From contig NZ_LT828540.1 of the NCBI RefSeq assembly GCF_900170035.1, positions 446,960 through 510,959 on the forward strand: a DNA stretch of 64,000 nucleotides, read 5' to 3'. Below the pieces are notes generated by a model. The model ran no database searches and was not told the origin of the DNA. It saw only the letters and a program-made list of their open reading frames with translations. Source of the stretch: Desulfamplus magnetovallimortis (GTDB taxonomy: Bacteria; Desulfobacterota; Desulfobacteria; Desulfobacterales; Desulfobacteraceae). The stretch's first letter is position 1; each line of letters opens with the position of its first letter. Below, in pieces: positions 1-64,000 of the stretch. The position numbers and the translations under genes were made by a program.

Positions 1-122
1 TTAATATTTGAAGTATTTGGAAATTTTTTTAATAGAAGTATTTTTTGATGAATTTTCTCTCTATTGACTTTATCAATTCTCTTTAAGTCCTTAATTGCGC
101 TGCTTCTAATGTTAATCTTCAT
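1..122 (-). CDS. RelE/ParE-type toxin, N-terminal fragment (runs off window)
   Basis: Reading down from the ATG at 122-120 gives a basic N-terminus (MKINIRSSAIKDLKRID) of the kind that opens RelE/ParE ribonuclease or gyrase toxins. The gene is cut by the window edge after about 40 codons. Its start overlaps the last 11 bases of the small gene at 112-300, the usual coupling of an antitoxin-toxin pair with the antitoxin first. The family call rests on a short N-terminus and gene order; catalytic residues lie outside the window. Confidence 0.6.
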   Translation of the reverse strand, partial: MKINIRSSAIKDLKRIDKVNREKIHQKILLLKKFPNTSNI

Positions 123-300
123 TTTTAAGATACTCGTCAAAAGGGATGCTTTCATCGTCTCGTGTAGCCTTTAACAGCTCCAGATCTTTTGCCTCACTGC
201 CTATGACAATTTCTACACCATCTTCTTTGATATGATTCAATAACCATAAAATTTTTTCAAAAACAGCATCATTGGTAATTTTAAGGGTGACCGTTTCCAT
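112..300 (-). CDS. Small antitoxin-like protein
   Basis: A 62-residue acidic protein begins at the ATG at 300, preceded by TGAGG. A TTG at 315 would add five residues and has no better ribosome site. It contains no recognisable DNA-binding fold, but its size, acidic C-terminus (DEYLKNED) and 11-base overlap with a RelE/ParE-like reading frame fit the antitoxin of a type II module. In such modules the antitoxin neutralises the toxin and usually represses the operon. The role is inferred from context. Confidence 0.5.
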   Translation of the reverse strand: METVTLKITNDAVFEKILWLLNHIKEDGVEIVIGSEAKDLELLKATRDDESIPFDEYLKNED

Positions 301-461
301 AATTTTAAACCTCAATCTATATAATTTAGCACCTTACATCTTGATTCTTGATTCTTGCTCAAAAAACAAGAATTTGATGAGAGGTGCATGGGTTATGGGT
401 TTCCCGCGTTAGTAGTACAGCAATTTCCATTTTACCACATGTAAAAAAAGGTGATTATGTA

Positions 462-625
462 CTCAAAATTGACATTTTATTGCTTTTTTCCATTTATTGA
501 ATTTGTCTGAACCAGGATAAAAAAGATATTCAAGATAGAAAATCTTGCTTTATCCTGTTAATCTTGGGAATCCTGATTCAGACAGTATTGACAAGGCTCA
601 AGAGGTCATAGGCGTCGATTTTGAT
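462..625. repeat. RepB copy (MITE-like element)
   Basis: The gap 301-705 has no gene. It holds a copy of a dispersed element that starts CTCAAAATTGACA, ends TGTCGATTTTGA-like, and has an inner palindrome formed by TCTGAACCAGGAT and ATCCTGATTCAGA. About 174 bp copies lie at 11711-11884 and 56859-57031. This copy is shorter (about 164 bp) and its terminal repeats are more degraded. The rest of the gap is AT-rich and probably carries the promoter of the regulator at 706. Confidence 0.75.
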
Positions 626-705
626 TATGTAATAACTGCTGAAAAAGCAATATGATAGCGATTTTGATAATATAACATATTAATATTAAAAAGGATAATA
701 AAACC

Positions 706-3006
706 ATGACCATTCACATTCTTGTAGTTGATGACGACAGGTTGACCCGTACGATTTTATCCTCATATTTTTCAAAACCCCAGTATCAAGTTGATCTTGC
801 AGTTGACGGAAAAGATGCTTTGCAGAAAATAATTGATTCCAACAATACCACAGAACAGTACGATCTTGTAATTACAGACATTGAAATGCCGAACATGAAC
901 GGCATTGAACTGATGAACGAAATGAACCGTATGGATCTGATGCTGCCTGTCATGGCCATTACAGCAGCCACAGATGATAAAAATATTATTATAAATCTTT
1001 TAAGGCAAGGATGCTCTGAATATGTTCCCAAACCCATCAAAAAAGAGGATCTGCTTCAGAGGACACAGAAGATATTGAGTCAGAAAGCCTTGAAATCCTC
1101 CAAGAAAGAACTTGAAATTCACAAGGAAATTGATCAGATATTTATTCAGCATCCAACGGAAAAAATTGACCTCCAGATTCAGCGATTTCTGACTGTTCTT
1201 TTAAGCTTCATGAAAAGCGATTTTGCTGCATACGGCTCAGTTGACAGCCAGAATCACAACATCTCCCTCCAGACCGCAAGTTCCAGTAACTTCTCAACAG
1301 CTCTCCACAAAACACTTGGCTCATATACTTTAAAAAAGCTGGGTAAAAAATGCTTAGAAACCAGTTCCATTTTGATCAACAACAATATCAAGTCACCTGC
1401 CGAAGCCTTTATGCACCCTGTTCGCTTTGCTGCTGTGCCCATGTACCTCCAGAGCTACAACGCTTTTTTTATTGTTGCCTCATCGCACCGCCATGCTGCC
1501 TACTCCCATGAGGACAGCATAATTCTGAAGAGCATTGCAAATCATATCGCTCCAATTCTTGAAATCAAGTCACAGATGGATGAATCTGAATCACAGCGCC
1601 GTATTGTACAGGATCATCTTGAATATTCAAACAAGGAGCTAATGAAACTCAATGAGGAGCTGCAACTTGGTCAGCAGCTTGCCGAAAGCATTTTCAGCAA
1701 CATACTTGCTGATATGCCGGCAGCTTCAAATAACATTGACCTTTATATGAAGCCCATGGAAAAAGTTGGTGGTGATATCTTTCTCTCCACACCAGTATTC
1801 CATAACAGGCAATACATGATTCTCGGGGATTTTACAGGCCATGGACTGGCTGCTGCCATAGGAGCAGTTCCTGTTTTGAACATCTTCAGCAAAATAAGGG
1901 ACAACTCCCACTCCATCAGCGACATTGCCCGAGAAATCAATAGAGAGTTGAAAAAACTTCTGCCTACCGGACTCTTTCTATGTGCAGGACTGCTGGAAAT
2001 TGATTATGATGCAGATATTCTCCATGTGTGGCTTGGAGGTCTTCCTGATCTGCTGGTATTTGACAGCAACGGAAATCTTAAACACCGTGTAAACTCAAGG
2101 CATATTCCCATGGCAATTATCGGAGATGAGGCATTTGATGGCACCCTTGATATAATAGATATAAAAACCGGTGACTCATTCTACATTTTTTCTGATGGTA
2201 TAATTGAATCCCAGAACGATGATGAAGAGATGTTCGGCCAGGAGCGGGTTGAAAAAATCCTTGGCAGAACAATTGCTGCTTCAAATGAAAATCATCACAA
2301 AAGCTCTTCTGATACAAATCCCAATAATGAAGAGACAGATAAAACAGACGGCAAGGTTAATTGTATGGTGAATAACATTGCACCCCTTATAAGCACTTTT
2401 AATGATTTTTGTGGAAAAACACCTCCAGGTGACGATATAACTATTGCCGGAATATGCTATCTTCCCGAGAGAATAATTAAGCAGAAAAATAAAAGGATTA
2501 CGGAGTGGAAGCTTTCCTGGGAGATAGGAGTTGAACTGCTGAAACAGTCATCTTCCATATATACGGAGCTTCTGTCACTATGCATTGAACCCTATCCAGC
2601 ACTTCATGCAAGAAAAGAGGAGTTATTCCTGGTTCTTGTGGAGCTTTTCACAAATGCCTTTGAGCATGGTGTGCTTGCTCTGGATGCAACCCTTAAAAAA
2701 GATATTGCAACCATGGGGCAATATTTTATAAAGCGGGAAGAGGCCATAGCAAATCTTGAATCTGGATGGATCAACATTGAAATTGAACTTATTAAATATG
2801 ATGAAAAACGGGAACTTATAATCAATATTACAGATTGCGGCTCCGGTTTTGATTACAAAAACGAATGCTGCCTGGCTCTCTCTGATTTAGACGACGTAAC
2901 CCCCAGTGGACGGGGTCTTCCCCTTCTTAAAAGCATCTGTGACGACATTACCTTCATGGGAAGGGGTAACAAGGTAAGGGCAGTCTATTCCTGGGATAAT
3001 GATTGA
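706..3006 (+). CDS. Receiver / SpoIIE-type PP2C phosphatase / HATPase regulator (RsbU-like)
   Basis: This 766-residue protein combines three signalling modules. Residues 1-120 form a CheY-like receiver with acidic pocket D9-D11, phosphoacceptor D58 and K109. A GAF-like segment (about 160-290) and a short coiled coil (about 295-330) follow. Residues about 345-600 are a SpoIIE/RsbU PP2C phosphatase with metal motifs GGDIF, GDFTGHG and GDDIT. The C-terminus (about 630-766) is an anti-sigma-factor-like HATPase with N box ELFTNAFEHG and glycine boxes DCGSGFD and GRGLP. Such proteins usually control partner switching by dephosphorylating an anti-anti-sigma factor. No such partner is visible nearby. 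AAAAGGATAA precedes the start. A fragment of a paralogue lies at 4916-5070. Confidence 0.9.
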   Translation: MTIHILVVDDDRLTRTILSSYFSKPQYQVDLAVDGKDALQKIIDSNNTTEQYDLVITDIEMPNMNGIELMNEMNRMDLMLPVMAITAATDDKNIIINLLRQGCSEYVPKPIKKEDLLQRTQKILSQKALKSSKKELEIHKEIDQIFIQHPTEKIDLQIQRFLTVLLSFMKSDFAAYGSVDSQNHNISLQTASSSNFSTALHKTLGSYTLKKLGKKCLETSSILINNNIKSPAEAFMHPVRFAAVPMYLQSYNAFFIVASSHRHAAYSHEDSIILKSIANHIAPILEIKSQMDESESQRRIVQDHLEYSNKELMKLNEELQLGQQLAESIFSNILADMPAASNNIDLYMKPMEKVGGDIFLSTPVFHNRQYMILGDFTGHGLAAAIGAVPVLNIFSKIRDNSHSISDIAREINRELKKLLPTGLFLCAGLLEIDYDADILHVWLGGLPDLLVFDSNGNLKHRVNSRHIPMAIIGDEAFDGTLDIIDIKTGDSFYIFSDGIIESQNDDEEMFGQERVEKILGRTIAASNENHHKSSSDTNPNNEETDKTDGKVNCMVNNIAPLISTFNDFCGKTPPGDDITIAGICYLPERIIKQKNKRITEWKLSWEIGVELLKQSSSIYTELLSLCIEPYPALHARKEELFLVLVELFTNAFEHGVLALDATLKKDIATMGQYFIKREEAIANLESGWINIEIELIKYDEKRELIINITDCGSGFDYKNECCLALSDLDDVTPSGRGLPLLKSICDDITFMGRGNKVRAVYSWDND

Positions 3007-3072
3007 CTATGTTGGTTAAGCCTTTACGAATTTGATTTTAAGATTTTAATACTACATTTGTACTTTTCTAAA

Positions 3073-3235
3073 TAACGTACATGGCTGATGACCGCCACAA
3101 TCGAAGGGATGAAAGTCTTTATGAAAACAGCCATTTGTGGGGACTTTCATATAACGTACATGGCGGATGTCCGCCACAATCGAAGAAATGAAAGTCGTTT
3201 TAAAAACAGCTATTTATTGAGACTTTCATATAAAA
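3073..3235. repeat. RepC palindromic array, two units
   Basis: Two head-to-tail units of a roughly 85-bp element fill the gap after the regulator. Each has a GTACATGGC(T/G)GATG-type palindromic core and a flanking pair GAAAGTC...GACTTTC that can fold. Related arrays are at 22591-22845, 50819-50987 and 57915-58246. Confidence 0.8.
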
Positions 3236-3281
3236 GCATTATGTACCTGTCCCCATTTCCCTGTCCCCATTTCTCCCATTT

Positions 3282-3956
3282 CTACAACAATGCTTCTCCC
3301 TGCATGATTTCAGCAAATTCAGAATTTTTTGCTGCAAATTTCTTCATTACGTTTAACTGCCGTCTCAATAGGGAGCCTTCGGCATGATTCAAATCCAGAT
3401 CGCTGATCACCTCATGCTCAAACCGATGGAGCTTCTCCGCAACCGGTTTCATCATGGTGCGGCGATCCCACAGAATATAACCGAAAAGGGCAACGATCAA
3501 TGCGATAAGTGAGGTGAACAGAACCAACATGGTCGCATTGATGTCGGCTTGCCTTGCACTTAAGTCATCCATTCTTTTGCCAATGGCTTCAAGCCCTGTT
3601 TTCATCTCCGCTCTCAACGCTTCCTGACTCGATTTCATCTCCGCTCTCAAATCAGATATCCTAACTGAAAGTGCTTCCTGTCCAGACTTCATTTCTGATC
3701 GCAGCGCCTCCTGTCCCGACTTCATCTCTGATCGCAGCGCCTCCTGTCCCGACTTCATCTCTGATCGCAACGCCTCCTGTCCCGACTTCATCTCTGATCG
3801 CAACGCCTCCTGTCCCACCTCCAGACGCATCAGTTTATCCGTAATTTCACGATCCGTTATCCGTTGCGCTATCTCCACGGCATACAGCTTGACCGGTATC
3901 CCCACCTGAATTATCAGCCATAAACCCATTGTCCATATTAATACGCTAAATTTCAT
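3282..3956 (-). CDS. Membrane-anchored coiled-coil protein with 11-residue tandem repeats
   Basis: A 224-residue protein begins with a hydrophobic signal-like segment (about 6-26). It then carries about five copies of an 11-residue coiled-coil repeat (GQEALRSEMKS) encoded by near-identical 33-bp units at about 3660-3820. A transmembrane helix (about 145-165, ending GYILWDRRT) and a C-terminal helical tail follow. I recognise no enzymatic domain. The DNA repeats are almost identical, so copy number probably varies between strains. It sits convergent to the regulator at 706 and next to another repeat-coiled-coil protein at 4104-4748. Function unknown. Confidence 0.75.
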   Translation of the reverse strand: MKFSVLIWTMGLWLIIQVGIPVKLYAVEIAQRITDREITDKLMRLEVGQEALRSEMKSGQEALRSEMKSGQEALRSEMKSGQEALRSEMKSGQEALSVRISDLRAEMKSSQEALRAEMKTGLEAIGKRMDDLSARQADINATMLVLFTSLIALIVALFGYILWDRRTMMKPVAEKLHRFEHEVISDLDLNHAEGSLLRRQLNVMKKFAAKNSEFAEIMQGEALL

Positions 3957-4103
3957 CTCACTCTCCTCCGTCGTTTTTTTCTCTCACAACATGAGTATAA
4001 CCATCAAGGGGTAAAAGGGCAATCACAAAACAAAACGGAGATGGCACATGCATTATGTATCTCTCCCCTTTTTCCTTTCAAAAAATAAAATTCCAACCCC
4101 ACT

Positions 4104-4748
4104 TCACCAAACTCTGGGATTAAACCCTTCCGGCCTGCTGATATCCACACCTTCACCGTTCTGGTACAACACATAAAAACCCTTGCTGTGGGCATAAGTT
4201 TTTACACTTTCACTCATTACCATCGCGGCCACACATCCCAGAGCCTTATGGTTTTTATAAAGCGGCAAAAGACGCTTGAGTTTTTCCATCCTGATTACAT
4301 GTTCGTCCACATGCTCTCTTGCCAGTTTACTTTTACACTCTACGGCAATGAGGGTGTTGTCATTTACCACCAGAAGGTCAATTTCAATCCCTTCCCCATT
4401 ACGACGGGCTTCAACTCCAGGGTAAACTTCATGCACCTTAATACCCATGCTCTGAAACAACTTCACAACAGCAGGTGACACCATATTCTCCACAAACTCT
4501 CCAAGACGGTTGCCCAAAGCACCAAGGTTTTTAGAAAGATTCTTGATGATGCGATCTGTCTCCTGAATTTTCCTATCTGTCTCCTGAAACTTCCTATCTG
4601 TCTCCTGAAACTTCCGATCTGTCTCCTTGGACCTTCGTTCTGCCTCTTGAGACTGCTCTTTAATAAGGCGGTCTGTCTCTTTATACAAATCTTTTATTTC
4701 CTGAAAAAAATTCAGAATATTATCCGGTGACAAAGCCTGTTCCATCAC
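4104..4748 (-). CDS. DUF3782-like coiled-coil protein with PD-(D/E)XK nuclease-like domain
   Basis: This 214-residue protein has an N-terminal coiled coil (about 15-70) built from a seven-residue repeat (QETDRKF, about five copies; 21-bp DNA repeats at about 4550-4690). Residues about 85-200 carry signs of a restriction-endonuclease-like fold: GIEIDLLVVND followed by IAVECKSKL, matching the D...ExK pattern. Proteins of this architecture are widespread orphan genes in bacteria with many repeats. Whether it cuts DNA is unknown. Its neighbour at 3282 shares the repeat-coiled-coil style but not the nuclease domain. Confidence 0.7.
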   Translation of the reverse strand: MMEQALSPDNILNFFQEIKDLYKETDRLIKEQSQEAERRSKETDRKFQETDRKFQETDRKIQETDRIIKNLSKNLGALGNRLGEFVENMVSPAVVKLFQSMGIKVHEVYPGVEARRNGEGIEIDLLVVNDNTLIAVECKSKLAREHVDEHVIRMEKLKRLLPLYKNHKALGCVAAMVMSESVKTYAHSKGFYVLYQNGEGVDISRPEGFNPRVW

Positions 4749-4915
4749 TTATCCTCCCTCTGCTTCCTGTTATTTCTCCTCTACATAGTTTTATTTTAGT
4801 ATAACCACTGAAGCGATAGATGACAATCACAAAATAAAAACGCGGACGGCTCATGCATTATGTACCTGTCCCCACTTTACTTACTTAAACACTTTACTTA
4901 AACACTTTACTTAAA

Positions 4916-5070
4916 GAGAGTTATTTCTTGTTCTTGTGGAATATTTCACAAATGCCTTTGAGCATGGTGTTATTGCCCTTGATGCAACCTTTAAAAAAGA
5001 TATTGCAACCATGGGTGAGTATTTCATAAAGCGGAAAGAGGGTTATGAGGGAAAACCCGAATATTTATGA
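4916..5070 (+). pseudogene. Remnant of HATPase domain, partial copy of the 706-3006 gene
   Basis: The bases from 4916 closely match the segment at about 2616-2760 of the regulator gene. Read in frame they give about 49 residues including the ATPase N box (EYFTNAFEHG) before a TGA at 5068-5070. No start codon or upstream part is present. It is what is left of a second regulator copy that once stood just before the pseudo-receiver gene at 5176. The rest of the gap 4749-5175 holds a three-fold repeat of a 14-bp ACTTAAACACTTT-type unit (about 4878-4915) and the motif GCATTATGTACCTGTCCCC. Confidence 0.8.
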
Positions 5071-5175
5071 GCATATTCTTGACAAAATTTATTTACACCA
5101 TTAGAATTATAAGTCATTGTTAATTTAATAATTGCTCCAGCAATGTAGAACCCTTCACAAATAAAAGAGATACAA

Positions 5176-6168
5176 ATGACATACAAACTTCTGCTCATTG
5201 ACAATGACGCACCTGCATTGATGACTCCCCTTTTCAAATCATTTTACCAGAATATGGATTATGGTTTTGATACCAGAACCCATGTGACAGATATATCATG
5301 GGATCTTGTGGATCGGGCTGACATTATCCTTCTGGGCTACTCATTTTCTGACAACCACCTTGGAGTTGAGTTTCTTCGTGAACTCAGGCAAAAACGTCCG
5401 GGTCTCAGGATTCCTGTGGTGCTTCTAAGTGCCCCCAACGATATCAGGAACTCAGAATGGCAGGAGTGCCTGGAGCTTGGTGTCAACGACTTTATCTGTA
5501 AAACAACACCACCGGAAATTGTGAAACGAAAACTTGACTCCATTCTTGAGGGTGAATCCTACAGGAAACTTAGCGAAGAACTAAAGGAAAAATTGTCCTT
5601 TGAAGAGTCAAGATCCCCCATTGAAGAACTTGATTTCCGTGCAATTTCAGCATTGATACCAGATGCCAGGGAATGGGCATACACATTCAGGATAATACTC
5701 AAGGAAGGCCCCTTGCACCGGCGTCAGGCCAATGGTTTTTTTCTGGCCGTCCTTAACAGATTTCTTGTAAATATTTCACAACAGACAGGCAAAAAGATTA
5801 CCCCCTACCCCTTTGATACAGTGAACGGGCAACTTCAGGAATCTTCATCCCCGGCAGCTTCTCCTGGCCATGAATTTTCCGAAAAAGGCAACCAGGAAAG
5901 GATATCTTCAGGGAATCTGCGTAACTTAAAAGAAGAAAGCTCAATGCAGGGCACCATTTCAAAACAAGTAATAAATAATGGTCGTTCTGTTCCATTGGGA
6001 ATTCCTGCCAGACTTATGACAGAGATGTTTGACAATAATCGCACAAAAATTGCAGATTTTTCAAAAAACATGTTAACAGGTCCTCCCCATGATGTCTTCA
6101 TGAACCTTCTGCTTCTTCATGTTCTTGAAGCTTTTAGGGATATTATAGGCACGGGAGAAACCCCGTGA
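5176..6168 (+). CDS. Pseudo-receiver response-regulator-like protein
   Basis: The first 125 or so of 330 residues form a CheY-like fold with pocket residues D9 and D11 and the conserved lysine (K109, FICKTTPPE). Alignment with the receiver of the 706 gene puts Gly54 where the phosphoacceptor Asp should be, so it probably cannot be phosphorylated in the usual way. The remainder (130-330) is helical with no domain I recognise. The stop overlaps the GTG start of the next gene (GTGA at 6165-6168), so the two are translationally coupled. This suggests a phosphorylation-independent adaptor, which is inference. Confidence 0.75.
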   Translation: MTYKLLLIDNDAPALMTPLFKSFYQNMDYGFDTRTHVTDISWDLVDRADIILLGYSFSDNHLGVEFLRELRQKRPGLRIPVVLLSAPNDIRNSEWQECLELGVNDFICKTTPPEIVKRKLDSILEGESYRKLSEELKEKLSFEESRSPIEELDFRAISALIPDAREWAYTFRIILKEGPLHRRQANGFFLAVLNRFLVNISQQTGKKITPYPFDTVNGQLQESSSPAASPGHEFSEKGNQERISSGNLRNLKEESSMQGTISKQVINNGRSVPLGIPARLMTEMFDNNRTKIADFSKNMLTGPPHDVFMNLLLLHVLEAFRDIIGTGETP

Positions 6169-6833
6169 AACACTCAGCTACTGATCTTGATCCCAGGGTA
6201 ATATTGCGAACCATTGAGTCAGCCATATCGGAACTCGGGACATTCAGCACTGCTCTTATACTTCAGGATACTGTGAGCAAAATCACAGGTGATTCAGAAG
6301 CTTTTGACCTTGCTGAGACTCTCTCTGAAACATTTCCCATGTACGGTGAACTCATTGCAACAGGAAATGACCCTGACGATATAAAAAATTTCATAAAGGA
6401 AAATACAAAATATCTGGCTGAAACCCTCAAAGGTTTTACATCCATTGTGGTTGTTGGCATTGAGGCTGTGATCCTTGATCAACTTGCCAGACATCTGCCG
6501 GATTCCATTATTTATATTGTACCCCATACCGGAAACATGGATGCTGAAAGGGTACTTTCCAATTTTCCTGCAAATGTCCGCTTGATTGACCTTCGGGATC
6601 TTATGCCCCTTGGTGGTGTCAGAAGTGTTCTGATATCATACATATTCTGCCCAATGGGTGACGACTCTTTTGTATATCCGGTCACCTTCAGGGCAGTTGG
6701 TCCTGATATCAGAAGTGCCTATAACCAAATTATCGGCCTCAATATGCTTTCCGGCTACCAGCGTTACCTTTCAGATATGGCACCCCTCTACTCCACAAGC
6801 CGATTTTTCACGACCCAATTCAGGATGGTATAA
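6165..6833 (+). CDS. Conserved protein of unknown function in regulator-permease operon
   Basis: A 222-residue soluble protein starts with GTG at 6165 inside the stop codon of the pseudo-receiver gene. Its centre (about 90-150) has alternating hydrophobic strands and loops (SIVVVGIEAVILDQLARHL; VRLIDLRDLM) resembling a Rossmann-type alpha/beta fold, but no nucleotide-binding motif is evident. No family is recognised. Tight linkage to the pseudo-receiver upstream and the permease four bases downstream suggests a joint role, perhaps controlling transport. Confidence 0.6.
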   Translation: MKHSATDLDPRVILRTIESAISELGTFSTALILQDTVSKITGDSEAFDLAETLSETFPMYGELIATGNDPDDIKNFIKENTKYLAETLKGFTSIVVVGIEAVILDQLARHLPDSIIYIVPHTGNMDAERVLSNFPANVRLIDLRDLMPLGGVRSVLISYIFCPMGDDSFVYPVTFRAVGPDIRSAYNQIIGLNMLSGYQRYLSDMAPLYSTSRFFTTQFRMV

Positions 6834-6836
6834 AAA

Positions 6837-8159
6837 ATGACCAGTATTGCCCTGATTATTGTAATGATGCTCACCCTGCTCCTTCAGGCCATCATTCCCA
6901 CAAGAAAAATGCTCATTATCTTCTGCGGTGCAACCGTTACCATAACAATTGCAGCAGTGCTGGACAACCAGAGCATCATTTCCATATACAACGGTGTTCC
7001 CTGGGATGTGCTTGTGATTCTACTGGGGCTTGGTATTTTTTCAACCCTTTTTGCCAGAAGCCGGATCTTCAGCTACCTTGCGGTATGGTGTTCCGGTGCC
7101 AGCAAAGGGGATTCACTTCTTATTCTTGCCATGTTTTCAGCCATCATGTTTTTTCTCTCATGCACTCTGAACAATCTGACAGCATTACTTCTGGTGCTGC
7201 CGGTGCTGCTGACAATTTTAAAGGCCCTTGGTGTCACACAGGATTTTATCGGTCTATGCTTTTCACTTCTTATTGTTGCCTGCAACCTTGGCGGTGCTGC
7301 AACCCCAATAGGTGATTTTCCTGCCATCCTTCTTATGGGAACAGGAAGCATCTCATTTCTCAGATATCTTGCCCTGGCCTTTCCAATGTGTCTTCTTATT
7401 TTTGGTATCATTTTATCTGTTGCGGTCTATTACCACAAAAAAAAAGTCAAAGAGAACACCTCTCTTCTGGAGCGCTCCCTTGCCCTGACATCAATGGCAA
7501 AGTTATACAGAAACATTGCCATTGATAAAACCATACTATATCCCGGAATTGCAGTCTTTTGCCTAATGTTCGGCCTGTGGATTGCTGCTGCGGAGATCGG
7601 TTTAAGTCCAGGAGTAATATGTTTTACAGGTGTTGGTATCTACATGATCATTAAAAACGAGGCTGCCGAGGAGATCATCAGACATCATGTTGATTTTGAA
7701 TCCATTCTGTTTCTCACAGCCCTTTTTCTTATGGTATCCTGCATGGCCGGCTCCGGCCTTCTTGATCAGGTTGCAGCTTTACTTTCCGACTCTTTCAAAG
7801 ATACCCGTATGCTTATATGCGCCCTAATGATCTGCTGCGGCATATCAACAGCCATATTTTCAGCAGGCCCCAGTATGGCAACCATGCTGCCCATTGCAAA
7901 GCAGATAATTTTAAGGGGAGATGTGGCAGGGGATACTGTTTATGTTGGCCTTGCACTATCTGTGTGTGCAGGCTCAAGCTTTCTTTTGACTGCTGCAACA
8001 GCAGGGCCTCTGGCACAATCCATGGTTGAAAAATCTGGATTAAAGACTCGGGAAGGCTCCCCTGCAATATTTAACTTTATGACATTCATTCCATTTGGAA
8101 TTGTATCTTTTACTATCATTCAACTTTGCGGCCTTGCATTTGTTCTGGCAAGGATATAA
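6837..8159 (+). CDS. ArsB/NhaD/CitMHS-type ion transporter superfamily permease
   Basis: A 440-residue polytopic protein with about 11-12 hydrophobic segments. The pattern of the ion-transporter superfamily (ArsB, NhaD, CitMHS) is visible: a re-entrant polar motif in the first half (NNLTALLLVLP, then NLGGAATPIGDFPAI) and a related one in the second half (SAGPSMATMLPI, GSSFLLTAATAGPLA). This family moves arsenite, sodium/protons or carboxylates. The residues here do not tell me the substrate. Start ATG at 6837 follows AGGATGG, four bases after the preceding stop. Confidence 0.75.
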   Translation: MTSIALIIVMMLTLLLQAIIPTRKMLIIFCGATVTITIAAVLDNQSIISIYNGVPWDVLVILLGLGIFSTLFARSRIFSYLAVWCSGASKGDSLLILAMFSAIMFFLSCTLNNLTALLLVLPVLLTILKALGVTQDFIGLCFSLLIVACNLGGAATPIGDFPAILLMGTGSISFLRYLALAFPMCLLIFGIILSVAVYYHKKKVKENTSLLERSLALTSMAKLYRNIAIDKTILYPGIAVFCLMFGLWIAAAEIGLSPGVICFTGVGIYMIIKNEAAEEIIRHHVDFESILFLTALFLMVSCMAGSGLLDQVAALLSDSFKDTRMLICALMICCGISTAIFSAGPSMATMLPIAKQIILRGDVAGDTVYVGLALSVCAGSSFLLTAATAGPLAQSMVEKSGLKTREGSPAIFNFMTFIPFGIVSFTIIQLCGLAFVLARI

Positions 8160-8174
8160 AAATAGTCATTTTCA

Positions 8175-8280
8175 GGCATCTTCCATTTCCCAGTTTACAC
8201 TTTCCCGAACAGAATGCCCGTTTTTCGGGGATACTGTTCCGGAAAGTGTAAAGTACTTTCTGTATGATATGAAGGATGCC
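8175..8280. repeat. RepD copy, 106-bp MITE-like element
   Basis: Runs from GGCATCTTCCATTT to ATATGAAGGATGCC (terminal inverted repeats). It has an inner inverted pair TTTACACTTTCC / GGAAAGTGTAAA. Copies of the same 106-bp length are at 26482-26587 and 56680-56785. It separates the permease from the aquaporin and probably contributes only an untranslated leader to the latter. Confidence 0.8.
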
Positions 8281-8322
8281 CATTTTTACGGTAAAAAATT
8301 GAAAAATAAAGGAGACCAGGAA

Positions 8323-9162
8323 TTGAACTGGATAGAATATGCATGTGAATTTATCGGTACAGCCATCCATGTTTCTTTTGGACTTGCCGGTATTTTTCTG
8401 GTGAGTCAGATGAATATCGGGGATATAACAAAATTTTTTATCATTGGATGTTTCTTTGCCACAGGACTTCTTGTTGTTATCTATTCCCCCATTGGTAAAA
8501 GAAGCGGGGGGCACCTTAATCCTGCTGTGACAACAGCCTTCTGGCTAAATGGACTTATGACAGGACTTGATACTTTATGGTATATCATTGCCCAGTTTGC
8601 CGGTGCTGTTTTTGGAGCATGGGTTGCTTTTATCATATTTCCATGGCAGACTTTCTATACAACATTAACCCTTCCAGCCATGGAATATCCCCTGCTGATA
8701 TCCCTTTTCATTGAGTTTACGATCATTTTTGTGTTGATTATGACCATATTTTCCTTTGTATCTTCTGATCGCTCAGGCCGTTTCACAGGTATTGCGGCAG
8801 CCTGCTACGTTGTTTTGATAACTGTTCTTTTTGCCACAATTTCCGGAGCAAGCATGAATCTTGCCAGAACATTTGGAACAGCAGCAATTCTTATGCGATT
8901 TGACTATCTTTTGCTCTATTTTACAGCATCTGTTCTTGGTGCCTTTGCTGCATATTACCTGTTCAGCAAGGCCACAAAAGGGGCAAAACCTGTTTGCAGC
9001 AAACTTTGTCACAAGACAGAAGGACCATGCCTGTTTAAATGTACCTGCGAATACAGCCATATTACAAAAATTCAGTCAACAATGCCCAATATGAATAATT
9101 CCGGATTGAAAAGCTGCAATGATCCTCTGCTTACAGGCGAAGAGTCTCTGCCATGGAACTGA
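8323..9162 (+). CDS. Aquaporin/glycerol-facilitator family protein with Cys-rich tail
   Basis: Six membrane segments with the first half-helix motif GGHLNPAVT and the second as SGASMNLARTFG mark a major intrinsic protein, a water or small-solute channel. The second NPA box is NLA while its following Arg is kept. I start it at TTG 8323: GGAG at 8311-8314 lies eight bases upstream, and the longer open frame from 8095 would run through the permease end and the RepD element. This gives 279 residues. The C-terminal tail (about the last 65 residues) has a cysteine cluster (PVCSKLCHK, GPCLFKCTC) unusual for the family and suggestive of metal binding. The next gene starts before its stop. Confidence 0.85.
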   Translation: MNWIEYACEFIGTAIHVSFGLAGIFLVSQMNIGDITKFFIIGCFFATGLLVVIYSPIGKRSGGHLNPAVTTAFWLNGLMTGLDTLWYIIAQFAGAVFGAWVAFIIFPWQTFYTTLTLPAMEYPLLISLFIEFTIIFVLIMTIFSFVSSDRSGRFTGIAAACYVVLITVLFATISGASMNLARTFGTAAILMRFDYLLLYFTASVLGAFAAYYLFSKATKGAKPVCSKLCHKTEGPCLFKCTCEYSHITKIQSTMPNMNNSGLKSCNDPLLTGEESLPWN

Positions 9163-9971
9163 GCAAATATGAAAAATACGCACTGATCAAAATCAGGAAA
9201 TGGGAGACAAAACGACGGGGCTTTCTTGTGGATACAGCCGCAAAACCTGTTGATTATCTTATTCAGAAAATAGGCAAGGAAAAGTTCAAACATATTGAAA
9301 ATGTTGTGGAAACAACTCTGGACAAGATGCTTCATACGGCAACTTACAGCGTCAATGAAAAGGAGCTGTTAAAAAGAGCCCATGACAACGGCATTATTAT
9401 CAATGATCTTTCAGAGCTTAAAACATGCCCACTTAAGCTTCTTGACAACTGCAATGAAAAGCATATCAGGATGCACGAAAGAGTAAGTGCAGCCCAGGGA
9501 GCAGCAGCAGGACTTGGTGGTGCCTTGACAGCCACTGCTGATTTAACTGCAATACTTATCCAGATATTTCATCTGCTCCAGGAAATTGCCTTTTGCTACG
9601 GATTTGATCCAAATGATCCTGTTGAAAAGCTTATTCTGCTGCGGATCATTGAAGGTGGTATCGGGAGTACAGAGAGTAAATTCAAGGCACTGAGGGAAAT
9701 AAGCATTCTTGAAAAAATCCAGTTAAATGGAGATATAGACCCTATATCTGGCAAGCCTGTAAAGGCATTCAGCACCAAAGCCATGTCCGAATATATCGAA
9801 AAACTAACCCTTGCCATCATCAGCAGGTTCATGAGGCGTGCCCTGCCAATACCTCTTTTGACAATTGCTGCCGGTGCCCATTCAAACCATGAAATGATGG
9901 AAAATTCGGGTGAGACAGCTTTCATGGTTTACAGAAAAAAATTCATAATAAGAAAAAGAGATTTACTGTAA
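9153..9971 (+). CDS. EcsC family protein
   Basis: A 272-residue protein with the EcsC-family core: an amphipathic N-terminus, then a glycine/alanine-rich helical region (AAQGAAAGLGGALTATADLT) and an Ile/Leu-rich region (ILIQIFHLLQEIAFCYGF). EcsC-like proteins are peripheral or membrane-associated and poorly understood. The ATG lies 10 bases inside the aquaporin gene, so it ends the same operon. Its TAA stop is the first three bases of a RepA element (TAAACG), so a repeat sits flush at the gene end. Confidence 0.85.
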   Translation: MELSKYEKYALIKIRKWETKRRGFLVDTAAKPVDYLIQKIGKEKFKHIENVVETTLDKMLHTATYSVNEKELLKRAHDNGIIINDLSELKTCPLKLLDNCNEKHIRMHERVSAAQGAAAGLGGALTATADLTAILIQIFHLLQEIAFCYGFDPNDPVEKLILLRIIEGGIGSTESKFKALREISILEKIQLNGDIDPISGKPVKAFSTKAMSEYIEKLTLAIISRFMRRALPIPLLTIAAGAHSNHEMMENSGETAFMVYRKKFIIRKRDLL

Positions 9972-10164
9972 ACGTTCATGCTTGCCATCAAGCCACCCCA
10001 GAATATGGAAAATGGTATCCATTGCCACGGTAAACCCTCATGGCCAAATGATATTTCGGCCACCCCCGATCATGAAAACAGAATGTGTTTTCACGGTAAA
10101 CGGTCATGGCTGCCATCCAGCCACCCCCGAATATGGAAAATTGTATCCATTTCCACGGTAAAAA
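9969..10164. repeat. RepA array, three head-to-tail units
   Basis: Three copies of a roughly 66-bp element that begins TAAACGGTCATGGCTGCCA, continues with a run AGCCACCCCCGAATATGG and ends TTTCCACGGTAAAA. The first two are degenerate and the third is close to consensus. Other copies: 40977-41040 (inside a gene), 43275-43340, 46635-46701, 49662-49728, 53338-53404. It fills the space between the convergent EcsC gene and the end of the biosynthetic island. Confidence 0.85.
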
Positions 10165-10198
10165 AGAGCATCCTTCATATCGCCGTTGATATTCGCCT

Positions 10199-11648
10199 TC
10201 ATTGAACTCTTCTGTTTGTCCTTGCAAAGGATAGAAAAGAGTGAAGATTACTGCCAAACCTGCGCCAGCTATCCGGAGATTTCCACAGCATGGAGAGATA
10301 GCCGGCCATTACTTTTGGACGTAGAAAATGCGATTTATAAAAGAATGTGAAAAGCTCATCAAGTCGTTCTTTATTCATACCTTGAGGAACAAAGGTAAAT
10401 GACATGCAGTCCATTTTTTCCCAGTTTTCTTCAAAAGAGCCGTGTAATTTGCCGGCTTTTATCTCTTTGTAAATGGGTGAACCTGGAAACGGCGTGAATT
10501 TTGCCAGATTGAAATCATCAAGAGGGAGCGAAAAAACATACTCCCTGCTCTTTTTTATGGAGCTTTCAGTCTCTCCGGGAAGCCCGATCATTAAAAGCCC
10601 TTTTACACGGATACCTGCCTTTTTGATCATATGTACTTTACAGGAGAGCATATTGAGATCTGCATTTTGTCGATGCATGGCAAGCAGGGACTCATCTCCA
10701 GTTTCGATCCCAAGACTTATCATCCAGCAACCAGCTTCCTTCATTTTGCCAAGCAATTCAGAATCAAGATGCTCTGCTCTGGCAGCGCAGTTAAAAGTCA
10801 TCTTCATCCCGCTTGCAATCATATAGTCGCAAAATTTAATGATTCTTTTACGATGAAAGGTAAACTGATCATCATAAAAATTGATATGCCTGATATTAAA
10901 ACGATCTTTTAAATATTTCACATGCTCAAACAGATACTCTGCACTGTTGAATCGAAAAGTTCTGCCAAAAACTGAACGATCACAATAGGAACAGGCATAT
11001 GGACAGCCTCTGCTTGATATACAGCTTGCATTGGGGGTGGAAGGATAGTTAAAAATGGGCAATCTGTAGATTTCAGGGTAACCTGCAAGTTTTTCATAGG
11101 CAGGGAAAGGCAGTTGATCCAGCTCAATTTGCTTTCCGGGCATTCCGGAAAAACAGGCGTTTCCATTGGAATCCCGATAAACCAGACCCTTTACCAGCGG
11201 AATATCTCTGGATTGAGCTTTGATAAGGTTTAAAAAAGTCTCTTCCCCTTCCCCGGCAACAACAAAATCCACATGATCTGAATAGTTAAGAATCTCCTGT
11301 TTCAATGCAGAGACATGTGCACCGCCAAAAACTGTTTTTATCTCAGGAAGGAGTTTTTTTTGCATATCCGGCAATAGTCAAACCGTCCAGAAATGTGGAT
11401 GTTGCACATGAGAACCCAATAAATGCAGGCTTTTCCCGCAAAAGGGCATCTTTTATGATTTTTTCAGCATCCGGACAGGCATAACAATCTATGATTTCAC
11501 AGTTAATGGAGTGTTGTGAAAGATAGGCCGCAATACTGGCAAGTCCCAAAGGAGGCGTGACACTTGCCAATCTGGAAATATCCACACTGTTTTTACGGTA
11601 TTTATATCCAAGAGGATGAACAAGTAATACTTTTTCGTTATTCAGCAA
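10199..11648 (-). CDS. Cobalamin-type radical SAM enzyme (frameshifted in A8 run)
   Basis: Two overlapping frames (11648-11343 and 11374-10199) are one BchE-like gene. An N-terminal cobalamin-binding-type Rossmann domain (TPPLGLASIAAYL ... FIGFSCATST) continues into GGAHVSAL, then a radical SAM domain with CX3CX2C at about C215, C219, C222 (RGCPYACSYC). The break is at the T8 run 11354-11361: removing one base joins the frames into 482 residues. Such enzymes use SAM and cobalamin for methyl transfer, ring formation or anaerobic hydroxylation; substrate unknown. It is the last gene of the island, beyond the ammonia-lyase and the IS110 element. Slippage on the A8 message is an alternative to a sequencing indel. 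Confidence 0.8.
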
Positions 11649-11710
11649 AAAAAGACTCCTATCTTTTTTATTTTATTTATCCACAGTCAAACAATTTCAC
11701 ATGGTATCAA

Positions 11711-11884
11711 CTCAAAATCGACATCTTATTGCTTTTTTAGAAGTTATTGCAGTTGTCTGAACCAGGATAACCAGGATGGATAGGATGCTCAGGATAGATA
11801 ATCCTGCCTTATCCTGTTAATCTTGGGAATCCTGATTCAGACAGTGTTGACAAGGCTTACAAGATCATAGGTGTCGATTTTGAG
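11711..11884. repeat. RepB copy with intact terminal inverted repeats
   Basis: A 174-bp element with ends CTCAAAATCGACA and TGTCGATTTTGAG (13-bp perfect inverted repeat) and an inner pair TCTGAACCAGGAT / ATCCTGATTCAGA. It has no coding capacity. It lies directly after the ammonia-lyase stop codon (11887). Confidence 0.85.
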
Positions 11885-11886
11885 TA

Positions 11887-13482
11887 TCAAGAGGATTTTC
11901 CATACACTGAGAGGTCATCAAAGAGTTGTGATGAGAAAAGCAATTTTCTCAACTTTGACAGATCATCATGGAAAATCCTTGATTCATCATAAACCTGAAT
12001 TTTATCCTGAAGGATGTTGTAAATTTTGCGTGTGCCAAACCCGAGTTTATCACTGTTTCTAAACGACAGTGCCTGAAAATCGGCAAAGGTTTCCAAAGTG
12101 ATGACATGTTTTGCTTTGCTGACAATTCCAAAGGCTTTTCTCGCTGCCACCGTACCCATGCTGACGATATCCTGGTTTGATGCATTGCACGAAATGGAAT
12201 TTACGCTCATGGGTGCTGTCTGATTGCGATTCTCCGCAGTGGTGGATGTGGCAAGATATTGTGCCCCCATGAATCCCATGGATAGCCCTGGTTCATTGAC
12301 AATAAGAAATTCAGGAAGCCCTTCGTTCAGCTTTTTGTCCAGTATTTTGTTCAACCTGCGCTCTGAAAGATTGCAAAGTGTAGAAAGTGCTATGCTCAAG
12401 GCATCCATTGCAAAGGCTATGCTCTGGCCATGGAAATTTCCTCCATGCAGAATCTTTCCTTTTTCAGGAACAATGATAGGATTGTCATTTGTGGAGTTGG
12501 CCTCTATTTCAAGGGTTGCAATACACTGATCAATGGTCTCCATAACCGGTGCCAGCACCTGTGGAGTACAGCGCAACGAGTAAACATCTTGAACATTGAT
12601 GTTGGTCTCAAAAACAGCGATCTCTTCATTGCTCTGTTCCCGTATCTTGTCATGTATGTCGTCCCGGAAAGTAAGATTTCCTGTGCCCCTGTAGAGGCTA
12701 CGAATGGCCTCTGTTACAGCTATCTGTCCAGGATGTGGTTTTAAAAAATGAAGATCCATATCAAATGCATCGTCTATTCCGCCAAATATCTCAATGGCAA
12801 AGGCTGCATTGACACAGGCTATATTGAGCAGCTTTTTTGCACCAAACAGGGCAAAAGCTCCAATGGCAGTCATGGCGGCTGTCCCATTGATAAGAGCAAG
12901 CCCTTCTTTGTAACTAAGAGTCAAAGGAGTCAAACCTGTCTCCATAAATGCTTTTTTTGCATCCATGAGTTTCCGGTTCAAATAGACCTTTCCCTCTCCT
13001 ATGATGGCAAGCGCCATATGGGCAAGATGAATCAAATCTCCGGATGCACCCACACTTCCACACTCAGGTATATAAGGTGCAATACCAGAGTTTATCATAT
13101 CTCGCATAAGTTCCAGAAGTTCAATCCTAACACCTGAATATCCCTTGACAAGCGTATTTAGCCTCACGGTTAAAATACTTAAGGCAATATAGGGTAATAT
13201 AGGTGCCCCAAGCCCGGCAGCATGGCTTTTGATCAAATTTTCCTGAAGAATTTTTATTTCTCTCTCATTGACAATCTTGTTGCACATGGGGCCAAATGAA
13301 GTATTTACACCATAAATAACTTTTCTGGCCTCAACTGCAACTTTTAAAAATTCCCTGGATCTTCTGCATTTCTCTAAGGAACTATCAGCAAGCTCAACCT
13401 TTTTGTCTCCAATGCCAACTGCAACAATATCTTTGAAAGTCAAATCATTTCCGGTCAAAACCACAACGGGTCTCTCATCCAT
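11887..13482 (-). CDS. Aromatic amino acid (tyrosine/histidine) ammonia-lyase
   Basis: A 531-residue member of the MIO-dependent lyases that remove ammonia from His, Tyr or Phe. The Ala-Ser-Gly that forms the MIO cofactor is in GSVGASGDLIHLAH. Also present are the catalytic-loop Tyr (VIYGVNTSFG), YSLRCTPQ and HGGNFHGQ. The selectivity pair is Ser-His (LIKSHAAG), usual in histidine lyases but, as I recall, also in Bacteroidota tyrosine lyases of flexirubin pathways, whose NQDIVSMGT segment it shares. Next to two adenylate-forming ligases and polyene ketosynthases, supply of 4-coumarate as starter is the best reading; a role in histidine breakdown is less likely because no other hut gene is near. 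An IS110 element separates it from the ligases. Confidence 0.88.
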   Translation of the reverse strand: MDERPVVVLTGNDLTFKDIVAVGIGDKKVELADSSLEKCRRSREFLKVAVEARKVIYGVNTSFGPMCNKIVNEREIKILQENLIKSHAAGLGAPILPYIALSILTVRLNTLVKGYSGVRIELLELMRDMINSGIAPYIPECGSVGASGDLIHLAHMALAIIGEGKVYLNRKLMDAKKAFMETGLTPLTLSYKEGLALINGTAAMTAIGAFALFGAKKLLNIACVNAAFAIEIFGGIDDAFDMDLHFLKPHPGQIAVTEAIRSLYRGTGNLTFRDDIHDKIREQSNEEIAVFETNINVQDVYSLRCTPQVLAPVMETIDQCIATLEIEANSTNDNPIIVPEKGKILHGGNFHGQSIAFAMDALSIALSTLCNLSERRLNKILDKKLNEGLPEFLIVNEPGLSMGFMGAQYLATSTTAENRNQTAPMSVNSISCNASNQDIVSMGTVAARKAFGIVSKAKHVITLETFADFQALSFRNSDKLGFGTRKIYNILQDKIQVYDESRIFHDDLSKLRKLLFSSQLFDDLSVYGKSS

Positions 13483-13612
13483 TTTTAAGTCGCTCCTGTC
13501 GTATTATCCTCTTTTACCGTGAAAAACTCCCTTGAATCAGCACATAGCTATCCTGTAACACTGAACCAAGAGATTCGTGTTTGAAATTAAAAAGACTTAA
13601 TTGCCATAGTTA

Positions 13613-14842
13613 TCAATTGGCAACAGCCTCGCCAAGATAACCAAATTTAATCAAGGCTTGAAGCCAACGCGGTGCGTTCCGTTCGACTACAATGGCTTCA
13701 TAGTCGATATCCGGATCACGATACGGCTGTTTATTCTTGAGCATTGAAAAAATGACCCTAAGAATTTTGTGACCGACAGCAACGATGGTACGCTTGTGTC
13801 CCCGACGAATTACAAGCGCTTTGTATTTACCCTTGAACTGGCTGTTGGTCTTTCTTGCCGCATTGGCTACTTCGCACAAAATGCGCCGGACTGTCCCGTT
13901 CCCTTTTCGGGTACGTCCGCTTTTCTTCTTTCCGGCGCTTTCATTGTTTCCGGGACACATTCCCGCCCAGGATGATAGATTGCCGGCGCTGCCAAACTGA
14001 TCCATATCCACGCCTATCTCAATGATCAGCATGGCGGCACTGAATTTATCCACACCCGGCAATGTTTGCAAAATGCCCCACTGTTCAGCATACGGGGTCA
14101 TTGCTGCAAACAGATAGTCATCCATCTTCTGAATTTCCTTTTCCAGATACCGGATGTGGCTCTGTATATTTTGGAGCAAAAAGCGATGGGACTCGCCAAG
14201 GGTTTCATCCATTGAATCCATCAATTCATGCGCTTTAGATTTCAAACGACCACGGGCACATTCCACCAGCTCTTTGATTGGACGGCCATCAATCAAACCA
14301 TCAATCATCTCTTGCGCAGAGATACCATTGATGTCGCTGACTACCCCGCCCAGGCGAATACCGGCATCATCAAGTATTTTATGAAGCCGATTTTTTTCCG
14401 CAGCCAACATATCTTTAACCTTCATTCTTTGACGACCTATCAGACGCAGTTCGCGCAAGTCTTTGGGGGGAATGAAGCTTGGCTTCAAGAGACCGGCCCT
14501 GCCGAGGACAGCAAGCCACTCGCTGTCCATTACATCTGTTTTTCGACCCGGGACATTCTTGACATGTCTCGCGTTTACGACATAGGTCTTGATTCCGGCC
14601 TTTTCAAGAACATCGTAAACACTTTTCCAGAAAATGCCGGTACTTTCCATTATCACCAACTCAACTTCGTGATTTATGAGCCAGCGGCAAAGCTGACGGC
14701 GGTGTTTCCTGAATGTACCGAATTCCCGGGTCTCTTTTTGGAACGTACCATCTGCCTGCTCCACCAATACGGTTGCGACAATAATCATCTTATGGATGTC
14801 TAGCCCGGCACAACGTTTGACGATCGGTTCTAAATCCGACAT
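13613..14842 (-). CDS. IS110-family transposase
   Basis: A 409-residue DEDD recombinase. The N-terminal RuvC-like domain has GLDIHK (D15), the acidic motif IMESTG (about 61) and KTDVMDSEWLA (about 105). The C-terminal Transposase_20 region (about 255-350) includes LQTLPGVDKFSAAMLI and the conserved serine region LSSWAGMCPGNNESAGK. GGAGG lies eight bases before the ATG. The frame is intact, so the element may be active. It lies between the ammonia-lyase and the ligases of the island, same strand. Confidence 0.95.
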   Translation of the reverse strand: MSDLEPIVKRCAGLDIHKMIIVATVLVEQADGTFQKETREFGTFRKHRRQLCRWLINHEVELVIMESTGIFWKSVYDVLEKAGIKTYVVNARHVKNVPGRKTDVMDSEWLAVLGRAGLLKPSFIPPKDLRELRLIGRQRMKVKDMLAAEKNRLHKILDDAGIRLGGVVSDINGISAQEMIDGLIDGRPIKELVECARGRLKSKAHELMDSMDETLGESHRFLLQNIQSHIRYLEKEIQKMDDYLFAAMTPYAEQWGILQTLPGVDKFSAAMLIIEIGVDMDQFGSAGNLSSWAGMCPGNNESAGKKKSGRTRKGNGTVRRILCEVANAARKTNSQFKGKYKALVIRRGHKRTIVAVGHKILRVIFSMLKNKQPYRDPDIDYEAIVVERNAPRWLQALIKFGYLGEAVAN

Positions 14843-14849
14843 AATACAC

Positions 14850-15080
14850 CTCCAAGCGAATTTCGGGTTGATCGTAAATTTTTGCAGGGGTAGGTCAAAA
14901 TTTTGAAAAATCCATACACTTAAACAGTGCAGGCCATTTTACCGTACGTTCAATATACGCAACCAAATTGACTGAGGTGCGTATATGAAACAATCGGGGG
15001 TACGAATCAAAATTCCTGTTCAGTTTACTCATCAGGGTATAATAAGCCACTATAAAAAAACTCGAACAATGGGCCTACCC
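14850..15080 (-). ncRNA. Candidate IS110 bridge RNA region
   Basis: This non-coding IS110 end contains a 9-bp stem (ATATACGCA 14953-14961 with TGCGTATAT 14978-14986) closing a 16-base loop, plus shorter complementary segments. In IS621 and relatives, a bridge RNA from the equivalent place has stem-loops whose internal loops pair with target and donor DNA. The assignment is by position and by this one clear hairpin. The RNA ends are not known. Confidence 0.4.
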
Positions 15081-15171
15081 GAAGCAAAAACATATAGGGT
15101 ATAGTAAGCATTATTTCATGTTTTTCATCCTCGGGGGTGACGGAATCGAGCCATGAGGGTTTATCAAAAAA

Positions 15172-16647
15172 TTAACCTCTTTTATCAAAAAAGATAGTAC
15201 GTTTTCTTTTTTTATTAAATTGATATACAATATTATCTGCTTTTTCACATGAAATAACTTGAATTTCGGGGACAACCCGTACTTTAGCACGAATTTTCTC
15301 CTCAAGCCACGACGTTCCGGATGCAGGTTCTGTCAAAGACACAAAAAGAGTGACGCGATCTGTTCCATCCTGATTTTTCAAGGCTTCCACAAAACCTGTA
15401 TGAAACCTTGCATCCCCCTCCAGGGCACTTATTATGGCATTTGGAAAAACCGTAGTGCCTTTGTATTTAAGCATCTGATTTTTTCGACCAAGTACAGGTG
15501 CAAGACGCTTTGTAGTACGTCCACAGGAACAGGGTTTATCAATGATAAAGGAGATATCATTGGTTCTAAAACGAATTAAAGGCATTCCGGTTATCCCAAG
15601 GGGAGTTGTGATCACTTCACCAGGCTCACCATCCGGCAGATTTTTTCCATTCTCATCCACAATTTCAATGACATTCATTTCCGGCCGAAGGTGACCCCCA
15701 CAGCGACTCTCACACTCACAGAAGGTTGTTGCAAGTTCTGTTGAGGCATAGGTGGAAAAAATTGGTGCATCCCACATGGATTCAAGTGCTGTTGCCATGG
15801 TAAGCAAATCAAGATTTCCGTCCCTTATGGGTTCTCCTATTGCCACAAGTTTTTTGATGCCCGATGAATCCGGATGCTCTTTGTTCTCAATGGCATATGT
15901 CCCAATGAGATGCATCAGGGAAGGCACCCCTATTATTACAGTTGGTTTTGTAAGTTTTACCAGCTCCCACAAATGGGCAGCATTTGATGACCCAGCCCTA
16001 ACGGCAGTTGTCTGAAGTTTCAGGCTTCCCATGAAATAGGCAAGGCCAGCCATGAAACAGCGATCCATTGCAGCACAGATCATAACGGTATCTGAAGCAG
16101 TGATCCCGGCTATACGGAAAGCCATCTCTTCGTTGTACGCAAGACGTGCAATATCTCCGGCAGTCTGGGGAACCATTGTGGGATGGGGACCTGTGGTGGC
16201 GGATGTAAGACATATATCCACAATCTCTTCCGGTGAAACAGTTAGAAAATCACCGGCATTTTCCAGGTGAGCCTTTTCGGTAAATGGAATCTGCGCCAGA
16301 TCCTCCATGCTGCTCAAACCCTGAAACTTTCCGTCAAGACTTTTGAAAAGAGTCAAACTATTCCGGCTTTCTTCAGCATCTTTGAAAGGAGCCAAGACTT
16401 TCCCGCTTTCTTCAGCCCCCTTGAAAGGAGTCAAGGCTTTCCAGTTTTTTTCTGCACCATTAAAAAGACGACGGTAGTAAGGGCTCTTAGAGAAGGCATA
16501 ATCTAACTGCTCGTTGAGCAACCTAAACTGAACATCCAATATCTTTTCAGAATCTGCATACTGCAAATGGGCGTACTGCCGAAGCGGAGAATCCACAATT
16601 AACCCTCTTTCATTGCTTAAAATGGTATTTTCTGGCGTTATCGTCAT
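15172..16647 (-). CDS. PaaK-like adenylate-forming ligase (aryl-CoA/ACP ligase)
   Basis: A phenylacetate-CoA-ligase-like enzyme of the ANL superfamily: phosphate-loop CLTSATTGPHP, core STYASTELATTFCE, and a PaaK-type C-terminal part with CSCGRTTKRLAPVLGRKNQM. I place the start at ATG 16647 (AGGAAA eight bases upstream), giving 491 residues; the open frame extends to 16707 without a ribosome site. Near the N-terminus, three 13-residue in-frame repeats (FKGAEESGKVLAP type; DNA 16348-16464) are inserted where PaaK has none. It lies right after another ANL ligase. One of the two probably activates 4-coumarate from the lyase; the other may activate a fatty or product acid. Confidence 0.85.
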   Translation of the reverse strand: MTITPENTILSNERGLIVDSPLRQYAHLQYADSEKILDVQFRLLNEQLDYAFSKSPYYRRLFNGAEKNWKALTPFKGAEESGKVLAPFKDAEESRNSLTLFKSLDGKFQGLSSMEDLAQIPFTEKAHLENAGDFLTVSPEEIVDICLTSATTGPHPTMVPQTAGDIARLAYNEEMAFRIAGITASDTVMICAAMDRCFMAGLAYFMGSLKLQTTAVRAGSSNAAHLWELVKLTKPTVIIGVPSLMHLIGTYAIENKEHPDSSGIKKLVAIGEPIRDGNLDLLTMATALESMWDAPIFSTYASTELATTFCECESRCGGHLRPEMNVIEIVDENGKNLPDGEPGEVITTPLGITGMPLIRFRTNDISFIIDKPCSCGRTTKRLAPVLGRKNQMLKYKGTTVFPNAIISALEGDARFHTGFVEALKNQDGTDRVTLFVSLTEPASGTSWLEEKIRAKVRVVPEIQVISCEKADNIVYQFNKKRKRTIFFDKRG

Positions 16648-16708
16648 ATAGGTTTTCCTGTATATATATACGGGCATGAATGTTGCCGAAATTAGAACCA
16701 ATATCAAC

Positions 16709-18169
16709 TCAACATCTTTGTATCTTGCCGCTCAAAGTTTTTTCAATTATATCTGTTTTGACAAACTCTTTTGGTATCTTATAAATGTCCAGTCTCTCTT
16801 TCAAAAAACGTTTCAGCGCACCCAGGTCAATCTCTTTGACATTGCCCGACACAGTATATTGAGCAACCGGAAGCTGACCGTACATCCTGTGTGTTTCTCC
16901 ATAGACCTTAACTTCCTCAATTCCTTCAAACTGAAGCATTGCCTGCTCCACCTCTTCAGGAAAAATCTTCATTCCATTGAAATTTATAAGATTTTTCTTT
17001 CGCCCGCAGATGAACAGAAAACCATCCTTTATCTCTCCTATGTCTCCGGTGTCAAACCACTCTTCTCTTCTCTGCCAGGGGGATACATATCCTTCAAACA
17101 TCCCTTTGCCTTTCAACAAAATTCTCCCTCTCCCATCTAAATCCTTATCTTCCAGTTTCATCTGATATGCAGGCAGAATCTGCCCCACAGAAGCAATATA
17201 TTCGTCATCTGTTCTATGGTTGATAAAGGGAAGTCCCACCTCAATGATGCCATATGCCTGAACAAGAGCGATATGAAATTTTTCCATAAATTCCACAGCA
17301 ACTTTTTTTTCCAGAGCCATGGCAGTTGAAATTGCCATGCGGACATTGGATAAAAGTTCTCCTGAAAAATCATTGTTACGGGTCATCAGAGTATAGTGAA
17401 AAGGAGATGCATATAAAAATGATGGTGGATGTCGTTGAAATGCCTCTGCCGCCCCTTTTGGAAAAGAGTCACCGCACAGCACAATGTGTGCTCCCCTTCG
17501 GAGAAAAAGCAGGATAGTTACCACAAAATGGTAACTCATGGACAAAAACCAGGCGATTGTATCACTTTCTGTAATCTTCAGGCGCTCATCAGCAGCATCT
17601 GTCCTCTGGATTATGGCACTATGTGTCAGCAATACCCCTTTGCTCATCCCTGTGGTTCCCGAAGAGAAGCGAATGAATGCAGGATCAATAACCTCTTCCT
17701 CTTTACAAAAGGGTTGCAACTTCTTTCCATCATTATACAAGGGTTGCAGCTTCTTTCCCGTATTATAAATGGATAGCTTTTCGGAAAGATCAACAAATTT
17801 GTGAAAAATGTCCCGACTCCTCTGACAAATCACACAGTTGACCTCCATTCTCTGACATAAAGAGTCAAATTCCCTGGATGAAAGTGATGGAGAAGCCGGA
17901 AGCATGACTGCGCCAATATCAAGCAGTGCAAGGGCTGTAATTATATATTCAATGGAGTCTTCACACAAAAGAGCTACCCTGTAATGCTCTTCAATACCAC
18001 ATTCGTTGACAAGAAAAAGAGAAAGTTCTTCCACCTTTTCAAGAAGCTCTCCATATGTGATGCTTTTTTTTTCCTGACTTACGGCATATCGGGAAAGATA
18101 AGAAGCTGTCTCCCTGCGGATGGTATCGACAATGTTTATGCGGTTCAGATCACTTATCATTAAAATCAT
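16709..18169 (-). CDS. AMP-dependent synthetase/ligase (ANL superfamily)
   Basis: A 486-residue acyl/aryl adenylating enzyme with P-loop-like FSSGTTGMSKG, adenine motif QAYGIIEVG, DTGDIGE and the C-terminal catalytic lysine motif LSGKIQR, so both domains are complete. It resembles the stand-alone ligases (ApeH type) of aryl polyene clusters that load the aryl starter. Residues about 137-156 hold two copies of a 10-residue repeat (GKKLQP core; DNA about 17708-17767), an in-frame insertion just before the P-loop. It is followed closely by the PaaK-like ligase. Confidence 0.88.
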   Translation of the reverse strand: MILMISDLNRINIVDTIRRETASYLSRYAVSQEKKSITYGELLEKVEELSLFLVNECGIEEHYRVALLCEDSIEYIITALALLDIGAVMLPASPSLSSREFDSLCQRMEVNCVICQRSRDIFHKFVDLSEKLSIYNTGKKLQPLYNDGKKLQPFCKEEEVIDPAFIRFSSGTTGMSKGVLLTHSAIIQRTDAADERLKITESDTIAWFLSMSYHFVVTILLFLRRGAHIVLCGDSFPKGAAEAFQRHPPSFLYASPFHYTLMTRNNDFSGELLSNVRMAISTAMALEKKVAVEFMEKFHIALVQAYGIIEVGLPFINHRTDDEYIASVGQILPAYQMKLEDKDLDGRGRILLKGKGMFEGYVSPWQRREEWFDTGDIGEIKDGFLFICGRKKNLINFNGMKIFPEEVEQAMLQFEGIEEVKVYGETHRMYGQLPVAQYTVSGNVKEIDLGALKRFLKERLDIYKIPKEFVKTDIIEKTLSGKIQRC

Positions 18170-18264
18170 TTCTTATTAAGGAATGAGCACGAAATAAGAT
18201 GCTCAATTAGAATTTTCAAACGTACTGCCTGCAATGGTCGCCTGTTTTTAAATGGGCAAGTTAT

Positions 18265-19761
18265 TTAAGACCCATTCCTAAATGCACCATCTATCTTTTT
18301 AGACTCATGGAGCAGCTCATCGCCGCTTTTTTTCCACAACTGTTCCGGATAGTCCTTGTATATCTGATAGAGTGAAAAAATATACCTTGTTCCCATATAT
18401 ATCGAGTAAAAAAGATCTTTCAGAGGAACTTTTATTCTGTTTCTTCTAAGGGGATTTGCTCTCAAAGCAAGGGAATATAGACGTCCGAAGTGCTGATAAA
18501 ACTTTTGCAGAGGCAATCGGGTCGGAAGCAGGGAGTGCATACAGTCATAAAAACGAAAGGGTTCACAGATAAAGCGATGGCTGTTCTGCCGAAAAAGTTC
18601 TGTGCCAGGGGATGGAGAAAGCACCGTAAAGGTTATTTCAGCAGGGCTTACAAACTCCATATCTTTTTCAAGGGCTTTGAAATCATCAACAGAAAAATCG
18701 GGATTGACAATAAAGGCAGCGTGCAATGTGATGTTAATCTCTTTTAATATGGAGACAGCTTTTCTGTTGGTCTCCATGGAGGTTTTTTTATTGTATTCCG
18801 AAAGCCTTTTCTCATCCATGGATTCAAGTCCAACATACACCACATCAAGCCCCACCTCTTTCCACTCCCTGAAAAGCTCAGGATGGCTTACAATGGTATC
18901 GCTTCTTGCCCAGCTTATATATTTTTTCCGGATATTCTCTTCCTTGAGTAACCTTGCGATTGCAGATACCCGCTTTGTGTTTATAAACATCTCGTCATCC
19001 ACAAAGTAGATATATTCTTCTTTGATATTTCGGATCTCCTCCACCACATCTTCCGGACTTTTTTGAAGATACGCTCCGTTCATGGCAAAGTGAATAACAC
19101 AAAAAGAGCAGGAAAAAGGGCATCCCAGGGATGTTCGCAAACTGGCAACCCTTGGGAAAAGGGTATCAAGACGACCTGTGTCACTGTGTGTCCATATACA
19201 AAAATATTTATCCCGCTGGACAAGATCACGCCTTGGAAGTGGGATATCCCGTATATTTGCATATGGTGGAGGCGGTAGCTTACTTGCTGCTACAAAATCA
19301 TCTGATAAGGGTTCAAGTACAGATATGGAATCAGATATTTGTTTGCCCTTTTCAATTCGCTCCAGAATTCGGGACATGGCCGTGGCACCCTCCCCTCTGA
19401 CAATGAGATCAATGGAGCCTGTATTGTAGTCATAAGGGTAAATGGTTGCATGAATCCCTCCAACAACAATAAGGATATCGGGAGAAATTTCCTTTGCCCT
19501 TTCGGCAAGTTCCTTGACAATATGAGCTGTGGAGCTGTAACCGGAAAGAGCAAGCATCCCGGGGGAATATTCTCTAATGAGATCATTGAAACGCTTCAAG
19601 GGATTTTTTTCAATACTCAGATCCAATATACGGACATCGTGTTCCGGCCCTATTCCACCGGCAACAATCTCAAGTTCCAGTGGTTCTAAGTGCAGGAAAG
19701 CCTCGGAAAGGCGTTTGGCTACATTCAATTCCGCATGGGGTTTTACAAGTAATATCTTCAT
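18265..19761 (-). CDS. Cobalamin-type radical SAM enzyme
   Basis: 498 residues. Residues 1-135 form a cobalamin-binding-type Rossmann domain (HDVRILDLS, LALSGYSST, VVGGIHATIYP, IVRGEG). The radical SAM barrel follows with C214, C218 and C221 (LGCPFSCSFC) and an acidic strand motif YFVDDEMF. The classic DxHxxG cobalamin-histidine motif is absent, as in many BchE-like proteins. Reaction unknown; methylation, cyclisation or O2-independent oxidation of the polyene are possible. The frame is intact. It lies between the ligase pair and the FAD oxidoreductase. Confidence 0.88.
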   Translation of the reverse strand: MKILLVKPHAELNVAKRLSEAFLHLEPLELEIVAGGIGPEHDVRILDLSIEKNPLKRFNDLIREYSPGMLALSGYSSTAHIVKELAERAKEISPDILIVVGGIHATIYPYDYNTGSIDLIVRGEGATAMSRILERIEKGKQISDSISVLEPLSDDFVAASKLPPPPYANIRDIPLPRRDLVQRDKYFCIWTHSDTGRLDTLFPRVASLRTSLGCPFSCSFCVIHFAMNGAYLQKSPEDVVEEIRNIKEEYIYFVDDEMFINTKRVSAIARLLKEENIRKKYISWARSDTIVSHPELFREWKEVGLDVVYVGLESMDEKRLSEYNKKTSMETNRKAVSILKEINITLHAAFIVNPDFSVDDFKALEKDMEFVSPAEITFTVLSPSPGTELFRQNSHRFICEPFRFYDCMHSLLPTRLPLQKFYQHFGRLYSLALRANPLRRNRIKVPLKDLFYSIYMGTRYIFSLYQIYKDYPEQLWKKSGDELLHESKKIDGAFRNGS

Positions 19762-19791
19762 TGCACAACATTCTTTCCAGTTACAAAAAAA

Positions 19792-21027
19792 TTAATAGGG
19801 TGTCGATTTTGAGTTAATATATTGAGCTGCACAGTGTGCTGCAAGCTCACCTGTGGCCATGCACGTCCCCATGACTCTGATGGAAGATTGTGCCGACACT
19901 GAGGCACTTATGCATCTGCCTCCGAAAAATAGGTTTTCAGCAAAGGCTGAAGTAAGAGTTTCTTTTGGCACACAATAATACCGGCCAGGGGAATGATACT
20001 CATATTGAGTACCGGTTTCAGGATTCCAGAATTCACCGGGCCAGGTGCCTTTTACAAATTCAAGGGTTAAATTGCCTTTTTGCGGAGGAACACAAGAGAC
20101 ATCTGTCTCAATTCCATCCTTTGAAGTGGAATTCCCTGAAACGTAATTAACCGTTCCAACCCCAGCAGATAAAAGCCCAACCCTTGGGTTAAAAACTTCT
20201 GATCTATCAAGCACTCGAATTGTTTTTTCAATGTTGAGGCGTTTCATTAACTGATCAAAAATATATTGGCATTTCGGGATCTCGGTTTCATCTACAAGGG
20301 AAAATTTAACCACCCAGGTCTTATTGAGTTCGTTTAAACTTATAGTGACAAAAGCAAGATATTTTTTCCAACCCAACTCATTAATAATGGAACGGGCAGT
20401 ATAAGGAATCTTAAGGAAGAACTCTTTTAAAAAGCCTCCTTCAAGTAAAAAGCAATATCCGCCAAGTTGGACTCTGTCCGGTGTAAAAACAGCATCAGGG
20501 GAGCACAAAAAACTGAGATCAGCATTGCCTGTTGTATCAATAAAAGCATCAGCTTTGAGGATAATTATTTCTTCTTTTTCATGGGAAGAGTCATGGGAAT
20601 AGAAGAGTTTCAAAGAGACAATGTTACCCTTTTCCACAATAACAGATTCACATTTTGAGAGTAAATGGAGTGACACCCTACCCTCTTCAATGCGATCTGT
20701 TAAAAAACCCCAAAGCCATGAAGGTTCAAAGGCCAGCAATTCCACCTTTCCCCTTTTGACAAGTACCTTTTTACTGTATTGCCCAACAAGAGCATCATGG
20801 ATATCTTTGCATATTCCATGATTTGCCAGAGAAAATGGAGAAGATGGATCGTTCAAAAAGAATCCACCCATGTGGGTATGAAAACAATCCCTGGCCACCC
20901 CGCCGATAACATCCTTTTTTTCCACAATGGCTGTCTTCAAACCGAGTTTTGCAGCAGTGATAGCAGCAGACATACCTGAGACACCTGCACCAACAACCAC
21001 AACGTCATATTTTTGATGCCCATCCAT
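19792..21027 (-). CDS. FAD-dependent oxidoreductase
   Basis: A 411-residue flavoprotein with N-terminal dinucleotide-binding motif VVVVGAGVSGMSAA followed by AIVEKKDVIGG, a mid-protein TTGNADLS segment, and a C-terminal FAD motif (NLFFGGRCISASV ... RVMGTCMATGELAA), the arrangement of the FAD_oxidored (PF12831-like) family. Possible roles are desaturation or reduction of an island intermediate. The last codons and stop lie in a solitary RepB terminal repeat (TGTCGATTTTGAG, 19801-19813), so the C-terminus may have been altered by that repeat. Confidence 0.8.
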   Translation of the reverse strand: MDGHQKYDVVVVGAGVSGMSAAITAAKLGLKTAIVEKKDVIGGVARDCFHTHMGGFFLNDPSSPFSLANHGICKDIHDALVGQYSKKVLVKRGKVELLAFEPSWLWGFLTDRIEEGRVSLHLLSKCESVIVEKGNIVSLKLFYSHDSSHEKEEIIILKADAFIDTTGNADLSFLCSPDAVFTPDRVQLGGYCFLLEGGFLKEFFLKIPYTARSIINELGWKKYLAFVTISLNELNKTWVVKFSLVDETEIPKCQYIFDQLMKRLNIEKTIRVLDRSEVFNPRVGLLSAGVGTVNYVSGNSTSKDGIETDVSCVPPQKGNLTLEFVKGTWPGEFWNPETGTQYEYHSPGRYYCVPKETLTSAFAENLFFGGRCISASVSAQSSIRVMGTCMATGELAAHCAAQYINSKSTPY

Positions 21028-21103
21028 GCAGTACTTCTCTTTCAGATCTCTTATATATTCAGTAATTTTTTTTCAGATAGATTATTCACGCAATATTTAT
21101 CTT

Positions 21104-22581
21104 TCAGATGCCGTGTCCACTCAGTACTTCTTTTTTAACAGCCCTTGCCAAAAAATCTATTACTGTTTTTCCAGCTTTATTATCAAATGCAGATACCACA
21201 AGGTTCAATTTTCCATTGAATCTGGTAAAATAAATTCCAATCCCTGGCTCTATGGGCACCACCGGCATATGAAACAATCGCTTAACCTTGTGTCCCAGAA
21301 TATGCTCCTGATGAAACGCCTGTTCTCCAATATAGGAAAAAGAGAAAGAGTAAGGTTTCTCTTTCATTATCTGGTTCATAAAAAAACCTGTAACCTTTAT
21401 GGGAAGAATCCTCATCAAAAGAGTGGCATTTTTGAAATGGTGTGGATTTTTCTCCTTTATCTGCTGCAAAAACTGCTGTTTGATGTATGAGATCATCTTT
21501 TCTTTTCCAAGGTTTCGCTTTATACTAAACATAAGAAAAGAGATGCGGTTGAAAAAAATTTCCGAAGATGCCATTTTCATCCCACGTGTATCTATGTTCA
21601 CAGGCACCACCATATCTCCTGAATCTCCCAATTGAGAGAAAAAAAAATCAAAAACAGTTGCAGCACATGCCAACAGATAAACGCCCCCCATTAGATAACC
21701 TGCTTTTTTAAGGGTATTGGCATCAAACTGACGTGTCTCTTCCATGTTGAATGGAACAACAACGAAATTCAATTCAGGTTTTTTCCGGCCTACAGGAAGT
21801 GAAGCAGCTTTGCCATTTTGAGGATAGACAGCACGAAGGAATCTATTGATGATCCTTCCGGATACAAATCTACTCTGCCATGAGTGTAGTTGAGAACCCT
21901 GCACAGGAAAAGGGAGTAAGGAGAGATCTGGGCATTTGTTCTTTCCATCTACAGCGACACCATCACCATTGAAAAAACATTTGTTCTTTCCATCTACAGC
22001 GGCACCACCACCATTGAAAAAACATTTGTTCTTTCCATCTACAGCGGCACCACCATGGGAGAAACAAAAGTCTTTATTATAACAGCTATTTGCGGAGACT
22101 TTCATATTAAATATGAGATTAAGAAGAGCTTCTGCTCCCCGGGCATCCAGCATCCTGTGGTCAAAACGAAAAAGAAGAAGTGTACGATCATCTGAATAGA
22201 TAATATCAAATGCCATCATCAACGAATCTTCCGGAAAAGGAAGGCAGCAACGCTCACAAATGAGTCGTTCCACTTTATGGGTATCACACAAATCCAGACT
22301 TTGAATATGAACCTGAGAAGAATGGAAAGATGATTTTTCCCATCTCCAGAACGGGGCAAGATGCCATGCCCTGACAGCTCTCCCCTGAATAAAAAAGAGC
22401 TTTTCATTGCAAGGTCAAGCCATTTCAACAGCAATTCCTGTTTCATGGTTCCAGCGATCTCAATGACAATCTGGGAATGATTTCCGATTCCGGCATTTCT
22501 TTTATTCAATGCATCAAGGCCGGCCATTACCCAATCCATACCATTAAGATAATAGCGGAATTTTCCATTGACTCTATTCAT
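21104..22581 (-). CDS. Condensation-domain-type acyltransferase (frameshifted in T6 run)
   Basis: Two frames (22581-22219 and 22291-21104) join if one T is added to the T6 run (plus-strand A6 at 22391-22396), giving about 492 residues. The continuous frame reads GRAVRAWHLAPFWRWE across the gap. The HxxxD catalytic motif is FDHRMLDARG, and VVPVNIDTRGM resembles the second half of condensation/CoA-dependent acyltransferase folds. It may transfer the aryl polyene or a fatty acyl group to an alcohol. Between about 21935 and 22060 there are three 15-residue repeats (AVDGKNKCFFN core). Next to them (22067-22107) a RepC fragment is translated in frame (FNMKVSANS). Confidence 0.7.
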
Positions 22582-22590
22582 ATTCCAGCA

Positions 22591-22845
22591 CTTTCATATA
22601 ACGGCCATGGCAGATCCATCTGCCACAACGAAGCGTGAAAGTCCTATAGATCCTTAAAAGACGGGACTTTCTTATAAAACGGCCATGGCAGACACACCTG
22701 CCACAACGAAGCATGAAAGTCCTAAAGAAGCTTAAAAGACGGGGACTTTCATATAAAACGATCATTGCCAGACCCATCTGCCACAACAGAAAAATTGTAA
22801 TTTTTATAAAAACAGGAGATTACTGATACTTTCACATAAAAAAAT
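22591..22845. repeat. RepC palindromic array, three units
   Basis: Three units with core GGCAGATCCATCTGCC (or variants), each followed by ACAACGAAGCATGAAAGTCC and then a complementary GGGACTTTCATATAA. Inner and outer palindromes give cruciform potential. They lie between the acyltransferase and ACP genes; the unit next to the ACP is decayed. Confidence 0.85.
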
Positions 22846-22848
22846 ACC

Positions 22849-23097
22849 CTAAATTCCCTTGATGGCAGCAGCCAGAGTTGTGACGCTCATGATGTCATCA
22901 TGGGTAATATTAGATTCAAGAAGGTTAACCGCGAACTCCTTTTCTATAAACACAAACAGCTCCACAAGCATGAGAGAATCTATCCCAATATCGTGAAACA
23001 GCGTCTTATCACCAATTTCATCCGGAGAGACACCGGTATTCTCAGTCAAAAATTCGAGCAACTTTTCTCTTATTGTATCTTCTGATACCATATACAT
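22849..23097 (-). CDS. Acyl carrier protein
   Basis: An 82-residue carrier with the phosphopantetheine site in GIDSLMLVEL (Ser in DSL). AGGAG at 23102-23106 supports a start at ATG 23097 or 23091; the longer open frame to 23175 has no ribosome site. One of three ACPs in the island, which suggests separate carriers for starter loading and chain extension. Confidence 0.9.
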   Translation of the reverse strand: MYMVSEDTIREKLLEFLTENTGVSPDEIGDKTLFHDIGIDSLMLVELFVFIEKEFAVNLLESNITHDDIMSVTTLAAAIKGI

Positions 23098-23183
23098 ACA
23101 TCTCCTGTGAACTAAAGAGTAACGGTCATAAACCTTGATGAACATGTAAAAAGTCCAATTGCGAGATTTTTTCACGATAATTA

Positions 23184-23741
23184 TTACGGCCCATCGGGAA
23201 TTACAAAGCCCTCTCCTTCTGTCAGCAAAAAAGCTACAGCCCCTTCTTTTATACCTTTTTTTGAATATGACGGCATGGAAGAATGTTTATGGAAAGTATC
23301 AAAGGGAATAGATTTTTCCTCAACATAGCAGAGAAGCACACGGCTGACCCGTTTTAATTTAATCCATATATCTGCAAGGGCAAATGCCTGGAAGAGAGGT
23401 TCCTTAAAACAGGTGAACGTCAATGTAGGCCCGCGAAGATCCAACACTGTGGCAATGTATGAAGTAGCAGCATTGTGTACAGAATGCGAAAAAAGTGTTG
23501 GGGAGACCTTTGTGTCGGAATGTTCCAGCATACCATCCAGAAATTTAAAGGTGGTTGCATGTGGCCCAAATTGAGTCGTAACAATAATACCTGTGTCAGG
23601 ATCACCTGTGGGAAATTCAAAATCCTTTGATGCACCAATGGATGCTTTCAAAGCCATTCTGGAAAAAAGATCCGCTCTTCTGGCCCCGGGTATCTTCAAG
23701 TCAGAACGGCTGTCTGCCTTATCTTTACCAATCAGCTTCAT
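23184..23741 (-). CDS. Short ketosynthase-like protein (Ketoacyl-synt_2 / chain-length-factor-like)
   Basis: 185 residues from ATG 23741, which overlaps the upstream ketosynthase stop as ATGA. It resembles the N-terminal ketosynthase-like domain PF13723 found beside ketosynthases in aryl polyene clusters: GIIVTTQFGPHATTFKFLDG and SVHNAATSYIATVLDLRGPT. At the nucleophile position the sequence is FTCFKEPLFQA, so a Cys is nearby, but the second half of a ketosynthase with the two His is missing. Probably a non-catalytic partner of the full ketosynthase at 23738-25060, like a chain-length factor. Confidence 0.75.
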   Translation of the reverse strand: MKLIGKDKADSRSDLKIPGARRADLFSRMALKASIGASKDFEFPTGDPDTGIIVTTQFGPHATTFKFLDGMLEHSDTKVSPTLFSHSVHNAATSYIATVLDLRGPTLTFTCFKEPLFQAFALADIWIKLKRVSRVLLCYVEEKSIPFDTFHKHSSMPSYSKKGIKEGAVAFLLTEGEGFVIPDGP

Positions 23742-25060
23742 AATTTGAGGTTCCTGAAAATCAACACAGAATTCATTCCACCAAAGGCAAGCGATGTGGA
23801 GATGGCATACTCTGCACAAATTTGTTTTTCATGTTTCACAGGGCAGATACCAATTGCATGATCAATGGTTGCAAAACCTGCACTTTTAAACAGACGCTGT
23901 TCCCTCAATGCAGAGATTGTCAATACAGCTTCAATGCCTCCTGCTGCTCCAAGTGTATGCCCTGTAAATCCTTTGGTAGCCCATATATCCAAAGAGGAAC
24001 CAAACATTTTTTTGAAAACCTTTCCCTCAATAAGATCATTTGTGGGTGTGCCGGTACCATGTGCATTGATGAATCCCACCATCTCTTCACAAATTCCTGC
24101 ACAATTAAGGGCTTTTTTAATGGCGGATTCAAGTCCTGAACCATCGGGCCGGGGAGAGGTTAGATGATATGCATCCGCTACAGTTGCATAGGAACAACAC
24201 TCTGCAATCGGTTTTGCCCTCCTCTTTTTTGCAGAAGATTCGGTTTCCAGTACCAGGAATCCTGCCCCTTCCCCCAAATTCAAGCCGTTTCGCTCTGCGT
24301 CAAATGGACGGCAAGGTGCTGCGCTTAAAATTCCCAGGGCATTGAATCCGGAAATGGGTACCCTATTAAGCTCATCTGCTCCTCCGGCAACAGCGATATC
24401 ACAAAGACCAGCTTTGAGCCAGTCCATGGCTACTCCTATGGCATCTGTGGCTGAAGAGCATGCATTGACAATTGTCATTGCCGGACCGGTTGCTTTGAAG
24501 CTATCCTTCAATGCTTCTGCAAGATTGCCGGAAAGATAGTGATTAAAAGCATCATAGGATTTAAGTCTGTTCTCCCGAAAGGATTGATAAAAATCAATAT
24601 CATTGAGCTGGCTTGCTACGGTTGTACCAGAACAAATGCCAATCCCAAAGTCAGAGCCATCCGATAAACCAGCTTGTGTTACCGCCTCCTGAAAAGCCAC
24701 CCTGGCAAGCTTTAAGGTTCGGCTTTCCCCCTGTTTTTCTATGTCAAGCCAACCTGATTTATCAAATCTCCGTGCTTCATCAATTCCTGGTGATTCATAA
24801 AGTCCCCGTGCTTCATCAATTCCTGGTGATTCATAAAGTCCTCGTGATTCGTAAAGTCCTCGTGATTCATCAATTCCTCGTACTTCGTCAAACCCACGTG
24901 CTTTAAAAACCGGTTTTTGAATCGTGCAACCCGGCAATTGAGGCGAAGCTGGTTCAACCACGCCATTTGCAAGGGTATCCATGCTTTGAAAAACAGACTC
25001 TCCCAAAGCAGAAATTATCCCCATTCCAGTGACAACAATGGCTTCTTTGCAATCCATCAT
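23738..25060 (-). CDS. Beta-ketoacyl-ACP synthase (FabF-type) with hexapeptide-repeat insert
   Basis: A 440-residue condensing enzyme with the full triad: Cys in VNACSSATDA, His in NAHGTGTPTN and His in GFTGHTLGAAG. It adds two-carbon units to an ACP-bound chain. Residues 55-102 are eight copies of a hexapeptide (RGLYES / PGIDEA), encoded by 18-bp repeats at 24755-24898, inserted in a surface loop before the core; normal FabF has nothing similar. Its stop overlaps the start of the short ketosynthase-like gene, suggesting a KS/chain-length-factor pair. Confidence 0.93.
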   Translation of the reverse strand: MMDCKEAIVVTGMGIISALGESVFQSMDTLANGVVEPASPQLPGCTIQKPVFKARGFDEVRGIDESRGLYESRGLYESPGIDEARGLYESPGIDEARRFDKSGWLDIEKQGESRTLKLARVAFQEAVTQAGLSDGSDFGIGICSGTTVASQLNDIDFYQSFRENRLKSYDAFNHYLSGNLAEALKDSFKATGPAMTIVNACSSATDAIGVAMDWLKAGLCDIAVAGGADELNRVPISGFNALGILSAAPCRPFDAERNGLNLGEGAGFLVLETESSAKKRRAKPIAECCSYATVADAYHLTSPRPDGSGLESAIKKALNCAGICEEMVGFINAHGTGTPTNDLIEGKVFKKMFGSSLDIWATKGFTGHTLGAAGGIEAVLTISALREQRLFKSAGFATIDHAIGICPVKHEKQICAEYAISTSLAFGGMNSVLIFRNLKL

Positions 25061-25090
25061 TCCATTTCACCGTCATATTTCATTTCAAAA

Positions 25091-25378
25091 TCATAAATCC
25101 TGAGCATGATCGTAGATATATTGAACCAGGACATCCAGTGATGCAAATATCTCCCTGCCTTTTTCCATATCCATATCGGTCAGGTCAATTCCCCAATTCT
25201 GCTGAAGAATCAAAACGATTTCCACTGCATCAAGTGAGTCCAGGCCAAGGCCATCTTCCCCAAACAGAATCTCGTCATCTTTTATCTCTTCCGGTGTGAT
25301 ATCTTCCAGAGAAAGTTCTTCAACCAAGCTTTTTTTCAGTTGTACACTGATCTCCTCCAAACTCTGCTTAACTGCCAT
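25091..25378 (-). CDS. Acyl carrier protein
   Basis: A 95-residue ACP with phosphopantetheine motif GLGLDSLDAVEI. The longer N-terminal helix (about 30 residues before the usual start of the fold) resembles the ApeE/F-like ACPs of aryl polyene clusters. It lies just upstream of the ketosynthase at 23738-25060 in transcription order. Confidence 0.92.
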   Translation of the reverse strand: MAVKQSLEEISVQLKKSLVEELSLEDITPEEIKDDEILFGEDGLGLDSLDAVEIVLILQQNWGIDLTDMDMEKGREIFASLDVLVQYIYDHAQDL

Positions 25379-25430
25379 ACAAACTCCTTAATTCCATTAC
25401 AATTGCATCCAAAATTACAATAAATTATAT

Positions 25431-25517
25431 ATTACGGCCATGGCAGACGAACCTGCCACAACAAAGCATGAAAATACTTTAAAAAAACAAGCGTTTACAG
25501 GGATTTTCTTATAAAAA
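25431..25517. repeat. RepC single unit
   Basis: One unit with core GGCAGACGAACCTGCCACAAC and flanks CATGAAAATAC / GGGATTTTCTTATAA, located in the ACP leader after the LpxL-like gene. Confidence 0.7.
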
Positions 25518-25538
25518 CAGGCATCAGAATTCCTCAAT

Positions 25539-26453
25539 TCACTGTTTCCAGACATCATAAAAGAGAAAACATTGATACGGTTTTTGCTGAAAAAAAGCGG
25601 AAAGAATATCTGCATACATCTGTGACCAGCGTATTAATTGAGATTTTTTATTCTCTCCCTTCTCATATACCGGAGTGATAATATTGGTCAAATCCACATC
25701 ATATAATTTATACCCTACCCTTGATGCCAGAAGAACTGCAACCGGAACCTTTGCAGCAGCAGCAACGGCAAAGGCACCCAGAGGAAATTGTGCTTTCTCT
25801 CCCAAAAAATCCACACTTCCGGAAACAGCGCCATAGGCTCTGTCACCCATAAATGAGACTATGTGTCCCTCTTTGAGTAATTTTATCATCCTGAGAATAT
25901 CACCTGGAGCCCCGCCCGGCGGTATGGTATCAATGAAATCGCCCTCTCCGGAAATACCAAGGGATGCTTTAACAGCAGCATTGTGTTCCGGAAGCATTAC
26001 GAGATAGACTTTTTTTTTGAATCCGGCAAGGGTGGTCATGGCAATCTGCCAGTTTCCTGCATGTGCGGTGAGTAAAACAAAACCTTTTTGCTGATTTGCA
26101 AGTTTCTCCAAATTATCCTGACCAAGGAGCCTGAAGTTAAAATCAGCTCCACCGGAAAACGCTGCCATTCTATCCACAAGCTGTTTCCCCTGACTTACAA
26201 AAAGCCGGTAACATTTCAGCCGAATCATTAATGGTGAACTTTCCGGAAAACGTCGGCGAAGATAGGCAGAAGCAGCTTTTACAGCTTTGCCATCAAAAAG
26301 CCAGTAATGGAGAGCCACACCATAAAGCAATGTATATGCGGCAAACAATCCTCCCATACGCAGAAATAACCTGAAAAACCAAAACCCTAGTGCGTTACCA
26401 CGCTTTTTTGATATCTGTTCCAAAAAAATAGTTCCTATTTCGACATCCTTCAT
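25539..26453 (-). CDS. LpxL/HtrB-type lipid acyltransferase
   Basis: A 304-residue membrane-associated acyltransferase of the lipid A acyltransferase family: N-terminal hydrophobic anchor, catalytic motif LLTAHAGNWQ (H then acidic-like position), and MGDRAYG. In aryl polyene clusters, similar enzymes attach the product or fatty chains to a lipid core. With the PlsC-like enzyme at 38054 it implies a di- or tri-acyl lipid product. Transcription continues into the ACP. Confidence 0.85.
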   Translation of the reverse strand: MKDVEIGTIFLEQISKKRGNALGFWFFRLFLRMGGLFAAYTLLYGVALHYWLFDGKAVKAASAYLRRRFPESSPLMIRLKCYRLFVSQGKQLVDRMAAFSGGADFNFRLLGQDNLEKLANQQKGFVLLTAHAGNWQIAMTTLAGFKKKVYLVMLPEHNAAVKASLGISGEGDFIDTIPPGGAPGDILRMIKLLKEGHIVSFMGDRAYGAVSGSVDFLGEKAQFPLGAFAVAAAAKVPVAVLLASRVGYKLYDVDLTNIITPVYEKGENKKSQLIRWSQMYADILSAFFQQKPYQCFLFYDVWKQ

Positions 26454-26481
26454 ATCAACTCAAAATTAGTTTACACTTTTC

Positions 26482-26587
26482 GGCATGTTTCATTTACCGC
26501 TTTACACTTTCCGGGACACCATTCCCATTTATCGGTATTCTTCATAAAAAAAGTGTAAACTACTTTGGTGCAGATATGAAAGATGCC
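26482..26587. repeat. RepD copy, 106 bp, apparently nested in a RepB element
   Basis: Bounded by GGCATGTTTCATTT and ATATGAAAGATGCC, with inner TTTACACTTTCC / AAGTGTAAA. A RepB-like left end (CAACTCAAAAT, 26457) precedes it and the rest of a RepB with intact right end follows (to 26794), suggesting it inserted into RepB. Confidence 0.7.
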
Positions 26588-26599
26588 CACTTTTCGAAA

Positions 26600-26794
26600 A
26601 ATTCTGAACCATGATTAAAGGATTTAAGGATTAACACGATTAAAAATCAAGGTAATCCCTTAATCATGAAAATCTGGTTCAAAAAAACGGGATAAGGCAG
26701 GATTATATATCCTGAACATCTTTTTTATCCTGGTTATCCTGATTCAGACAAATTAAGCAACTGCAAAAAAGCAATAAGATGTCGATTTTGAGAA
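26600..26794. repeat. RepB right part with rearranged left half
   Basis: The right half (GGCAGGATTATATATCCTGAAC ... ATGTCGATTTTGAGA) matches RepB. The left half is replaced by an inverted pair TGAACCATGATTAA / TTAATCATG...TGGTTCA. The end abuts the stop codon of the radical SAM gene at 26796. Confidence 0.7.
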
Positions 26795-26795
26795 T

Positions 26796-28145
26796 CTAAG
26801 AAGATCGTCGGGATTTTGGGAGCAACATATCCCACATAAGCCCCTTATGGCCAAGTTTGTGCAGAAATTTAACACTCCTGTCATAGGAATCCGGCGGAAA
26901 AACACAGTGCCTATGGGGCTTGAATGCCTTTTCCATAGTCTCTTCCAGCCATTTTTTATCCACATCCGGAGAGATATAATATACAGGCGACAGCAAATTT
27001 TCTTGACCGGTCAAAATTCCCTGTTTTACAGCCATGTGTTTCAAGGATGTTCCCGGCAATATTCTAATCCCTATAAACATGAAGGATACTGTATTTTCAA
27101 GTGATATGATGTTTTTGATACCTTCATCGGCAGTTTCAGGTGTCTCGCCAGGAGCTCCGAACATGAAAAAATTGGCTGTGGCAATCCCATTGTCTGCAAA
27201 CAATTGATTGCAGGCCACAATATCCTTGAACAAAAAAGATTTTCCAAGGGCTTTTAAGGTCGTATCCGTGGCTCCATCGGAACCTAATTCCACGCCTCTT
27301 ACTCCGGTACGGATCATAAGATCAATGATAGATTGCTCCAGTATCTCGGGTTTTATATATGCTGTCCAGGGTACGGAAAAGCCCCGTCTCTCCATTTCGT
27401 TCAAAAGATCTATATAATGGCCTTCGCCATCATTAAAAATGGAGTCTGTAAAAAAAATCATACGAGCACCATGTTTTTTCACAAGAATTTCCATGTCGTC
27501 AACAGTATCTTTTTCATCCCTTGGTCTTATTCGACTGCCTTCCAGGGCAGGGTAGGAACAGTAGATACATTTATGTGGACAACCACGTTTGGTCTGGACA
27601 TTTGCAAGGGAGCCATTTTCAAGATAGTATGCCATGATATTGCTGTCATACAAAGCACCCTGTATCTGGCTTGAAGTCATGCTGGATTCGGCAATCAAAA
27701 CAGGTTCAGGAATCTCCTCTCCTTGCTCAAGGCTTCCAACAAGCTTAATCATAAGCTCCTCACCTTCGCCGACAATTCCGTAATCTGCCCCAAGATGCTC
27801 TAAAAGCGTATCAGGCAACAGTGAAAAGGCCGTGCCGCCCAAAATGATTTTCGCATCTGTAACTGCTTTGATTTCTTTTACAATTGATTTGACAACCCCG
27901 ATATATTCCTGCTCATTCATGAGGTTGACATTATCAATATTTCTCATGGAAATCCCTACTGCATCGGGTTTTTCATTTTGAACACACTCCCTTAAACGGG
28001 AAAGGGATTGATCGTTCTGCAAAAAATCATACTGAACCACTTCATACCCGGCATTGACAAGGGCACGGGCAACCATGCTCATACCCAAAGGGTACACAAG
28101 ATAGGGTGATATGGCCACATTGGAATCTACAAGCACTATTTTCAT
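26796..28145 (-). CDS. Cobalamin-type radical SAM enzyme
   Basis: 449 residues: N-terminal cobalamin-binding-type domain (1-135; YPLGMSMVARALVNAGYEV, AVGISMRNID, LGGTAFSLLP, GIVGEGEE) and radical SAM motif C189, C193, C196 (RGCPHKCIYC). FFTDSIFN and GVELGSDGATD match barrel strands. The overall shape is close to B12-dependent methylase/oxidative cyclase proteins. With the next gene (28317) it forms a tandem radical SAM pair between the LpxL-like acyltransferase and the fused ketosynthase. Confidence 0.88.
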   Translation of the reverse strand: MKIVLVDSNVAISPYLVYPLGMSMVARALVNAGYEVVQYDFLQNDQSLSRLRECVQNEKPDAVGISMRNIDNVNLMNEQEYIGVVKSIVKEIKAVTDAKIILGGTAFSLLPDTLLEHLGADYGIVGEGEELMIKLVGSLEQGEEIPEPVLIAESSMTSSQIQGALYDSNIMAYYLENGSLANVQTKRGCPHKCIYCSYPALEGSRIRPRDEKDTVDDMEILVKKHGARMIFFTDSIFNDGEGHYIDLLNEMERRGFSVPWTAYIKPEILEQSIIDLMIRTGVRGVELGSDGATDTTLKALGKSFLFKDIVACNQLFADNGIATANFFMFGAPGETPETADEGIKNIISLENTVSFMFIGIRILPGTSLKHMAVKQGILTGQENLLSPVYYISPDVDKKWLEETMEKAFKPHRHCVFPPDSYDRSVKFLHKLGHKGLMWDMLLPKSRRSS

Positions 28146-28316
28146 AAGTTTTTATTCCACCATCCCAGGATTTCCGGTTTACAGCCCTGCTAAATTATTT
28201 TGGTATTGTCCCAAACCTGCCAATAACTCTCTTGAAATAGTTATCGCTATGGTCAATAGTTATCGTTATGTTAGTTTGATTATCACATCAACGGATTTGG
28301 TACATCACCATGATTT

Positions 28317-29606
28317 TTATGAAGATGCGGCAGAACGCCGTTTTCCCCACTTGCGTTTGTTTCTTGTGTCATAGCGCCTGTGAGTGCCGTCTTTTTTCTC
28401 TTTTTTCAGCACATCCAGAAATAGTTTTGCCATTCTCATCTCTCTTGATGACTCTGCATAAAAGGTCTCCCATGCATAGTCATACATCTTTTCCAATGCT
28501 TCAGGGGTGATCATATGGGGTTGAAAGACAGCTTTATCACAGGTGTATTTACTCCAGTCATTGTGCAATATCCGTTTTTCAGATTGATATTGTTTCCGAA
28601 TATTGCTTCCGGGAAATGGTGTCAGGATAGTAAACTCAGCCATATCAAGGTCAATCTCCAGCAGAAAATCCACAAGCTTCTTGATCTCATCCTCATCATG
28701 TGCCGGAGATTTACCTATCTTGTCGCACCCAAGTATTATGGTTCCTTCCACCAGGATACCATGATCTTTATACCTTTTGATTCTGTCCCTTATATGATCT
28801 GACATATCCACAACAGCCTGATAGACGTACCAAGCTCCGGCTTTTGCCGCAAGGTCAAGAATTTCTGGATCATCTTTAATGGGATGGGAAATCCACTTCT
28901 TTTTCAAAGGAGCCATCTCCCGAAAAAGATCCTTTTCCCACTGATCATCCTGGGCAAGGGAGTTATCCACCATAAAAATGCGGTTATTGGGAATGGATTC
29001 AAGCTCCTCAAGTACCTTGTCTATGGGGCGGGGCCTGAATTGCCGGCCTCCGAGATAAGGTGTGCAGCAGGGAAAACAGTTGAACCGACATCCCCTGGAT
29101 GCATGTACAAGATCCACCATCTGGATTCCACGAAAATTGTAAAGCTCCCTATCAAGGATATCTCTTCTTGCTGTTTTTACAAGATTTATGTCGGGGAAAA
29201 TAGCATGATAATCATAGACTTTCTTAAGTTGACCTTTCCGGAAATCCCCCAAAACTCCTTCCATACGACCTTCAGCCTCTCCGAGAAAAACGCTGTCTCC
29301 ATGTTGCAATGTCTCATCTGCATGAAGCTGGGTTGCAATCCCGCCAAAAATAACCGTTTTTCCCCGTTTTCGGAATTCATCGGCAATTTCCCAGGCCCTG
29401 GGAATCTGACAGGTGAGCATAACCGACATAAATATAATGTCAGCGTCATCATCAAAATCTATATCTGTAACGTGTTCATCTGTAAAACATATTTCAACAT
29501 CATCCGGCAGTGCTGAAGCAAAGACCACTGGCCCGTGAGGGGGAAGATGAAATTCAGGTTGATATTTTAGCTTGGGCCATTTGGCGTAAATGATTCTAAC
29601 TTTCAT
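28317..29606 (-). CDS. Cobalamin-type radical SAM enzyme
   Basis: 429 residues: cobalamin-binding-type N-terminal domain (FIFMSVMLTCQIPRAWEIA-like strand/helix, VIFGGIATQLHADE, VFLGEAEG) and a CX3CX2C at C173, C177, C180 (RGCRFNCFPC) with an extra Cys immediately after. MVDNSLAQDD and FTILTPFPGSNI match radical SAM barrel motifs. It overlaps the fused ketosynthase gene by 11 bases, so translation is coupled. The very basic C-terminus (RNKRKWGKRR) is unusual and could bind an acidic ACP or membrane. Reaction unknown. Confidence 0.87.
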   Translation of the reverse strand: MKVRIIYAKWPKLKYQPEFHLPPHGPVVFASALPDDVEICFTDEHVTDIDFDDDADIIFMSVMLTCQIPRAWEIADEFRKRGKTVIFGGIATQLHADETLQHGDSVFLGEAEGRMEGVLGDFRKGQLKKVYDYHAIFPDINLVKTARRDILDRELYNFRGIQMVDLVHASRGCRFNCFPCCTPYLGGRQFRPRPIDKVLEELESIPNNRIFMVDNSLAQDDQWEKDLFREMAPLKKKWISHPIKDDPEILDLAAKAGAWYVYQAVVDMSDHIRDRIKRYKDHGILVEGTIILGCDKIGKSPAHDEDEIKKLVDFLLEIDLDMAEFTILTPFPGSNIRKQYQSEKRILHNDWSKYTCDKAVFQPHMITPEALEKMYDYAWETFYAESSREMRMAKLFLDVLKKEKKDGTHRRYDTRNKRKWGKRRSAASS

Positions 29607-31341
29607 TTTCGGCTCCGGGGTGTAAGGTTATGAAGGCCGCTTTGATAGAGTCATTATCATGGACAAACAGATATATATGATCATGATGTCCTGTATGGAC
29701 TATATCTTCAGCCTGATTCAAAGCAAAGGAGTAGAGATCGGACTCTGTTGAACTCATGTAAAGAAGTGCCCCACTTATCCCGAAACAGATACCAATTTCT
29801 GCGCAAATACTTGTGGGTAAAGTGTAGATGAATTTATTGGGGCTCCCCATACTCCTGCCGTTTTCAAGGTAATGGTTAAAATAGTGGGTATTGGCATCAA
29901 GTGCGCCGTCACGATCAACAACCAGAATAGCTGTTTTTGAAGGCTCCCATTTTTGTCCTTTTGTTTTTGTAATCAGTTTAAAGGCAGCCAGAAAAAGATT
30001 TTTACCATATGTATCAAATTTTTTGAAATTTTTCACAGATTTAAGGATGCTCTCTTCCACACGGAGACTCTGATATTCTTCCAACATTTTTTCATTTTCA
30101 TGGCTACATATAAATTGGATTTCAGATCTGATTTTTATTGGATATTCTCCATAATCAGCCGTTTTAGCAAGATTTTCATGACACATCCTCCCCCTGGCAA
30201 CTATCAATGCACTGTTTATTCCTCCAAATCCGGCATTTGCCACCAGAGCGTTGCTGGATGGTTTGTTCAATGCCACAGAGTGTACCCATCCCACAGCCTC
30301 TTTATCCAGATTGGATATACCTGTACTTGGAGGAGTTGTACCTGTTTTCATGGCCTGAACAGAAACAGCAAGTTGCAGAAGGCCGGCATTTCCCATGGTA
30401 TGACCAACAGCTCCTTTTATTGAAAAAAGGGGAGATGGGTTTGAAAAAATCTTTTTGTAGGCTTTCAACTCCATGCCATCATTGTATCTGGTTCCGGTAC
30501 CGTGGCCGGCAATGAAATCAATCTCTCCGGGTTGCAAACCAGCATCACGCAAGGCATTTTCAACAGCCCTTGCAAGGCCGGAGCCATCCCTTGACGGCCC
30601 TGTCATGTGGTTGGCGTCACTTGAAGAGGCTGCACCTGCAACATAAAAATGCTCTTCTGAGGGAACATCATCAGCCGTAAGCAAAATAATTCCTGCTGCC
30701 TCCCCTGGGGTGAGACCGCTTCTATCCCTATCAAAGGGTCTGGCTCCCTCTTTATCAATTGCCATCAAAGCTGAAAAACCTGAGAAAACAAATTCACTGA
30801 CGCAATCGGCAGATGCCACAAGTACATCTTTCTCTTTTCCCGACTGGATAAGAAATTTCGCCCTTTCAACAGCCGCTGATGCAGAAGCACAGGCCGCAGA
30901 GACAACATAAGGGGGCTTTTTCAATCCCAATGCATCCCCAAGCCAGGAAGCGGTTTTAAGAAGTGTAGAAGCTCCTGTTCCTGAAGAATCACAATTTAAC
31001 AGAGCCTTTTCCAGTCTATCTATTTCTCCAACTGTGGCGGCAAAAATAAGTCTCGTATCTTCCGGGATAAGTTGAGCATTTCTTGTGATCAGTTTCTCAA
31101 ACATCTGGGCAAGAGATGTTTTGTTATCTGCAGAAGATGTTCCGTCACCCGCAGAAGATCTTCTGTCTCCTGGCGATATGCCAGGTACCAAAGCTGCCAT
31201 TTGAGATCGAAAGGCACTGCAATCAAAACGGTTATTGGGAGCAATGGCACTTTTCCCTTTGACAAGCTCCCTGAAAAAGATTTCAAGGGTGTCTCCCATA
31301 GGGGTCAACAGGTCAATGTGGGATATTCTTGCATATATCAC
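29596..31341 (-). CDS. Ketosynthase fused to ketosynthase-like (chain-length-factor-like) domain
   Basis: 581 residues, about 170 more than a FabF. Residues 1-395 are a ketosynthase with Cys in SAACASASAAVE, His in GHGTGTRYND and GHTMGNAG. Residues about 400-581 form a second domain resembling the short Ketoacyl-synt_2 proteins (compare 23184-23741), with a TSICAEIGICFGISG segment. In this island the same pairing therefore occurs once as two genes and once as a fusion. Around residues 55-77 three short imperfect repeats (SSAGDGT type; DNA about 31115-31190) are inserted. It lies upstream of the radical SAM pair. Confidence 0.85.
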   Translation of the reverse strand: MIYARISHIDLLTPMGDTLEIFFRELVKGKSAIAPNNRFDCSAFRSQMAALVPGISPGDRRSSAGDGTSSADNKTSLAQMFEKLITRNAQLIPEDTRLIFAATVGEIDRLEKALLNCDSSGTGASTLLKTASWLGDALGLKKPPYVVSAACASASAAVERAKFLIQSGKEKDVLVASADCVSEFVFSGFSALMAIDKEGARPFDRDRSGLTPGEAAGIILLTADDVPSEEHFYVAGAASSSDANHMTGPSRDGSGLARAVENALRDAGLQPGEIDFIAGHGTGTRYNDGMELKAYKKIFSNPSPLFSIKGAVGHTMGNAGLLQLAVSVQAMKTGTTPPSTGISNLDKEAVGWVHSVALNKPSSNALVANAGFGGINSALIVARGRMCHENLAKTADYGEYPIKIRSEIQFICSHENEKMLEEYQSLRVEESILKSVKNFKKFDTYGKNLFLAAFKLITKTKGQKWEPSKTAILVVDRDGALDANTHYFNHYLENGRSMGSPNKFIYTLPTSICAEIGICFGISGALLYMSSTESDLYSFALNQAEDIVHTGHHDHIYLFVHDNDSIKAAFITLHPGAENES

Positions 31342-31395
31342 AGCTATTGAAGCCTCCGGCCGAACATTATGAAGGTTCCGGCATCATTTATTTTC

Positions 31396-31539
31396 AAACT
31401 CGCCACTTTGCTATTTACCAAACTCGCCACTTTACAATTTCCCAAACCCACCACTTTACAATTTCCCAAACTCGCCACTTTACAATTTCCCAAACCCGCC
31501 ACTTTACAATTTCCCAAACCCGCCACTTTGCCATTTACC
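31396..31539. repeat. 24-bp minisatellite, six units
   Basis: Six adjoining 24-bp units (AAACTCGCCACTTTACAATT core) with no spacers. The thioesterase stop codon (31504-31506) lies in the fifth unit, so the repeat encodes that protein's last residues and then its 3' trailer. Confidence 0.9.
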
Positions 31540-31983
31540 AAGGATTGTTTCAAGCAAAGGAGGTGGCAGAATATATGGTTCACCGCTTGCAGCGTCTGTA
31601 AACATCTGAACAGTGTATCCTGTTGCCGCAATGATACCATTTTCTTGATAAATGGTATATTCGGTATTCAGGCGTGCCGCTTTGCTCCAGATCAGGGCAG
31701 CCTTGATCCTTATTTTTGCCTCAAGCGGCAGGGGTCGATGGTAATCCACATGCATCTGAACGATGGGGGCACGTAGGTTGTTTTCATAGTAAGCTTTATA
31801 GGTAAGACCAATATGCCCTGCCAAAGCTTCAGCAGCCATCTCAAAAAATCTTGGATAGCGCCCATGCCATACAATGGCCATTGCATCTGTATCACTGAAG
31901 CGAACACGACTTTCCACTGTAATCTCCACAGGGGAAGGATCTCCGGCCACTCTGGGAAAATATGTCTTTTTTCTTCTTGTCAC
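31504..31983 (-). CDS. Hotdog acyl-CoA/ACP thioesterase (YbgC/4HBT type)
   Basis: 159 residues with the 4-hydroxybenzoyl-CoA-thioesterase signature SDTDAMAIVWHGRYPRFFE (catalytic Asp in the TDAMAxVWHG box). It may release or edit chains from ACP; similar thioesterases (ApeK-like) occur in aryl polyene clusters. The start overlaps the dehydratase stop (ATGA). The C-terminal QSGGFGKL is encoded by the 24-bp minisatellite, so the original C-terminus may be lost. Confidence 0.9.
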   Translation of the reverse strand: MTRRKKTYFPRVAGDPSPVEITVESRVRFSDTDAMAIVWHGRYPRFFEMAAEALAGHIGLTYKAYYENNLRAPIVQMHVDYHRPLPLEAKIRIKAALIWSKAARLNTEYTIYQENGIIAATGYTVQMFTDAASGEPYILPPPLLETILGKWQSGGFGKL

Positions 31984-32501
31984 GCTAAATCTCCTTCCAT
32001 ATCAAGGAGTATTGAAATCTTTGCCACTATTTTTTCCTCTTTGCCATGACCGTTATAAAAAATCCCCTTAACCAACGTCCCTTCGGCTTTTTTCCGGCGG
32101 GGCAATGTCGCAACCAAAGTCACCAACTGATTGGGAAAAACCGGTACCATGAACCTGGAGTCCTTTATAGATTGCAGACGCGCATTTTTTCCCGTAATTT
32201 TTTCACACATAAGTTGCAATGTTTGAATCATGACAATACCTGGCAAAACAGGCTGACCTGGAAAATGCCCCTGAAAACCGATGAATTCATCATCAAAAAC
32301 CAGTCGGGCGTAATAGTTTTTTTCGTTTCTCTGAAGAGATTCTTCTTCGTTCTTCTGAAGAGATTCTTCTTCATTCTTCTGAGGAGATTTTTCTTCATTA
32401 TTTTGAAAGCATTTTTCTTTATCCTTATGAAAAAACTTTTCTTTATTCTTCTGAAAAGAATTATCAAGAATAAGACGGATTTGATCACTCAACAGGCTCA
32501 T
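31980..32501 (-). CDS. 3-hydroxyacyl-ACP dehydratase (FabZ/ApeI-like hotdog) with octapeptide repeats
   Basis: 173 residues. The catalytic core (about 63-173) has the dehydratase motif GHFPGQPVLPGIVMIQ with the active His. This would introduce the double bonds of a polyene. Residues 16-62 consist of about six octapeptide repeats rich in Lys, Glu and Asn (QKNEEESL type; DNA 32316-32456) inserted between the first strand (DQIRLILD) and the rest of the fold. It overlaps the thioesterase downstream and the lipoprotein upstream. Confidence 0.87.
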   Translation of the reverse strand: MSLLSDQIRLILDNSFQKNKEKFFHKDKEKCFQNNEEKSPQKNEEESLQKNEEESLQRNEKNYYARLVFDDEFIGFQGHFPGQPVLPGIVMIQTLQLMCEKITGKNARLQSIKDSRFMVPVFPNQLVTLVATLPRRKKAEGTLVKGIFYNGHGKEEKIVAKISILLDMEGDLA

Positions 32502-33243
32502 TTTCTCTATTCATGTATTTTTTTGTGGTTATGGCTAAAGTATAATGGTGCATGTAATGTTTGAAAAAAGTCTCCTGGGGAAAGATTTTTCCTTTTTCAT
32601 CTGTTAAATAGCTGTAATAGTCTGCTGACCATACCTTCTCTCCATCTCTGAAGAAAATTTTAGATATCAGGCGAAGCGGTTCCCCGCTGAAAATGTACTG
32701 GATGACCCCATCTTCTTCTCCCTCCATCTTAAAGCTTACACTTTCCGGTTTCCTATATATTTTCCTTCCTGCCGTGGTGACAGATCTATCAAAATATAGT
32801 CTTTGAATGTCCGTCCGGATGGTTTGAACCGCTTTTTTCAACTCCTTGAATTCAGGGAGAGTGTATGCTTTTTCAATCTCTCCGTTTTTTACCTGTACCT
32901 GAAAAAGCAAAACCCCCATGGGATTGAGAGCAGCCATGGAAAAAGAGTTATCAGACTCATCTATCTTCAATGGCCCCAGTGACACAAAGGATTGCCCCCG
33001 ATAAGAAAAAACCACCGAGTTGATGCACTCGACTTTTGTGGCAATGTCACTGTTGTACTGCTCCAGTTGACGGGAAATGGAGAGATCGGTCATCCCCTCC
33101 GGCAGCTTGAGCTGATGCTCCGGTACAAGCGGTGTGCATGCAGAGATGAGCAAGAGCGCCAAAAGTCTGACCTGCAAAAGTCGCCTGTTTTGAAATAGAC
33201 AAGTTATTGCAGATCTGTTCCTGAAAGAGATAAAATCACGCAT
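32485..33243 (-). CDS. Outer-membrane lipoprotein, DUF3261-like
   Basis: 252 residues from ATG 33243, just after the exporter stop; the open frame to 33285 would overlap it. A signal peptide with lipobox LLISACTPL marks a lipoprotein. The body resembles the DUF3261 lipoproteins found next to MMPL exporters and LolA-like genes in aryl polyene clusters, and it probably helps move the lipid-linked pigment to the outer membrane. Confidence 0.8.
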   Translation of the reverse strand: MRDFISFRNRSAITCLFQNRRLLQVRLLALLLISACTPLVPEHQLKLPEGMTDLSISRQLEQYNSDIATKVECINSVVFSYRGQSFVSLGPLKIDESDNSFSMAALNPMGVLLFQVQVKNGEIEKAYTLPEFKELKKAVQTIRTDIQRLYFDRSVTTAGRKIYRKPESVSFKMEGEEDGVIQYIFSGEPLRLISKIFFRDGEKVWSADYYSYLTDEKGKIFPQETFFKHYMHHYTLAITTKKYMNRENEPVE

Positions 33244-33244
33244 T

Positions 33245-35736
33245 TTAAAGAACCTTTTCCAGAGCCGGAATAGAAAATATAGCACTCAAATAGGCAGAGA
33301 CAATACCGCTTATCATGGTAACTCCAACAACAAACATTGCCGGGTGGGATGCGAAAAGAAGACCCAATGTACCGGCTATTGTGGTAAGCATTGAAAAAGT
33401 TACAGCCTTTATGGCAGGCTCCCGTGCCTCTCCATCCTTGAAACTTGACAAAAAAATACCGTAATCAATACTCAGCCCCAATACGACTATCAGTGTAATT
33501 AAAACCACCACATTGGCCTTGATATTAAAAAGAGATAATACCCCAAATACAACAAGTACAGATGTTGCCACAGGTATCAGGGCAAGCAGTGTTTTTTTGA
33601 CTGTTTTCAAAAAAAGGACCGTGATCATCAAAACCCCGGAAATAGAGAAGATTGAGACCTTTTTCATATCTGCAAAGACCTGCTCTGATATGGTATCTGA
33701 CAGTTCTTCCCTTGAAACCACATATGCGTCAGGATATTCATCAACAACGGAATGGACATGGGAAAGTGCCTCGGAAGAGTCTTCAAAGTACCCCAGAAGC
33801 AGAACGCCCTCTTCTTCGATTTTGAGAAAACGTTCTTTAAAAGGAAGCAACAGTTCCGGCATTTTTTCATCTCCAGTTAAAGCACCGGCATCAAGCATAT
33901 TATAAAACGGCCTGAATGCATCCTTTGAAAATCCATAAACAGCAGCCTTAAAAAAGATTTTTGACTCCATCTCCCTTGCCCGCTCTTCTGTCCAGTATTT
34001 TCTGAACTCATTGAGATTGAGTTTTCTTGTTTCCTGGGAGGGCCATACCAGGGCAAGAGAGGTAAAACTTTTCTCCTTCTGAAAAATTTTTTGACTTAAT
34101 TGTTCATAGGATGTCCATCCGGTCTCAAGATCACTTGCCTTCAGAACAACAACCCCAGGCTGTTTTCCTCCCTCCATACATTTTGAAACCGCTCTTCTGC
34201 CTGCAAAACCTCTTCACTGCTTCCGTCAAAGGAAGCAATATCTGTTGTGAATTGAAGTTTCATGGAAAAGAGAGATGAGATTATCAACACCACAATCCAT
34301 ATGCTGATAACCCAAAAGGAAGAGATGGATGGGAAAAAGGAGGATGGTGATAAAAAATTAAGAGATGCAGGCGTACAGCCATTGCCGTCAACTGTTTTCC
34401 ATAAATGGGGAATTAAAAAAAGATAGATAAGAACACATATTAAAATGCTGATAATGGAAAAAGTTGCCAACTCCCAGTAATCCTGCACAGAAGAAGCGTA
34501 AAATGAAACAAACACGCCTATGGTGGTTATGGATGCCATGAAAATCCGCTTTCCTGTCTGCCTTAAAACATTATAACCGCCAGCTTTAAAAGCAGTGTAT
34601 GCGTGAATTCCGTAATCCACTGATATTCCGGCTATCACCGCAGCAAATCCAAGCATGAAAACAGATAGCTCTTGGTACATAAAGGATGCCACACAGACCG
34701 AAATGGCAATTGCGGCAAAGGGAGAAAGAAAAATAAGCAGAGCTTCAGGGCTTCTGAAAACAAAAAACATCAGTAAAGTAAATGAGATGGTGACCAGGAG
34801 TACTGCAAGGCGGATATCTTTTTTAATGACATCCTCATTGCTTACGGCATGGGCATGGCCGCTGATCATGGTGATATCAAGATCGGAAAAAGTATGGATA
34901 AGGGAAGATATTGCATCCATCATCTCTCTGCTGCCTTTGCTGTCCGTGACAGGAACCGATGTCCTGGCTACAAGTAATGCATGGTTGCCATCAGCATCAA
35001 TGAATCGTCCATTAAAGAGCTTTACACGATACCCCATGGTTCCTGCCATACGGTTGATCTCTTCCAAAAATAAGCTGGACCATCCCAAAGGGTCTGTCCG
35101 CATGCCACCCTTTATAAAACCACTCCCGGGTGTGGTAAGAGCAATATAGATCTGCTTTAACCGAATGTTGATCTCTTCCTCAGAGTTCAATGGATTAGAA
35201 AATTCGTAACGGGATTGGGGAAGCAGCAAGGGCAACATGGATACCAGTTGATGGCGTGCCTTTTCAATATCAACCTGCTCAATGCCATCTACAACTTTAG
35301 TAATAGAGGGGAGTAGAGTAAACTCGTTACCAAAAGTTCGGGATCGCTCCATGAGAAGGAGTTTTCCTCCCGCACCATTTGGGTGAAGAGATTTGCTTTC
35401 TGCATCTTTCGGGTGAAGCGGTTTCTTTCCAGAATCTTTTGAATTTGTCGGTTTCTTTACAGAATCCATCGAATTTGCAAGGTCAAGAGATTTGTCCGCT
35501 GCATCTTTCAGGCGTATGGAAAAAGCGATGGTTCCGGCCATATCACTGTTGCGCAGAAAATCAAGTTGTCTCTGAATAACGGGATTGTCAGGAAGCATTG
35601 CAGTTACATCATTGTTGAACGGAATGGATAGAATGCGAAAAACGGAAAGAAACAAAAGCAGAATAAAAAAAAGGCTTATCTTTTTCCAGTGGGAGCCTGC
35701 AAAGGTGTAGATCAGATCAAAACCGTATGAATTCAT
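33245..35736 (-). CDS. MMPL/RND-family exporter (frameshifted in G4 run)
   Basis: Two frames (35736-34141 and 34177-33245) join when one G is added to the G4 run at 34153-34156, giving 830 residues with twelve predicted membrane helices in the RND layout: one helix, large periplasmic loop, five helices, repeated. Each half has the family motif (GISVDYGIHAY; GLSIDYGIFLS). It most likely flips or exports the lipid-linked product. Residues 88-127, in the first periplasmic loop, are four decapeptide repeats (SKDSGKKPLH type; DNA 35356-35475). LolA-like and DUF3261-like genes flank it, as in aryl polyene clusters. Confidence 0.88.
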
Positions 35737-36380
35737 TTTGCAGTTGTCCAGACCGAGGATTCAATAGGAAGATTTATGCGTATATCTTCAAACCTGATCA
35801 GCGTGTCATCTCCACTTATTTCGGTTATCCGAATCTGCTCCAGATATCTTTTGTCTTCCCTGAAGTCAACGACAACTGCTTCAATGATTCCGGAAGCCGG
35901 ATTTTCCGGTTTAGGCTGGAATCTCAAAGAGAGGGGTGTTTCAGAAAGGGCAACAATATCATAATCGGTTAAAAAATCCGAATATTGTCCGGAAAACCAC
36001 TTTTTTATCTGGGAAACTGCTGTATCCACCATCATGTTGTCATTTAGGGAAATGGTTGTGCTCTTTTTGCTCTCTGCATCCCATTTCACCATCTGTTTTC
36101 CGTCCATGACAAGGGAGTATTCAACAGGCTCTTCAACCTTCCAGGCAAACCTGTCCGGTTTATCCACATGAATGGTTCCCCTGATTTCAAGAGGCATCTC
36201 AAACATGGCCATCTTCTTGACCTGGACAAACCTTGCCGACAGAGTCCGCACAGAATCCATGCGCTGCTCCACATCTTTTATTTCCGACAGGAGATCCAGC
36301 CCACTGCATGGAACGCAATAAAAAAAGATCATGACGAAAACAAAGAGAAGAGAAAAACTCAAACAAAATACTCGATTCAT
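35733..36380 (-). CDS. LolA-like outer-membrane lipoprotein carrier
   Basis: 215 residues from ATG 36380: signal peptide (about 1-25), then the LolA-like open barrel (LSARFVQVKKMAMFEMPLEI; DKPDRFAWKVEEPVEYSLVMD). It probably ferries the hydrophobic product through the periplasm. The first 28 or so codons and the leader are tandemly duplicated (36298-36389 and 36390-36475). In the distal copy the start codon is changed to ATA, which argues for 36380 as the working start. The stop overlaps the exporter start. Confidence 0.88.
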   Translation of the reverse strand: MNRVFCLSFSLLFVFVMIFFYCVPCSGLDLLSEIKDVEQRMDSVRTLSARFVQVKKMAMFEMPLEIRGTIHVDKPDRFAWKVEEPVEYSLVMDGKQMVKWDAESKKSTTISLNDNMMVDTAVSQIKKWFSGQYSDFLTDYDIVALSETPLSLRFQPKPENPASGIIEAVVVDFREDKRYLEQIRITEISGDDTLIRFEDIRINLPIESSVWTTAK

Positions 36381-36475
36381 TTTAAATCCAGCCCACTGCA
36401 TGGAACGCAGTAAAAAAAGATCATGACGAAAACAAAAAGAAGAGAAAAACTTAAACAAAATACTCGATTTATTTT
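36298..36475. repeat. 92-bp tandem duplication of LolA-like 5' end
   Basis: Two copies about 94% alike with a 92-bp period, beginning AGCCCACTGCATGGAACGCA. The inner copy carries the gene start; the outer copy has ATA in place of ATG and lies in the leader. Confidence 0.88.
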
Positions 36476-38054
36476 ATACAATTTCATCCTCCCTGAACAC
36501 CTTGAAATTCCCTTCTGCAACGGGCCTGTCTCCACACAGCACAATGCCGTGCATTACTCCAAAGCCGCCCAGCTTAGCTTTTTTTGTAACCTGAATAGTC
36601 ATGGGCACTTCAGGGTATATTTTGTCAAGTATTTGTATATTCTTGCCACCAAGCAACACGCCTTGATGTGGACTTTCCCCTGTATCAAAGCCCTCGAAAC
36701 CATTCATGGCTGCTGCTGCCTGAGCCATCATTTCAAAGAGAATCACCTCTTCAAGGGTTCCGTCCTTTTTAAGAAAAATGGTATCATGGGGTATCACAGA
36801 TTCAATCTCAGCATAACGCTCTTTAACGGCAATAAGCTTTGTTATTACCTGAATGGGTCTTTTCTGTGGAATGAAGGCATCCACAGAAGCGGGAAGATGG
36901 ACTATCTGATCAATTTTATCCTGATTTTTCCAGCAAAAAGGATCTGAGCCCATATAGTCTCCTGTCAGGGCATAAGCAAGAGCTCGACTTCCGCAGCATT
37001 GATCTGCATCATCGCATCTGCGGCACGGGCCTTTTATTTTTATCTTACCGTTTTCTCCCGCAAGATTCATAAGTACTTCACTCTCCTTTAGTATAACACC
37101 AAGGGGCTTTTGCCTTATGTTGCCCAAAGATATGGGAAGTCTTTTGCGAGGATAGATATCTCCTGTATCAGTCACAGTGCAACAACGCAAATAAGAAGGT
37201 ATTTCAGGGCCTGGAATCGGTGGAAGGGGTTTCCAGTTAATTTTATACTTCACAGCATCTATTCCGGAAAGTTCCTCAAAAAGTGCTCTGACATCATCTG
37301 GTTCAGGGAGTCTGCAATGTTTTTTATCACTATCTGCACCCACAAAAAGTCCTGGAACTGGAAGAGTCATCAAAGGCACAAGTTTATTATCTCTCGCCCA
37401 TCGCCAAAAACCTGGAATACCCGTCAGATGCTCCCTGGAAATGATTGACTCAAGAAAAAGTTTTGCATTGTCATCAGGATATCCGGCAGACATGAAAATA
37501 TTTACTATATCACATATATTATAAAACCCTTTACCCACGACTGAGCAGGGTTCTCCGGAGGGTTTTCCGGAGCTGGAGGTATTATTTTCTCGATATGCAT
37601 CCTGATCTTTAAGTATCTCCTTATCCACGCAGAAGCAGTTGTCTCCGGAACCGGTTGTTTTTTTGGGGAACAGATCCTGATGCATCAGGATGACATTCAC
37701 TCCATCAGTGAAAAGCCTTTGAGCCACTTCACGGGTTATTCCCATACCGAAAGTGCAAAACCCCGCACGCAATCCATTAATACGAATATGAGCAAGAATA
37801 TCAAAAAACCAGGGATGCACAGAAAAATTTTCATCTGTAATGATAATTTCCTCCACCCCAAGGCGTGAAGCCTGATCAACAATGCCAAGGATCTCTTTAA
37901 GATCCAGTTTGTCATCTTCAGCGCAGTACAGCTTACAGTCATCAGGCAAACCGGGTTTACCAGCTTCAGCCAGAGAGCAGTCAGTGCTCTCAAAAAGCAC
38001 CCGGGGAAGCTTAACAGCAATGGTTTTCACCGTCATGTTCATATTTCCGCCCAT
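36474..38054 (-). CDS. Degenerate radical SAM/SPASM-like protein fused to hotdog dehydratase (ApeP-like)
   Basis: 526 residues. N-terminal part (1-385): DDCKLYCAED sits where radical SAM proteins have CX3CX2C, but the third Cys is Asp. EIIITDENFSVHP aligns with the GGEP strand, and a C-terminal SPASM/twitch-like segment is well kept (YLRCCTVTDTGDIYPRK ... GPCRRCDDADQCCGS ... SDPFCW). Residues about 390-526 form a hotdog domain like ApeP/FabZ (VDAFIPQKRPIQVI, LFEMMAQAAAAMNGF). I know of no family with this fusion. The N-terminal part may bind an auxiliary cluster or serve as scaffold, or may still use an Asp-ligated cluster. Small repeats (SGKPSGEP) lie near residue 165. The ATG overlaps the PlsC-like stop. 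Confidence 0.75.
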   Translation of the reverse strand: MGGNMNMTVKTIAVKLPRVLFESTDCSLAEAGKPGLPDDCKLYCAEDDKLDLKEILGIVDQASRLGVEEIIITDENFSVHPWFFDILAHIRINGLRAGFCTFGMGITREVAQRLFTDGVNVILMHQDLFPKKTTGSGDNCFCVDKEILKDQDAYRENNTSSSGKPSGEPCSVVGKGFYNICDIVNIFMSAGYPDDNAKLFLESIISREHLTGIPGFWRWARDNKLVPLMTLPVPGLFVGADSDKKHCRLPEPDDVRALFEELSGIDAVKYKINWKPLPPIPGPEIPSYLRCCTVTDTGDIYPRKRLPISLGNIRQKPLGVILKESEVLMNLAGENGKIKIKGPCRRCDDADQCCGSRALAYALTGDYMGSDPFCWKNQDKIDQIVHLPASVDAFIPQKRPIQVITKLIAVKERYAEIESVIPHDTIFLKKDGTLEEVILFEMMAQAAAAMNGFEGFDTGESPHQGVLLGGKNIQILDKIYPEVPMTIQVTKKAKLGGFGVMHGIVLCGDRPVAEGNFKVFREDEIV

Positions 38055-38830
38055 TATATGAGACTATCCTTTTCACCCATATGCAAGACTCTCCGGTTTT
38101 CATGGGCATCAATGAAATCCTGCATGATCTTTCTGACATGTTTTTTCAAGGCAAAAGGGCTTAAGTGAGCATACTCTGCAAAGTTAATAGGAGGCAGCAT
38201 GTGAACATCCACAACGCCAGGTTTGATAAGAAGAGAACCTTTCTTAGGCTTATCTTCATTTCCCATGATACAAACAGGAATCACGCTCACTTTTTCAGAC
38301 TGTGCTGCCCGAAAAATCGCACCATGGAAATGGTTGATCCTGGATGAACCGGATCTGGTTCCTTCGGGAAAACAGACCACAGACACTTTTTGTTGTACTA
38401 AATTCCTAAAAATTTTTAGGAAATCATCAAAGGGCATCTCACGAATACTGATATAACCCGCAAGCTTGGCGCAAATGCCAAGTATGGGAAGTCTGAATGG
38501 CCAAATATTGACTATCTGGACAAACTCTCCGGGCAATACCGCCATGAGAAAAGCATCCGAGGCAGCTCTGTGGTTAACCACATAAACACATGGAAAATTA
38601 ATCTCTCTGCCCCCTGTGGAATCTATAAATCTGACATGGGCTACCAGTCTGCCCAAACCGAAAACGATACACTTGCCATAAAGGACAATGAAGCTGCGTA
38701 GAGTAGAGAGAATGGTTCTTTCAGGAAAAAAACAGCGCATTAGAAGCAATATGAACAATCCGGCACAAAAAGCAATAATGGTGAACAGCGCAGATAAAAT
38801 ATAAAAAACCGTATTTTTAAAAACAACCAT
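38054..38830 (-). CDS. PlsC-type 1-acylglycerol-phosphate acyltransferase-like protein
   Basis: 258 residues with an N-terminal membrane segment, catalytic NHRAASD (HX4D) and FPEGTRS. It transfers acyl groups from ACP or CoA to a lipid acceptor. With the LpxL-type enzyme at 25539 it would build the lipid anchor of the pigment. The start overlaps the ACP stop (TGATG). Confidence 0.9.
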   Translation of the reverse strand: MVVFKNTVFYILSALFTIIAFCAGLFILLLMRCFFPERTILSTLRSFIVLYGKCIVFGLGRLVAHVRFIDSTGGREINFPCVYVVNHRAASDAFLMAVLPGEFVQIVNIWPFRLPILGICAKLAGYISIREMPFDDFLKIFRNLVQQKVSVVCFPEGTRSGSSRINHFHGAIFRAAQSEKVSVIPVCIMGNEDKPKKGSLLIKPGVVDVHMLPPINFAEYAHLSPFALKKHVRKIMQDFIDAHENRRVLHMGEKDSLI

Positions 38831-39096
38831 CAGCAGGTATGTTCCGTTTTTATCAATGCAATGAAGTCATACAGGTTCTCCAGGGTGACAATATTTTTGA
38901 CACGCTCATCATCCCGCAAAGTCACATTGAATTTATCCTGAAGAGCGACAATCAAGTCAACAACATCAAGACTGTCGAGACCAAGATCCTCAAAAATGGT
39001 GGCTTCCGGAATAAGTTCCTCCTCTTCAAGTTCAAAGGACTCCATAAAAACCTCATTCACCATTTCAATAATCTTTTCATCCATGCTCAAATTCAT
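38830..39096 (-). CDS. Acyl carrier protein
   Basis: 88 residues from ATG 39096 (CCGGAG eight bases upstream), with phosphopantetheine motif GLDSLDVVDL. A TTG at 39102 would add two residues. It is coupled to the ketosynthase upstream and the acyltransferase downstream. Confidence 0.92.
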   Translation of the reverse strand: MNLSMDEKIIEMVNEVFMESFELEEEELIPEATIFEDLGLDSLDVVDLIVALQDKFNVTLRDDERVKNIVTLENLYDFIALIKTEHTC

Positions 39097-39098
39097 TC

Positions 39099-40337
39099 TC
39101 AAATCTCCGGTTTAAACTTTGTACATACAAGAGAAGCGTTTATGCCGCCAAAGGCAAAACAGTTTTTCAAAACCACATCAACGGATCGATGCAAGGTCTC
39201 TCTTACATGAAAGACAACGTCACACCCATTGTCCACAACTTCAAGATTGCATGTGGGGTATATCATATTTTGCTTCATCATATCCATAACAACAGCAAGC
39301 TCTATGGAACCCGATGCCCCGAGTGTATGACCTATATATCCTTTCAGGCTCTGCACTGGGGTATTGGCACCAAAAACAGTTGCAATGGCTTGGGCCTCCT
39401 CCTCATCGCCATGACGTGTGGCTGTGGCATGCGCACTTACCAGATCAACCTTTGAGGGTAAAATATCAGCTTCGGACAATGCCATATTCATACAGTGAAT
39501 CATGGACTCCCTGTGGGCCTGGCTCACATGTGAGCCGCTGCTGCATGTATGATAACCTCTGATCTCAGCCAAAATATTTGCTCCTCGCTCAACAGCATGT
39601 TCATAATCTTCCAGCACAAGAATTCCTGCGCCTTCCCCGCAAACAATGCCATCCCGATCCTTATCAAAGGGTCTTGGTGACTTTTCAGGAATATCATTAT
39701 AGTTTGTGGAAGATGCAAAAAGAATATCAAAAGAGCCTGTAACAGTGGGATGAAGCTCTTCTGCTCCACCGCAAAGCACCATTGACTGCCTTCTGTTTCT
39801 GATAAGATCAAAACCTGTTCCCACAGCCTGCAATGAGGAAGCACATGCTGCGGAAGTTGCCATGACAATTCCCCTTAAGCCAAGATACTGGGCAAGATTC
39901 ATTGCTGCCGTATGGGAGACCGTATGAAAAAATTTCATGGCAGAGAGTTTTGAAAGGTCATGATCCGGCAGCATTGTCTCAAAAGTGTCGTTCAAAGCCT
40001 CGGCACCCCCCATTGTGGAACCCACTACGCATCCGCACTTGCCCTCCAGGAAATCAAGGCTCTTTATTCCTGCTGAGGAAAGTGCCTCATCTGCTGCAAA
40101 CAGGGTAAGCAGGCTCAGTCTCCCCATGGATCGTCTAATCTTTCTGGGAATATGCCTGTAATCCGGCATATCAACTGGAACTCCAATAAGGCTTCTGAGA
40201 CCTTTATATCTCTCCCAGCCTGGCATTCTTCTGGTGGCACATTTACCCTTTTCAATACCAGAGATCAGTGCATCCATACCGCAGCCCATACCTGTTATCA
40301 CACCCTTTCCCGTTATGACTACTCTGGCTGCTGTCAT
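39099..40337 (-). CDS. Beta-ketoacyl-ACP synthase (FabF-type)
   Basis: 412 residues with Cys in TSAACASSLQAV, His in SAHATATRHGD and His in YIGHTLGASG. The changed His box (HATAT rather than HGTGT) is seen in aryl polyene ketosynthases of the ApeO/ApeR type. It is the only island ketosynthase without an obvious repeat insert. The ATG overlaps the oxidoreductase stop. Confidence 0.92.
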   Translation of the reverse strand: MTAARVVITGKGVITGMGCGMDALISGIEKGKCATRRMPGWERYKGLRSLIGVPVDMPDYRHIPRKIRRSMGRLSLLTLFAADEALSSAGIKSLDFLEGKCGCVVGSTMGGAEALNDTFETMLPDHDLSKLSAMKFFHTVSHTAAMNLAQYLGLRGIVMATSAACASSLQAVGTGFDLIRNRRQSMVLCGGAEELHPTVTGSFDILFASSTNYNDIPEKSPRPFDKDRDGIVCGEGAGILVLEDYEHAVERGANILAEIRGYHTCSSGSHVSQAHRESMIHCMNMALSEADILPSKVDLVSAHATATRHGDEEEAQAIATVFGANTPVQSLKGYIGHTLGASGSIELAVVMDMMKQNMIYPTCNLEVVDNGCDVVFHVRETLHRSVDVVLKNCFAFGGINASLVCTKFKPEI

Positions 40338-41988
40338 TTGTCTCTACCTCCAAGTGAATATTCAATAAATCGGGCATACTCCTGACGATCAAGCAGCAGG
40401 CGGCATAAAACAAAAGATGACATCATGCTCCCCATTATACCGGGAAGAAGAGCGCTCTGACCTGCGCAATAGAGATTGCGGAAAGGAAGCCTGCCAAAAA
40501 GGTTAAACTGCCCCATTTTCTGTTTGATCCCATAAGCACACCCAAAAGGCGTATTGAGATAATCCCGAAAGGTTAGCATGCTGGCAGCATCCAGCAACTG
40601 CAATGAGTTTTCATATTCAGGAAATTGCCGTACTATTCTATCCTTAATTCTGGATATTTTATCTTTTTTGTAGGCATCATACCCAGAAACTCTTTTCCCC
40701 ACAGTTGAATCTGCCCATTTTTCCACATGCTCATAGTGGGACATTTCAAATGCATTGATAAGATTTACAACTTCTCCCTTAACCACTTCGTGGCTTTTTA
40801 TCATTACTAAAGGAAAATCTCCGCTCCTTGAAGTATCAAAAACCTCCCTGATGTCATCCTGGGGCAACAGTGTTATCAAGGCAGGAGAAAATGGTTGAGA
40901 TGCCATATTACTAATGTGAAATGCATCCTCATTATCTTTATGATTGGAGCTGATCGTTGAAGTTGACCATGAAGGGTTACCGTGGAAAGAGATTTGATTT
41001 TCACATATGGGGGGGGCTTCAGCCGGAAATGAAGGTTTAACCTTGAAAAAAACAGAAAAAAACCAATGGAACGCTCAAAAGATTCAACCCTCTTTTGAAA
41101 GGCTCTTGTCAGATGCTCTGAAGGTAAAATTTTCAGAACCTCTTTGGGATGAATGGTGAAAATGCACTCCTTTGCCTGCAAAGGTTTTCCGTCATTGAGA
41201 ATAAAGATGCCAACAGTGCGGTTTTCAATCTCCTCCATGCTCTTAATAGAGGAATTTGTTCTGACTGTAACTCCAAATTTATCAAGTTGCTTTTTAAAGG
41301 CACGAATAAATGCATCGCCCCCGTTCTTTACCCTTGCAATGGATTGATAAAGCCCGTAAACTACCCGGCTGTGGTTGGCAAAGGAGATGGCAGAAGGTTC
41401 TGACCCGTAACACATGGAAAGAGATGCCAATATAGATTTTAAACGGATATCATCGGTCAATGAATCAAGTACATCCGCAAGAGTTACAAAATCATCTTTG
41501 GATTGTAAAGGACGCTCAGTCAATATACTCCTGATATCCATTGCCCCTGTCTCCTGTACCAATTTTCTGATACGGGAAAAATAAGAGGTTACAGCATCTG
41601 CCTCATCAGGAAAGTCAGATATCATGGCATTGGCCACTGTCAGCCATCCAAAGGGAAGTTTATGACAATCTCCTGTGGATTCAAAGATGAATTGATTATC
41701 CTCGGCACTCTTCACAAATTCCGGAAAAATATCTTTGTCCATGGACAAGATTTTCAACATATCCGTAAGGATAGCTTCTTCTGAAAAGCCGCCGGTAAAA
41801 TGAAATCCAGTGTCAAGTGGTACACCCTGTCTGTAAAATCGACGCAGGGAGCCCCCAATGGCAGGGCCTTTTTCCAGAAGAATCACTTTACGCCCGTTCA
41901 TGGCAAGGAGCAAAGCCATGGTTAGCCCACTGACACCACCTCCCACCACAATATTGTCATAACACTCATTTTTTCCCATATTTTTCAT
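40334..41988 (-). CDS. Phytoene-desaturase-like FAD oxidoreductase (frameshifted; carries an in-frame RepA peptide)
   Basis: Two frames (41988-40876 and 40906-40334) join with one extra T in a T7 run (41046-41052 or 41056-41062), giving 551 residues. The N-terminal FAD motif is IVVGGGVSGLTMALLLAM ... LLEKGPAIGGSLR, and the C-terminal motif NLYCAGQSALLPGIMGSM fits CrtI/retinol-saturase-like enzymes, which could desaturate or isomerise the chain. At 40977-41040 a full-length RepA element lies inside the gene. In the joined frame it is read as about 21 residues (containing FPAEAPPICENQISFHGNPS) without a stop. Confidence 0.8.
40977..41040. repeat. RepA copy inside a coding sequence
   Basis: TTACCGTGGAAAGAGATTTG through the G-run to AATGAAGGTTTAA aligns end to end with the intergenic RepA consensus (TTACCGTGGAAATGGATACA ... 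ACCGTTTA). It is diverged at about a third of positions but keeps an open frame in the host gene. Confidence 0.75.
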
Positions 41989-42019
41989 TTATTTATGAAT
42001 CAATCCCATGCCTATGATC

Positions 42020-42216
42020 GGCATCTGCCGATTTACACTTTCCGGTAAAACCTGTACATTTTTTGGCAATTTATAGTTTTCCAGAATAGTTAAATTGGCA
42101 ATACTACTGTAGGACTGCCCTGTGTGGCTGCCCTTTCCAAAGTTGAGATGCCAAAATTTTTTTCTGAAAGTCTATAAATCCAGAAAGTGTAAAGTACTAC
42201 CGGGGATGATATGAAG
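42020..42216. repeat. RepD-related copy with internal insertion
   Basis: Left end GGCATCTGCCGATTTACACTTTCC is intact apart from a few bases. The right end CAGAAAGTGTAAAGTAC ... GATATGAAGA is about 95 bp further away than in the 106-bp copies. Lies in the leader between fabG-like and oxidoreductase genes. Confidence 0.6.
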
Positions 42217-42239
42217 AGTGTACAATGATTCAATCAAAA

Positions 42240-42968
42240 TCATGTTCTCAATCCACCATTTACGCTGATCACCTGACCGTGGATATACATATTTTTCTCA
42301 CTTGCAAGGAAATCAACAACAGAGGCAACGTCTTCAGGTGTTCCGATTCGTCCCATGGGAATCAGCGGCAAAACCTTATCCATGGGAAATTTATCTGTCA
42401 TGTCAGTTTCAATAACCCCTGGAGAAACAACATTCACAATAATTCCCTTTTTACCAACTTCCCGGGCAAGGGCTTTTGCTGCGCCAATAAGACCTGCTTT
42501 GGAGGCAGAGTAGTTGACTTGTCCTGCCTGACCCTGTTCTCCGGAAACTGAGGAAACAACTATAATTCGTCCCTTTTTTGCCCTCAACATATTGAAAACC
42601 ATAGGCTTGACAACATTGTAAAATCCATCCAGATTTGTCCTCAATACATCGTTCCATTGATCTTTTTTCATCCACAACAGTAGATTGTCACGGGTAATAC
42701 CTGCATTGTGTAGCAATACATCCGGAGCAGTTTTGCCAAACTGTTCTTTTAATACTTTCTCACACTCATCGGTATCAGCAACATCAAAGGAGAGCAGATC
42801 GCATCGTTTTCCCAACTTTGTGATCTCTTCTTTTACCTCAAGAGCCTGCTCTTCGCTGCTTTTATAGGAAAGAACAATGTCAAACCCTGATCTGGCCAAT
42901 CTGAGGGCACATGCCTTTCCGATCCCCCGACTTCCACCAATAACCAGGGCGCAACCTTTGTGTTCCAT
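42240..42968 (-). CDS. 3-oxoacyl-ACP reductase (FabG/ApeQ-like SDR)
   Basis: 242 residues: short-chain dehydrogenase with NADPH motif VIGGSRGIGKA, structural NAG (LLHNAGITRDN) and catalytic Ser...YSASK. It reduces the keto group after each condensation. AAGGAGGAAC is a strong ribosome site. It appears to be the first gene of the island, so the island promoter should lie just upstream. Confidence 0.93.
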   Translation of the reverse strand: MEHKGCALVIGGSRGIGKACALRLARSGFDIVLSYKSSEEQALEVKEEITKLGKRCDLLSFDVADTDECEKVLKEQFGKTAPDVLLHNAGITRDNLLLWMKKDQWNDVLRTNLDGFYNVVKPMVFNMLRAKKGRIIVVSSVSGEQGQAGQVNYSASKAGLIGAAKALAREVGKKGIIVNVVSPGVIETDMTDKFPMDKVLPLIPMGRIGTPEDVASVVDFLASEKNMYIHGQVISVNGGLRT

Positions 42969-43031
42969 TTTGTTCCTCCTTGTACACCTTCTGTGTGCAA
43001 ACTCAAAATTATTAACTATAGTAAAACTGCT

Positions 43032-43060
43032 CTTTTAATCCAAGAAAAAATGAATGTCAA
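43032..43060 (-). promoter_or_regulatory. Candidate sigma-70 promoter of the biosynthetic island
   Basis: On the minus strand a perfect TTGACA (43060-43055) is followed after 17 bases by TAAAAG (43037-43032), in a very AT-rich stretch about 65 bases before the fabG-like start. The -10 is weak (4/6), and a TATAGT lies further downstream. No operator is recognised. Confidence 0.4.
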
Positions 43061-43274
43061 GAGGGTTTTTTTATTGCAGAAATGGAAAAATAAATATATT
43101 TTTTTCTTAAATTATCTTTGATATATTTTTTAAAATTATTATTTTATATATATTTTTATCAATTTTTATTGTTTATAAAAAATAAAATCCAGTTAACAAT
43201 TTCAATAACTTATATTCAATATCTATAGTCAGGAGGAATAATCATCACAAAGCACTATTAAAGTCATTGTATGC

Positions 43275-43340
43275 TTTTACCGTGGAAATGGATACAATTT
43301 TCCATATTCGGGGTAGCTGGATGGCAGCCATGCCCGTTTA
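43275..43340. repeat. RepA copy in divergent intergenic region
   Basis: TTTTACCGTGGAAATGGATA through to GCCCGTTTA, close to consensus. The divergent gap 42969-43536 also has an extremely AT-rich tract (43080-43220). Otherwise it holds only the promoter candidate. Confidence 0.85.
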
Positions 43341-43536
43341 CCACAATGTAAGAATACAAAATAGTATATTATAAAATTTTGATTCATATATGACTTTTTG
43401 TTTTATTATCTAAAAAATAATCACTATCAGAAAATTGATGTTAATGTTGGATTCCTCTGGTTTTCTATGATAAGAAAAATATTACATTTCTTGGCACCCT
43501 TCAATAATGAGATCAGAATAAAAAAGGTGAACCCAT

Positions 43537-44301
43537 ATGGATTACTCATGCATTATTTTTGAGGTAAAAGATCAAACAGCCATAATTACCCTTAACAGAC
43601 CCAAGGTACTCAACGCCATGAATCGCCAGATGTGGCTTGAAATCATGGATGCCCTTGAACATATAAAAAATAACAAAAATATAAAGGTAGCGGTTTTTAC
43701 AGGTCATGGCAGGGCTTTTTCAACAGGAGCGGATCTTAAGGACTCAAAAGACCGCACAATTGAAGATTACCGAAAGTACCTTGAATCACTTCAGGAAGCA
43801 TCAAGAAAAATCATATACTTTGAAAAACCAACACTTGCTGCTGTAAACGGCTATGCACTGGGGTCAGGTTATGAGCTTGCCCTGGCATGTGATATCCGTT
43901 TTGCTGCTTCCGATGCCCTTATTGGCTCTCCTGAAGCAAGGGTAACATCTTCAGTAACAGGTGGAGCTTTCCGGTTAATACAGAATATTGTGGGCCCTGG
44001 AAAAGCAAGGGAGCTTCTTTTTACAGCCGAAAACATCACAGGTGAAGAGGCAGAAAAAATTGGCCTTGTAAACTATGCAGTCCCTTCTGAATCACTCATG
44101 GAGGAAACCTTGAAAATGGCGGATAAAATTGCTGCCAACTCTGCGTTTTCCCTTGCAATGATAAAAAAAGGCCTTCTTATGGCCCAGGGAGAAGCAAGCC
44201 TTAATGCTGTTATGGATTTTGAAATTGAAGCGTGCCTTGCGTGTGTATCCACAAAGGAACGCCAAAGCTCACTTGAGGCCTTTGAAAAACGTAAAGAGTA
44301 A
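43537..44301 (+). CDS. Enoyl-CoA hydratase/isomerase (crotonase family)
   Basis: 254 residues with the crotonase oxyanion-hole motifs (GRAFSTGADL and AVNGYALGSGYELALACDIRFA) and the E of SPEARV. It hydrates or isomerises enoyl-CoA in beta-oxidation or degradation of aromatic or branched acids. AAAAGGTG precedes the ATG. It is followed by an ADP-forming acyl-CoA synthetase, suggesting an acyl-CoA catabolic pair that conserves ATP. It diverges from the island and is probably not part of it. Confidence 0.9.
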   Translation: MDYSCIIFEVKDQTAIITLNRPKVLNAMNRQMWLEIMDALEHIKNNKNIKVAVFTGHGRAFSTGADLKDSKDRTIEDYRKYLESLQEASRKIIYFEKPTLAAVNGYALGSGYELALACDIRFAASDALIGSPEARVTSSVTGGAFRLIQNIVGPGKARELLFTAENITGEEAEKIGLVNYAVPSESLMEETLKMADKIAANSAFSLAMIKKGLLMAQGEASLNAVMDFEIEACLACVSTKERQSSLEAFEKRKE

Positions 44302-44432
44302 TCAAAAAAATGGGGTTGACCACAGTAGGAGTAAATCTGCCTGCCTTGACTAAGGCATTCACAGGGGATTGCCCCTACACAAATGGCTGAAAATTGAATC
44401 AAACCCCCCAAAAATTACCTTGGAGGTAATAC

Positions 44433-46565
44433 ATGCTTAAAAAATTGCTGGATGCCACATCTGTTGCCATTATTGGTGCTTCAAAAAACCCTACCAAAAG
44501 AGGTTATCAGGCCATAAAAACCCTTCAGGAAGAGGGATACGAAGGAGATATCTTTCCTGTAAATCCAAAGGAAGATGTGATTCTTGGCCTTAAATGCCAT
44601 GAAAGTGTCTCGGCCATCCCACAAAGCGTTGATCTGGCTCTTATTACCACACCGGCAAGAACCATACCCTCGCTTCTGAAAGAGTGCGGAGAAAAGGGAA
44701 TAGCCGGTGCTGTCATTATTGCCGGAGGATTCAGAGAACTTGGGGAGCATGGGCAGGAACTTGAAAACGAAATGCTGGTATCTGCCAAAAAATATGGAGT
44801 GCGTCTCATAGGTCCCAATACCTCGGGGATGATCAACATGAAATCAAACATGAACCTCGTGGGAATCAAAAACGCACCCAAAGGAAATATTGCCCTGTTG
44901 TGCCAGAGTGGCAACATGGCATTGACCCTTATTACTGAAGCCATGATCCGAAAACATGAAGGTTTTACATATTATGTGGGTGTTGGAAATGAATCTGATA
45001 TTAAGTTCCACGAATATCTTGATTATTTCAGCAATGATCCTGCCACAAAATCCATTCTTATGTATGTGGAAGGAATGAGTAACGGCAGGGAATTTCTACA
45101 ACAGGCCTATCAGACAACAACAAAAAAACCAATCATACTTCTGAAAAGTGGTCGATCAGATTCCGGGAAAAAATCAGCAGGCTCCCACACAGGTTCCCTT
45201 GCCGGCATGAGTGAAGTTGCAAAAGCTGCATTTGAACGTGCAGGTATAATTGTCATTGAAAACTCTGATGAGCTTTTTCCGGTTGCAGAAACCCTCTCAA
45301 GCCAGCCCCCCATAAAAAACAACAGTGTTGCAATTCTGGCTGATGGCGGAGGCCATGCAACAATTGCAGCAGATCTTTTATCAGATTATGGTATAAAATT
45401 ACCCAACCTTACATCCCAGACCCAGAAAAAACTAAAGGAGATCCTTCCAAATGCAGCATCTGTTGTCAATCCTGTGGATGTTGCAGGAGGAACTGACTCT
45501 GATCCGTCAATTTTTGCCGACTGTGCCCGCATTCTCCTGAAAGATCCCAATGTAGGCGGCCTTCTTATTGTTGGGTTGTTTGGCGGTTACGGCATTCGCT
45601 TTGATAAAAGCCTTACATTTGCCGAAGAAGAGGCAGCCCATCGCCTTGGAAAAATGGTAAAAACAAAAAACAAGCCAATCGTCATGCACAGCCTTTACAG
45701 CTCTTATAACTCTCATCCAATACAACTTCTTGGTTACTATGATATACCTGTAAATGACTCTCTTGATATCTCCTGCAAGTGCATAGCTGCCCTTTGTGAG
45801 TATGGTGACACACTTACCTCCTACCAGGCCAAGACCAACTTCCTTTTTAATTGGGGAGCAAAAGCAAAAAAGAGCGGAGTCGATATCATCAACAAGGCAA
45901 GAAGTGAAAATCGAAGGGTGCTTTTGGAGCATGAGGCAAAACAGCTTATAAAGATGCATGGAGCACCTGTCTGCGGGGATACTGTAGCAGAAAGCGAAGA
46001 ACAGGCTGTTAAGATGGCAAACAGTATTAACGGTAAGGTGGTACTTAAGATCGTCTCTCCGGATATTCTCCACAAAAGCGATGCAGGTGGTGTAAAAGTG
46101 GATCTTGAGACAGAAGAGGATGTCCGGTCAGCATATCAAAAAATCATTGAAAATGCCAAAAACTACAATCCTGATGCAGATATCAGGGGAGTACTTGTAT
46201 CTCCTATGGTAACAAGTGGACTTGAAGTTATTATAGGTACAAAAATAGATGATCTGTTTGGGCCTGTTATCATGTATGGATTAGGTGGAATCATGGTTGA
46301 AATCATGAAAGATGTTACATTTTGGGTTCTACCAATATCTGAACGATCTGCAAGAAAAATGATTGAAAAAACCCGTTCTTCAGTCATACTTGATGGTGTA
46401 AGGGGACAACCCGGATATGACAAAAAAGCACTGAAAAAACTTTTGCTTATATGCTCAGAGCTTATAGAGTCCTATCCTGAAATTGAAGAGATGGACTTAA
46501 ATCCTGTAATTCTCAACCATCAGGGGGTCAATGTTGTAGATGCAAGGATAATACTTAAAAAATAA
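44433..46565 (+). CDS. ADP-forming acyl-CoA synthetase (alpha-beta fusion)
   Basis: 710 residues: CoA-binding Rossmann domain (1-130, SVAIIGASKNPTKRGYQA), two ligase-CoA domains (about 145-460; phosphohistidine region GSHTGSLAG) and a C-terminal ATP-grasp domain (about 480-710, KIVSPDILHKSDAGGVKV, EEMDLNPVIL). It interconverts acyl-CoA + ADP + Pi with acid + CoA + ATP, a common energy-saving step in anaerobes. GGAGG is well placed. It is probably in an operon with the upstream hydratase, whose substrate range would set its role. Confidence 0.93.
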   Translation: MLKKLLDATSVAIIGASKNPTKRGYQAIKTLQEEGYEGDIFPVNPKEDVILGLKCHESVSAIPQSVDLALITTPARTIPSLLKECGEKGIAGAVIIAGGFRELGEHGQELENEMLVSAKKYGVRLIGPNTSGMINMKSNMNLVGIKNAPKGNIALLCQSGNMALTLITEAMIRKHEGFTYYVGVGNESDIKFHEYLDYFSNDPATKSILMYVEGMSNGREFLQQAYQTTTKKPIILLKSGRSDSGKKSAGSHTGSLAGMSEVAKAAFERAGIIVIENSDELFPVAETLSSQPPIKNNSVAILADGGGHATIAADLLSDYGIKLPNLTSQTQKKLKEILPNAASVVNPVDVAGGTDSDPSIFADCARILLKDPNVGGLLIVGLFGGYGIRFDKSLTFAEEEAAHRLGKMVKTKNKPIVMHSLYSSYNSHPIQLLGYYDIPVNDSLDISCKCIAALCEYGDTLTSYQAKTNFLFNWGAKAKKSGVDIINKARSENRRVLLEHEAKQLIKMHGAPVCGDTVAESEEQAVKMANSINGKVVLKIVSPDILHKSDAGGVKVDLETEEDVRSAYQKIIENAKNYNPDADIRGVLVSPMVTSGLEVIIGTKIDDLFGPVIMYGLGGIMVEIMKDVTFWVLPISERSARKMIEKTRSSVILDGVRGQPGYDKKALKKLLLICSELIESYPEIEEMDLNPVILNHQGVNVVDARIILKK

Positions 46566-46581
46566 TCTAAATATCGGGACA

Positions 46582-46735
46582 ACGGCTATAATGTGCATGG
46601 CGGATACCCTCCACAATCTAAGAATTGAAAATCATTTTACCGTGGAAATAGATACAAATTTCAATATTCGGGGGTGGCTTAATGCCGGCCATGACCGTTT
46701 ACAAACAAGTAGTTTTTGAGACTTTCATCTAAACA
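46582..46735. repeat. RepC unit split by a RepA insertion
   Basis: A RepC left part (GCATGGCGGATACCCTCCACAA ... TTGAAAATCATTT) and right part (AACAAGTAGTTTTTGAGACT) flank a complete RepA at 46635-46701. The order matches a single RepC interrupted after its TCGTTTT position. Confidence 0.7.
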
Positions 46736-46753
46736 AAACAGTGGGGAGTTTTT

Positions 46754-47035
46754 ATGAATGAGGAAAGTGAAAAACAGAGAGAAATAGAAAGCCGTATCAT
46801 AAGGCTTAAGCTGACTGATAAAACTTTTATTACCGGACAGATAAATATAAACAGAGAAGAGTTAAGCCATGATAAAAGATTGAGCGATCTTCTGACAAAA
46901 AACAAGGAGCAGTTTCTGATACTTTTTTCAGCAACAGAGATGCGTGATGACTTAGACAAAGGCATTAAACATGGAACTATTTTTATAAATAAACACCATA
47001 TTCTCTGGGCAGCTCCGGAAGAGGATCAAAAATAG
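46754..47035 (+). CDS. Small conserved protein of unknown function
   Basis: 93 residues, GGGGAG five bases before the ATG. The pattern of short strands (RIIRLKLTDKTFITGQINI; FLILFSATEM; GTIFINKHHILWAAPEE) suggests a small beta-barrel, and similar proteins seem common in Desulfobacterota. No catalytic residues are evident. Stands alone between repeats. Confidence 0.7.
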   Translation: MNEESEKQREIESRIIRLKLTDKTFITGQININREELSHDKRLSDLLTKNKEQFLILFSATEMRDDLDKGIKHGTIFINKHHILWAAPEEDQK

Positions 47036-47060
47036 ATTGGCATCCATATATATAAGGATG

Positions 47061-47150
47061 CCATTGTCTGAATCAGGATATCCAAGATTAACAGGATAAA
47101 ACAGGATTACCTATCCTGAAAATCCTTTCCATCTTGGTTATCCTGATTCA
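47061..47150. repeat. RepB core without terminal repeats
   Basis: Contains the inner inverted pair TGTCTGAATCAGGATATCC / GGTTATCCTGATTCA and the AACAGGATAAAACAGGATTA core, but neither end. It overlaps the last codons of the lptF-like gene (ends 47138). Confidence 0.75.
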
Positions 47151-48277
47151 AATGGGAAAGGAAGAGTTTTTTCAGCGGCAACCCTTGAAAAAAGAAAAAT
47201 GGCAATAACCAGTATAACCAGATCAGAAATCCACATGCCGATAAAAGGTGGTGAGTAGCCTGTCTCACAGGCCGACCATCCAGCGGCGAGAAGCAGATAA
47301 TAAAAAAGAAACAGAGATAAACCCATTCCAAACCCGGATGAGCGGCGTGATGAAGCAGAGCTGACCCCGACAGGAATGGAAAGAAAACCAAGTGCTATAC
47401 ATGCAAAAGGAATTGAAAACTTTTCGTGCAGCTCCATTCTTGCAGATAAAAGCTCTTTTTTGCCACCCTCTCCTTTTCTGATGAATTCAAATAACTCATC
47501 AGGATACATCTCATTATAATCCTTTTTTTGATATTGGATATCACGCAAACGGGCATTCATATCAAAATTTATATCATAGGTCTCAAAAGACATGGTATTT
47601 ACAGAACCGTTCTTAATGTTGACCTGATTTACAATACCGTCAACGAGGTGGAGTGTATAGATATTTTTCTGTTCATTTGAAATAAGCATCCCTTCTGATG
47701 CAATGGTGATATTGTGATTATCACTGTTCTGACTCTCCTGAATAAAAATATCAGACATCTGATAGTTTTTTACATTCACAGAAGTTACATAGATCATTAT
47801 CCCATCAAACATTGTGTTAAACTGACGCTCTTTTAAAGCAAACTGAACAGTGGATCGTGCAAGCTCCGCCCCTTTTGTGGTAAAAGAGAATTTTCCCCAT
47901 GGTACCCCCCATAATGCAATCCACAACGTTAATATTGTTCCCAATACAGAAAAAAGCATTACCGGCGGCACAAGCCTGTAAAGAGAAATTCCAGCTCCTT
48001 TGACAGCAATGATTTCGTTGTCACTGGCCATTCGCATCATGGTCAAAAGCACAGAAATCATTACTGACATGGGAATGGTAAACTCCATAAATCGAGGCAG
48101 GGAGTATAGAATCAACAGAAATACTGCAGGAATACCAGCATGGTAGTTCACTACCATGTTGGTAATATCAGGAATACGCGTCATCAAAAAGACAAAGGTT
48201 AAAAATATCAATGAGGTAAAAAAAGGAGATAAGAGTTCCCTGAAAATATAGCGATTTAATATGGTACTGATTTTCAT
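47138..48277 (-). CDS. lptF: LPS export permease LptF/LptG family (LptF-like)
   Basis: 379 residues: three N-terminal membrane helices, a periplasmic beta-jellyroll region (about 120-260) and three C-terminal helices, the LptF/LptG architecture. The N-terminus (ISTILNRYIFRELLSPFFTS) is typical. With LptB and a second permease it moves LPS from the inner membrane to the Lpt bridge. No lptG lies next to it, so LptF versus LptG is tentative. The last residues (LPFPFESG) are encoded in a RepB core, so the end may have been replaced. Start overlaps the upstream stop (TAATG). Confidence 0.85.
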   Translation of the reverse strand: MKISTILNRYIFRELLSPFFTSLIFLTFVFLMTRIPDITNMVVNYHAGIPAVFLLILYSLPRFMEFTIPMSVMISVLLTMMRMASDNEIIAVKGAGISLYRLVPPVMLFSVLGTILTLWIALWGVPWGKFSFTTKGAELARSTVQFALKERQFNTMFDGIMIYVTSVNVKNYQMSDIFIQESQNSDNHNITIASEGMLISNEQKNIYTLHLVDGIVNQVNIKNGSVNTMSFETYDINFDMNARLRDIQYQKKDYNEMYPDELFEFIRKGEGGKKELLSARMELHEKFSIPFACIALGFLSIPVGVSSASSRRSSGFGMGLSLFLFYYLLLAAGWSACETGYSPPFIGMWISDLVILVIAIFLFSRVAAEKTLPFPFESG

Positions 48278-49476
48278 TACCCCGGAATGGTAAATCTTGA
48301 TTTGTTATTATCGGAATTTTTGTAGGTGGCAAGTTTTGCCATATCAATATCACCGAGGGTAATCTGCAATCCCTCTTTTCTGGCCAGTGCCAGTTTGAAC
48401 CAGTTCTCAATCTCTTTTGAGAGGATCTCCTCTCCAACTGCTTTTGAACCGTTTTCTCCTGAAACTGTATTATCCATGACTCCTGAATTAATAAAGGTCC
48501 ATGTATCATCTTTTCTGGAAATCACTCCTGTATGTCCCCTTGTACGTGTTGAAAAAGAGAGAATCTGGCCCTCTTTCAAATATTGCTCCATCTCATGCAT
48601 AACCTTTTCAGAATCGCTATCCGGATTATTTACCCTTAAAAATCTTTTGTGATATATATTGTTTCCAGTTGCCGCAACAAGTCCTTCACCATTTAAGTAA
48701 TGATTATCAGGCAGTCCATTATCCAGTGCCTTGCTGACAAGATAGTTCCCAAGCCCATTTTTTCCCTGATAATTGATTCCCATATCCTTAAGACCTTCAA
48801 CTACCATTTCATAGCAATCCATCTGATCATAATCCATGCCTATAAATTTACTTACAACATGGTTAAGCGCAGTGTTTGTTGTATTTGCTGGCAAGCCGCC
48901 TTCAGTATGGTTAAGGGTTTCAGTATGGTTAAGGGTATTGGTATTATCTAAAGATACACTTAAGTTTAAGTTGTCTTCTGAACCTTTTGTTTTACTATCT
49001 GACATAAGGGGCATAAAAGAGGATGGGGAAGATTTTTGAAGGATATCTGTCAACACAGGACTATTGTTTTTAATTTCAGGCGGAGGCTCAGACAGTGAGT
49101 TATTTTTTTCTCCCCAGATAATTTCAGAGGTTGTGGTGTCAAGGTAAATATCAGTGCCTGGGCGAATTTGCCTGAAAGGCTTCAAAGAATTGACATCTCT
49201 GTCAAGAATCTGCCAGCAATCTTTTTTGTATGGAGATTCATACAAAAGCTCTGAAACAGTAGGAATTTTACTGGATATAGTTCCAATATAAACTCTTTTG
49301 TTTTCTTTATCATACGTATTATTATGTAAAGATTCAGCAGCAGATCTACCGGCTGCTGAATCTGACTGCTCACTTAAAAGTTCTCTGAAAGACTTATTGA
49401 CGGTGGCGGTAGAGTTTCTCTGTGTAAACTGTTCCAGATAGTTATATCTGTTGTCAACCTGATTTGTCGGCAGCAT
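48277..49476 (-). CDS. LysM-like / NlpC/P60-like cell-wall protein
   Basis: 399 residues from ATG 49476, next to GGGAGGGG (49479-49486); the frame continues to 49566 without support. Residues about 65-130 look like a LysM-type domain (TVSELLYESPYKKDCWQIL ... IRPGTDIYLD). After a low-complexity Ser/Asn/Thr linker with a duplicated hexapeptide (TLNHTE), residues about 215-340 show an NlpC/P60-like papain fold: Cys in MDCYEMVVEGL and His in RGHTGVISR. It may trim peptidoglycan. No clear signal peptide is seen, so export route and target are uncertain. Coupled to the lptF-like gene. Confidence 0.6.
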   Translation of the reverse strand: MLPTNQVDNRYNYLEQFTQRNSTATVNKSFRELLSEQSDSAAGRSAAESLHNNTYDKENKRVYIGTISSKIPTVSELLYESPYKKDCWQILDRDVNSLKPFRQIRPGTDIYLDTTTSEIIWGEKNNSLSEPPPEIKNNSPVLTDILQKSSPSSFMPLMSDSKTKGSEDNLNLSVSLDNTNTLNHTETLNHTEGGLPANTTNTALNHVVSKFIGMDYDQMDCYEMVVEGLKDMGINYQGKNGLGNYLVSKALDNGLPDNHYLNGEGLVAATGNNIYHKRFLRVNNPDSDSEKVMHEMEQYLKEGQILSFSTRTRGHTGVISRKDDTWTFINSGVMDNTVSGENGSKAVGEEILSKEIENWFKLALARKEGLQITLGDIDMAKLATYKNSDNNKSRFTIPG

Positions 49477-49569
49477 ATCCCCTCCCATCATATAAAATGA
49501 GAATTGCTTTTTCTGAAAACCTTTAAAGGTAGATAAACCTATTGAAAGCCCTTTAAAAACAAGCATTTA

Positions 49570-49728
49570 CAGAGGCTTTCTAATAAACATCCATGTTTGC
49601 TGATGCATCACAACGAAACATGAAAGTCGTTGTATATCAGCATGTTATGGAGATTGTCTAATAAACGGTCATGACCGGCATTCAGCCACCCCCGAATATG
49701 GAAATTTGTATCTATTTCCACGGTAAAA
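49570..49728. repeat. Degenerate RepC followed by RepA
   Basis: About 49570-49660 is a decayed RepC (CATCACAACGAAACATGAAA). 49662-49728 is a RepA (TAAACGGTCATGACCGGCAT ... TTTCCACGGTAAAAAA). They fill the gap between convergently decayed gene ends. Confidence 0.75.
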
Positions 49729-49860
49729 AAAGGTACAAACAAAGGTTTTCATCTCTTGAATTTTGATCATCAAATAGTAGAATTCAAGAAAAGCAATAAA
49801 CATGCCCAAAGTACAATAAATCAGAAAAGCGCTTTTGTTCAGGTTTTCTCAAACCTTAAA

Positions 49861-50799
49861 TTACTGTGCTCCAGCTTCCTTTGCAAAAGATGTATCAATA
49901 AATTTTTCAAGATCAATAAGACTTGTCATTATCTTCATTTTGTCCATCATATATTGCTGAATCATGTCAAGATCTTCAATAACAGGCAAAAGCTCATTTG
50001 TTGTAATGCGGTCTGCCGGCTTGGTCAACACTCTTTTTATTACCTCGACATCCTGGGAGAGAAAATTTGCACCAATAACAGAAGCCGGATCAGGCTGGGC
50101 ATCAATTGCCTTTCCTGATTTAACAAGACTTGTTGTAATCTCCTGGATTGCTTCCGGATGTTTTTCGATAATTTCATCTCTTACCACAAAAACACAACAT
50201 GGATGCTTGGGCCAAAGTTCTTTAGAAAGATAGAATTCTTCTCCAAGGCCAGAGGTAATTACCTGTGAACCAAAAGGTTCTGCAACAATAAAACCTCCGA
50301 TTTCACCCTCTTCATCATACTGGAGTGCTTCAGGCATCTGAAATGGTGCGACAACTTCGAGAGTTACATCAACATCAGGCTCAACAGATCTGCCTGGCTT
50401 GAGGCCCTTTTCTGAAAGCAGCCTGTGAAAAAGCATGTTATGGATGGATAACTGATATGGAATCAAAACGGTTTTACCGGCAAAGTCTTCAATTTTTTCA
50501 ATATGTGCCCGCTTATTCTTAACAAGAATACTGCCGTTTTTATGGGTCAGCAATAACAGCTTTATGCCAACTCCAGATTTATAAAGATCCATGGCTGTGG
50601 GTGCAAGAATAAAAGCACCATCAAGTGATTTAACCGTCAATGCGTCTGCAACTTCATTCCAACCATTTTTAAGAACAGTCTGAAGATTACAGTGTTCAAA
50701 TTTTTCAGCACCTTTTTTCAACTTCAAATCCGTTACACCGAGAATCAAATGATCAGTAATGGATAGGTGGCCAATCCGCAGCGTTGGTTTTTCTGCCAT
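49861..50799 (-). CDS. NMT1/THI5-like substrate-binding protein
   Basis: 312 residues from ATG 50799 (AAGGAG eight bases upstream); the extra 29 residues of the open frame come from a RepC unit. The fold is that of periplasmic binding proteins for nitrate, sulfonate or pyrimidine precursors (LRIGHLSITDHLILGV, GGFIVAEPFGSQ). It has no signal peptide and no ABC permease or ATPase next to it, so it may be cytoplasmic, as a sensor or solute scavenger. Confidence 0.75.
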   Translation of the reverse strand: MAEKPTLRIGHLSITDHLILGVTDLKLKKGAEKFEHCNLQTVLKNGWNEVADALTVKSLDGAFILAPTAMDLYKSGVGIKLLLLTHKNGSILVKNKRAHIEKIEDFAGKTVLIPYQLSIHNMLFHRLLSEKGLKPGRSVEPDVDVTLEVVAPFQMPEALQYDEEGEIGGFIVAEPFGSQVITSGLGEEFYLSKELWPKHPCCVFVVRDEIIEKHPEAIQEITTSLVKSGKAIDAQPDPASVIGANFLSQDVEVIKRVLTKPADRITTNELLPVIEDLDMIQQYMMDKMKIMTSLIDLEKFIDTSFAKEAGAQ

Positions 50800-50818
50800 T
50801 ATAGTCTCCTTGAGTTTA

Positions 50819-50987
50819 TTTATATGAAAGTCTCGGTAACAGCCTGTTTTTAAAACGACTTTCATCTCTTCGATTGTGGCGGTCATCAGCCATGTACGTT
50901 TTTATAGGAAAGTCCCCGTCTTTTAAGGATCTATAGGACTTTCATGCTTCGTTGTGGCAGATGGCTCTGCCATGGCCGTTATACAGG
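50819..50987. repeat. RepC array, two units, inverse orientation
   Basis: Two units read on the opposite strand to those at 22591 and 57915: TGAAAGTCTCGGTAACAGCC ... and GACTTTCATGCTTCGTTGTG followed by GGCAGATGGCTCTGCC. The remaining gap to 51170 shows nothing else recognisable. Confidence 0.85.
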
Positions 50988-51170
50988 AATCAAAGTTTCA
51001 GGAAGTGATTCCAGACATGTTTATGCAATTTAGCAAAACATGTTAAATGTCGTGCATCAGATCGCCCTGACACTATAGGACACACCTATTTATTATGTCA
51101 ATATTTTTTCAGAACGCTGTTCCTGACAGTATAACGCTGCCAATTATGGATGCCTTACAATACCAAAATT

Positions 51171-51998
51171 TTAATTGCAATCAGGCTTTCTCGAAGTGAT
51201 ATACTCTGCAAATCGAAGATCTTCTCTGGTTGTGATCTTGATATTTTGGGAATCACCCTGAACAACGAATACTTTTTTGCCAAGGCTTTCAACAAGAGCA
51301 GCATCATCAGTACCACTAAAACCATTTATCAAAGCATATTTATGGGCAGACATAATCAAATCAAAGGTAAATGCCTGTGGGGTCTGGGCACGATAGAGCT
51401 TTTTACGGTCAAGGGTACCGTTTAAAGGAACGATAAACCCATTTTCATCAATTTTTTTTAGAGTATCCACAACAGGAAGAACCGGAATTGATGCACCATG
51501 TTTTACTGCTCCTGAAAGTACTCTTGAAATTAGGGCATGATCCACAAATGGACGCACTCCATCATGAATCAAAACTATAGGCTCTTTTTTTTCTGTTTTG
51601 TGACCATCTTCAGATTTAACTGAGTGGTTTTTACTTATAACAGATCTTTTATGTTCAAGTATGCTTTCAAGCTTTTTAAGTCCCATCATGACAGAGTTCT
51701 GGCGTTCTTCCCCACCTGGCACCAATTGAACCTTACTTTGAAGATCATACTTGATCAGAATATTGCTGTTACAGTATAAGATATCTGTTTCAGGAACCAC
51801 AAGAACAATATCTTTAATATGATGAAACGAGCAAAAAACGTTCAAGGTGTGAACAATTACAGGAGTACCTGAAAGGTTGATATACTGCTTGCGGAGATCA
51901 CTCTCCATGCGAAGCCCCTTGCCGCCTGCCACAATAACAACATAAACAGAAAGGTCTTTCAAATCAAATAGTTCTGAGTCAAGTGGTTGATCAGTCAT
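51171..51998 (-). CDS. ispD: 2-C-methyl-D-erythritol 4-phosphate cytidylyltransferase
   Basis: 275 residues from ATG 51998 (GGAG upstream; GTG at 52016 is less likely). Nucleotide-binding glycine-rich loop VVIVAGGKGLRMESDLRKQY, VPGGEERQNSV and LIHDGVRPFVD are diagnostic of IspD, the third step of the non-mevalonate isoprenoid pathway. A charged linker (about 112-135, SKNHSVKSEDGHKTEKKE) before the LIHDGVRPF motif is longer than in E. coli and resembles the linker expansions elsewhere in the window. Confidence 0.93.
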   Translation of the reverse strand: MTDQPLDSELFDLKDLSVYVVIVAGGKGLRMESDLRKQYINLSGTPVIVHTLNVFCSFHHIKDIVLVVPETDILYCNSNILIKYDLQSKVQLVPGGEERQNSVMMGLKKLESILEHKRSVISKNHSVKSEDGHKTEKKEPIVLIHDGVRPFVDHALISRVLSGAVKHGASIPVLPVVDTLKKIDENGFIVPLNGTLDRKKLYRAQTPQAFTFDLIMSAHKYALINGFSGTDDAALVESLGKKVFVVQGDSQNIKITTREDLRFAEYITSRKPDCN

Positions 51999-52012
51999 AG
52001 GCTCCTGCTTCC

Positions 52013-53320
52013 TCACCTAAGGTAAGATAACTCTTTTGGAAGAGGGACTCCTTTACCCATAAAGTCCTCTGCATAATTAACACTGGCAAGAACTTTTAAA
52101 TCCTCAAGAGCCCTTGAATCCCCTTCAAAAACAACTTCTTCAATCTCTTCTTTTTTTATCAGCCCCCCTGCCCACTGCAAATCCAAAACACTTGATGCAT
52201 CAAAGCGATTTTCGCCCACAACCATCTCCACTTCACCTCCGTAGTGCTGGACAATCTTAGCCACAAGAAGACTTGGACGACTGTGGAATCCTCGCTCCTT
52301 TGGTATCCCCACAGTGATTGAGGCTCGCTCTATATTTTCATTAAGAATATCAGATGCTAGACGCTTCCCTGAGGAGAGAAACTGCCAGGCATAAAAAAGG
52401 CAATAATTTACGGAACGATCCAGCAGAACATCCGGATCAATGAGATCTGTCAATGCTTCGCTTACACTTTTATACACATCTTTATATGATACATCATAAA
52501 GGTGACGTTCATAAAAATGGAGCAGCCTTCCCATTACCTGCAGAATATGAAAGACAACTGAAAAGTGACTTCTCAGTTGTTTCAATTTTCTGTTACCGTG
52601 GAAAAATCCCCCGTGTATTACGTAGGAATCAAAGGTTGACTGCAAATTATGAAGAAGCATTTCAAAACGACGGATTGCAACTTCATTAATTTTTGAAGGA
52701 ACAATATCTCTTATCTCTTTGCTGGTATATCGCTCGTAAAAGCCAAACTGCTCAAACTCCTTGATCAGTTCCAGAAAATCACTTGCTATTATGCTCAGAT
52801 TCTTCTGTTGCTGATCAAGGTCGTCAAAATCATCAATATTATATTCAAGCTGCTCACAAGTACCAATACCAGGAAAAAAGCCTCTATCATAGCCTGTTGC
52901 AGGTATATCAATATCTAAATTTGCCGCTTCTTCAAGGATAACAGGGGCTGCAATCTGCAGGGAGCCCTGTATCATCATCAGGGTATCACGGGACTCATGG
53001 AGAAAAGAGATATCCCGTTTTTCAAATTCATAAAACCCGATGCGGTTAAATATATGTTTCTGGGAATACCCTGCAAGGGAAAGATGCCTTACAGCCGCTG
53101 TAAGCTCCCTGTAAAAAATCCACTGCCTGTTATTTTTAGCTCCATGAAAATCAAGGAAATCCTCAAGCAGGTGTGATGCTGTAATAAGTTTGGAATAGAC
53201 CTTTTTGGTCAGAAGATGATCTTCATCCTTGACATCCAGAATATATAAAATACATTTAAGATACTCAAAGGAAAAATGGTTTGCTTTTTCCCCGAATGAT
53301 ATGTCACAGGAAAATTCCAT
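52013..53320 (-). CDS. Large protein with C-terminal HPr-like phosphocarrier domain
   Basis: 435 residues from ATG 53320 (AAAGGAA seven bases upstream). The first 340 or so are helical and unrecognised. Residues about 345-435 are an HPr-like domain with phospho-His in GFHSRPSLLVAKI, compared with GLHARPA in HPr. This architecture suggests a regulator phosphorylated by PTS enzyme I or HPr kinase. It overlaps ispD by a few bases. Confidence 0.7.
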   Translation of the reverse strand: MEFSCDISFGEKANHFSFEYLKCILYILDVKDEDHLLTKKVYSKLITASHLLEDFLDFHGAKNNRQWIFYRELTAAVRHLSLAGYSQKHIFNRIGFYEFEKRDISFLHESRDTLMMIQGSLQIAAPVILEEAANLDIDIPATGYDRGFFPGIGTCEQLEYNIDDFDDLDQQQKNLSIIASDFLELIKEFEQFGFYERYTSKEIRDIVPSKINEVAIRRFEMLLHNLQSTFDSYVIHGGFFHGNRKLKQLRSHFSVVFHILQVMGRLLHFYERHLYDVSYKDVYKSVSEALTDLIDPDVLLDRSVNYCLFYAWQFLSSGKRLASDILNENIERASITVGIPKERGFHSRPSLLVAKIVQHYGGEVEMVVGENRFDASSVLDLQWAGGLIKKEEIEEVVFEGDSRALEDLKVLASVNYAEDFMGKGVPLPKELSYLR

Positions 53321-53337
53321 GGGGCTTCCTTTCAGAG

Positions 53338-53404
53338 TAAACGGACATGGCTGTGATTCAGCCACCCCCGAATATGAAAATTCGTATCCATTTTCACGGT
53401 AAAA
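53338..53404. repeat. RepA copy
   Basis: TAAACGGACATGGCTGTGAT through CACCCCCGAATATGAAAA to TTTTCACGGTAAAAAA, between the HPr-domain gene and sufB. Confidence 0.9.
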
Positions 53405-53419
53405 AAAGTGTCAATCACG

Positions 53420-54592
53420 CTACATCATATCCTTTTCAGTCTCTTTTACAGCCTGATCAATCTTTGCAGCAAGTTCAGCCGGAAGCCCCTCTATTTCAAC
53501 ATTCAAAAATCCCCTTACAATTGTTGAAATAGCTTCCTCTTCATCAAGTCCCCTTGCCATGAGATACTCTATTTCCCGCTTGTCAATCTTGCCAACAGCA
53601 GCTTCATGGGACATTTCCACACCTGGTGTATGGCCGGAAAGTTCAGGAATAGCATGAAGAAGCCCGTTTTTAAGTATAAGGCCCTTGCATTCCAGGTGAC
53701 CTTTTACTCCAGGCTCCTTACCCATAAGGTGGCCTCTGGAGATAATTGTGCCACCTGCAACTATTGCCCTTGAAATAATCTCAGCTCTTGCACCAGGAGC
53801 ATTGAGTTCCACAATTGATCCCATATCCATAAAGCTGCCCTGACCTGCAACAAGAACACTGTTGATCCTTGCAGTTGCATTTTTTTCAAGATATGTAACA
53901 GGATTGGCAACAATTGAACCTACAGGTTTCAAGGAGATGTAATTTGAAATATAAACACCACCCTCTTCCACATGAACAGCGGTTTTTGGTCTGACACAGA
54001 CATTTTCACCCCAGTCATGGATCATGGTGTATTTTAACACAGCACCTTTTTTGACATAAAACTCTGAAAGACCTATGTGAAGTCCTGATTTTAAATGTTC
54101 AGATGTGGAACAGCCGGCAATGATATGAATTTCAGAGTCCTCTTCAGCCACAATAATATTGTGCACCTTCTGTGAGAAGTTTTCTTTTGCTATGTGAAGG
54201 CAGGTTTGAAGGGGCTTTGCAGCCTTGACACCTTTTTTGATGCCGATAAAAAAACCCTGGTCAGGAACCTTGTTCATGTTGCGTGTTATGTCATCCTTGT
54301 CGTGGGGAATAAGACGCCAGACATATTCCCCAAGCCATTCGTGCTCCTTTAATGCACTGGCAATACCTTTTACTTCCACCCCTTCCATACTGCGGCTGCA
54401 ATGGAGAATGGAGCTGTCTTTCTGGATAAATGTGCCTGCCCTGAGTGCTTTGTCTGTTTCAATGCCGACCTTGACAAACTCCCTGACATCGGTTTCAGGT
54501 ATTGTTTCAAGGTTGTCAATATATCCGTGGTTGTCTGCAACTTCGTTGTAGGCAGACAGATTGATTTCCTCTTTATTATTCATGCTGAACAT
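53420..54592 (-). CDS. sufB: SufB/SufD-type Fe-S assembly scaffold
   Basis: 390 residues with the Suf beta-helix core (VKKGAVLKYTMIHDWGENV, GSFMDMGSIVELNAPGARAEI) and SHEAAVGKIDKREIEYLMARG near the C-terminus, the conserved region of the SufB/SufD family. With SufC directly upstream it forms a two-gene minimal Suf system of the kind found in anaerobes. The start overlaps the sufC stop. Confidence 0.9.
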   Translation of the reverse strand: MFSMNNKEEINLSAYNEVADNHGYIDNLETIPETDVREFVKVGIETDKALRAGTFIQKDSSILHCSRSMEGVEVKGIASALKEHEWLGEYVWRLIPHDKDDITRNMNKVPDQGFFIGIKKGVKAAKPLQTCLHIAKENFSQKVHNIIVAEEDSEIHIIAGCSTSEHLKSGLHIGLSEFYVKKGAVLKYTMIHDWGENVCVRPKTAVHVEEGGVYISNYISLKPVGSIVANPVTYLEKNATARINSVLVAGQGSFMDMGSIVELNAPGARAEIISRAIVAGGTIISRGHLMGKEPGVKGHLECKGLILKNGLLHAIPELSGHTPGVEMSHEAAVGKIDKREIEYLMARGLDEEEAISTIVRGFLNVEIEGLPAELAAKIDQAVKETEKDMM

Positions 54593-55335
54593 TCAACGCA
54601 CTCCTCATACCCATATTCTCTTATCCATTTCAGTATTTCCCTTGCATTTCTTGAGCATCGCAGTTTGCCTTTATAAAGCACCTGCCCCTTGTCTGCTGTG
54701 ATATAATCCAGGATATGACCTGTGTGTGTAATAACAAGCGCAGATTTTGGAGTTCTCTCCATTATGGTAGTGTGACATGGAGATTGTCGCTTTATTCCAC
54801 GGTTGAGAAGTGAATTGATGCTGTCTCCAAGCAATGCTATTGATTCAAGATCAACCCCTGATTCAGGTTCATCAAGAAGCAGCAGATCCGGCTGCTGTGC
54901 AGAAAGTTGCAGCAACTCTGAACGCTTGATTTCACCTCCGGAAAGGTTATGGTTTACATCCCTTTCAATGAATGAATCAAATCGTAAAGTCCTTGACAGA
55001 GCGTCCACATCAACTTTTTTGCCACCTGCACATATTTCAACCATACGACGTGTAGAAAGGCCATTTATTGTAGGGGGGCGCTGAAAAAGCACTCCTATGC
55101 CGAGACGTGCTCTTTCATGTATGGGCATATAGGTGACATCTTCACCCTTGAATGTAATTTTCCCGCCGGTGACCTTGTAGCCAGAAAAGCCCATTATAGT
55201 CATCATTAATGATGTTTTTCCAGAGCCATTGGGTCCGAATAAAATGTGAGTTTCTCCAGGAGGCACATGGAGGTTGACATTCTGGAGAATCTCGGTGTCT
55301 CCCACCTCCACCTTTAAATCTTCAATAATTAACAT
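54580..55335 (-). CDS. sufC: Suf system ATPase
   Basis: 251-residue ABC ATPase: Walker A GPNGSGKTSLM, signature LSGGEIKRSE, Walker B LLLLDEPESGVD, and H-loop ALVITHTGH. The order Q-loop to signature and the paired sufB identify it as SufC. The C-terminus ends ECVECSA, a CxxC not typical of SufC. Confidence 0.93.
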   Translation of the reverse strand: MLIIEDLKVEVGDTEILQNVNLHVPPGETHILFGPNGSGKTSLMMTIMGFSGYKVTGGKITFKGEDVTYMPIHERARLGIGVLFQRPPTINGLSTRRMVEICAGGKKVDVDALSRTLRFDSFIERDVNHNLSGGEIKRSELLQLSAQQPDLLLLDEPESGVDLESIALLGDSINSLLNRGIKRQSPCHTTIMERTPKSALVITHTGHILDYITADKGQVLYKGKLRCSRNAREILKWIREYGYEECVECSA

Positions 55336-55355
55336 AGATTATAATCCTTTTTGGA

Positions 55356-55810
<455 letters not shown>

Positions 55811-55823
55811 TAAAAAAACAAAA

Positions 55824-56540
55824 TTACTCATTATAATACAGGATACGATTGCACTGAGGACAAAGAATCAGCGTCTTGCACCTGCGAACTTCAATATACA
55901 GTTGTGGAGGAATATTCATAAAACAGCCTCTGCACAACTGATCCTTTACTTCCACAACAGCAAGCCCACCGCTTGTTTCTGAAATTTCATTGAACTGTTT
56001 TAAAAGCCAGGGAGCAAGATTGACAGCAATTTTCTGACGTTCTTCTTCGTACTCCTTCATACGCAATCTGTGCGAACGGCTTTTTTCATCAATCTCTTCT
56101 TGCTGACTCCTTATCTGCTCTGTCAGTTGCTGAAGTTGCTGGAAATGTTCTTCAAGAGCCGTGGCACGAGATTCCTTCTCATCAAGCAGTTCAATGTAGC
56201 TGTTTTCAAGGGAGTCCCTGCGTTTTTTGTTATCATCCACTTCCCTTTGCAATGCAGCATAAGCTTTATGATTGGCAAGAGTTTTCAGTGTTTGAGTGCT
56301 TTTTTCAATTCGCTCCTCATTACTCTTCATTTCAAGCTCGGCAGCAGAACATGATTTTTCAGCAATATCAAACTCTGCAACAAGTTTTTCGTGGGCAGAC
56401 TTAAATTCATTCAGTTTATCTTCCAGGGCAGATTTTTCTGCTTCGACATTTTGTAAAAAAGCTCTTATATTAACGGTATCTGTCTCAGCTTTCTGTAGTT
56501 GAACCAGAATATCAATATCTGCCCTCGTGATGTCAACCAT
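55824..56540 (-). CDS. C4-type zinc-ribbon coiled-coil protein
   Basis: 238 residues: a long antiparallel coiled coil (about 10-175) and a C-terminal zinc ribbon with C-x2-C pairs (DQLCRGCFMNI ... LILCPQCNRILYY). The family (DUF164/CT398-like) is conserved next to nif3 homologues and rnpB in many Desulfobacterota. Biochemical role unknown. Confidence 0.9.
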   Translation of the reverse strand: MVDITRADIDILVQLQKAETDTVNIRAFLQNVEAEKSALEDKLNEFKSAHEKLVAEFDIAEKSCSAAELEMKSNEERIEKSTQTLKTLANHKAYAALQREVDDNKKRRDSLENSYIELLDEKESRATALEEHFQQLQQLTEQIRSQQEEIDEKSRSHRLRMKEYEEERQKIAVNLAPWLLKQFNEISETSGGLAVVEVKDQLCRGCFMNIPPQLYIEVRRCKTLILCPQCNRILYYNE

Positions 56541-56679
56541 TTATACTCCTCTTAAGTGTTCTGATGTAAGTGCCTGGACAAAGGCTTTTTTTAAAGTTCT
56601 TTCTGGCATATTCCATTTCTCGTCAATTATAAGTTCTCTCAATGGACACAGCAGCTATTATTTTTTCAGGCCTTTATAA

Positions 56680-56785
56680 GGCATGCTTCATTTTCCAGTT
56701 TACACTTTCCGGAGAGAAAACTCTGTGTGGCGGGAATCTCTCACAAAAAAGTGTAAAGTATTTTTGGGTTCAAATGAAGGATGCC
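56680..56785. repeat. RepD copy, 106 bp
   Basis: GGCATGCTTCATTTTCCAGT to AAATGAAGGATGCC, with TTTACACTTTCCGG and AAGTGTAAAGTA inside. Stands 74 bp from a RepB copy in the same gap (56541-57055). Confidence 0.85.
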
Positions 56786-56858
56786 CTTTATAAGATTTAT
56801 TTACCCTAATTTTTAGCTTTGACAATGCAGTCGTTTGGTTTTAGAAAGAGTAAAGTAA

Positions 56859-57031
56859 CTCAAAATCGACACCTATAACCTCTTGAGCCTTGTCAATACT
56901 GTCTGAATCAGGATTTCCAAGATTAACAGGATAAGGCAGGATTATCTATCCTGAACATCTTGTTTATCCTGGTTATCCTGATTCAGACAAATTCAGTAAA
57001 TGGAAAAAAGCAATAAGATGTCGATTTTGAG
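56859..57031. repeat. RepB copy with intact ends
   Basis: 173 bp from CTCAAAATCGACACC to GATGTCGATTTTGAG, the reverse orientation of the copy at 11711. Confidence 0.85.
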
Positions 57032-57055
57032 AAAGTAATCATGAAACATGCCAAA

Positions 57056-57886
57056 TCATAATGTCACAAAAGGATCTTTTTCTTCCTGATATTCAACTAT
57101 ATCTAAGATAATTTTATTTTCAGAGGCCAGGGTTCTTATTTTTTCAGCAAGAAGTTTCACAGCAATTATCTCTGAGGCAAAATGACCAAGGTCAATCAAA
57201 CCAAGTCCAGCAGTCTCAATATCCCTTGCTTCATGGTACTTGATATCTCCTGTCACAAAGAGATCTGCACCTGACATAAAAAATGTCTTAAGAAGAGAAC
57301 CACCACTTCCGGTACATAATGCAACCCTTTTGACCTTCATCTCCGGCGAACCTGCAATTCTTACATTTTCTGCATGAAAAACATCCTTGATAACAATTGC
57401 AAAATCCCTTAATTGAATGGATTTTTCAAGTTCTCCAATGCGACCTATACCATCAAAAGATTCCTCTTCACCATGGAGCAATGAAATATTGTGCAACCCT
57501 GCTTTGGTTGCAAAGAAGTCATTCAATCCACCCCTTACCTTGTCAAGATTTGTGTGAGCAGATAAAATGGCAATTTTTTCCATTGCTGAAACAGCAATTG
57601 CAGAGCCGGGCATTTTACTGAAATCAATAAATTTTGGAGTGCTTAACATCAAAGGGTGATGAGTAATAAGTGCATCTGCATTAATTGATGCCGCACAATC
57701 CATTGAGGCAAGCGTAACATCAAGGGCCACAAGAATTTTTTTTACAGGCCATGAAAAATCACCTGCCTGAAGTCCGCAGTTATCCCATGGCTCTGCAAGA
57801 TTAAAAGGTGCAATGGTGTTAAGCAGATCATAAAGATCGCCCACAGATATCTCTCTTCCAGTTTCAACCAAGATTTCTTTGTCCAC
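57056..57886 (-). CDS. NIF3-like dinuclear metal-centre protein
   Basis: 276 residues if started at GTG 57886 (AGGAAAG six bases before). The upstream frame to 57952 includes a RepC-derived stretch and is less likely. Metal-binding motifs ADALITHHPLML and GLGLIDLGHFASE are those of the NIF3/YbgI family; SAHTNLDKVRGG is also typical. Function in the family is unclear (possible hydrolase or GTP cyclohydrolase-like fold). Synteny with the zinc-ribbon gene supports the call. Confidence 0.9.
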   Translation of the reverse strand: MDKEILVETGREISVGDLYDLLNTIAPFNLAEPWDNCGLQAGDFSWPVKKILVALDVTLASMDCAASINADALITHHPLMLSTPKFIDFSKMPGSAIAVSAMEKIAILSAHTNLDKVRGGLNDFFATKAGLHNISLLHGEEESFDGIGRIGELEKSIQLRDFAIVIKDVFHAENVRIAGSPEMKVKRVALCTGSGGSLLKTFFMSGADLFVTGDIKYHEARDIETAGLGLIDLGHFASEIIAVKLLAEKIRTLASENKIILDIVEYQEEKDPFVTL

Positions 57887-57914
57887 AGATTCTTTCCTGT
57901 AAAAGCATTGTTTG

Positions 57915-58246
57915 GCATCTTTCATATAACCAACATGGCGGTTCAGCGTCACAATCGAAGTGTTGAAAGTCTATATAAAAACAGCCATTTGCGGGGACTT
58001 TCATATAAACCAACATGAGGTTCACCGCCACAATCGAAGAGATGAAAGTCGTTTTAAAAACAGGCTGTTACCGAGACTTTCATATAAACGGCCATGGCAG
58101 CTCCATCTGCCACAACGAAGCATGAAAGTCCTATAGATCCTTAAAAGACGGGAACTTTCTTATAACGTACATGGCTGATCACCGCCACAATCGAAGAGAT
58201 GAAAGTCGTTTTAAAAACAGGCTGTTACCGCGACTTTCATATAAAA
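57915..58246. repeat. RepC array, four units
   Basis: The longest RepC array in the window: units with CATGGC core variants alternate with GAAAGTCGTTTTAAAAACAG and GACTTTCATATAA arms. One unit has the GGCAGCTCCATCTGCC core. The array also supplies the 5' end of the open frame before the nif3-like gene. Confidence 0.9.
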
Positions 58247-58365
58247 AATCGGTAATGTTGTTGCGGAAAATGCAAGCCTGAAAATGAATATGCCTTTTTA
58301 AAATGAATACGCCTTGTTTAAAATGAGTGATGCCTTGTTTTTATGATAAAAACAAATACCGGAAA

Positions 58366-58396
58366 TAAAAAAAGCGTGGTATCGCTACCACGCTTT
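58366..58396 (-). terminator. Rho-independent-type hairpin
   Basis: An 11-bp perfect stem (AAAGCGTGGTA with TACCACGCTTT) around a 4-base loop, followed on the minus strand by TTTT ATTT. It lies downstream of the tRNA and rpoD and could end that transcript. Confidence 0.75.
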
Positions 58397-58481
58397 CAAT
58401 TAACTCTTAATTTCCGATGATAATCCATATTGCCACATTGTCTGTAAAAGATCCTGACTTCAATAGATTTAAGCCATCTAT

Positions 58482-58560
58482 GTAACATACATGGCGAATA
58501 CCCGCCACAATCAAAGGAGTGAAAGTCGTTTAAAAAAAGCCAATCATGCAGACTTTCACG
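58482..58560. repeat. RepC single unit
   Basis: ACATACATGGCGAATACCCG ... GAAAGTCGTTTAAAAAAAGC ... GACTTTCACG, between the terminator hairpin and the tRNA. Confidence 0.75.
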
Positions 58561-58606
58561 TATTTTATTTTACCACATCTCCATTGACGAACCACTCACT
58601 GAAATG

Positions 58607-58683
58607 TGGTGGGCCCACCTGGATTCGAACCAGGGACCGACCGGTTATGAGCCGGTGGCTCTACCAAACTGAGCTATAGGCCC
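58607..58683 (-). tRNA. tRNA with CAU anticodon (Ile2 or Met)
   Basis: A full cloverleaf: acceptor GGGCCTA/TGGGCCC, D arm GCTC-GAGC, anticodon stem ACCGG-CCGGT with loop CTCATAA, T arm CCTGG-TTCGAAT-CCAGG, and an encoded CCA. The CAU loop fits elongator Met or the Ile tRNA modified by TilS. The A-type acceptor end and GGGCC start lean to Ile2, but I cannot decide from sequence alone. It is 61 bp after rpoD. Confidence 0.95.
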
Positions 58684-58744
58684 TCATCAACTCAGACGAA
58701 CTTGGCAATTATATATAATTTTTTTGCAATGTCAAGTATGGAGT

Positions 58745-60941
58745 CTATATTTCAATAAAACTTTTTAACTTTTTGCTTCTTGTTGGGTGTCGAAGCTTTC
58801 TCAGTGCCTTTGCTTCAATCTGTCGGATTCTCTCTCTTGTAACTGTAAAGTCTTTGCCCACCTCTTCAAGTGTATGATCTGCCTTTTCACCAATACCGAA
58901 TCGCATCCTGAGAACTTTCTCTTCACGGGGGGTAAGCGTTGCAAGAACTTTTCTTGTCTGCTCTGCCAGATTGAGATTTATGGCAGCTTCTGAAGGAAGA
59001 GAGAATTTTTTTATCTTCAATAAAATCTCCAAGGTGGCTGTCCTCTTCTTCTCCTATGGGTGTCTCAAGTGAGATGGGCTCCCTGGCAATTTTTAAAACC
59101 CTGCGCACCTTGTCAAGTGATATCTCCATCTTTTCAGCAATCTCCTCAGGTGACGGCTCCTTACCCATCTCCTGAACAAGATAACGTGATGTACGAATAA
59201 GCTTGTTTATTGTTTCAATCATGTGGACAGGTATTCTTATTGTCCTTGCCTGATCGGCAATTGCCCTGGTTATGGCCTGCCTTATCCACCATGTTGCATA
59301 GGTGCTGAATTTATAACCACGTCTGTACTCAAACTTATCAACAGCCTTCATCAAGCCAATATTACCTTCCTGTATAAGATCAAGAAACTGAAGACCACGG
59401 TTGGTATATTTTTTTGCAATGCTTACCACAAGACGAAGATTTGCACGTACAAGCTCGCTTTTTGCATGCTTTGCCTGCCGCCTGCCTTTATCAATCCCCT
59501 TGATAACTTTCCTTAAGGTTGTTACATCGCCTTTTACAAGTTCTTTTTTATGCTCAATCTGCTCTGTTATACTCAATAGATCACTGTAAAGCTGTTCAGC
59601 CCTGGGCTCAGCAATATCTGAATGGTTCATTGCCCACTTTACAAAACCTTCCTGGCTTGCAAGCTCCAGAGTCATGTCATCTTTTTTTGCCCGAAATGTC
59701 ATGGCACATCTCTTAAGAAGGTTATCCATGACATCAAACCATTTAACATGATCCCTGATTCTTTTTTCAATGTCATCAATAACACTGTTTTCTATACGCC
59801 ACTCACTGAGAAGCTCATAAATTTCATCATTGCTGCTGCGTATTTCAGCCTTGATTTTTCGAACCTGGGAAGGCTCAAGTTCTCCACCAAGCACAAGATC
59901 CCTTTTTGCCTGATTGGCCTCATGAATGGTTCTAATACCGGCAAAGGTCATCAATACCTTTTCTCTCCTGGTTGTATCATCAACGCCAGTATCTGCTTCA
60001 TCAATATCCCTTAAAAACTGCTTCAAGGGCATTCTGCGCGCCTCAATACGATCCCCCCTTGCCAAAATGGCAGATACAGCCAAAGGACTTGCCAGCATGG
60101 ATTTGAGTATTTCATGCTCACCAACTTCAATCTTTTTGGCAATCTCAATCTCCCCTTCACGACTGAGGAGAGTCACCATACCCATCTCCCTCAAGTACAT
60201 CTTTACAGGATCAGTGACAGCCCCAAACTCCATGTCCGCATCTGTGGTTCGTTGTTGAAATACCTTGCGCTTGGTCTTCTTCAATCTCTCTGTTTTGTCA
60301 CTATTGACAATCTCATCTGCATCAGATTTATTATAATCCTCCTCATCCAAAGACTCTATTTCATCACCGGGATAGTTTTTTTCAGGCATATCGTCTGGGT
60401 AAGCCTCATTTTCTGATATATTTTCATCTTGTTTCTTTTTAAAAGAGACAGACAATTCATCACATTTATCATTAGTATCACAATTTTCGATGTTTACCTC
60501 TGCAACTCTTTTATCATATGGCCTGCAATCATGTTTTTCCCGTGATTTATTCTTCTGATTACCCCCGTCGCCGGTCATGGCTTCGACCGAAGGAATATGT
60601 TTCCCCGAGGTGTCATACACCTTTTTGCTCCGCAAATTTTCTGGCAGCTCCTCTTTAAGAGTTCGAGAACTCTCTGCCGTTCCCTTTTTAGAATGAGTAA
60701 TGCTTTCCGCATTTCCAGTTTTTCGTTTCTCTTTTTCCAAATCAACAAGGGTGATACCCATCTCCTTAAAAATCAACAGAATATCATCCAGTTGATCAGA
60801 AGATTTCAGGTCATCAGAAATGGCCTCATTAATCTCGGCATAGGAGAGACACCCCTCTTGTTTTCCCTTTGCAATCAAACGTTTCAACAATACCCTTGAA
60901 ACAGCTTCATTCCCCCCGGATTTTACCGACTCTGCTGCCAT
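58745..60941 (-). CDS. rpoD: RNA polymerase primary sigma factor (frameshifted in A7 run)
   Basis: Two frames join when one base is removed from the T7 run at 59006-59012, giving 731 residues from ATG 60941 (GGGGAGG nine bases upstream; ATG 60977 inside dnaG is an alternative). Region 1.1-like N-terminus, [11 protein letters not shown] (region 1.2), [18 protein letters not shown] (2.4) and [19 protein letters not shown] (4.2) are clear. Between region 1.1 and 1.2 there is a long acidic linker. A sigma-70 gene cannot be lost, so the frameshift is almost certainly an error in the sequence. Confidence 0.95.
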
Positions 60942-60969
60942 AAAAAAATGCCTCCCCACAGGCTCTTTG

Positions 60970-62946
60970 TTATTCATAACCCCGCAGCTTCCTGATCTCC
61001 ATCTGCCTTTTTCTAAGCAACTCAAGCGGGATATCGTTATTACTGCTCTGTTCAATTTTTCTGATTTGATTGATCAGGCGGTTCTCATGTTTTTGCCTGA
61101 TGTGAATCACTCTGTTCATTAAAACCACTGCCTTTTCCGGCACGCAGTCTCCATCTGCCAGGTCAATCATGGCAAGAGAGGCTATCATCTCCCGCTCCTC
61201 ATCACTTTGTGCTGCACCCATTGCATCTGACACAACTTTTTCAGGAGAGGTTGATTCAGCAACTCTTACCACAAGTTCTCCAAGGGCTTTAAGGCGGATG
61301 GAATAAAAATTATCAAGCACATTTCGTGCCTTGATCTCTTCAATAATTGCAGGAAATTGGAGCATCATGGAGATTATCTGCTTCTCCCTTTTTTCAGAAC
61401 CTGTACTTCCGGGAAAATCCGTTCCTGAATGTTTCTCCATATCAGGTTCTTGCACACTGTCCAAAGAGGGCTTTCCGGCCAAATAAGAGTTCCTGCCACC
61501 ACCTTTACTATTTTCTGCTGAAAAGACATTATGCCTGGCCGATTTACCACTGCCTGCTGAAAAGTAATCACGCCTGCCTGAAGCTATTCCTGATTCATGG
61601 GGTGTCAACGCCCTTGACACATGACCTGATCTGGTATGACCGGAAGAACTCACTTTTACAAGTTGGCGAACCTTTTCCAGCACTGCTTTTTCATCTATGC
61701 CGAGTCGATGTGCCAAATCCCTGACATAAAGAGATCTTGCAGCACTCTCCTGAACCAGGGAAAGATAAGAGCTTAAATCATCAAGCACAGCCATCTTTCC
61801 TTCAATTGAAAGGCCGTGCCTGTTCACTGCTGTTTCTGTTAAAAATTCCATGATTGACATGGCTTTTTCAGCAGCTTCTTCAAAACCATGCCTGCCATTT
61901 TCCCGTACAAAAGAGTCAGGATCTTGCCCCTTTGGTAAAATGAGAATACGAACAGCAACACCCTCTTTTATAAAAAGTTCTATGCTTCTTACTGCTGCAT
62001 TGACACCAGCATCATCAGAATCAAAAACAAGAATCATCTGTTGTGCATATCCCTTTAAAAGCCTTATATGGGATATGGTAAGAGCTGTCCCAAGGGATGC
62101 TACACAATTTTTAATACCATTTTGAAAAAGGGTCAGAAAATCAAGGTATCCTTCAACAATATAAACACTTCCCTGCTCTCTGCAATGCTGCCTTGATGCA
62201 TGAAGCCCATAAAGTATTCTGCTCTTGCTGTAAACAGGTGTTTCAGGAGAGTTGAGATACTTTGGCATTGCATCATCCATGACCCTTCCACCAAAACCTG
62301 CCACCTGCATATTTACATCAATTATGGGAAATATAATTCGATTCCTGAACCTGTCATAATATCCACTTCCTCTTTCCCGTCTCAGAACCAGGCCTGACTT
62401 TTCAGCTTCACTTCTCGAAAGCTTTAGTTTTCTCAGCAGTTTAACCGAGGAATCCCAGGAATCAGGCGCATATCCAATGCTGAACTGGTCAAGGGTTTCC
62501 CCTGTAAGCCCCCTTCCTTCAAGATACTCTCTGGCTTTTGCAGCACCAGTTGTGTTACGGAGGTGTTCCATAAAAAAGTTTCTGGCATGATCATTCACCC
62601 TAAAAAGAGTATCCTTTAAAAGCATACTCTTTTGTTGAACAGGATCAAGACGGGAAGTTTCAATGGTAATACCGTATTTTCTGGCAAGCATGGTTGCTGC
62701 TTCAGGAAAGGAAAGCCCATGATATTTCATGATAAATGAAAAAAGATTGCCACCTGCACCACATCCAAAGCAGTGAAAAATCTGTTTGTCCGGACTGACT
62801 GAAAAAGATGGTGTTTTTTCAGAATGAAACGGACAGAGGCCAAAATAGTTTCTGCCAGATTTTTTAAGATTCACGGCATCGGATATAATATCAACAATAT
62901 CTGATGCATTCAGAATCTGGGCAATTTTTTCTTCCGGAATGAACAT
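60970..62946 (-). CDS. dnaG: DNA primase
   Basis: 658 residues: N-terminal zinc-binding [11 protein letters not shown] ... [10 protein letters not shown], Toprim core ([16 protein letters not shown]) and a helicase-binding C-terminal domain. A Ser/Gly-rich linker (about 440-515) separates the core from the C-terminus. It makes primers for replication and lies directly upstream of rpoD, with overlapping ends. Confidence 0.97.
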
Positions 62947-62980
62947 TATTATAATTAATTATCCCCGGTTGAATGAATTT

Positions 62981-63577
62981 TTACAGGATTCCCTTACTTG
63001 ACAATGTTCCTGATATTTGTGAATCAATTCGACAGGCTTCTCTCAATGCCCTTCCAAGGGCCTTGAAAACTGATTCAAGAATGTGGTGTTCATTCTGGCC
63101 ATATGCAACATTAATATGAAGATTCATGCCTGCCTGAACACTGAATGCACGGAAGAACTCCTCTGCAAGCCATGCATCAAAGGTACCTGAAGAGCGTATA
63201 TTTTCCGGAAGATGATAAACCAGGAAAGGCCGGTTGGAAAGATCAACATTAACCCTTGAAAATGCTTCATCCATTGGAACAGCACCTTCTCCGTATCTAC
63301 AGATCCCCTTCCTGTCTGACAGTGCTTTAGAAAAAAGCTGCCCCATAACAAGCCCGACATCTTCAACCGTGTGGTGATAGTCCACATCAAGATCTCCCTT
63401 TGCAACAAGATGAAGATCAAAAAAGCCATGTACTGTAAACAGGGTTAACATATGGTCAAAAAATGCAATGCCTGTATTGATCTCCGGTGTTCCCTTTCCT
63501 TCAATTGTGAGCGTTGCATCAATTTCAGTCTCTTTTGTTTTTCGTGTTACTGTTGCCGTTCTAATCAATCCGGACAT
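62981..63577 (-). CDS. hisB: Imidazoleglycerol-phosphate dehydratase
   Basis: 198 residues from ATG 63577 (CAAGGGT upstream; a TTG at 63595 is the alternative). Metal-binding motifs FFDHMLTLFTVHG, DYHHTVEDVG and GQNEHHILESVFKALG are diagnostic. It catalyses the sixth step of histidine synthesis. Single-domain form without the phosphatase. Confidence 0.96.
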   Translation of the reverse strand: MSGLIRTATVTRKTKETEIDATLTIEGKGTPEINTGIAFFDHMLTLFTVHGFFDLHLVAKGDLDVDYHHTVEDVGLVMGQLFSKALSDRKGICRYGEGAVPMDEAFSRVNVDLSNRPFLVYHLPENIRSSGTFDAWLAEEFFRAFSVQAGMNLHINVAYGQNEHHILESVFKALGRALREACRIDSQISGTLSSKGIL

Positions 63578-63835
63578 ATTAAAATACCCTTGCAAATAAT
63601 CGGTAAAAACATTAGAATGCTGTCATTATTTTATCTTATGAATGAGCCCGTTGATTTAGTCGATTTTTTAAAAAATCACCACAAAAAAAATCACCACAAT
63701 ATGATATGTTTCTTGATTACTTGAAAATCTTTATATCGTGGCAAAATCAAATATGTAAATACTTAATCAACAGAGTCATGAATGACTCTCATTTTTATTT
63801 TTGGGAGGTTACTTATACACAACCATCCCGCCTAT

Positions 63836-63905
63836 GGGAGATTTCTTTATAACAGCCATGGCAGATCCATCTGCCACAACGAAGGATGAAAGTCCTTAAA
63901 AGCTT
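63836..63905. repeat. RepC single unit
   Basis: CAGCCATGGCAGATCCATCTGCC core with ACGAAGGATGAAAGTCC arm; the opposite arm is decayed. The rest of 63596-64000 shows nothing I can name. Confidence 0.8.
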
Positions 63906-64000
63906 TAAAATACAAGAACAAAAATCAAATCTTCAAGGCCAGCTCTTCTCAACCACCCTCTAATTTTAAATTCGATTAGAATACTTCCAAACAAGCCGTA

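Follow-up and report, generated by a model that had tools for sequence, protein, structure and literature searches.

A gene island at positions 10199-42968 of the window, a stretch of 64,000 nt from Desulfamplus magnetovallimortis (contig NZ_LT828540.1), probably works as a single cluster through which an anaerobe, a member of a sulfate-reducing family, makes an aryl-polyene-type lipid of the outer membrane. The cluster genes all lie on the minus strand, and in sequence their core resembles a type II PKS of the aryl-polyene kind. Every enzyme type that the initial annotation had named was found, using Pfam and NCBIfam profiles and, for 21104, the fold. Its description of the island as an aryl polyene or flexirubin parts list is supported by FlxY-, FlxB-, ApeR-, ApeC-, ApeI- and ApeP-like proteins, and its idea of a unified pathway by a gene order that is kept across distant records and is similar in many unrelated bacteria.

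Gene content and catalytic residues of the island

The first gene of the cluster, the claimed ketoreductase, encodes a FabG/FlxB-like 3-oxoacyl-ACP reductase (42240..42968), which passed the FabG NCBIfam profile PRK05653.1-5 (295.8 bits, cut-off 273) and scored 297.6 bits with FlxB_rubin_SDR (cut-off 340). Profile matches also bore out the three ketosynthases and three ACPs that had been counted. The ApeR-like ketosynthase (39099..40337) has an intact Cys-His-His triad, kept in 26/26 aligned rows, and its best PDB matches were 7f27_A (E 2.4e-100), which we take to be A. baumannii ApeR, and 4ewg_A. The latter entry has been called ApeR (PMC8358021). The ACPs, at 38830..39102, 25091..25378 and 22849..23175, matched PF00550 with E-values of 3.8e-10, 2e-6 and 7.3e-9, respectively. 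The ketosynthase in the ApeO position (23738..25060) retains its triad in 69/69, 68/68 and 68/68 rows; its profile matched 6qsp_A and 7f28_B (ApeO-type), yet many FabF chains outscored ApeO, and NCBIfam PRK09185 gave 266.8 bits for a cut-off of 407. A 43-aa repeat insertion at residues 61-103 of this protein was seen only in the window copy. The third ketosynthase (29596..31341), recognised by Pfam KS domains, has Cys/His/His wherever aligned (67/67, 68/68, 67/67) and a fused chain-length-factor-like C-terminal part; this fusion is represented by two ORFs in L192, L194 and L195. Together with an ApeC-like chain-length factor (23184..23819, PF13723), this C-terminal part accounts for the two chain-length-factor-like domains noted before. 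The best PDB match of 23184 was 7f28_A, presumably ApeC (E 5.5e-6; next match E at least 0.4), so that the best PDB matches of 39099 and 23184 correspond to an ApeR/ApeC-type ketosynthase and chain-length factor.

The two hotdog proteins are 31980..32501, an ApeI-like dehydratase half with the catalytic His, and the C-terminus of 36474..38054, where an ApeP-like half is fused to a radical-SAM/SPASM protein. Their profiles matched 6qsr_A (E 1.9e-10, second of 24) and 6qsr_B (E 1.8e-14), respectively; we take 6qsr to be ApeI:ApeP, with an active site presumably split between the two hotdogs. His79 was present in 54/54 distinct rows of the 31980 family. Glu441 and Gln445 were present in all 40 distinct rows of the 36474 family having a residue there (two rows had gaps), and a conserved His was absent from the 16 alignment columns preceding Glu441. 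The His and the Glu hence sit on separate hotdog proteins, in the manner of an ApeI:ApeP-type pair. The thioesterase is a 4HBT protein (31504..31983, PF13279 E 1.8e-17).

The three acyltransferase types comprise a PlsC-type enzyme (38054..38830, PF01553 E 3.2e-15), an LpxL/HtrB-type enzyme (25539..26453, PF03279 E 4.2e-15) and a putative condensation/acyltransferase-superfamily protein with an HxxxD motif (21104..22581, two overlapping ORFs). The last had no Pfam match; a predicted structure of its L079 orthologue (pLDDT 80) resembles condensation domains (best E 2.5e-22), and the H and D of the motif are invariant in the alignment. Export genes encode an MMPL/RND lipid exporter (33245..35736, in overlapping ORFs 34141-35736 and 33245-34177 that both match PF03176), a LolA-like carrier (35733..36458, PF03548 E 2.6e-21) and a DUF3261 protein (32485..33285, PF11659 E 3.4e-7). 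Two flavoenzymes complete the set, one CrtI/phytoene-desaturase-like (40334..41988; overlapping ORFs 40876-41988 and 40334-40906, with Pfam Amino_oxidase on the longer and a CrtD-like match on both) and one an FAD-dependent oxidoreductase (19792..21027, PF12831 E 4.3e-40).

The aromatic amino acid ammonia-lyase (11887..13482, PF00221 E 1.1e-161), for which we propose Tyr or Phe as source of the starter unit, had tyrosine aminomutase entries as best PDB matches (330 bits). The two adenylate-forming ligases are a relative of FlxY, the 4-coumarate-CoA ligase of flexirubin (15172..16707; NF053551 395.4 bits, cut-off 520), and an acyl-CoA/ACP ligase (16709..18169, PF00501 E 2.3e-54). Between ligase and lyase lies an IS110-family transposase (13613..14842, minus strand; PF01548 and PF02371), which stands outside the pathway and was absent from the initial annotation. 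Lyase and ligase matches were 30-109 nt apart in each of the eight other genomes from which the two were retrieved at high identity.

Radical SAM proteins and conservation of gene order

PF04055 gave five matches in 32.8 kb compared to 0.37 expected (Poisson P 4e-5), with two of the five below the Pfam cut-off and the expectation derived from 75 matches in 6.68 Mb, the island's five counted in. The four proteins described as BchE-like (10199, 18265, 26796 and 28317) indeed all combine a B12-binding-type domain with a radical SAM domain; in 28317, both matches lay slightly under the Pfam cut-offs. CxxxCxxC was kept in all orthologue ORFs of more than 350 aa of the four families (81/81, 100/100, 15/15 and 24/24 rows, representing 77, 93, 14 and 21 distinct sequences). 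Judged by its profile score, 26796..28145 is a clear member of TIGR04072, the 'rSAM_ladder_B12' family of lipid-biosynthesis B12/radical SAM proteins (638.6 bits, curated cut-off 360). The most conserved enzyme, 28317..29606, has counterparts in 67 named loci, with 60-68% identity in 65 of them and 43% and 85% in the other two, and its nearest fold is that of AprD4, a radical diol dehydratase (6fd2_B; VIA-align Z 29.2, rmsd 3.0, 371 residues). HpnR-related 18265..19761 reached 253.3 bits with TIGR04367, the profile of the HpnR hopanoid C-3 methylase, and so stayed below its equivalog cut-off of 650. The HpnJ/BchE-related protein (10199..11648) is encoded in two overlapping ORFs, 10199 and 11343, that meet at an 8-A run; with TIGR03471 (HpnJ, equivalog cut-off 577.6) the longer ORF scored 163.2 bits and an unsplit relative in L192 178.8 bits. 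The radical-SAM/SPASM part of 36474, previously called degenerate, matched PqqE (6c8v_A, E 7.4e-21) and has lost CxxxCxxC here, while the motif is intact in many orthologues.

Among the named loci, that is, the best 80 found with a TIGR04072-type protein, the 28317-type gene lies directly upstream of the 26796-type gene in 66. Records labelled Nitrospirae, Omnitrophota, Hydrogenedentota and Geobacteraceae contain the operon as well. Radical SAM genes had been expected beside the ketosynthases in other genomes. This held almost throughout for the 28317- and 26796-types, whereas HpnR-related (17/40) and HpnJ-related genes (9/40 loci of at least 20 kb) were less constant. As a point against the favoured reading, the 28317-type gene also occurs in 13/98 genomes without a TIGR04072 gene above 530 bits. 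The closest relatives carry labels of sulfate-reducer families, and scanning of the island ORFs brought up no clear oxygenase, in line with the suggested anaerobic setting; the O2-independent methylation, cyclisation or hydroxylation by radical SAM enzymes proposed along with it we can only infer.

Starter unit, integrity and product of the cluster

Of 98 genomes, the window's own counted in, 14 have close lyase orthologues, and 13 of these 14 belong to the 19 genomes whose TIGR04072 gene exceeds 530 bits (Fisher P 6.6e-11, ignoring kinship). In contrast, among 35 genomes with the cluster that were chosen from the named loci, 33 lack the lyase; the two that have it are L079 (= G012), from the window's own family, and L151. 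This distribution suggests that the lyase is probably a lineage add-on and makes an aryl starter for the core cluster tentative. The core might instead begin with another starter and yield a non-aryl polyene or some other unusual lipid, the product having become aromatic once one Desulfobacteraceae-like lineage acquired the lyase. The FlxY-like ligase is likewise restricted to 23/80 named loci (20/40 of those of at least 20 kb). However, many lyase-less core clusters keep a FlxY-like ligase, an enzyme type with a characterised member that acts on 4-coumarate, and a ketosynthase resembling 39099 occurs in all 35 genomes, at 42-67% identity for the best match; we regard a non-aryl core product as unlikely, though deserving some weight.

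Four genes appear as two overlapping ORFs each (10199/11343, 21104/22219, 33245/34141 and 40334/40876), which the initial annotation did not mention. In relatives they form single ORFs in 14/17, 23/23, 48/49 and 13/13 distinct loci, respectively, counted with duplicate contigs removed; L064, among the three exceptions of HpnJ type, sits at a fetch boundary. Taken with the IS110 insertion between ligase and lyase and the 43-aa repeat insertion in 23738, these splits could mark a decaying or dead copy. We consider this improbable, because rpoD in the same window is also split and the next-longest open frame with sigma-70 region 4 in the genome measures 378 aa, so that the splits may be indel errors or tolerated slippage, sequence errors being likelier than pseudogenes or decay. 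Moreover, the remaining island genes examined are open frames with active-site residues kept where checked.

A ladderane-like lipid or precursor, with radical SAM enzymes closing rings on an acyl-ACP polyene, had been put forward as a less likely alternative, and we also find it quite improbable. It draws on the TIGR04072 membership of 26796 and on the presumed Kuenenia locus (G133), which shares TIGR04072-, FlxY-, SPASM-, FabG- and MMPL-like genes; indeed, Rattray et al. described a similar FASII cluster in Kuenenia and Desulfotalea as a ladderane candidate in 2009, but detected no ladderanes in Desulfotalea psychrophila (PMC2649909). With hydrazine synthase as proxy for ladderane production, a close TIGR04072 orthologue was found in 5 of 12 positive genomes (the G133 query and four at 61-65% identity), and the other seven, which include three near-complete single contigs, had only paralogues at 30-34% identity (E <=1e-60), which makes the ladderane link look weak. 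Another candidate cluster, kuste3603-3608, gave no ladderane in E. coli, according to an excerpt of one report (PMC4790861). It would be a long shot for the 28317/TIGR04072 pair to form carbon rings on a conjugated polyene held by an ACP; in that case polycyclic ladderane-like aryl lipids would be products of many non-anammox bacteria, and the ladderane-candidate locus of Kuenenia would be a derived member, not the origin, of the aryl-polyene family. Least probable is the anaerobic production of polyunsaturated fatty acids or hydrocarbons, which Rattray et al. suggested for Desulfotalea; D. psychrophila has C31:8 and C31:9 hydrocarbons, a syntenic cluster and, in their account, lacks any further known PUFA pathway (PMC2649909). 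We rank it last since the ApeI:ApeP-type pair, exporter set and aromatic starter genes better suit an aryl polyene, and long-chain hydrocarbons of some marine bacteria are linked to PUFA synthase in the accessible part of another study (PMC6463001).

For the aryl-polyene-type lipid that we favour, the route we infer, from substrate and product to export and every radical SAM reaction, would start with conversion of phenylalanine or tyrosine to cinnamate or 4-coumarate by the ammonia-lyase and activation by the FlxY-like ligase. Chain extension on the three ACPs would fall to the ApeR-like ketosynthase together with the pairs of ketosynthase and chain-length factor, and reduction to FabG. The double bonds left by the ApeI:ApeP-type split dehydratase would stay conjugated, since the island showed no recognisable enoyl reductase. 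The PlsC-, LpxL- and condensation-type acyltransferases may then attach the chain to a lipid, to be carried to the outer membrane by the MMPL, LolA and DUF3261 proteins, while the chain or the head group could be modified independently of O2 by the two flavoenzymes and the four radical SAM proteins of B12 type.

Comparison with known systems

The clusters called ladderane candidates by Rattray et al. in 2009 (Kuenenia, Desulfotalea; antiSMASH ladderane calls as in PMC9902471) share with the island TIGR04072, a FlxY-like 'phenylacetyl-CoA ligase', a phytoene-dehydrogenase-like protein, a radical-SAM/SPASM protein and an MMPL-like membrane protein. The presumed Kuenenia locus differs in that its SPASM protein keeps the motif and lacks a hotdog, and the radical SAM protein at 5213-6556 resembles HpnJ/BchE and is not a clear orthologue of 28317. 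HpnR, HpnJ, BchE and AprD4 have superfamily and domain order in common with the island's radical SAM proteins, two of which score far short of the equivalog cut-offs for HpnR and HpnJ.

With the flexirubin cluster of Chitinophaga (flxA-Y), the island shares the starter pair of ammonia-lyase and FlxY-like ligase, a FlxB-like reductase, several ketosynthases, LolA and an exporter, and it differs by adding radical SAM enzymes. In flexirubin synthesis, FlxA is given as tyrosine ammonia-lyase and FlxY as 4-coumarate-CoA ligase in the available portion of one paper (PMC3992019). The equivalog cut-offs for FlxA (456.4 bits, cut-off 700), FlxY and FlxB were missed, and DarA/DarB, the dialkylresorcinol half, were not recognised in the island ORFs.

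The Ape clusters of E. coli, Xenorhabdus and Acinetobacter have in common with the island ApeR-, ApeC-, ApeI- and ApeP-like proteins, FabG, ACPs, a thioesterase, two acyltransferases and RND/LolA-type export; acyltransferases, thioesterase and RND/Lol-type export are alike in E. coli APE as described in an excerpt of one report (PMC8253772). In contrast to these clusters, the island has no class I methyltransferase among its scanned ORFs and adds four B12-type radical SAM proteins, the CrtI-like and FAD oxidoreductases, a second ketosynthase/chain-length-factor set, the condensation-type acyltransferase and the radical-SAM/SPASM-ApeP fusion.

Content and core of the island

Pfam and NCBIfam scans recovered every part that the initial annotation had named in the island (10199-42968, minus strand), and the structural side of its proposal, an aryl-polyene-type lipid cluster to which radical SAM enzymes are linked, finds support, the tailoring chemistry being putative. 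The island is bordered on one side by EcsC, MIP and CitMHS and on the other by genes for an enoyl-CoA hydratase and for an ATP-grasp acyl-CoA ligase, none of them related to the cluster. Among solved structures, the ketosynthase starting at 39099 best matched 7f27_A, which we take to be A. baumannii ApeR, and 4ewg_A, while the protein at 23184 best matched 7f28_A (E 5.5e-6), presumably ApeC. The family profile of the ApeI-like hotdog protein (31980) matched 6qsr_A, second of 24 after an uncharacterised protein and narrowly before FabZ chains, and the C-terminal part of the profile of the radical-SAM/SPASM-hotdog fusion (36474) matched 6qsr_B (E 1.8e-14), both chains coming from what we assume to be the X. 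doucetiae ApeI:ApeP complex. 4ewg is named ApeR in a published study (PMC8358021). With duplicate contigs removed, the 31980-type His was kept in 54 of 54 rows and the 36474-type hotdog Glu and Gln in all 40 rows that are not gapped at these positions (2 are), with no conserved His in the 16 columns preceding this Glu, a residue pattern as would be expected of a split active site. All three ketosynthases (23738, 29596 and 39099) retain Cys-His-His. The profile of the 23738 ketosynthase is less specific, with many FabF chains scoring above ApeO.

We searched 98 genomes, that of the window and relatives, with the TIGR04072 profile ('rSAM_ladder_B12'), of which the radical SAM protein at 26796 is a clear member. 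Matches exceeded the family cut-off in 26 genomes and 530 bits in 19 of them. Around these matches, one gene set occurs in two arrangements, one window-like (G012, G014, G022, G038 and G061, in part on short contigs), the other rearranged (G016, G018, G029, G035, G039, G045, G092 and others); a more distant group (G066, G072, G074, G083) has fewer genes in common. From the 245 relatives found by a named search, the best 80 loci were retained; groups of Desulfobacterota, Nitrospirota, Omnitrophota, Planctomycetota, Hydrogenedentota, Elusimicrobia and Verrucomicrobiota are among the labels, which are record labels as given, nearly all of MAGs. In 66 of these best 80 loci, the TIGR04072 gene has a gene of the type at 28317 as its immediate upstream neighbour. 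On the maps of both searches, each stretch bears the name of the window protein that fits it best, and paralogues may therefore bear a neighbour's name. Gene presence was counted in the 40 loci of at least 20 kb among the best 80 of 245: ApeI-like and LpxL-type acyltransferase genes occurred in 37 loci each, MMPL in 35, DUF3261 in 34, and SPASM-hotdog and ApeC-like genes in 33 each. Less constant were condensation-type (29/40), FAD oxidoreductase (24/40), FlxY (20/40), HpnR-related (17/40) and HpnJ-related (9/40) genes. Some contigs occur both among the loci of the whole-genome search (L039-L075) and among those of the named one (L076-L155), and duplicates were removed for recounts. In all five loci extended upstream (labelled Omnitrophota, Deltaproteobacteria, Geobacteraceae, Hydrogenedentota and Nitrospirae), FabG, CrtI-like, ApeR-like and PlsC-type genes followed the window's order, and the ORF lists of three included a small ACP gene. 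Conservation of gene order between phylum-level groups implies that the lipid is an important one.

Less likely assignments: ladderane and other pathways

A ladderane pathway finds some footing in G133, a presumed Kuenenia genome (4.4 Mb) positive for hydrazine synthase (HZS), our proxy for ladderane production. Its locus holds FlxY-like, SPASM, TIGR04072 (440 bits), FabG, ACP and MMPL-like genes, the SPASM protein having an intact motif and no hotdog, and agrees with Rattray et al. (PMC2649909). The HZS family was found in 12 of 24 Brocadiales-side genomes tested. Five of them have the TIGR04072 gene, namely G133 and another four genomes at 61-65% identity; the other seven have only 30-34% paralogues of it (E 1e-60 or better), and include G116, G118 and G135, whose main contigs span nearly the whole genome. 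The gene is also found in HZS-negative genomes, namely G113 and G121 (about 431 bits; genomes possibly incomplete) and G098-G100 (>580 bits). For the TIGR04072 gene only, this distribution argues against a general ladderane role. The ladderane label of the cluster is weakened by the present evidence, and a ladderane pathway ranks low. A PUFA or hydrocarbon pathway likewise ranks low.

Radical SAM proteins and state of the copy

Radical SAM density in the island is above the genome average (five matches versus 0.37 expected, P 4e-5), with two of the five matches under the Pfam cut-off. The protein at 18265 is related to HpnR and that at 10199 to HpnJ, both with scores well under cut-off, and the protein at 28317 had no well-fitting NCBIfam model. 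Its structure model (pLDDT 82.6) was nearest in fold to AprD4 (Foldseek/VIA, Z 29.2), followed by MgmA (Z 24.1) and by OxsB, TsrM and MiaB (Z about 22), a predicted likeness that says nothing on function. AprD4, a diol dehydratase, is described as working without cobalamin, so methylation by 28317 is not to be assumed. Of the 19 genomes with a >530-bit TIGR04072 gene, 18 have a 28317-type gene, as do 13 further genomes among the 98; this gene type is therefore not limited to the cluster. Neighbourhoods of 28317-type genes in genomes without a close TIGR04072 gene (L185-L190, L073) gave no functional clue. Two of them hold small groups, FabG - LolA - unknown protein - radical SAM (L185, 9214-12567) and FabG - 205-aa ORF - unknown protein - radical SAM (L073, 6000-9734), in which the unknown protein of about 240 aa had no Pfam match. 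In the 36474 fusion, CxxxCxxC is lost here and in L048/L076, L051/L084, L078, L127 and L143; it lies within the first 140 residues in 28 of 42 distinct orthologue ORFs, the remaining 14 including truncated ORFs or a stand-alone hotdog. Retention of the hotdog Glu suggests that the dehydratase half is the indispensable one. The B12-type radical enzymes of the cluster may replace O2-dependent polyene tailoring.

An IS110 transposase (13613-14842) lies within the island, and four island genes are overlapping ORF pairs that form a single ORF in nearly all relatives. That the island is a pseudogene copy nevertheless ranks low: because rpoD (58745-61055) is also split in the window, near a 7-A run, sequence error or A-run slippage would explain the splits better than decay. 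Sigma-70 regions 1.1-3 of rpoD lie in one ORF and region 4 in an overlapping one, the longest other open frame with region 4 being 378 aa. This split is the sole direct control for the island frames, and A-runs do not mark all four island splits.

The genome is rich in minisatellites. We sampled ten further 20-kb stretches of it (L196-L205) and ten stretches from five or more relatives; array density per 100 kb came to 37.5 for the window, 24.0 for the other own stretches and 2.6 for the family-member stretches. Within ORFs of at least 120 aa in the own-genome samples, 27 of 27 arrays had a period divisible by three and are therefore in-frame repeat insertions in genes, as exemplified by a 43-aa insertion in the 23738 ketosynthase. 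At three places, 3072-3233, 22590-22787 and 57919-58245, the window has tandem 78-79-bp repeats whose units (CTTTCATATAAA...) resemble one another.

Putative starter module and comparison with known pathways

Flexirubin synthesis in Chitinophaga uses FlxA as tyrosine ammonia-lyase and FlxY as 4-coumarate-CoA ligase (PMC3992019). In the window, the IS110 element separates the aromatic ammonia-lyase (11887-13482) from the FlxY-like ligase (15172), whereas the two matches lie 30-109 nt apart in all eight other genomes from which both were fetched at high identity. Close lyase orthologues were present in 14 of 98 genomes, that of the window included (71-76% identity, plus a single 80% fragment where a contig ends). 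All of these but G025, 13 in number, carry a >530-bit TIGR04072 gene as well, and six of the 19 genomes with such a gene have no close lyase. Among 35 cluster-bearing genomes picked from the best 80 of 245 loci, 33 had no lyase match at E 1e-30, the positives being L079 (= G012, of the window's family) and L151. The lyase therefore looks lineage-specific, which makes the core cluster's aromatic starter putative. Lyase-like genes sharing a stretch with the radical SAM pair were seen in L146, L147 and L123 (labelled Kiritimatiellae, Verrucomicrobia and Elusimicrobia; 34-36% identity) and L151 (Desulfobacteraceae; 57%); in L123, the gene (34%) is 9.6 kb from a weak FlxY match. The window's lyase falls just below two HutH cut-offs (504.4/524 and 491.9/539.15), and in the PDB it matches tyrosine aminomutase entries best (330 bits), one entry of equal score being labelled histidine ammonia-lyase, followed by 7tqr, a 'probable histidine ammonia-lyase' (308.9), and AdmH (307.2). 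A second paralogue, 36% identical, lies elsewhere in the genome, and histidine may be a substrate. The lyase and FlxY-like ligase provide a starter-defined variant open to feeding with labelled tyrosine or phenylalanine.

This kind of cluster was already seen in part in 2009, then as a ladderane candidate, and Geobacter is reported in that study to have a similar one (PMC2649909). Among the open-licence matches listed, no title or abstract opening presents it as an aryl-polyene pathway. New here are the dehydratase and ketosynthase signature of aryl-polyene type, the breadth of the cluster, the lineage-specific FlxA/FlxY-like starter module and the evidence weakening the ladderane label. The conserved gene order gives concrete grounds to re-read non-anammox 'ladderane' annotations as aryl-polyene-type clusters.
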